A stretch of DNA of 20,715 nucleotides from a virus: positions 1 through 20,715 of IMG/VR virus record IMGVR_UViG_3300049491_000300; one strand, written 5' to 3'. Under the pieces are notes generated by a model. The model was not told where the DNA came from. It ran no database searches and was given only the letters and a program-made list of their open reading frames with translations. Of this stretch, positions 1 to 20,715 are shown piece after piece. The position numbers and the translations under genes were made by a program. The stretch's first letter is position 1; the number at the start of each line of letters is the position of its first letter.

Positions 1-203
1 AAATCATCGTTGAAACCTATCCGTACAAGGATCAAATCTTGAAGGCGAACGGCGCTGGCGGTTCGGGCGGTGGCGGTGGTGGCGGTAATCGCGGTGGCAC
101 CAGTCGGACGATGCGCCGCGCTGATTTCGATGCGCTCGCACCGGTGGATAAGTCGGCGGCGGCAACCGCGATGGGCAAAGGCGAATTGTCCGTTGTCGAT
201 TGA
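1..203 (+). CDS. C-terminal part of a probable scaffold/head-assembly protein (5' truncated)
   Basis: The open frame enters the window with codons starting at base 3 and stops at TGA 201-203, leaving about 66 residues. A Gly-rich linker (residues about 18-32 of the fragment) is followed by a basic segment with RRADFDAL and a short tail ending KGELSVVD. A C-terminal helix of this kind directly upstream of the coat gene in the late operon is typical of phage scaffolding or head-maturation proteins. The function is inferred from position and style only, because the N-terminal domain lies outside the window. A strong GC hairpin follows the stop codon by a few bases. I am confident that it is coding and only moderately confident of the role. 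Confidence 0.7.
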   Translation, partial: IIVETYPYKDQILKANGAGGSGGGGGGGNRGGTSRTMRRADFDALAPVDKSAAATAMGKGELSVVD

Positions 204-340
204 TGCGTTGCGGCCCGGCGGATCATACCGCCGGGCCGCTCGCGTTGTAAGGCTCGCCTAGCCTTTAGGTGGTAATACGCTTGCATGGGATCGAACCCGG
301 TGCGCAGCGCTTCCCGCTCGATTTGTTCGTTCGTGATCAT
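32..340 (-). CDS. Small phage protein of unknown function; 3' end uncertain
   Basis: ATG at 338-340 opens a 102-residue frame. The first 35-40 residues (ITNEQIEREALR, then GFDPMQAYYHLKARRAL) have normal codon use and the look of the short helical proteins often found in alphaproteobacterial phages. The second half reads through the hairpin at 210-239 and then antisense to the Gly-rich coding region of the upstream + gene, giving a Pro-rich tail. That tail may be just a consequence of the opposite strand, so I trust the start more than the end. It lies 23 bases downstream of the preceding minus gene, as the last member of that small operon. No convincing Shine-Dalgarno is visible. The role is unknown. 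Confidence 0.45.
   Translation of the reverse strand: MITNEQIEREALRTGFDPMQAYYHLKARRALQRERPGGMIRRAATHQSTTDNSPLPIAVAAADLSTGASASKSARRIVRLVPPRLPPPPPPPEPPAPFAFKI
210..239. terminator. GC-rich perfect hairpin after the scaffold-type gene
   Basis: A perfect 12-bp inverted repeat (GCGGCCCGGCGG / CCGCCGGGCCGC) with a 6-nt loop ATCATA starts 7 bases after the stop at 203. There is no clear T-run on the + side, so it may be a weak or factor-assisted terminator or an mRNA-stabilising structure. It also lies inside the minus-strand ORF 32-340. Confidence 0.55.
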
Positions 341-363
341 GCGATGGTCATACCGCCGATCCG

Positions 364-510
364 TTAACGAACCGTTACCGCCGTGATCGTCGCATCATAG
401 CCGTATTTGTTGCACCATGTTTCGATCACGGCGAGGCGGAACCAAAGCGGGAAGCGACGGACGCCCATCGGCTCGCCAGTGACGGGCCGGGCAAGGGTGA
501 CGGTGATCAT
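364..510 (-). CDS. 48-residue phage protein of unknown function
   Basis: This is a short gene of 49 codons including the TAA. Its ATG (508-510) overlaps the TGA (507-509) of the preceding minus gene as ATGA, the standard sign of translational coupling. The product begins MITVTLARPVTGEPMGVRRF and continues with a Trp/Tyr-rich segment (LWFRLAVIETWCNKYGYDATITAVTVR). The second half would form an amphipathic helix followed by a strand. I do not recognise the family. The exact coupling and ordinary codon choice (GGC, CGC, ATC, GAT) support a real gene despite its size. It sits third in the minus-strand block between the scaffold and coat genes. Confidence 0.65.
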   Translation of the reverse strand: MITVTLARPVTGEPMGVRRFPLWFRLAVIETWCNKYGYDATITAVTVR

Positions 511-734
511 TGGCTTTCATCCTGATAGGGATCGGCATGGATCGTCACCGGGAAACAAGGTAGGCCACGATGATCGTTGCGGATCGCCTTGCGATATTCC
601 GCCGTCTTCCAATAGCGTTTGCACGATTCGACATGCTTGCGGAATTGGGCGATTTTGTCTGGCGTGTTCGCCGTGAAGGTGGAAAGATATTCCACGCCCG
701 TTGCGTCCAAAACGTAAAGGTGAAGGCTGTTCAT
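507..734 (-). CDS. 75-residue phage protein of unknown function
   Basis: The start chosen is ATG 732-734, because TTTGGAG lies 8-9 bases upstream and the ATG overlaps the TGA of the previous reading frame (ATGA). The frame stays open upstream to 920, but that longer reading would fuse it to the preceding gene through Arg-rich out-of-frame sequence. The protein starts MNSLHLYVLDATGVEYLSTF, has a central basic helix (DKIAQFRKHVESCKRYWKTAEYRKAI) and ends with PVTIHADPYQDESQ. No known domain was recognised. It holds one of only three GANTC sites in the window (625-629), within a Glu-Ser pair. It is coupled to the genes on both sides. Confidence 0.7.
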   Translation of the reverse strand: MNSLHLYVLDATGVEYLSTFTANTPDKIAQFRKHVESCKRYWKTAEYRKAIRNDHRGLPCFPVTIHADPYQDESQ

Positions 735-920
735 GCTGCATTCTCCAAAACTTGTGCGAACGAAAGGATGCGCCCGCAACCGTTGTTGTTGACGCGATAC
801 CCGCGTTCGCCAGTGGCAAACGCGGGTATCGCTTGCCGCATTCGGAATGACCGTAAGGCCGATGATGGTGATCCCCTTGCGGGCAAGAGCATTACGCGTC
901 TTGGCTGAAAAATCGTGCAT
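731..920 (-). CDS. Small phage protein, apparently frameshifted (+1) at an internal hairpin
   Basis: ATG 918-920 has a good Shine-Dalgarno (AAAGGA, 9 bases upstream) and reads MHDFSAKTRNALARKGITIIGL plus VIPNAASD. Beyond this, that frame becomes Arg-rich and unlike a protein. The frame one base later reads PAFATGERGYRVNNNGCGRIL then SFAQVLENAA and stops at TGA 731-733, exactly overlapping the next ATG. Joining the two parts by skipping one base near 826-830 gives a coherent protein of about 61 residues, of a style I recall from other alphaproteobacterial phages (memory only). The switch point is the base of a long hairpin (794-832). It could be a mutation, a sequencing error or a programmed +1 shift; the sequence does not decide. 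Confidence 0.5.
794..832. repeat. 39-nt near-perfect hairpin inside the small minus-strand gene
   Basis: GCGATACCCGCG pairs perfectly with CGCGGGTATCGC (12 bp). The pairing continues inward (TTTGCC with GGCGAA on the minus strand, one G-T wobble) to a 3-nt loop, giving 18 pairs in total. It lies within coding sequence, precisely where the best reading frame changes. Confidence 0.7.
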
Positions 921-971
921 GGGGATCGATCCTTTCGGATGGGGCGGAATTGCCCGATTGGTGTGATGATG

Positions 972-1000
972 TTCCTATTGATCGTTGCGATGATCGTCAA
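972..1000 (-). promoter_or_regulatory. Putative minus-strand promoter for the small-gene block
   Basis: On the minus strand TTGACG (995-1000) is separated by 17 bases from TAGGAA (972-977), about 50 bases upstream of the ATG at 920. The -35 is good and the -10 weak. It faces away from a similar + strand promoter at 1050-1078. The prediction comes from pattern and spacing only. Confidence 0.4.
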
Positions 1001-1022
1001 GCATGAAATTTGCGATGATCGT
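985..1022. repeat. Direct repeat, possible operator between divergent promoters
   Basis: TTGCGATGATCGT occurs twice, at 985-997 and 1010-1022, 25 bases start to start. The first copy overlaps the -35 and spacer of the minus promoter; the second lies between the two promoters. This arrangement fits binding sites for a regulator of one or both directions, but no regulator gene is in the window. Confidence 0.4.
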
Positions 1023-1049
1023 GAAAATTGCATAATTTAGCGAAGCCGC

Positions 1050-1078
1050 TTGACGTTTTCCGCTATCTTCGGTTATGG
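1050..1078 (+). promoter_or_regulatory. Putative promoter for the major coat gene
   Basis: TTGACG (1050-1055), a 17-base spacer, then TTATGG (1073-1078). A leader of roughly 90 bases follows before the coat ATG at 1173. The leader contains a small hairpin AAGGTC-GGAT-GACCTT (1123-1138). The -35 hexamer and spacing match the divergent minus promoter, which makes chance less likely, but the -10 is weak. Confidence 0.4.
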
Positions 1079-1172
1079 AAATCATCACCCTTGCCGGATG
1101 GTTGGATGACCGGGCGGCGCTTAAGGTCGGATGACCTTGACCAAACCCCAATTCCAACCGTGAGGCTATCCC

Positions 1173-2420
1173 ATGCGCTCGTTGATTTCCCCGAACATGC
1201 AAGCGATCCTCGTTGCGCGCCGCGCACCGGCCATCGTCCATTCCGCCGCCTATGCGAACACGCTTACGGCGATCATCCCCGATCTTTACACCGCGATGGA
1301 CGTTGTTTCGCGCGAATTGCAAGGGTTCATTCCCGCTGCGATGCGTGCGCCCGGCGTTGAACGCGCCGCCGTTGGGCAAACCGTTCCCTATCCCATCGCG
1401 CCGACGCAAAACGCGTATGACATCGTTCCTTCGATGACGGTTCCCGAACCGCCCGACAACACCATTACGACCGGCCAAATGGCGATCACCAAGGCGCGTG
1501 CGGTTCCCTTCGGTTTCACCGGCGAGGAACAGCGGGCGCTCAATTCGGCTGGCGCGTTCGGTCCCGGCTATCTTACCGCGCAAGGCATGCTGATCGCGCA
1601 AGCGATCCGCACATTGAGCAACGAAATCGAAGCCGATCTTTCCGTTGAAGCGGCGGCGAACGCTTCGCGCGCATACGGCACCGCCGGAACCACGCCGTTC
1701 GGTTCGGGCGATTTGACCGATCTTGCGCAGTTGAAGAAAATCCTTGACGACAACGGCGCACCGCGCGTTGGTCGCTCGGCAATTCTCAACACGTCCGCAA
1801 GCGCCAAGCTGATCGCTTTGAACAACCTTTCGCGGGTGAACGAAGCCGGGACGCAAATGACGCTTCGCCAAGGCGAATTGCTCGATATCTATGGCATGTC
1901 CGTCAAGGAAACCGGGCAACCCGTCACGCACGTTACCGGAACGGCGGCTTCGTCAACGACCAATGCCGCCGGTTACGCTGTTGGCGCAACGACCATTAAT
2001 CTTGCGGCGGCTGGCACCGGGACGTTCACCGCTGGCGACGTTGTTTCGTTCGCGGGCGATACCAACAAGTATGTCGTTGTCACCGGCGATACGGACGTTT
2101 CGAACGGTGGCACGCTTGTCATCGCCGCGCCGGGGCTTCGCGTTGCGATCCCGGCGAGCGCAACGGCGATCACCAAGGCGGCAACCTATTCGGCGAACGT
2201 CGCGTTTTCCATGGACGCGTTGCATATCGCGATGCGCCCGCCCGCGACGCCCGACGAAGGCGATCTTGCGTTGGATCGGATGATGATCACCGATCCGCGT
2301 TCGGGCGTCACGTTCGAAATCAGCATTTGGCCGGGATACCGCAAGGTTCGGGCCGAAGTCGCCCTTGCATGGGGCGTCAAGGCATCGAAGCGCGAACACA
2401 TTGCGCTGTTGCTCGGCTGA
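1173..2420 (+). CDS. Major capsid protein, P22 coat (gp5)-like
   Basis: This 415-residue protein assembles the phage head shell. The N-terminus (NMQAILVARRAPAIVHSAAYAN) and the TAGDVVSFAG plus YVVVTGD segment near residues 285-305 follow the pattern of the P22 gp5-like coat family, in which a beta-rich insertion (about residues 255-335 here) interrupts the HK97-type fold. The C-terminal part (DALHIAMRPPATP ... GVTFEISIWPGYRKVRAEVALAWGVKA) is also typical. The length is close to P22 coat (about 430). The ATG is preceded by GTGAGG at about 7 bases. Its promoter is predicted at 1050-1078 and a GC hairpin follows the stop. The long antisense ORF within it is a shadow. Confidence 0.88.
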   Translation: MRSLISPNMQAILVARRAPAIVHSAAYANTLTAIIPDLYTAMDVVSRELQGFIPAAMRAPGVERAAVGQTVPYPIAPTQNAYDIVPSMTVPEPPDNTITTGQMAITKARAVPFGFTGEEQRALNSAGAFGPGYLTAQGMLIAQAIRTLSNEIEADLSVEAAANASRAYGTAGTTPFGSGDLTDLAQLKKILDDNGAPRVGRSAILNTSASAKLIALNNLSRVNEAGTQMTLRQGELLDIYGMSVKETGQPVTHVTGTAASSTTNAAGYAVGATTINLAAAGTGTFTAGDVVSFAGDTNKYVVVTGDTDVSNGGTLVIAAPGLRVAIPASATAITKAATYSANVAFSMDALHIAMRPPATPDEGDLALDRMMITDPRSGVTFEISIWPGYRKVRAEVALAWGVKASKREHIALLLG

Positions 2421-2437
2421 TAGCGCACGCCAAGGAA

Positions 2438-2463
2438 CCGGGCCGGTTTAACGACCGGCCCGG
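2438..2463 (+). terminator. GC hairpin downstream of the coat gene
   Basis: CCGGGCCGGT (2438-2447) and ACCGGCCCGG (2454-2463) form a perfect 10-bp stem with loop TTAACG, 17 bases after the coat stop. There is no T-run. It may be a partial terminator, or a structure that protects the abundant coat mRNA 3' end. Confidence 0.5.
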
Positions 2464-2535
2464 ATACCTAGCGGCGTTCATGCGTTTCGATTGCGGTGCG
2501 GTCATTGTGATCGCCGGTTCACAAGGAAGATTGCG

Positions 2536-3021
2536 ATGAAGACCATCCTTTTTGCCAGCGCTGCCACCGTCGCAGCGCTGGCATTCATGTCCGACACGGT
2601 TGAAACCGTGAACGTGAAGGGTGCGGACGGGCAACCGTTGCGGATCAACAAAAGCGACTATGACGCCGATCAGGCCGATGACGGCGCGAAGGCTTATACG
2701 CTTCACAAGAGCGAAGCCGAACAATCCGTTGGCAGCGTGCCGCTCCAACCGCTCGCACCGGGGATCGATCCCGTCGCCGCGCCGTCCGCGCCCGATTTCA
2801 GCGGTGGCGAGGGTGTGACGCCCTTGCCAATCGATCCGTTGAAGAACGCCGCCGCGCCAACCGTCCCGTCGCCCAATCAACGCCTTGTTGCCAAGGAAGG
2901 CACCAAGTTTTTCGTTGTCGATGGCAGCGGCGAAAAGATCACTGATCTTGCTTCCATCGAAACGAAGGGTTACAAGACCGAAGCGGAAGCTTGGAAGGCG
3001 ATCATGGATTTGCCGCACTGA
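2536..3021 (+). CDS. Structural-region protein of unknown function with a hydrophobic N-terminal leader
   Basis: ATG 2536 was chosen over upstream in-frame starts because AAGGAAG lies 6-7 bases before it. The 161-residue product begins MKTILFASAATVAALAFMSD, a Sec-signal-like stretch with a Lys, a hydrophobic core and small residues. Residues about 20-50 contain ADGQPLRINKSDYDADQADD, a pattern I associate with small proteins next to phage coat genes. A Pro/Ala-rich linker (about 75-120) follows, then a C-terminal segment FFVVDGSGEKITDLASIETK with a KTEAEAWKAIMD helix. It is expressed between the coat hairpin and a strong terminator, so it is probably made at high level as a head-associated or decoration protein. 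That role is inference from position. Two other genes here share the leader pattern. Confidence 0.75.
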   Translation: MKTILFASAATVAALAFMSDTVETVNVKGADGQPLRINKSDYDADQADDGAKAYTLHKSEAEQSVGSVPLQPLAPGIDPVAAPSAPDFSGGEGVTPLPIDPLKNAAAPTVPSPNQRLVAKEGTKFFVVDGSGEKITDLASIETKGYKTEAEAWKAIMDLPH

Positions 3022-3054
3022 TCTATCCCTTCGGTTCGCACCGTGCTAGACATG

Positions 3055-3090
3055 ACCGGCGGCGGGGAAACTCGCCGCCGGTTTTCGTTT
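3055..3090 (+). terminator. Rho-independent terminator
   Basis: A perfect 10-bp stem ACCGGCGGCG / CGCCGCCGGT with an 8-nt loop GGGAAACT is followed by TTTCGTTT. This is the most canonical terminator in the window and closes the coat transcription unit 33 bases after the stop at 3021. Confidence 0.85.
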
Positions 3091-3103
3091 GGGAGTGATC
3101 CGC

Positions 3104-3604
3104 ATGCCCGATAACTACGGTTCCGCCGATGATTTCCGCGCCTATCACACGGCACGCGGGCGCGATGTTTCCGGCTATACCGATGATGATGCGATCACCG
3201 CCGCGCTGTTGCTGGCGTCCGAATGGTTGGACGCTCGATATCGAACATCGTTTGGCGGAACCAAAGTCGGGTTGCGGAGTCAGTTGCGCGAATGGCCGCG
3301 CGTCAATGCATTCGATATTTACAATTACAATATCGGTTCATCGGTGGTTCCAACCGAAATCAAAAATGCGACGTATGAAGCGGCGTTGCGCCAGCTTGTC
3401 GCGCCGGGATCGCTTTCGCTCGATTGGACGCCGAACCAATATCGGCGCGTGTCGGTTGATGGTGCGATCAGTGCCGAATTCATGATGTTCAACGATGCGA
3501 GCGACATTCAAACCCGCTTCAAGGTCATCGAAGAAATTCTTTCGCCGATCCTTACCGGTTGCGGCAATTCCTCGCCATTGTCCGGTTCGATATCGCGTGT
3601 ATGA
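3104..3604 (+). CDS. Head-tail adaptor, DnaT-like family
   Basis: This 166-residue protein matches the layout of the phage family annotated as 'putative DnaT-like ssDNA-binding protein', which sits at the head-tail adaptor position in many siphophages. It has a start with a Tyr/Ala-rich helix (SADDFRAYHTARG), a D-D-D-A-I-T-A-ALLLASEWLDARY helix, an REWPR motif, a PTEIKNATYEAALRQL helix and a short beta segment before the C-terminus (residues about 125-150). I chose ATG 3104 because GGAG lies 8-9 bases upstream and the earlier in-frame start at 3089 falls on the terminator T-run. Its role, joining the portal to the tail, is inferred from order. It contains one of the three GANTC sites (3277-3281). 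Confidence 0.72.
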   Translation: MPDNYGSADDFRAYHTARGRDVSGYTDDDAITAALLLASEWLDARYRTSFGGTKVGLRSQLREWPRVNAFDIYNYNIGSSVVPTEIKNATYEAALRQLVAPGSLSLDWTPNQYRRVSVDGAISAEFMMFNDASDIQTRFKVIEEILSPILTGCGNSSPLSGSISRV

Positions 3605-3638
3605 CTACGCCCGCCAATCTTGCGACGGGCGGGCGTAG
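3605..3638. terminator. Hairpin between convergent genes
   Basis: CTACGCCCGCC (3605-3615) and GGCGGGCGTAG (3628-3638) form a perfect 11-bp stem immediately after the TGA at 3602-3604. It lies between the + adaptor gene and the convergent minus gene ending at 3673, so it may serve both directions. A second, imperfect stem (GATCACCGCCG / CGGCGGCGATC, 3638-3674) follows it. Confidence 0.6.
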
Positions 3639-3672
3639 GATCACCGCCGGGGCGGGGGTTGGTCGGCGGCGA

Positions 3673-4134
3673 TCAGGTGTCGCGGAAGATTACGACGCTG
3701 GAACCTTCCAACGGCGTCCCCTTCAACGTCTTCGCGTATTCGGCGTCAACGTCATGCGCGAAGAAATGCTTGGTCGCGACCATTTCGGGTTCGGTGGTCG
3801 GAACAACCGACTTGGAACCATCGGCGGCGGTGATTTCCTTGGTCTTGAAAATCGTGTTGCCGTCCGCGTCTTTCTTCGCGGTCAATGCCTTGCGATTGGC
3901 GTTCGAAACGATGCTGGAAAGCTGCGCGGCGGTCTTGTTCTTCACGCCGAACGCTTGCCCAACGTTGGCGAGACCGTCGAAGGGATAAAGCGAAATCGAA
4001 CCGCGCTTGTTGATGCGTTCGGGCATCTTGACCGCCGCGACGGCGGTAAGTTGCGGTTCAACCCGTTTCGCGGCGGGAACGTTCGCGAAGGCGATGGCAG
4101 CGGTGGAAACCGCAAGACTGTGAAGGCGCTTCAT
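3673..4134 (-). CDS. Antisense-strand phage protein with hydrophobic leader and a DUF7303-like segment
   Basis: This 153-residue gene lies on the minus strand between the adaptor and neck genes. ATG 4132-4134 has AAGGA 8 bases upstream. The product starts MKRLHSLAVSTAAIAFANVP, a leader very like those at 2536 and 9153. Residues about 40-85 (INKRGSISLYPFDGLANVGQAF then GVKNKTAAQLSSIVSNANRK) resemble a short domain of phage proteins that I recall as DUF7303; this is from memory and unverified. The C-terminus (KHFFAHDVDAEYAKTL ... SSVVIFRDT) is beta-like. It stands alone, with a divergent promoter pair upstream and hairpins downstream. The function is unknown. The antisense + frame across this gene is a shadow: the Shine-Dalgarno, leader and codon use all favour the minus strand. 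Confidence 0.75.
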   Translation of the reverse strand: MKRLHSLAVSTAAIAFANVPAAKRVEPQLTAVAAVKMPERINKRGSISLYPFDGLANVGQAFGVKNKTAAQLSSIVSNANRKALTAKKDADGNTIFKTKEITAADGSKSVVPTTEPEMVATKHFFAHDVDAEYAKTLKGTPLEGSSVVIFRDT

Positions 4135-4166
4135 CGGAAAAATCCTTGTGTTGCTTGTGTCATTGG

Positions 4167-4195
4167 TTGACGAAACGTGCGATAATGCGTTTCAT
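4167..4195 (+). promoter_or_regulatory. Putative promoter for the neck genes
   Basis: TTGACG (4167-4172), a 17-base spacer, then TTTCAT (4190-4195), 30 bases before the ATG at 4225. It has the same -35 and spacing as the coat promoter but a weak -10. It overlaps the divergent minus promoter at 4179-4207. Confidence 0.33.
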
Positions 4196-4207
4196 CCGGG
4201 TGGTCAA
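4179..4207 (-). promoter_or_regulatory. Putative promoter for the lone minus-strand gene
   Basis: On the minus strand TTGACC (4202-4207) is followed after 17 bases by TATCGC (4179-4184), 45 bases before the ATG at 4134. It overlaps the + promoter, so polymerase binding in the two directions would be mutually exclusive. Confidence 0.38.
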
Positions 4208-4224
4208 TAGGAAGGTTGGAAAAA

Positions 4225-4584
4225 ATGTCTAGCATATATGATGACCTTCAAGGCGTGGCTCAAAACGTGTTGGCGGATTTCAACCAAGGCGTGATCGAAT
4301 ATGTCGCGGTTACACCCGGTAACGGGCCGCCCGATAATCCCGGCCCGTCGCAAGATGCTTTGCCGGTTCGCGTGAATGGTGCGGTGCGAGGCGTATCGTT
4401 CAAGTATATCGACGGTTCCAACATTCTGGCGAGCGATTTGCAAGTGACAATTCCCGCCGGGATCGTTACGCCCAATATGAAGGGGTTCATGCGGATCGAT
4501 GGTGTTCGATACAAGATCGTCCGTATCGATACCAAGCCAGCCGCCGGGACGCCTGTTGCGTTCCTAATCATTGTCAGGAAATAG
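4225..4584 (+). CDS. Neck / head-closure-type protein
   Basis: The product has 119 residues. ATG 4225 is preferred over an in-frame TTG at 4216 because AGGAAGG lies 9 bases upstream of the ATG. It opens with a helix (SSIYDDLQGVAQNVLADFNQG), continues with a strand IEYVAV and a Gly/Pro-rich loop (TPGNGPPDNPGPSQD), and ends in a beta barrel-like half with GSNILASDLQVTIPAGIV and MRIDGVRYKIVRIDTKPAAGTPVAFLIIVRK. A small beta-rich protein that 'asks' for IDGVRYKIV near its end is typical of siphophage head-closure or stopper proteins. The assignment rests on this shape and the position between adaptor and tail genes. It is four bases from the next gene. Confidence 0.65.
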   Translation: MSSIYDDLQGVAQNVLADFNQGVIEYVAVTPGNGPPDNPGPSQDALPVRVNGAVRGVSFKYIDGSNILASDLQVTIPAGIVTPNMKGFMRIDGVRYKIVRIDTKPAAGTPVAFLIIVRK

Positions 4585-4587
4585 GCG

Positions 4588-5610
4588 ATGACGCCGCGCC
4601 AGCAACTTGAAGCGTTGATTGACCTTTTCACCAAGGATATTCGTTCGGCGTTCTTTGCTGCAATCCAAGACGTTGTTGATAATGTGATCCTTCGTCAAGT
4701 TATCGATGCGATCCAATTGGGCGATCTAGCCGCCGCGTTCGAAGCGCTCGGCTTTTCACCCGCTGCCATGCGCCCGCTTACCGCGTCGATTGAACGCGCC
4801 TTTGAACAAGGTGGCGTGATGACCGGCAAGACGTTCCCGAAATACCTTCAAACCGCCGCCGGGCGGATCGTCTTTCGGTTCGATGTTCGCAACAGTCGCG
4901 CCGAAGCATGGTTGCGCGATAAATCGTCCGAATTGATCACCCGTATTCAGGAAGATGCGAGGATTACGGTTCGCAACACGCTTGAAGCTGGCATGATTGA
5001 TGGTCGCAATCCTCGCAACGTTGCGTTGGATATCGTTGGGCGGATCGATCCCAAGACCGGACAACGAAGCGGCGGCGTAATCGGTTTGACCACGCATCAA
5101 GAAAATTGGGTTAGATCGGCTCGCCAAAAGCTGATCACGCTTGATGAAGCTTATTTCAAGATGGAATTGCGGGATAAGCGGTTTGATCGCACGGTTGCCA
5201 ATGCGATCCGCGACGGGAATACATTGCCGGTCGATACGGTTGATAAGTTGATTATGCGATACAAGTCAAATGCACTCAAATATCGCGGTGATATGATCGC
5301 CCGAACCGAAGCGATCCATGCGTTGAACCGGTCGGAATACGAAGCGACGAAACAGGCGGTGGAAATGGGCGCGGTTGGAGCGGACGCGGTAAAGCGTGAA
5401 TGGGATAGCGCCGGTGATAGTCGCGTTCGGTGGTCGCATCGTCGGTTGAACGGTCAAAAGGTCGGACTTGATGAAGCGTTCGTTTCGCCCGTCACTGGCG
5501 CGAAGATGATGCATCCCGGCGATATTAGCTTAGGCGCACCGGCACGCGAAGTTGTCGCGTGCCGTTGTCGCGTTCGATCACGAATTGACTGGTTAGCAGA
5601 TATCGACTAG
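4588..5610 (+). CDS. Minor head protein, Mu gpF / SPP1 gp7-like head morphogenesis
   Basis: This 340-residue protein carries the C-terminal signature of the phage Mu F / SPP1 gp7 family: ARTEAIHALNRSEYEA (about residues 237-252), KREWDSAGDSRVRWSHRRLNG (about 269-289), FVSPVTGAKMMHPGD, then VVACRCRVR near the end, with the CRC motif. The N-terminal 200 residues are mainly helical. In related phages it is a minor virion component involved in head assembly or DNA exit. It usually lies next to the portal, so its place here, after the coat and neck genes, is a little unusual. AGGAA lies upstream of the ATG. Its stop overlaps the convergent minus gene by 18 bases. Confidence 0.82.
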   Translation: MTPRQQLEALIDLFTKDIRSAFFAAIQDVVDNVILRQVIDAIQLGDLAAAFEALGFSPAAMRPLTASIERAFEQGGVMTGKTFPKYLQTAAGRIVFRFDVRNSRAEAWLRDKSSELITRIQEDARITVRNTLEAGMIDGRNPRNVALDIVGRIDPKTGQRSGGVIGLTTHQENWVRSARQKLITLDEAYFKMELRDKRFDRTVANAIRDGNTLPVDTVDKLIMRYKSNALKYRGDMIARTEAIHALNRSEYEATKQAVEMGAVGADAVKREWDSAGDSRVRWSHRRLNGQKVGLDEAFVSPVTGAKMMHPGDISLGAPAREVVACRCRVRSRIDWLADID

Positions 5611-5853
5611 CGCGGGCGCATTGCCAACTTCAACGATCATTGGATTGATCGGCGGCACGCCCAAAATCTTGATCAGGATTGGAGCGCCCGCGTTGATCCG
5701 CGCCAATTCATCGAGCGTCGGTTGCCATGCTGTTTCCATCACCGGCGATCCGCAAGGCGTGGCGGTGTAATGGATCGCTAGACCAAGGAAACCTTGCCGT
5801 TTGCCCGCGATGACGATCTTTGCGGGATCACCGGGCGGTATTACGCTGTTCAT
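5593..5853 (-). CDS. 86-residue phage protein of unknown function
   Basis: ATG 5851-5853 was chosen because AAGGAAG lies 7 bases upstream; the frame is open further but overlaps the preceding gene. The protein begins MNSVIPPGDPAKIVIAGKRQ and is largely beta: GFLGLAIHYTATP, a VMETAWQPTLDELARINAGAP segment, then ILIKILGVPPINPMIVEVG. The pattern 'small beta protein, METAW-P-T-DELA-R-NAGAP' is one I have seen in other alphaproteobacterial phages without a function. Its start overlaps the upstream minus gene by 26 bases and its stop overlaps the end of the minor head gene on the other strand. It is the last gene of the ATPase block. Confidence 0.7.
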   Translation of the reverse strand: MNSVIPPGDPAKIVIAGKRQGFLGLAIHYTATPCGSPVMETAWQPTLDELARINAGAPILIKILGVPPINPMIVEVGNAPALVDIC

Positions 5854-6097
5854 CAATCCGCTTCCTTGCGTTCGCCATGGCACGTTCGCACGTTTCCGCT
5901 GATAGCGGTTCACGCAACGTATCCTTGATCCCTTGCGCATACCATTCGCGAAGATCGCCGCCAATCCCGTCCATTGACTTTTCGGTTTCAGCTTGAACGA
6001 ACGTTGTCATCCAAGGGCGACAACGACCGGCGACGTAAGCCGCTTCCTGATAAGGGGTGATGACCGCACTAGCGGCGAGGATCGCAGCAAGGATCAT
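5828..6097 (-). CDS. Small protein with hydrophobic N-terminus, unknown function
   Basis: This 89-residue gene starts at ATG 6095-6097, sharing bases with the TAA (6097-6099) of the upstream gene, so it is translationally coupled. The first 14 residues (MILAAILAASAVIT) are hydrophobic without N-terminal positive charge, followed by YQEAAYVAGRCRPW; the rest is helical and charged. Two cysteines (C26 and C70) could pair if the protein is exported. A short signal or membrane anchor seems likely, but the lack of basic residues makes Sec export uncertain. It is third in the block headed by the MoxR-type ATPase. Confidence 0.68.
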   Translation of the reverse strand: MILAAILAASAVITPYQEAAYVAGRCRPWMTTFVQAETEKSMDGIGGDLREWYAQGIKDTLREPLSAETCERAMANARKRIDEQRNTAR

Positions 6098-7158
6098 TAG
6101 TCGGTTCCTTCAATCTTCACCGGCAAATTCGGCGGCTGTATGATCGCAAGGATTTCCATAATGTCAAGCGTATTTTTCAGGAACGTTGGAATATAGAATT
6201 CATTGCGCATCGGCGGGCAACCATCTTCGAATGCATCGCAAAGATAGTTTTGCGCATCGCTGTTATGGCTTTGGCGGATGACGCCGCGTGCTGCATGAAC
6301 CAATCGGCGAGAAAACGAAGGATGACCGAACGCAAAACTAACATCGGCGAGATTAAGGCGCTCGCCAGCTTCCTTGATCGTCACCGCTGTATGAACGCCG
6401 CGCCCATCGAACCGGCGGAGGATGCTAACAGCGACAAGATTGCATGAATATCCTTCGCTTTCCAATCGATCAATGATTGCAGCAACGGCGATGCTTCGGA
6501 CTAGCAGCACGTCCGCTTTGATCTTGATCCATGAAGCCGTTTCGACAAATACCGTGATCGATTTGCGGCCCTTCAAGACGCGTCGCGCGATCATGTGGTT
6601 CGGTTGCCCGGCGAGCATGCGTCCAACACTTACGGAACCGCCCGCCAGCGTCTTACGGCGGCGCTTGCGTGTCGCTGGCGGGATCAATAGCCGATCCATC
6701 ATGCCAAGGCCGTCAAGCCATCCGTGGCGAGCGATATCGAGCGCATCGGCGAGGCTTTCGGTTCCGGTAAAACCGGGCGGTGCTGCCCATCCTTTATCAT
6801 GCAATCCGAAGCCCGGTTTTGGTCGCTCCAAGCTGGCGACGTGATCAACGAACGCACCAAGGCTATCGAAGCCGAAGAAAACAACGGGATCGGGATCAGC
6901 AAAATATCCATAATATGTAAAATCGTTGCCAATCTTGATCGGCTGTTCAACTGGCGTTGGTTCCCATGATGCGAATGGATTGATGCGCGGGGCGTCTTCG
7001 GTGATGACCAATCCGACAACTTGGCGCAATTCGTCCAAGCGTGTCAACGATAGGTGTTCGAATTCCCATCGGCGTTCAAGGTTGTTCCACCAACCGCCAA
7101 TGTTCGCGAGATAGTCGCGGTGATCCCATGTGCGACCGGAAACGATAAACCTAGTCAT
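6097..7158 (-). CDS. Partner of the MoxR-type ATPase (DUF7192-like, possible degenerate vWA fold)
   Basis: ATG 7156-7158 gives 353 residues and overlaps the ATPase stop (TAG 7151-7153) by 8 bases; an ATG 6 bases earlier is also possible. No strong Shine-Dalgarno is seen, consistent with coupling. Residues 1-50 form a module with GRTWDHRDYLANIGGWWNN and WEFEHL, a small domain I have seen at the start of other phage proteins. Residues 85-160 carry DPDPVVFFGFDSLGAFVDH and PPGFTGTESLADALDIARHGW, as in proteins I recall as DUF7192. Residues 198-290 alternate strand-helix-strand (ITVFVET; RSIAVAAIIDRLESEGYSC; NLVAVSILRR), a layout like a vWA domain but without the DxSxS metal site. By analogy with MoxR-vWA pairs it is probably the ATPase's adaptor. 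The vWA idea is inference. Confidence 0.72.
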   Translation of the reverse strand: MTRFIVSGRTWDHRDYLANIGGWWNNLERRWEFEHLSLTRLDELRQVVGLVITEDAPRINPFASWEPTPVEQPIKIGNDFTYYGYFADPDPVVFFGFDSLGAFVDHVASLERPKPGFGLHDKGWAAPPGFTGTESLADALDIARHGWLDGLGMMDRLLIPPATRKRRRKTLAGGSVSVGRMLAGQPNHMIARRVLKGRKSITVFVETASWIKIKADVLLVRSIAVAAIIDRLESEGYSCNLVAVSILRRFDGRGVHTAVTIKEAGERLNLADVSFAFGHPSFSRRLVHAARGVIRQSHNSDAQNYLCDAFEDGCPPMRNEFYIPTFLKNTLDIMEILAIIQPPNLPVKIEGTD

Positions 7159-8200
7159 CGTTATCATCAATCTTGGCACGATCCTTGGATGACATGCCTT
7201 TGAAAAGGTAAATCGCTTCGCATTCATCCCATTCGATACCAATGCCAAGCGCCGCCGATCCCATGGCAATTGCCCGGCTCGATACAACGTGCCGAATGCG
7301 CTTTTCATCAACTGCCTTGCGAACGCTCCAAATGCGTTCAAGCCATTCATCGCGCCCGGCGGCAAACAAGCGTTCAAGGGTAAGATCATAATCAACATCG
7401 ATCACCGCGAAGCGGTCAAGGCTCGCCGCGTCCAATTCGTTGCGTCCAACGTATATGCGATCAGCGCCAGTGCCAAAGGTGTTCGCCGTGGCGATCATCC
7501 GAAAGTCAGTGTGGCGATAAATCGGTTCCGGCTTGTCGGGAAAGTTGCAAAAGCCGTTGGCAAGCGCAGCGTTGGCGGCAAGCAAGGCGTTCGCATCCCA
7601 TGCGTCGATTTCGTCGGCGATCCATACGCCGCCGCGTTCGAAGGCATCCCGAAAAGGCGTGCGATGGTATGTGCCATGCCCATCAACGAAGCCGATCAAT
7701 TCATGTGTTTCATTGATGGTGCTAGTGATGTTAAACGGCAATTGGAGCGCCTTCGCGGTATGCTCGCCGATGGTGGTCTTTCCGCAACCCGCCGGACCAA
7801 CCAACATGACCGCATGGCCTAGCGCGACAATCTTGATCGTCAATTCGGTGCGATAGTGAACAATACCTTCAAGCGTGATCGATCCGCGCGGACCAACGAT
7901 TTCAAGCTTGCGTGTGATCCCATCGTTGAACAACTTGGTTGCTTCGTCGCGGGCAATACGGCGAACCGTTTCTTTGTTCGCAATCGATCCGCCGCCCATG
8001 TTCGCCAGCGTCGCAAGGATGGCGGCGGCGGTCGCTCGTTGTATATCGGTTGGCCTTGGCGCGGTTTCGTGATAAGCGTTGATCAATTGAACGTTCGTCA
8101 TGATCGCAACCGACGCCGGGGATCGCCCATGCGCAACGAGATAATCGATAACATCGGGACGATTATCAACCGTTAGGATTAAGTTGGGATCATAAAGCAT
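7151..8200 (-). CDS. MoxR/CbbQ-family AAA+ ATPase
   Basis: This 349-residue protein has the full AAA+ set: Walker A GPAGCGKTT at 135-143, Walker B VWIADEID at 192-199, sensor 1 ATANT at 237-241, an arginine-finger region LDRF (R263) and a sensor-2-like SSRA (R309). The GVWIADEIDAWD and NTFGTGADR context is that of MoxR/CbbQ/NorQ ATPases, which remodel partner proteins, often through a vWA-domain adaptor. Residues 1-120 precede the ATPase core and are helical and unfamiliar. The gene is first in a four-gene minus-strand block and overlaps its likely partner downstream. No strong ribosome site precedes ATG 8200; a promoter-like TTGACA lies about 55 bases upstream. The substrate is unknown: capsid or tail maturation and host takeover are both possible. 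Confidence 0.88.
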   Translation of the reverse strand: MLYDPNLILTVDNRPDVIDYLVAHGRSPASVAIMTNVQLINAYHETAPRPTDIQRATAAAILATLANMGGGSIANKETVRRIARDEATKLFNDGITRKLEIVGPRGSITLEGIVHYRTELTIKIVALGHAVMLVGPAGCGKTTIGEHTAKALQLPFNITSTINETHELIGFVDGHGTYHRTPFRDAFERGGVWIADEIDAWDANALLAANAALANGFCNFPDKPEPIYRHTDFRMIATANTFGTGADRIYVGRNELDAASLDRFAVIDVDYDLTLERLFAAGRDEWLERIWSVRKAVDEKRIRHVVSSRAIAMGSAALGIGIEWDECEAIYLFKGMSSKDRAKIDDNDD

Positions 8201-8229
8201 CGCAGCGGACTAGACCGGGCAAACGCGAA

Positions 8230-8258
8230 ACGCAACGGGATTTTTACCGCTATGTCAA
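8230..8258 (-). promoter_or_regulatory. Possible promoter for the ATPase block
   Basis: A consensus -35 TTGACA (minus strand, 8253-8258) is followed after 17 bases by TTGCGT (8230-8235), a poor -10. It is the only candidate upstream of the ATPase gene and overlaps the 5' end of the divergent + gene region. Confidence 0.27.
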
Positions 8259-8272
8259 AAAAAGGTTTGAAC

Positions 8273-8725
8273 ATGGCGCAACGCTATTATGGACGCCAAC
8301 GATCTTACGGCAACATCAAAGCCGATATTGAAGATATCGTTGCGGTATCCGAAAAGCGTATGCTCGCCTTGATGCGTCAAAGCCTTCAAGACGTGATCGA
8401 AAATGCCCAAACGCCAACCGGCAAGGGCGGGCGCATGCGCGTTGATACCGGGTTCCTTCGCGCCAGCGGGCGGGCATCGTTGACCGGCATGCCTAGCGGC
8501 CCGGTTCGCGGCGAGCCTGATCAGAAATATAGTTATAGCGATGAAAGCGCGGTGATTGCGATCCTTGGTCAAATGAAGCTTGGTCAAACGCTGCATTTTG
8601 GTTGGACCGCCAATTATGCCAAGTATCGTGAATTGTTCGATGGGTTTCTTGAAGGTGCATTGATGCATTGGGCAAGGATCGTCGCTTTCAATACCGACAC
8701 GATCAGACAGCGGATTAAACAGTAA
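8273..8725 (+). CDS. Tail-completion protein, HK97 gp10-like
   Basis: The product has 150 residues. ATG 8273 is preferred over the in-frame ATG 8252 because AAAAGG lies 7 bases before it. The MRVDTGFLRASGRASLTG motif (about residues 52-70), the following strand region, and GWTANYAKYRELFDGFLEGAL near residue 115 match the HK97-gp10 / tail-component family, in which a 'VDTG.LR' start and a 'YA.Y...' C-terminal motif are typical. These proteins finish the head-proximal end of the tail. It is the first + gene after the antisense ATPase block, and TAATG-coupled to the tail terminator. Confidence 0.78.
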   Translation: MAQRYYGRQRSYGNIKADIEDIVAVSEKRMLALMRQSLQDVIENAQTPTGKGGRMRVDTGFLRASGRASLTGMPSGPVRGEPDQKYSYSDESAVIAILGQMKLGQTLHFGWTANYAKYRELFDGFLEGALMHWARIVAFNTDTIRQRIKQ

Positions 8726-9135
8726 TGTATGATGTTGATATTCTTGAAACGCTCCAACAAGCGGTGATCGTTGCGGTTACGCAATCGCAATCACCAACGT
8801 TACCGGTCAAATATGTTGGGCGTGATTTCGATATTCCCGACGATCAAAAATGGTTGGAATTGGTGTTTATCCCGTCCAACCGTAAAAATGACTTTTGGGG
8901 ATCGGAAAAGAATTACATGGGATTGATGCGATTGATTTTGCATTGGCCTAACGATGGTGCTGGCGTTTATGCGCCAATGCGTATGTTGGCATCCATCGCA
9001 TTGTATTTTACCAAAGAGCGGCACTTGCAAAACGTCAAAATTTGTGAGACACCGGACTTGACAAGCGGCCCGCTGGAACAAGGGAAAGAGTTGCTTTTTC
9101 CGGCGAGCATGCGCTATCAGTCGTTTCGCCAGTGA
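8725..9135 (+). CDS. Tail terminator protein
   Basis: This 136-residue protein starts at an ATG that overlaps the TAA of the preceding gene (TAATG). It opens with a helix (DVDILETLQQAVIVAVTQ), has a strand LELVFIPSNRKNDFW, a short helical region APMRMLASIALYFT, and ends in beta segments (VKICETPDLTSGPLEQGKEL, LFPASMRYQSF). This alpha-beta-alpha layout and its place between the gp10-like and tail tube genes are those of siphophage tail terminators such as the lambda gpU group, which cap the tail tube. The family is assigned by context and shape, not by a diagnostic motif. Confidence 0.7.
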   Translation: MYDVDILETLQQAVIVAVTQSQSPTLPVKYVGRDFDIPDDQKWLELVFIPSNRKNDFWGSEKNYMGLMRLILHWPNDGAGVYAPMRMLASIALYFTKERHLQNVKICETPDLTSGPLEQGKELLFPASMRYQSFRQ

Positions 9136-9152
9136 ACAAAGGGTTCCAAGCT

Positions 9153-9683
9153 ATGCGTCGCTTTCCTCTTTCCCTTCTCGCCGCCGCCGCTCCCATCGCG
9201 TTCTTCAATACCAATTCCGGCAAAAAGCTTTATGTTTGCTCGACGGCGCAAGGCACCGATCTTGATGCCACGGGGTTTGCCGCGCTGACTTGGGTTCAAG
9301 TCAAGGGCGTCGGGTCTCACGGCGAGGCCGGATCATCCACCAACATTCTTTCGTATGACACTTGGGATACAAGCGTCGTCCAAAAGGCGAAGGGAATGAC
9401 CGACGCGGGATCGCCTGAAATCGAATTGGCGCGAATTCCGACCGATGCCGGTCAAGTCATTCTTCGCGCCGCCGCGTTGACCAATTTGAATTACGCCTTC
9501 AAGATCGAAGGCAACGACAAGCCGACAACCGAAGTTGGTGCGACGCCGACGATCATTTACAATCGCGGTCTTGTTACCGGCCCGAAGCGCCCGCTTGGTC
9601 GCAACGAAGATTTCGATCTTGAAGTTTTCACGCTGGCATTCCAACAGCATGAAGTGATCGTTGATCCCATCGACCCGCCGTAA
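9153..9683 (+). CDS. Major tail tube protein with an unusual hydrophobic N-terminal leader
   Basis: The 176-residue product lies immediately before the chaperone and tape-measure genes and has its own terminator, as expected for the abundant tail tube subunit. The body (GKKLYVCSTAQGTDLDATGF, then WVQVKGVGSHGE, STNILSYDTWDT, IELARIPTDAGQVIL, YAFKIE, IIYNRGLVTGPKRPLG) is the beta-rich fold with an early 'G..L.......T....F' pattern typical of tube proteins. ATG 9153 has AAAGGG 9 bases upstream; an earlier GTG at 9132 overlaps the previous stop and is less likely. The first 17 residues (MRRFPLSLLAAAAPIAF) look like a Sec-type leader, odd for a cytoplasm-assembled tube protein, and resemble those of two other genes here. 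Confidence 0.8.
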   Translation: MRRFPLSLLAAAAPIAFFNTNSGKKLYVCSTAQGTDLDATGFAALTWVQVKGVGSHGEAGSSTNILSYDTWDTSVVQKAKGMTDAGSPEIELARIPTDAGQVILRAAALTNLNYAFKIEGNDKPTTEVGATPTIIYNRGLVTGPKRPLGRNEDFDLEVFTLAFQQHEVIVDPIDPP

Positions 9684-9709
9684 GTTTTTCGACCGGGTTG
9701 ACAAAATTC

Positions 9710-9747
9710 AAGGGCGCGTGGCACAAGCTGCCCGCGCCCTTTTCCTT
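9710..9747 (+). terminator. Terminator between tail tube and chaperone genes
   Basis: AAGGGCGCG (9710-9718) pairs with CGCGCCCTT (9733-9741), with an inner GGCA/TGCC stem and one bulged T; TTCCTTG follows. It lies 27 bases after the tube stop and 18 bases before the chaperone ATG, and would lower expression of downstream genes relative to the tube. Confidence 0.7.
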
Positions 9748-9764
9748 GTGCGGAGCATAACCCC

Positions 9765-10202
9765 ATGACCGATCTTGCAACCATCAAAACAACCGACCGG
9801 ACGATTGAAATGATCCATCCGGCGAGCGGCGAACGCGTCGGCGTCCGCGTGAACATCGTATCAATCGATGACGAACGCTTGATGAAGGTGAAGCGCGAAA
9901 TCACTGATCGTCGCCTTTATCTTGAAGCGCGCGGCAAAAGCTTCAAGTCGGAAGATATCGAGCAAAACAAGAATAACATCTTGTTCGCCGCGATGACCGG
10001 ATGGGAATGGTATAATCCGACCGGCAAGGAAGATGATGAAGGGTTTGATCCCGACGCGCAAGCGGTGTTCAACGGGACGATCCCCGATTTCACCAAGCGG
10101 AACGTTGTTGACGTGTTCAAGGTGATCCCTTGGTTTAGCGACCAAATCAACGAAGGGATCGGCGAAACCAAGTCTTTTTTCGACAACTCCAAACCGAATT
10201 AA
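9765..10202 (+). CDS. Tail assembly chaperone, short (gpG-like) form
   Basis: This 145-residue protein lies directly upstream of the tape measure gene. It contains a charged beta start (DRTIEMIHPASGERVGVRV), a helical part with RLYLEARGKSFKSEDIEQNK, an AAMTGWEWYNP segment and an acidic stretch (GKEDDEGFDPDAQAVFNG), the usual form of siphophage G-type chaperones that bind the tape measure during tail assembly. CGGAG stands about 10 bases before the ATG. Near its end the codons TCT TTT TTC provide a slippery site; ribosomes that do not slip finish with DNSKPN and stop at TAA 10200-10202. Confidence 0.83.
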   Translation: MTDLATIKTTDRTIEMIHPASGERVGVRVNIVSIDDERLMKVKREITDRRLYLEARGKSFKSEDIEQNKNNILFAAMTGWEWYNPTGKEDDEGFDPDAQAVFNGTIPDFTKRNVVDVFKVIPWFSDQINEGIGETKSFFDNSKPN

Positions 10203-10576
10203 GCGAGGCGATCCGCGTTCGCGTTCGGTATGACACCAAAGATGAAAAAGGTGAAACCCGGCGCGAACGCAACGAACGGTTTGAAGAAACATCGCCAGAA
10301 TTGATTGTGCCGCCGGTTGGGCGATACCTTTGGGATTGGTATTACGATTTATCCGATAGGCTTCGGCGCGTGCGGGACGGCGCTTGCGAGCCAATCCCGC
10401 CGTCCGAATTCTTGGCTTGGGTCAAGGCAACCGGTCACATTGTCTATCCTTCGGAATATGGTATCTTGTGCGTCATGGATCGCGCGTATTGCGACGAAAT
10501 GGGTAAAGAGTTAAGCGACTATCTGGCGCGCGAACGCGACAAAGCGCAAAACGACCAACCGAAGCGAAGGCGATAG
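9765..10576 (+). CDS. Tail assembly chaperone, frameshifted (gpG-T-like) fusion
   Basis: A -1 slip at 10175-10181 joins the first 139 residues to 131 more, read from base 10181 to the stop at 10574-10576, giving about 270 residues. The added part begins RQLQTELSEAIRVRVRYD, has ERFEETSPELIVPPVGRYLW, then the conserved T-type pattern: WDWYYDLSDRLRRVRDGACE, IPPSEFLAWVKATGHIVYP, YGILCVMDRAYCDEM, and a basic tail. The extension has no convincing independent start codon and its reading frame overlaps the end of the short form, as in lambda G/GT. A low share of the fusion is needed for tail assembly in that system. It is translated from the same start as the short form. Confidence 0.82.
10175..10181 (+). 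other. Programmed -1 frameshift site (T TTT TTC)
   Basis: In the zero frame the codons are TCT (10173-10175), TTT and TTC (10179-10181), so T TTT TTC is a canonical X XXY YYZ heptamer in the correct register. The -1 frame is open from here to 10576. A possible modest stem-loop lies downstream (CCGAA...TTCGG, about 10194-10229). Confidence 0.82.
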
Positions 10577-10581
10577 TTGAC

Positions 10582-13527
10582 ATGGCGGACATTGCGCAAC
10601 TTGGTTTCAGCGTTTACACCGGTGAATTGAAGGAAGCCAAGACCGCGCTTGATGGTTTGGTTCCTTCGGCGGTCAAAGCTGAAACCGCCGCTAAAAAGCT
10701 TGGTGATGCTTTCGATGGTGCTGCAAAGAACGCGGATCGAATTGCCGCCGGTGCGGACAAAGCCGGTTCAAGTGTTGCAAATGCGGCGACCGGTATTGAT
10801 CGCAATACGAAGGCGTTGAATGTCAACAGCGCCGCCGCCGGTAAATCGAGTGAAGCGCAACGCCGGGCAGCGGCGAGCGCGGACATTCTTGAAACCCGCG
10901 TGAACAATCTTTTCAAAGCAACTTTTCCGCTCGCCGGTGCGATGGCAAGAGCGAACGGGCAATTGATCGATGCCGCCGATCTATATAAGCGCGGGGCGAT
11001 CAGCGCCGAACAATATCTTGGCGTCCAAACGGTTCTAAATCGTCAAATCGATGCGTTGAACGTCAAACAACAAAAATTCAATCAAGCGTTGGTTGGTGGT
11101 AACGTTGCGTTGAAAGGTTCTTCGGCGGCGACGGCGGGCCTATTAACCAACATTCTGCAATTGATCCCCGGTTCAAGCGGGTTGATCAATATCTTTCAAA
11201 TTTTGGAAAGCCTTGCTTCGGTCGCCGGAACATCGGGGGCGGCTGGTCAAGCGGGTGCGCAAGGTATCGGCGGTTTGGTTGATGCTTATGGTCAAGTGAA
11301 GGAATTCGGCGTTGAAGCCGCTGGCGCTGTTACCGCCCTATCAGCCGCGACGGTTGCAAGTGGCGGCGCTGCGCGTGCGGCGGCGGGGACATTTCGTCAA
11401 ATGGCGGTTGCCGTATGGGCAGCAATCGCGCCACTCTTGCCAATCATTCTTGTTGTTGCCGCCGCTGTTGGTCTTGTTGCCGGTGCGTTTGCGCTCGCCA
11501 CACGATCCATCAACAAAGGCAATGCCGATATCGTCGCCGGGCTTGGATTGACCGAAAAGCAATTGGAGCGGGTGAAGAAATCCGGCGTTGATACCGGTGT
11601 GACAATCGGCGACACGTTTACGGCATTTTTCCAAGTTGTTGGTTCGCGTTTGATGGAAGCGTTTGACGGGCCGTTGAAATGGCTTGCGCAAGCGTGGAAT
11701 GATACGCTTGATTTTATCACCAAATATGGTGCGAAAGCCATCGAATTCATCATTGGTGGTTGGGTTGGCAGCGTTTATGCTATCCGCAATGCTTGGAAGC
11801 TGTTGCCCGCCGCCATCGGCGATATCGCCATCGGTGCGGCAAACTTGGTCATCGGCGCGATTGAAAGCATGATCAATGGTGCGATCAGTCGCATCAATGC
11901 ATTGTTGGCGTTTGCGAACGGCGTTTCGTCCAAGCTTGGTCTTCCCGGTCTTGGTCAAATCGGTAAAGTCGATATGGGGCGGATCGCCAATCCATATTCG
12001 GGCGGGGCCGGTGCGCTCGGCGCGGGGATCGCCAGCGGCGTCCAACAGGGGCTTGCGGAAAGCAAGGGGATGGTTGGACGCTTCTTCGGCGACGTGCGCA
12101 AGCAAGCCATAAAGAACGCGCGTAATCGGATCATGGAAGCGGCTGGCGATCCTGAAAAACCGGGTGGTGCGAAAAAGGGCGATGGTTCATCGGGAAGCAA
12201 AAGCGATCCGTTTGGCGATATCGTGCGCGGCGCGGAACGGGATATTGCAACAATCAATGCGAAGATCGCGGGCGTCAATCTTTCGGCGGACGCGGCATTG
12301 CGTTTAACCAACCAGCAAAAGCTTTTGAACGAAGCCGCCGAAAAAGGCATCAAACTTACCGACGCGCAACGCACGCAATTGATGGGGCTTGCCGATACGC
12401 TTACCGATTTGCAAATCAAATTGAAGAACCTTGAAGGGTTCAAGCAAATCACCGAAGGCGCGGATAAACAGCTTGTTGCGTTGAAGGCGGTTCATGCGCA
12501 AATTGGGCTTTATGGCGAGGCGCTTTCGCGTGCCAAATACGAACAACAGCTTTTGAATGAAGCGGTTGAAAAGGGGATCACCCTTGACGCTGCCCAACGC
12601 AAGACCATCGCTGATAAGGCGGCGGAATTAGCGGCGCAAGACCAAACGAACACAACCGATCAATTCATGGAAGATCAGCGCAAAAAACATGAAGAACGCA
12701 TGATCATCCTTGGTCAAGAGCGCAACGAAATCGGCATGTCCACCGATCAGTTGACGCGGTATCGGATCGAAAACGAATTGTTGGCGCAAGCCCGACAAGC
12801 GAACATCGATCTAACGCCAGCGGAAATCGCCGCCATTCAAGGGATCGCCAAAGAACAAGCGACGGCTGAAAATGCCATTCGCAAGACGCGTGAAGCGCTC
12901 GATTTCGCCAAGGAAACGACCAAAGGGTTCTTCAACGATCTTCGCAGCAACCTAGAACAAGGCAAGTCGCTTTGGGCATCGTTCGCCGACGCGGTATCGA
13001 AAGCGATTGATCGTATCCTTGATAAGCTGATCAACGATTTCTTGGATAACGCTTTGAACGCTTTGTTTAGCGGCGGAAATTCAGGCGGCGGGATCGGTGG
13101 CATCCTTGGATCGATTTTCGGCGGCGGTGGCGGGTTCGGTGGCGGCGGGTTCGGTGGCGGCTTTGGCGGCGGGTTCGCCGCTGGTGGCATGTTCGGCGGC
13201 GGCGGATCGCTGATCAGTGCGCCGACGCTGTTCGGCATGGCGAACGGCAAGACGGGCATTGCGGGTGAAGCGGGGCCGGAAGCCATTGTTCCGCTTCAAC
13301 GGGGAGCGGACGGGGCGCTAGGCGTCCAAATGCTCGGCAAGAGCAACCCGGCGAACGCGCCGCGGATCAATGTCAACATCACCAATATCCATAATTTGAG
13401 CGGTGCGGTTTCTTCGAAGGATATCGTTGAATTGAACCGTCAAAGCGCCGAAAATACGAAGAAAGAGTTGCGACGGCAAATTCCCGGTATCATCACGCAA
13501 TTCCAACGCGATGGAACAATTTCATGA
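10582..13527 (+). CDS. Tail tape measure protein
   Basis: The 981-residue protein fixes tail length; at about 0.15 nm per residue the tail would be near 150 nm. The N-terminal 180 residues are helical and Ala/Lys-rich, consistent with coiled coils. Hydrophobic segments lie around residues 275-305 (WAAIAPLLPIILVVAAAVGL) and about 400-440. Three repeats of about 75 residues, each with an 'LLNEA.EKGI.LT.AQR' core, begin near 576, 653 and 727. A Gly-rich stretch (about 832-872) and the tape-measure ending AGEAGPEAIVPLQRGADG follow. GAAGG precedes the ATG closely after the chaperone stop. Its TGA overlaps the next ATG. Confidence 0.92.
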   Translation: MADIAQLGFSVYTGELKEAKTALDGLVPSAVKAETAAKKLGDAFDGAAKNADRIAAGADKAGSSVANAATGIDRNTKALNVNSAAAGKSSEAQRRAAASADILETRVNNLFKATFPLAGAMARANGQLIDAADLYKRGAISAEQYLGVQTVLNRQIDALNVKQQKFNQALVGGNVALKGSSAATAGLLTNILQLIPGSSGLINIFQILESLASVAGTSGAAGQAGAQGIGGLVDAYGQVKEFGVEAAGAVTALSAATVASGGAARAAAGTFRQMAVAVWAAIAPLLPIILVVAAAVGLVAGAFALATRSINKGNADIVAGLGLTEKQLERVKKSGVDTGVTIGDTFTAFFQVVGSRLMEAFDGPLKWLAQAWNDTLDFITKYGAKAIEFIIGGWVGSVYAIRNAWKLLPAAIGDIAIGAANLVIGAIESMINGAISRINALLAFANGVSSKLGLPGLGQIGKVDMGRIANPYSGGAGALGAGIASGVQQGLAESKGMVGRFFGDVRKQAIKNARNRIMEAAGDPEKPGGAKKGDGSSGSKSDPFGDIVRGAERDIATINAKIAGVNLSADAALRLTNQQKLLNEAAEKGIKLTDAQRTQLMGLADTLTDLQIKLKNLEGFKQITEGADKQLVALKAVHAQIGLYGEALSRAKYEQQLLNEAVEKGITLDAAQRKTIADKAAELAAQDQTNTTDQFMEDQRKKHEERMIILGQERNEIGMSTDQLTRYRIENELLAQARQANIDLTPAEIAAIQGIAKEQATAENAIRKTREALDFAKETTKGFFNDLRSNLEQGKSLWASFADAVSKAIDRILDKLINDFLDNALNALFSGGNSGGGIGGILGSIFGGGGGFGGGGFGGGFGGGFAAGGMFGGGGSLISAPTLFGMANGKTGIAGEAGPEAIVPLQRGADGALGVQMLGKSNPANAPRINVNITNIHNLSGAVSSKDIVELNRQSAENTKKELRRQIPGIITQFQRDGTIS

Positions 13528-14207
13528 TCGATCCGAAGATATGGGGCTTCCCCGCGTTTCCGATCAGCAAACAGCTTTTCCATGTGCCGGGGCTGGCATA
13601 CGAAGGCGGTTTCACCGCTGGCGGTGCGCGGATCATGTCGCCCGATGTTGGCGGGTTCGCCATGTTGGAAATCCAACCATCCATGCAAACGCGCGAATGG
13701 GAATATCCGTTTTCATCTTGGCTTATGTCCAAGTGTAACGGTCAAATTCTTCGCGTTCGTATGGCACCAACGCCGCAAGTGTTGTCCAAGCGTTCATTGC
13801 AATCAGCATATTGGGATGGCGATGATGATCCCGAATTGCCGTGGTCAAATGAAGAACCATGGGAAGGCGATCTTGCCGCCGTTTATTCGGTGGTATCGTT
13901 GAAGGGTTCCTTGCAAGTCACCGTTGATATGAGTGTGATAGGTGAATTCCTTCGCGTTGGTCATGTGATCGGTCATAAGAACGCCTGTTATATGGTTGAT
14001 GAAATCGACTATGACGAAGATAGCGTTGCGACGATCCGCGTAACGCCGCCATTGCGGGACGCGGTTGCGATCAACGATCCCGTCTATTTCCGCCCATGGT
14101 TCACCGGCGTCATCGCAAACGCCAGCGAAATTCGTGCGACCTATGACGCCGAAAACGTTGGTTACATTCAACTCGGCAAGATCGTCCTAAGCGAAGCGGT
14201 GTTGTAA
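13524..14207 (+). CDS. Distal tail / minor tail protein
   Basis: The 227-residue protein is the first gene after the tape measure (ATGA overlap) and TAATG-coupled to the next. Such genes usually encode the distal tail protein that starts the tip complex. It has a beta-rich make-up: WGFPAFPISKQLFHVPGLAY, FAMLEIQPSMQTREWEYPFSS, then ILRVRM, VVSLKGSLQVTVDMSV, FLRVGHVIGHKNACYMVDEI and VATIRVTPPLRDAVAINDPV. The latter half, with 'GHVIG....YMVDEI......ATIRVTPPLR.A', is the beta-barrel pattern of many phage minor tail proteins. No closer family is claimed. Confidence 0.68.
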   Translation: MIDPKIWGFPAFPISKQLFHVPGLAYEGGFTAGGARIMSPDVGGFAMLEIQPSMQTREWEYPFSSWLMSKCNGQILRVRMAPTPQVLSKRSLQSAYWDGDDDPELPWSNEEPWEGDLAAVYSVVSLKGSLQVTVDMSVIGEFLRVGHVIGHKNACYMVDEIDYDEDSVATIRVTPPLRDAVAINDPVYFRPWFTGVIANASEIRATYDAENVGYIQLGKIVLSEAVL

Positions 14208-14866
14208 TGAGTGAATTTTACGATCTTTTGGATGAATACCTTGGCGACGATGATGCGTTGACCGATATTCGCGTTGTTGTCCGTCGCTGTTGGTTTTATG
14301 ATTTCATCGGTGATCCGCTGTATATCTGGCAAGGTAAAGGGCGGTTGTTCACAAGCGACGGGCGAGAATGGATCGGCACAATCGATGCGAATGATGTTGA
14401 TTATCATGAAGCGCCGCCGATGCAAGATGCCCGCGATGGTTCAAGTGGAAGCTATTCGCTGGCGTTGACGCTGCCCGATTTGCCCGGTCAAGACGTTCGT
14501 GAAACATACGATGAATTGAAAGCCGAACAATGGCGTATCAGCAAACGAACCGTCACTTGTTATCTTGCGTTGTTTGAAGAGGGTGAAGGTTTGCGCCCGG
14601 CAACGCCAGTCGTGTTCTTCAAAGAATTGACCATGATGGCACCGAAGTTTTCGGAATTGCTGGAAACGAATTCCGATGGCGTCTTACAACGGAAATACAA
14701 GATCAGCATCCTTGCGAAAGATGCAAACTTTGGACGTTCAAACACGCCGAATGGAACCTATGCCGATGCGATCCAAAAGCAACGGGCGAAGGAATTAGGT
14801 GTTGCGACTGATAAGGGATCGGAATTCCTCGCCAGCCTCGCTAATCGGACGTATCGTTTACCATGA
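14207..14866 (+). CDS. Minor tail protein
   Basis: The 219-residue protein lies between the distal tail and DUF6950-like genes. Its N-terminal part includes RRCWFYDFIGDPLYIWQGKG and REWIGTIDANDVD, followed by SYSLALTLPDLPGQDVRETY; the middle has TVTCYLALFEEGEGL and VVFFKELTMMAPKFSELLE; the C-terminus is basic with NGTYADAIQKQRAKELG. This is the layout of minor tail proteins that precede NlpC/P60-type genes in the tip operon of siphophages and gene transfer agents. Function in the tip is inferred from order. It starts by TAATG overlap and ends by ATGA overlap. Confidence 0.65.
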   Translation: MSEFYDLLDEYLGDDDALTDIRVVVRRCWFYDFIGDPLYIWQGKGRLFTSDGREWIGTIDANDVDYHEAPPMQDARDGSSGSYSLALTLPDLPGQDVRETYDELKAEQWRISKRTVTCYLALFEEGEGLRPATPVVFFKELTMMAPKFSELLETNSDGVLQRKYKISILAKDANFGRSNTPNGTYADAIQKQRAKELGVATDKGSEFLASLANRTYRLP

Positions 14867-15279
14867 CCGATCATATTGACGATACCTTGAAGCGCTGGCG
14901 GCAAACCGAATTCGATTATGGCGAAGCCGATTGCCTGTTGTCTATTGGGGATTACATCAAGGAAACTTGCGGGATCAACAACGTCGATAACTGGCGTGGA
15001 ACCTATTTCAGTCAGAATGAAGCGTTGACGCTCGTTGCCGACAATGGTGGCGCACATGGGATCATCGATACGACCGGGCTTGAACAAATCGATCCTAGTG
15101 ACGCCAAGCGCGGTGACGTGGTTGTGATCGATACGTTGACCGGCAAGGGGCTTGAAGCGACCATTGGGGCGCTTTGCACCGGGCCGGGCGTCGCTGCCCG
15201 CCTTGAACGCGGTGTGATCGAAATAGATCGCCGGTTCGTCCGCATTACACACGCTTGGAAAGTCGCCGCACATGGGTAA
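14863..15279 (+). CDS. DUF6950 / NlpC-P60-like tail-tip protein
   Basis: In this 138-residue protein the FDYGEADCLLSIGDYIKET segment (Cys24) corresponds to the 'W...DC...' catalytic-Cys helix of NlpC/P60-type proteins, and RGDVVVIDT at about residues 84-92 to the following strand. The order is that of the DUF6950 family found before gpJ-like genes. A His in the usual position after the RGDVV strand is not obvious (the segment reads EATIGALCTG), so peptidoglycan hydrolysis is not assured. In this position the protein is thought to help the tail cross the cell wall or build the tip. It overlaps the tail-tip gene by 8 bases. Confidence 0.7.
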   Translation: MTDHIDDTLKRWRQTEFDYGEADCLLSIGDYIKETCGINNVDNWRGTYFSQNEALTLVADNGGAHGIIDTTGLEQIDPSDAKRGDVVVIDTLTGKGLEATIGALCTGPGVAARLERGVIEIDRRFVRITHAWKVAAHG

Positions 15280-17467
15280 GATCGGCAAAATCCTGATCGG
15301 TATCGGCTTGATCGTCGCAGGGATCGTCCTAGCGCCGTTCACCGGTGGTCTATCGCTGCAACTCGTTGGTATTGGCATTGGTCTTGTTGCGCAAGGCGTG
15401 ATCGGTTTGTTCACGCCGAAGCCCGGCACGAAAAGCGACGTTGGGCGCGTCAACGTCCGTGTGGCCGAACCGATCCGTTGGTTGAACGCCGGTCGCTGCA
15501 AACAAGGCGGTGCGGTGTTGTTCGCTGAATTCGATACCGCTGGAAATCTTTGGTATCTGTTAGTGCATTCGGATAGCATCCTTGTTGAACCGCTCCAAAT
15601 TTGTCTTGATGATATTCCGGTAACTTTGGATGGTTCCGGGTTCGTCACCAACAAAGAATTTCGACTTACCGCAAAGAAAGAGGCGGTGACAACCGATGGT
15701 GCGGGGATCGCATACGTTCAAGTTTGGACAACGACTTATAGTGAAAGCAATCCGACGCCGCCCGCGATCAGCGCGCTTGCTGGCGCATTTCCGTCCAAAT
15801 GGACAAGCAATCATAAGTTGGTTGGAACAACGTATTCGGTCATCAAAATGAATGCGTTGAAAAACGAAGATCGATACAAACTTTATAAGTTTCGCGGCCC
15901 GCTTGGTTTGGGCGAACCATCAATGGCGATTGTCGGCAAATGGTCACATGCATTCGATCCGCGCGATGAAGATCAAATCAACGGGACACCGACAACCTAT
16001 TTATTCACCCGGAATGCGGTGTTGCAATGGGCATGGTTCCGCACGCATCGTTACGGACGCAACAAACCGCGTTCATCGATCAATTGGGATAAGGTGGCGG
16101 AACAAGCCGAAATATGCGATCAAGTGGTTGAAGGCTTGGTTGGTGATCATGTTCGCTATCAGTGCGATATTTCGATTGCCGACGATCAGGCGCGTATAAA
16201 CGCGGAACAAGATATTTTGATGACGATGGATGCGCAACTTGTGTTTGACGATGATGGCAAGGTTTGGCCGCGCGTCGGATACTATGAAGCGCCAACGCTT
16301 GTCTTGACGCGCAATCGCGACATTATCGCGATGGAAAGTCTTGAAGCGCAAGATGGTGAAAGCGAAACACAAGGCGTAATCGTCCGCTATACCGATCCCG
16401 ATGCCGACTATGCGGTTCAACCGTCCGCGCCGTGGTATAATCCGCTATATTACAATGAAGGCGAAGCCGCGACGTTTTTGACATTCGAAGCGCTCGCCAT
16501 CCAAGATCATAATCAAGCAATGAGGATCGCCAAGGCTATCGGCATGCGATCCCAACCGCTTCATCGCATTGCGCCAACGATGGGATTACGCGGATTGAAA
16601 GCACGGCAAGAGCGCATCGCCAACTTGAATTATGACAACACCTTTGCCGGTGAATACGAAATCACGTCGCCCGTTGAAGTTGATCCCGTTGGGATTATTT
16701 GTGGAACAACGATGGTTCCGGTTGATCCTGATCGTTGGGATTTGCTGCCCGGCGAGGAAAAGCCGAAATCCGTCACCGGCGACATTGACGAAAGCGATCC
16801 GCCCGATGTTCCAACCGGTGTAACGCTGGCGCTCGCCAATGGACGCCTTGAAGCGACATTTACGCCGCCAGCGCGCGAAGATATTGGCTATGAATTCCAA
16901 TACATTCCAACCGCCGATCTTGCCAACGACACATGGGCGACGATGACAACCCGGATGGATGACGGGTTTGCCTATAGCGGGACGGTGGTTGCCAATATCG
17001 ATTACACCATTCGATATCGAGCAATTGCAGCATCGGGCCGCGTGTCCGATTGGTCATCGGAATATGCGGCAACCGTAACACCAACGGGCAGCGCGCTTCA
17101 AATGGCAGTTTTCAACAGTTGGATTGTTGAACAATCGTTTATGAGCATAGCAGCGGACGGCACGCTAACCATTCTTGATCACACGCGCCGCTATTCGGAT
17201 GGTTGGCCGGATCAAACGGTTCAAGATGCAATCATTGCAACCGGGTTGGTGGCAAATGACGTGCGATCCGTTGCTTATGATGATCCTAATCGGACTGGCG
17301 GAACCGTCACATACAATCTATACACGAATGACAACGACGCGCACGCATCGGCGGCAAATCCGGGGCGGCATTATATGGGTTATGTCATCGTTCCTTCAAC
17401 CGGGTCATTCGATGGCGGCGGCGGTGGTGTTCCCGGTGGTTACTATCAATATGAGTATTACCAATAA
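15272..17467 (+). CDS. Tail-tip / central fibre protein, gpJ-like with Fn3 domain
   Basis: This 731-residue protein starts with two hydrophobic, Gly-rich segments (about residues 7-22 and 27-47), as in the lambda gpI/J-like tip group, followed by VNVRVAEPIRWLNAGRCKQGG, a beta-rich body, and the region AWFRTHRYGRNKPRSSINWDKVA / AEICDQVVEGLVGDHVRYQCD typical of gpJ-like hub proteins. An Fn3-type domain spans about residues 508-605 (PDVPTGVTLALANGRLEATF to YAATVTPTG). The C-terminal part ends in Gly-rich and Tyr-rich residues. It forms the tip to which receptor-binding fibres attach. The next gene, probably the fibre, begins 15 bases downstream with GGAG before its ATG. Confidence 0.82.
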   Translation: MGKIGKILIGIGLIVAGIVLAPFTGGLSLQLVGIGIGLVAQGVIGLFTPKPGTKSDVGRVNVRVAEPIRWLNAGRCKQGGAVLFAEFDTAGNLWYLLVHSDSILVEPLQICLDDIPVTLDGSGFVTNKEFRLTAKKEAVTTDGAGIAYVQVWTTTYSESNPTPPAISALAGAFPSKWTSNHKLVGTTYSVIKMNALKNEDRYKLYKFRGPLGLGEPSMAIVGKWSHAFDPRDEDQINGTPTTYLFTRNAVLQWAWFRTHRYGRNKPRSSINWDKVAEQAEICDQVVEGLVGDHVRYQCDISIADDQARINAEQDILMTMDAQLVFDDDGKVWPRVGYYEAPTLVLTRNRDIIAMESLEAQDGESETQGVIVRYTDPDADYAVQPSAPWYNPLYYNEGEAATFLTFEALAIQDHNQAMRIAKAIGMRSQPLHRIAPTMGLRGLKARQERIANLNYDNTFAGEYEITSPVEVDPVGIICGTTMVPVDPDRWDLLPGEEKPKSVTGDIDESDPPDVPTGVTLALANGRLEATFTPPAREDIGYEFQYIPTADLANDTWATMTTRMDDGFAYSGTVVANIDYTIRYRAIAASGRVSDWSSEYAATVTPTGSALQMAVFNSWIVEQSFMSIAADGTLTILDHTRRYSDGWPDQTVQDAIIATGLVANDVRSVAYDDPNRTGGTVTYNLYTNDNDAHASAANPGRHYMGYVIVPSTGSFDGGGGGVPGGYYQYEYYQ

Positions 17468-17482
17468 GCGGAGTTTCATCTA

Positions 17483-20230
17483 ATGTCGGCAATTGATACC
17501 CTTCGCCAAGCTTTGTTCGGTGATCCGCCGGTTCCGAATTACAAGCCGTCGCGTGAAGGCGTGTTGCGAGCATTCGAAGAATTGACCGATCAGGCGTTGC
17601 TCGCTACTTTCGGAATTGCCACCTATTCGACAAAAGCGGCAATGGACGCCGTAACGCCCGGTGTTGGCGCTCCAAAGATTGCTTTGGTCAATGACGATCC
17701 GACGCCAGCGAACAACACGATCTATACATATCGCGATGCTGCATGGGATGAATGGACAGAATTTTACACAGCGATTGCCGCAATCGTCCAACCGCTCGTT
17801 GATGAAGCAACCGATGCGCGCGATGATGCTGTTATTGCGGCGGCAATCGCAGTTGCGGCGGCGGCGAGCGCGGACTATAAAGTTCCGCGAAATGCCGATT
17901 TTGAGAATGCAATTGCCGCCGCTGTTGGCGGGATCGAAGCCGTTTCGATCCTGTTGGACGCGGACGAAGCGACTTACGTTTTCAAAGTTTCGTTGGAAGC
18001 GTATGACAGCGCGGAAACGATCACAAGCGTAACGCCGCAAATCGGGCCGGTGATGGTTGCGAACGTGCGAGGTGCAGCTTATTGGCCGAACCTTCAAGCG
18101 ATTAAGAATGCCGATGGTCTTGGTCTTCATGATGGCATAGGTTTTTCAGGAACCGAATTCATTCCCGATTGTGGCGAAACTTGCATTGACATTGTTTTTT
18201 CGATGCAACCGGTTGCCGATACTTACGCGTCGATTGCCGCGATGAATGCGGCGATTGGCACTGGCGATGATGTTGATCTAGACGCGTTGGTTTACACCGC
18301 CAATCCCGGCGAGTTGATGACAACCGCCGCCGCCGGGGCTTATGGTCAACCGCTCGCCGATACATATCTTTCGCTTAACCATTATGGAACCGAGTTAAAT
18401 CAAGGTTATTGGCGGCGACAAGCCGGGACGTATCAGAATTTCGCGCGATTGAGCGATTACTTATTTGCCGGTGGTTCAACTATATCGCCGGGTGATCGCC
18501 GTCTTGAAATGTCGATTGATAATCTTGGTCGCATTGGCGGTTTTGTTTATTATGGTTCGGGCGGCGCACAAACGGGGCTTAATGCGCCTTATCGCGATGT
18601 GATCGCCGAAAGTGCGGGTGAATTGCAACATGCCCAATTGCATTGTCGGGATGGCATCGCAACGCTTGTTTGGAATGGTGTTGAAGTTAGCGGCGGTGCA
18701 ACGACCATTGCGACTACGCTGAATACTCTAACAATGTTCGGGCCAATTTATTTGAAATCGCTGATCGTCACCAACGGTTGCGACTATGCGCAAAATCGCG
18801 CGTTGCATGATTTGATCGCTGATCGTTACGGGCTTCCTCACTTGGATTGGACCGATACCGTTGATCTTGTCATCAACCAAGACCAATCCCGCACGTCCGC
18901 TTCGCCGGGTGGAACAACTGGCGATGCCAATCGTCCCGATGCTCTTAGCAATTGGAACGGCGAGACAACGGCGCGTGATGGTGGCGACGGGATCGGCGCA
19001 ATCGATTTCAAGCAAAGCAATCCGACGCATTCACCCACGCCGGGGCTTTATTCGTTCGCCAATCTTACCAATTCGCATAATATCGGGCCGTTCGGTTTGA
19101 TGCATTATGTTTATGGTCAAGGCTTGGGCAAAACGCAAAGCGGAACCGGAACCGAAACGATTGAATGCGGTCTTTGGGCGCAATATCGGAAACACGGCGG
19201 TAAGAACCATTTGTTGATCATCGGAATAACCATTGGTGGTCAAACGCACGCCTATCTTGAACAACGATCCGGCAAATATCTTCATTCCCTACCCGTCGAA
19301 AATTACGCCAATCTTCAACCGCGTGATTGGATCAATCGAGCGGTCAAGAATGCTCAAAAATGGGCAGCGGCGCGCGGGCAGCGCTTGCGGTTGATTTGCG
19401 TCGCCGATCAGCAAGCCGAAACCGATGTTGGCACGCCCGGCATATCCGCGACGCGTGAAGCGGACATGCGAGCATGGTATAGCAACGAATTGTCGCACTT
19501 GGTTGATGTGAACGATCCGCCGCCGGTCTTCATGACCAAAACCGCATCATATAGTTTTGACGGCTTCGGCAACGGTTCGAACACGGCGGGCGTTTACTGG
19601 CGCGATGATGAACAACGCCGGATCGGCACGCATCGGGACGGTATCTTTCGGCTTCGAACGCTTACGTCCATTTACGCACACCAAGGGCGGTTCATCCATT
19701 GGACGGCTTTTGCACAACGCAAGCTTGGTGAAGCCATGGGCGATATCATCGGACGCGCCATGTTCAGCGGCGATGACGAAGCGTTGCAACCGATCAGCGC
19801 GGTTCGTTCCGGCAACAACATCATCATGACCTTGAACAAGCCTGTTAGCATCGTCACAACCATGTATCCGACCGTTCTAGCGACGATCACAACCGGCGGG
19901 TTCAACACTTACGGATTGGTTTATACACCCGTTGGCGGCGTCAAGACGATCAACGGCAATGTAACGCTTGGCGGCGCGGGTGCGCTCGCAAATCGCGTCC
20001 TAACGATCCCCATTAGCGGCGGCGGGCCGGATGCTGGCGATTTCATTGACGTTACCGGCGCTGGCGCTCGTTGGACAAATTTCAAATCAACCGAAACGCG
20101 CACCGGCGAATATGTTGATCAAGATTGGCCGGTTTCGCTGCCTTTCGCGTCCGCCGCGCCGACGATTGATGAAGGTGCGCTAAACGACATAACCGAATGG
20201 CTTGCGCCTTCACACTTTGTTTTGACATAG
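17483..20230 (+). CDS. Tail fibre with lectin-like and SGNH-esterase-like domains
   Basis: The 915-residue protein probably binds and modifies host surface polysaccharide. Residues 1-140 would attach to the tail (Ala-rich helix about 110-132). Residues about 305-450 form a beta-sandwich with ISPGDRRLEMSIDNLG, RDGIATLVWNGVEV and the ending NRALHDLIADRYGLP, typical of concanavalin-like domains in phage fibres. Residues about 460-755 resemble an SGNH/sialate-O-acetylesterase domain: Ser469 in INQDQSRTS (usual GQS), QAETD at 644-648 (usual QGE-S/T-D), and His739 in RFIHWTAFAQRKLGEAMG. The motifs are degenerate, so activity is uncertain. A beta-rich C-terminal domain (about 765-915) follows. Confidence 0.75.
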   Translation: MSAIDTLRQALFGDPPVPNYKPSREGVLRAFEELTDQALLATFGIATYSTKAAMDAVTPGVGAPKIALVNDDPTPANNTIYTYRDAAWDEWTEFYTAIAAIVQPLVDEATDARDDAVIAAAIAVAAAASADYKVPRNADFENAIAAAVGGIEAVSILLDADEATYVFKVSLEAYDSAETITSVTPQIGPVMVANVRGAAYWPNLQAIKNADGLGLHDGIGFSGTEFIPDCGETCIDIVFSMQPVADTYASIAAMNAAIGTGDDVDLDALVYTANPGELMTTAAAGAYGQPLADTYLSLNHYGTELNQGYWRRQAGTYQNFARLSDYLFAGGSTISPGDRRLEMSIDNLGRIGGFVYYGSGGAQTGLNAPYRDVIAESAGELQHAQLHCRDGIATLVWNGVEVSGGATTIATTLNTLTMFGPIYLKSLIVTNGCDYAQNRALHDLIADRYGLPHLDWTDTVDLVINQDQSRTSASPGGTTGDANRPDALSNWNGETTARDGGDGIGAIDFKQSNPTHSPTPGLYSFANLTNSHNIGPFGLMHYVYGQGLGKTQSGTGTETIECGLWAQYRKHGGKNHLLIIGITIGGQTHAYLEQRSGKYLHSLPVENYANLQPRDWINRAVKNAQKWAAARGQRLRLICVADQQAETDVGTPGISATREADMRAWYSNELSHLVDVNDPPPVFMTKTASYSFDGFGNGSNTAGVYWRDDEQRRIGTHRDGIFRLRTLTSIYAHQGRFIHWTAFAQRKLGEAMGDIIGRAMFSGDDEALQPISAVRSGNNIIMTLNKPVSIVTTMYPTVLATITTGGFNTYGLVYTPVGGVKTINGNVTLGGAGALANRVLTIPISGGGPDAGDFIDVTGAGARWTNFKSTETRTGEYVDQDWPVSLPFASAAPTIDEGALNDITEWLAPSHFVLT

Positions 20231-20240
20231 GGTTGATCAG

Positions 20241-20522
20241 ATGAAGACTTATATCATCACCGAAGCCGATGGATCGCTAAGGCAAGTGCGCTCGCCGATT
20301 CATCCTTGCGATGAACCCTTGCCCGGTCATGAACCGCTTTACGCGGGTGATCGCCGCAATGTGATTGACGTTGAAGCCGATCCCGACAATCCGGCATGGT
20401 TGCGGTATCGCGGGGCGATCAGCGATGAAACGTATGATCGATTGAAGGCGAGCGGCAAAGTTACCGTGAAGAACGGGATCGTTGCGATTGCAGATCAGCC
20501 GAAAAAGGCAAAGCGTAAATGA
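20241..20522 (+). CDS. Small protein of unknown function downstream of the fibre
   Basis: This 93-residue gene begins 11 bases after the fibre stop, with AGGG about 10 bases upstream of the ATG. It reads MKTYIITEADGSLRQVRSPI, has a Pro-rich centre (CDEPLPGHEPLYAGDRRN), a helix ISDETYDRLKASGK, and a basic Lys-rich tail (PKKAKRK). Small proteins of this kind often follow fibre genes and may be fibre-assembly helpers, but nothing here shows that. It contains one of the three GANTC sites in the window (20297-20301). It is ATGA-coupled to the next gene. Confidence 0.68.
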   Translation: MKTYIITEADGSLRQVRSPIHPCDEPLPGHEPLYAGDRRNVIDVEADPDNPAWLRYRGAISDETYDRLKASGKVTVKNGIVAIADQPKKAKRK

Positions 20523-20715
20523 CAATCGATCCAATCGTTTTCGATGATCCCAAAACCCGCAAGTTGTCCGACTTGCCGGGGGAAACCATTGAAACGACCG
20601 ATCCGATTGTTTACTATTTGAGCGGCGTAAAACGTCTTTCAACGACCGGTCTTGATTTGGACGATGAAGGCATTGATCAAATCGTTGTTGAAACGATTGA
20701 CGATGTTTCGAAGGT
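20519..20715 (+). CDS. N-terminal part of an unknown protein (3' truncated)
   Basis: ATG 20519-20521 overlaps the TGA of the preceding gene (ATGA), and the frame is open to the window end (65 complete codons). It reads MTIDPIVFDDPKTRKLSDLP, then ETIETTDPIVYYLSGVKRL, followed by an acidic segment DLDDEGIDQIVVETIDDVSK. No family was recognised. Coupling and position suggest it belongs with the fibre-associated genes. Confidence 0.62.
   Translation, partial: MTIDPIVFDDPKTRKLSDLPGETIETTDPIVYYLSGVKRLSTTGLDLDDEGIDQIVVETIDDVSK

Follow-up and report, generated by a model that had tools for sequence, protein, structure and literature searches.

GANTC elimination in phages related to Rhizobium phages P106B and X2_24, and its association with CcrM-bearing hosts and viral amino acid usage

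The phage fragment and its placement

The IMG/VR record IMGVR_UViG_3300049491_000300, analysed here over its entire length and referred to as the window, comprises 20,715 bp and represents a fragment of a phage genome. It encodes head and tail proteins on one strand and a pair of DUF7192 and CobS-like AAA proteins on the other (Table 1). The gene content is best read as a section of the structural genes of a siphophage, probably of virulent type, that belongs to the P106B/X2_24 group and whose full genome would measure about 55 kb as estimated from relatives. The Rhizobium phages P106B (vB_RglS_P106B) and X2_24 (RHph_X2_24) are the closest named relatives of the capsid protein (59–60% identity) as well as of the head and AAA proteins, and gene order is similar. 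The wider group around these two phages is characterized by shared capsid, head morphogenesis and AAA homologues arranged in a similar order, and the window carries all of them. P106B and X2_24 belong to the genus Rigallicvirus, which the window further resembles in its GANTC count (0 and 3 in the two isolates). However, a megablast search of the window against 50,697 phage records returned no match at the DNA level, whereas membership of the genus entails high nucleotide identity to P106B; the window was thus placed in the wider group and not assigned to Rigallicvirus. While the Rigallicvirus isolates have named hosts, that of the window is predicted only, and is most likely an alphaproteobacterium given that the nearest isolates grow on Rhizobium and Sinorhizobium. 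The parts of the P106B and X2_24 genomes examined have no annotated integrase, the window itself being a fragment. The DUF7192 and AAA reading frames as called (6097–8200, minus strand) overlap by about 250 bp, so that one of the two starts is probably wrong. This module occurs in eight of ten GANTC-depleted and in none of five non-depleted genomes.

Table 1. Genes and sequence features of the window.
Feature	Position	Strand	Remarks
GANTC elimination region	1–20715		whole record
Residual GANTC site 1 (GATTC)	625–629		in minus-strand ORF 507–920, Glu-Ser(TCG) pair
P22-type major capsid protein	1173–2420	+	phrog_283, PF11651; basis of relatives search and tree
Residual GANTC site 2 (GAGTC)	3277–3281		in CDS 3113–3604
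Mu F-like head morphogenesis protein	4588–5610	+	64–65% identity to P106B and X2_24
DUF7192 protein	6097–7398	-	sequence annotation
CobS-like AAA ATPase	7151–8200	-	56% identity to P106B and X2_24
Tail tape measure protein	10582–13527	+	annotation
Tail protein, listed as tail fibre	15272–17467	+	phrog_5616
Residual GANTC site 3 (GATTC)	20297–20301		in CDS 20241–20522

Specific loss of GANTC from the window

The first-pass annotation had counted only three GANTC sites in the window where about 80 were expected. This count is exact, and the expectation amounts to 80 sites by base composition and to 59 under a maximal-order Markov model (z = -10). No other of the 136 one-gap word classes ranks as low, in the window or in depleted relatives. 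When synonymous codons were permuted among the 21 called CDS (18.8 kb, 200 shuffles) with proteins and codon usage kept, 37.1 ± 5.0 sites were expected against two observed, and the lowest shuffle still contained 24. The ratio of observed to expected sites was thus 0.05 under the codon and Markov models and 0.04 by base composition, compared with 0–0.09 in relatives, i.e., below the 0.1 taken as the threshold for elimination. Both classes of central base have been lost (GAATC/GATTC 2 vs. 54 and GACTC/GAGTC 1 vs. 6, Markov model), which identifies the avoided word as GANTC and not GAWTC, and because all three reading frames are cleared, what is targeted is the word in the DNA. The control motifs named by the first-pass annotation were not comparably depleted (GTNAC 49/60, Markov model; GANNTC 61/86, codon model), and the loss is therefore specific to GANTC rather than common to all gapped words.

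Codon choice reflects the same loss, as had been claimed before. In the called CDS, all 17 Asp-Ser and Glu-Ser pairs use AGC or AGT, which serve for 101 of the 317 serines elsewhere (P = 9e-9); the remaining 216 of those 317 serines have TCN codons. An 18th pair, Glu-Ser with TCG in the minus-strand ORF at 507–920, forms the GAATC/GATTC site at 625; the earlier tally of 17 in 18 thus agrees with the 17 in 17 of the CDS set.

The statement that short palindromes are not generally lacking held only in part. GATC is indeed enriched 1.6-fold in the CDS of the window (226 vs. 143, codon model), but GTAC has been eliminated there as completely as GANTC (0 vs. 36), and CTNNAG (1 vs. 25), TTAA (13 vs. 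58), AGNNCT (7 vs. 32) and GGCC (33 vs. 105) are depleted under the same model. The absence of GTAC indicates that further pressures act besides that on GANTC. General palindrome avoidance was nevertheless rejected in view of the near-normal GTNAC and GANNTC, even though GTAC and some other words are depleted. Palindromes other than GANTC differ from relative to relative (e.g., GTAC 0/28 in G006 but 62/74 in P106B), whereas GANTC is the constant.

Several of these losses are observations in their own right. GTAC was lost independently of GANTC in the window (1 vs. 24–36 expected), in the G006 clade (0/28) and in Caulobacter phage Cd1 (L178, 0/33); L006–L012 are among the loci listed for its elimination, and at locus L019 it is absent (0/27) while GANTC is normal. 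Four proviral loci assigned to Verrucomicrobia (L139, L143, L145 and L156) hold no GTAC where 14–35 are expected, which suggests a lineage-wide GTAC methylase or restriction in those contigs. The first 20 kb of Pelagibacter phage HTVC019P (L183), devoid of GANTC, also contain no GATC (0/46) or GGCC (0/15), with GTAC and TTAA normal. GGCC is missing from the T4-like Sinorhizobium phages phiM12 (L185, 0/55) and phiN3 (L186, 0/60), and GGNCC from locus L058 (0/27), where GANTC is normal. AGCT is strongly reduced in G002 (L118–L120, 39/145) and G007 (L124–L126, 95/214), the latter also with reduced GATC (73/176).

Relatives, hosts and unrelated phages

Across 80 IMG/VR loci with a homologous capsid, GANTC status follows a two-peaked distribution. 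P106B, isolated on Rhizobium gallicum, has no GANTC in 56,024 bp where about 146 are expected, the IMG/VR record G013 is identical to it over the 50 kb compared, and X2_24 (Sinorhizobium) has 3/147 in 50 kb. Other depleted larger records contain 2/175, 2/178, 3/109, 3/120, 1/131, 1/124 and 12/139 sites (observed/Markov expected), so that the eight near-complete depleted relatives range from 0 to 12. Non-depleted larger relatives retain 159/190, 134/150, 172/192, 135/157 and 67/82, and one is intermediate (76/151). As most core genes are common to depleted and non-depleted relatives, depletion is not tied to one particular set of genes. The capsid tree (113 rows) requires about ten changes of depletion state, at least six of them forced by well-supported branches, and depletion is far more clustered than with shuffled labels.

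This clustering would also fit an origin without selection, be it through codon bias, composition passed down by descent or hypermutability of methylated sites, but the codon permutation rules out a neutral or codon-bias origin, and the state switches repeatedly among relatives with shared core genes. In addition, a 45 kb sample of the chromosome of the provirus-carrying Rhizobiales host discussed below keeps 75 of 120 expected sites, although, provided that CcrM behaves there like that of other Alphaproteobacteria, it would be methylated throughout; we regard the probability of this origin as practically negligible. That the loss is almost total and confined to some lineages could in principle be accounted for by a phage nuclease directed against GANTC, or its methylated form, in host DNA, which would oblige the phage genome to be free of sites. 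Yet no gene is common to all depleted and absent from non-depleted genomes, and the fully depleted G006 and G009 lack even the DUF7192/AAA module, which correlates best. For want of a gene with matching distribution this candidate was dropped as very improbable.

The comparison with phages of hosts lacking CcrM, as proposed by the first-pass annotation, agrees with an effect of the host. No depletion is seen in proviruses of the capsid family from gammaproteobacterial, betaproteobacterial, Verrucomicrobial and other hosts, whereas the one in a Rhizobiales metagenome-assembled genome is depleted (9/49). GcrA is a methylation-dependent host regulator. Among 20 provirus-carrying bacterial genomes, it occurs together with a CcrM-type RAMA domain only in the Rhizobiales genome, and only the provirus of that genome is depleted; an Anaerolineales genome has the RAMA domain without GcrA. 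GcrA homologues are also encoded by the phages X2_24 (L168, 47441–47950) and DMCA (L169, 41741–42382), but GcrA within phage genomes proved too rare to serve as a host marker. Alphaproteobacterial genomes contain on average half or less of the GANTC expected from composition (PMC3973325); together with the Rhizobiales sample, this places the phage level far below that of hosts. Mutational decay is an unlikely cause, since host chromosomes, which are GANTC-methylated in the Alphaproteobacteria studied, keep many sites.

GANTC has also been lost from unrelated alphaproteobacterial phages, namely Caulobacter phage Cd1 (0/31), Sinorhizobium phage phiM5 (0/40) and Pelagibacter phage HTVC019P (0/39; 20 kb each), and this is convergence. 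RHEph01 has 11/50, and the motif is kept to varying degree in phiCbK, HTVC010P, DSS3phi2, P14, phiM12, phiN3, 7-7-1, 16-3, N28_2, phiLM21, SIO1, Pkon1, DMCA and R6L; KT381880, a Citrobacter phage, was used only as a control. Clade-specific GANTC depletion was published for pelagiphages in 2022 (Seong et al. 2022, PMC9516812), and their HTVC019P/HTVC010P contrast is reproduced here. The motif and a depletion that partitions the phage phylogeny are the same in both cases, as probably are alphaproteobacterial hosts with CcrM and without known restriction-modification. The present genomes differ in that they represent another phage group with rhizobial isolates and several near-complete genomes; GANTC depletion is thereby extended to another phage group, including cultured rhizobial phages. 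The amino acid footprint described below and the contrast between hosts with and without GcrA/CcrM are, to our knowledge, additions.

Non-temperate phages, and virulent dsDNA phages most strongly, are known to eliminate Type II restriction-modification sites (Rusinov et al. 2018, PMC6286503). Like those cases, the window has an observed/expected ratio below 0.1 for a Type II-like palindrome, but its motif belongs to an orphan regulatory methylase without known endonuclease in the hosts. Complete elimination being a known signature of Type II restriction, ordinary restriction avoidance could underlie the loss: the phages would have met strain-specific HinfI-type systems with their own methylase, and CcrM would be incidental. 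Consistent with encounters with several such systems, the window also lacks GTAC and single relatives avoid other palindromes. However, those palindromes vary among relatives, whereas the elimination of GANTC extends over many lineages and recurs in unrelated phages from different orders of Alphaproteobacteria; strain-specific systems would predict more variation. In the literature, moreover, ccrM homologues adjoin an endonuclease only in Epsilon- and Gammaproteobacteria; in Alphaproteobacteria, CcrM is reported to be an orphan without endonuclease (PMC3973325), and no restriction-modification system was found in Pelagibacter (PMC9516812), two points that also weigh against our main reading. 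Overall, we consider ordinary restriction avoidance rather unlikely.

Phages that carry a GANTC methyltransferase bear on the direction of the effect. The specificity of the phiLM21 enzyme is published (PMC5537653), and several alphaproteobacterial phages carry their own GANTC methylase (PMC5537653, PMC7139368). All five surveyed phages with the phiLM21-type enzyme or a homologue retain GANTC at 0.3–0.66 of expectation, and the known type was not found in depleted relatives. That carriers keep GANTC is suggestive but not significant alone, given the small number of phages and the several non-depleted ones that lack such an enzyme: none was detected in phiCbK, DSS3phi2, HTVC010P, phiM12 or P14, which counts against our main reading. 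A phage-coded GANTC methylase as the cause of depletion was discarded, given the absence of the phiLM21 type from depleted relatives and the occurrence of PF01555 methylases in depleted and non-depleted relatives alike.

Methylation itself could be costly if CcrM methylation or hemimethylation, or titration of CcrM and GcrA by hundreds of sites, disturbed phage replication or expression. GANTC coincides exactly with the target of the conserved orphan methylase of the host, and the GcrA homologues of X2_24 and DMCA imply that such phages may interact with that circuit. Phages that encode their own GANTC methylase are hard to reconcile with such a cost, though, and elimination is uniform in coding frames and not confined to promoters; we therefore think a cost of methylation improbable. 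Taken together, the orphan status of CcrM, the lack of known restriction-modification in Pelagibacter and the GANTC methylases supplied by phages speak for a penalty on unmethylated GANTC rather than for a cost arising from methylation.

Protein footprint and proposed selection on GANTC

In depleted genomes, the dipeptides Asp-Ser and Glu-Ser occur at 0.56 of expectation, compared with 0.98 for the reversed order; in non-depleted relatives the two orders are at 0.88 and 0.87. When only protein clusters represented in both sets are counted, the two orders reach 0.63 and 1.00 in depleted versus 0.95 and 0.92 in non-depleted genomes, with a P value (9e-5) that treats counts as independent although related genomes are not. 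An unbiased ranking of 347 dipeptides places DS first and ES second by degree of reduction in depleted proteomes, and they are the only ones able to spell GANTC across two codons in frame (Asp or Glu codon followed by TCN). As the change from TCN to AGY needs more than one base substitution, loss of the residue offers the easier exit from GANTC. How DS and ES were lost could not be traced in aligned homologous positions, the sequences being too diverged. It thus appears that the purge of GANTC changed viral amino acid usage; no earlier report of such a footprint was found in a literature search of incomplete coverage.

The first-pass annotation had attributed the loss to counter-selection linked to GANTC methylation or restriction by the host. 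This reading is supported by the codon shuffles, the control motifs and the whole genomes of relatives, and it held in the comparison of hosts with and without CcrM/GcrA and in unrelated alphaproteobacterial phages. On balance, we favour, with some reserve, strong selection at the DNA level in hosts that carry CcrM, most likely caused by a penalty on GANTC that is unmethylated while phage DNA replicates. Such selection would remove nearly every new GANTC, acting on the DNA word in all frames and over the whole genome. CcrM would protect the host chromosome, whereas unmethylated sites in fast-replicating phage DNA would be cut or recognised as foreign; we infer this penalty, with CcrM as the mark of self, and the penalising activity is postulated. 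Phages could respond by erasing the sites, as in the window, or by carrying their own GANTC methyltransferase of the phiLM21 type. Where Asp or Glu is followed by TCN, GANTC would have no single-step synonymous exit to AGY, and DS and ES dipeptides would be thinned. More speculatively, and with considerable doubt, CcrM could be the key to a widespread self/non-self discrimination in Alphaproteobacteria, in which the methylase doubles as antidote to a dispersed activity against unmethylated GANTC and phages answer by motif erasure, at the price of about 40% of their DS and ES dipeptides, or with a GANTC methylase.

CcrM has so far been treated as a purely regulatory orphan methylase. The zero GANTC in 56 kb, the repeated switching of state and the apparent amino acid cost argue for strong scrutiny of GANTC at the DNA level. 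What penalises GANTC is a concrete and testable question, for which isolates and named laboratory hosts exist, and GANTC depletion can serve, from sequence alone, to assign metagenomic phages to hosts with CcrM.
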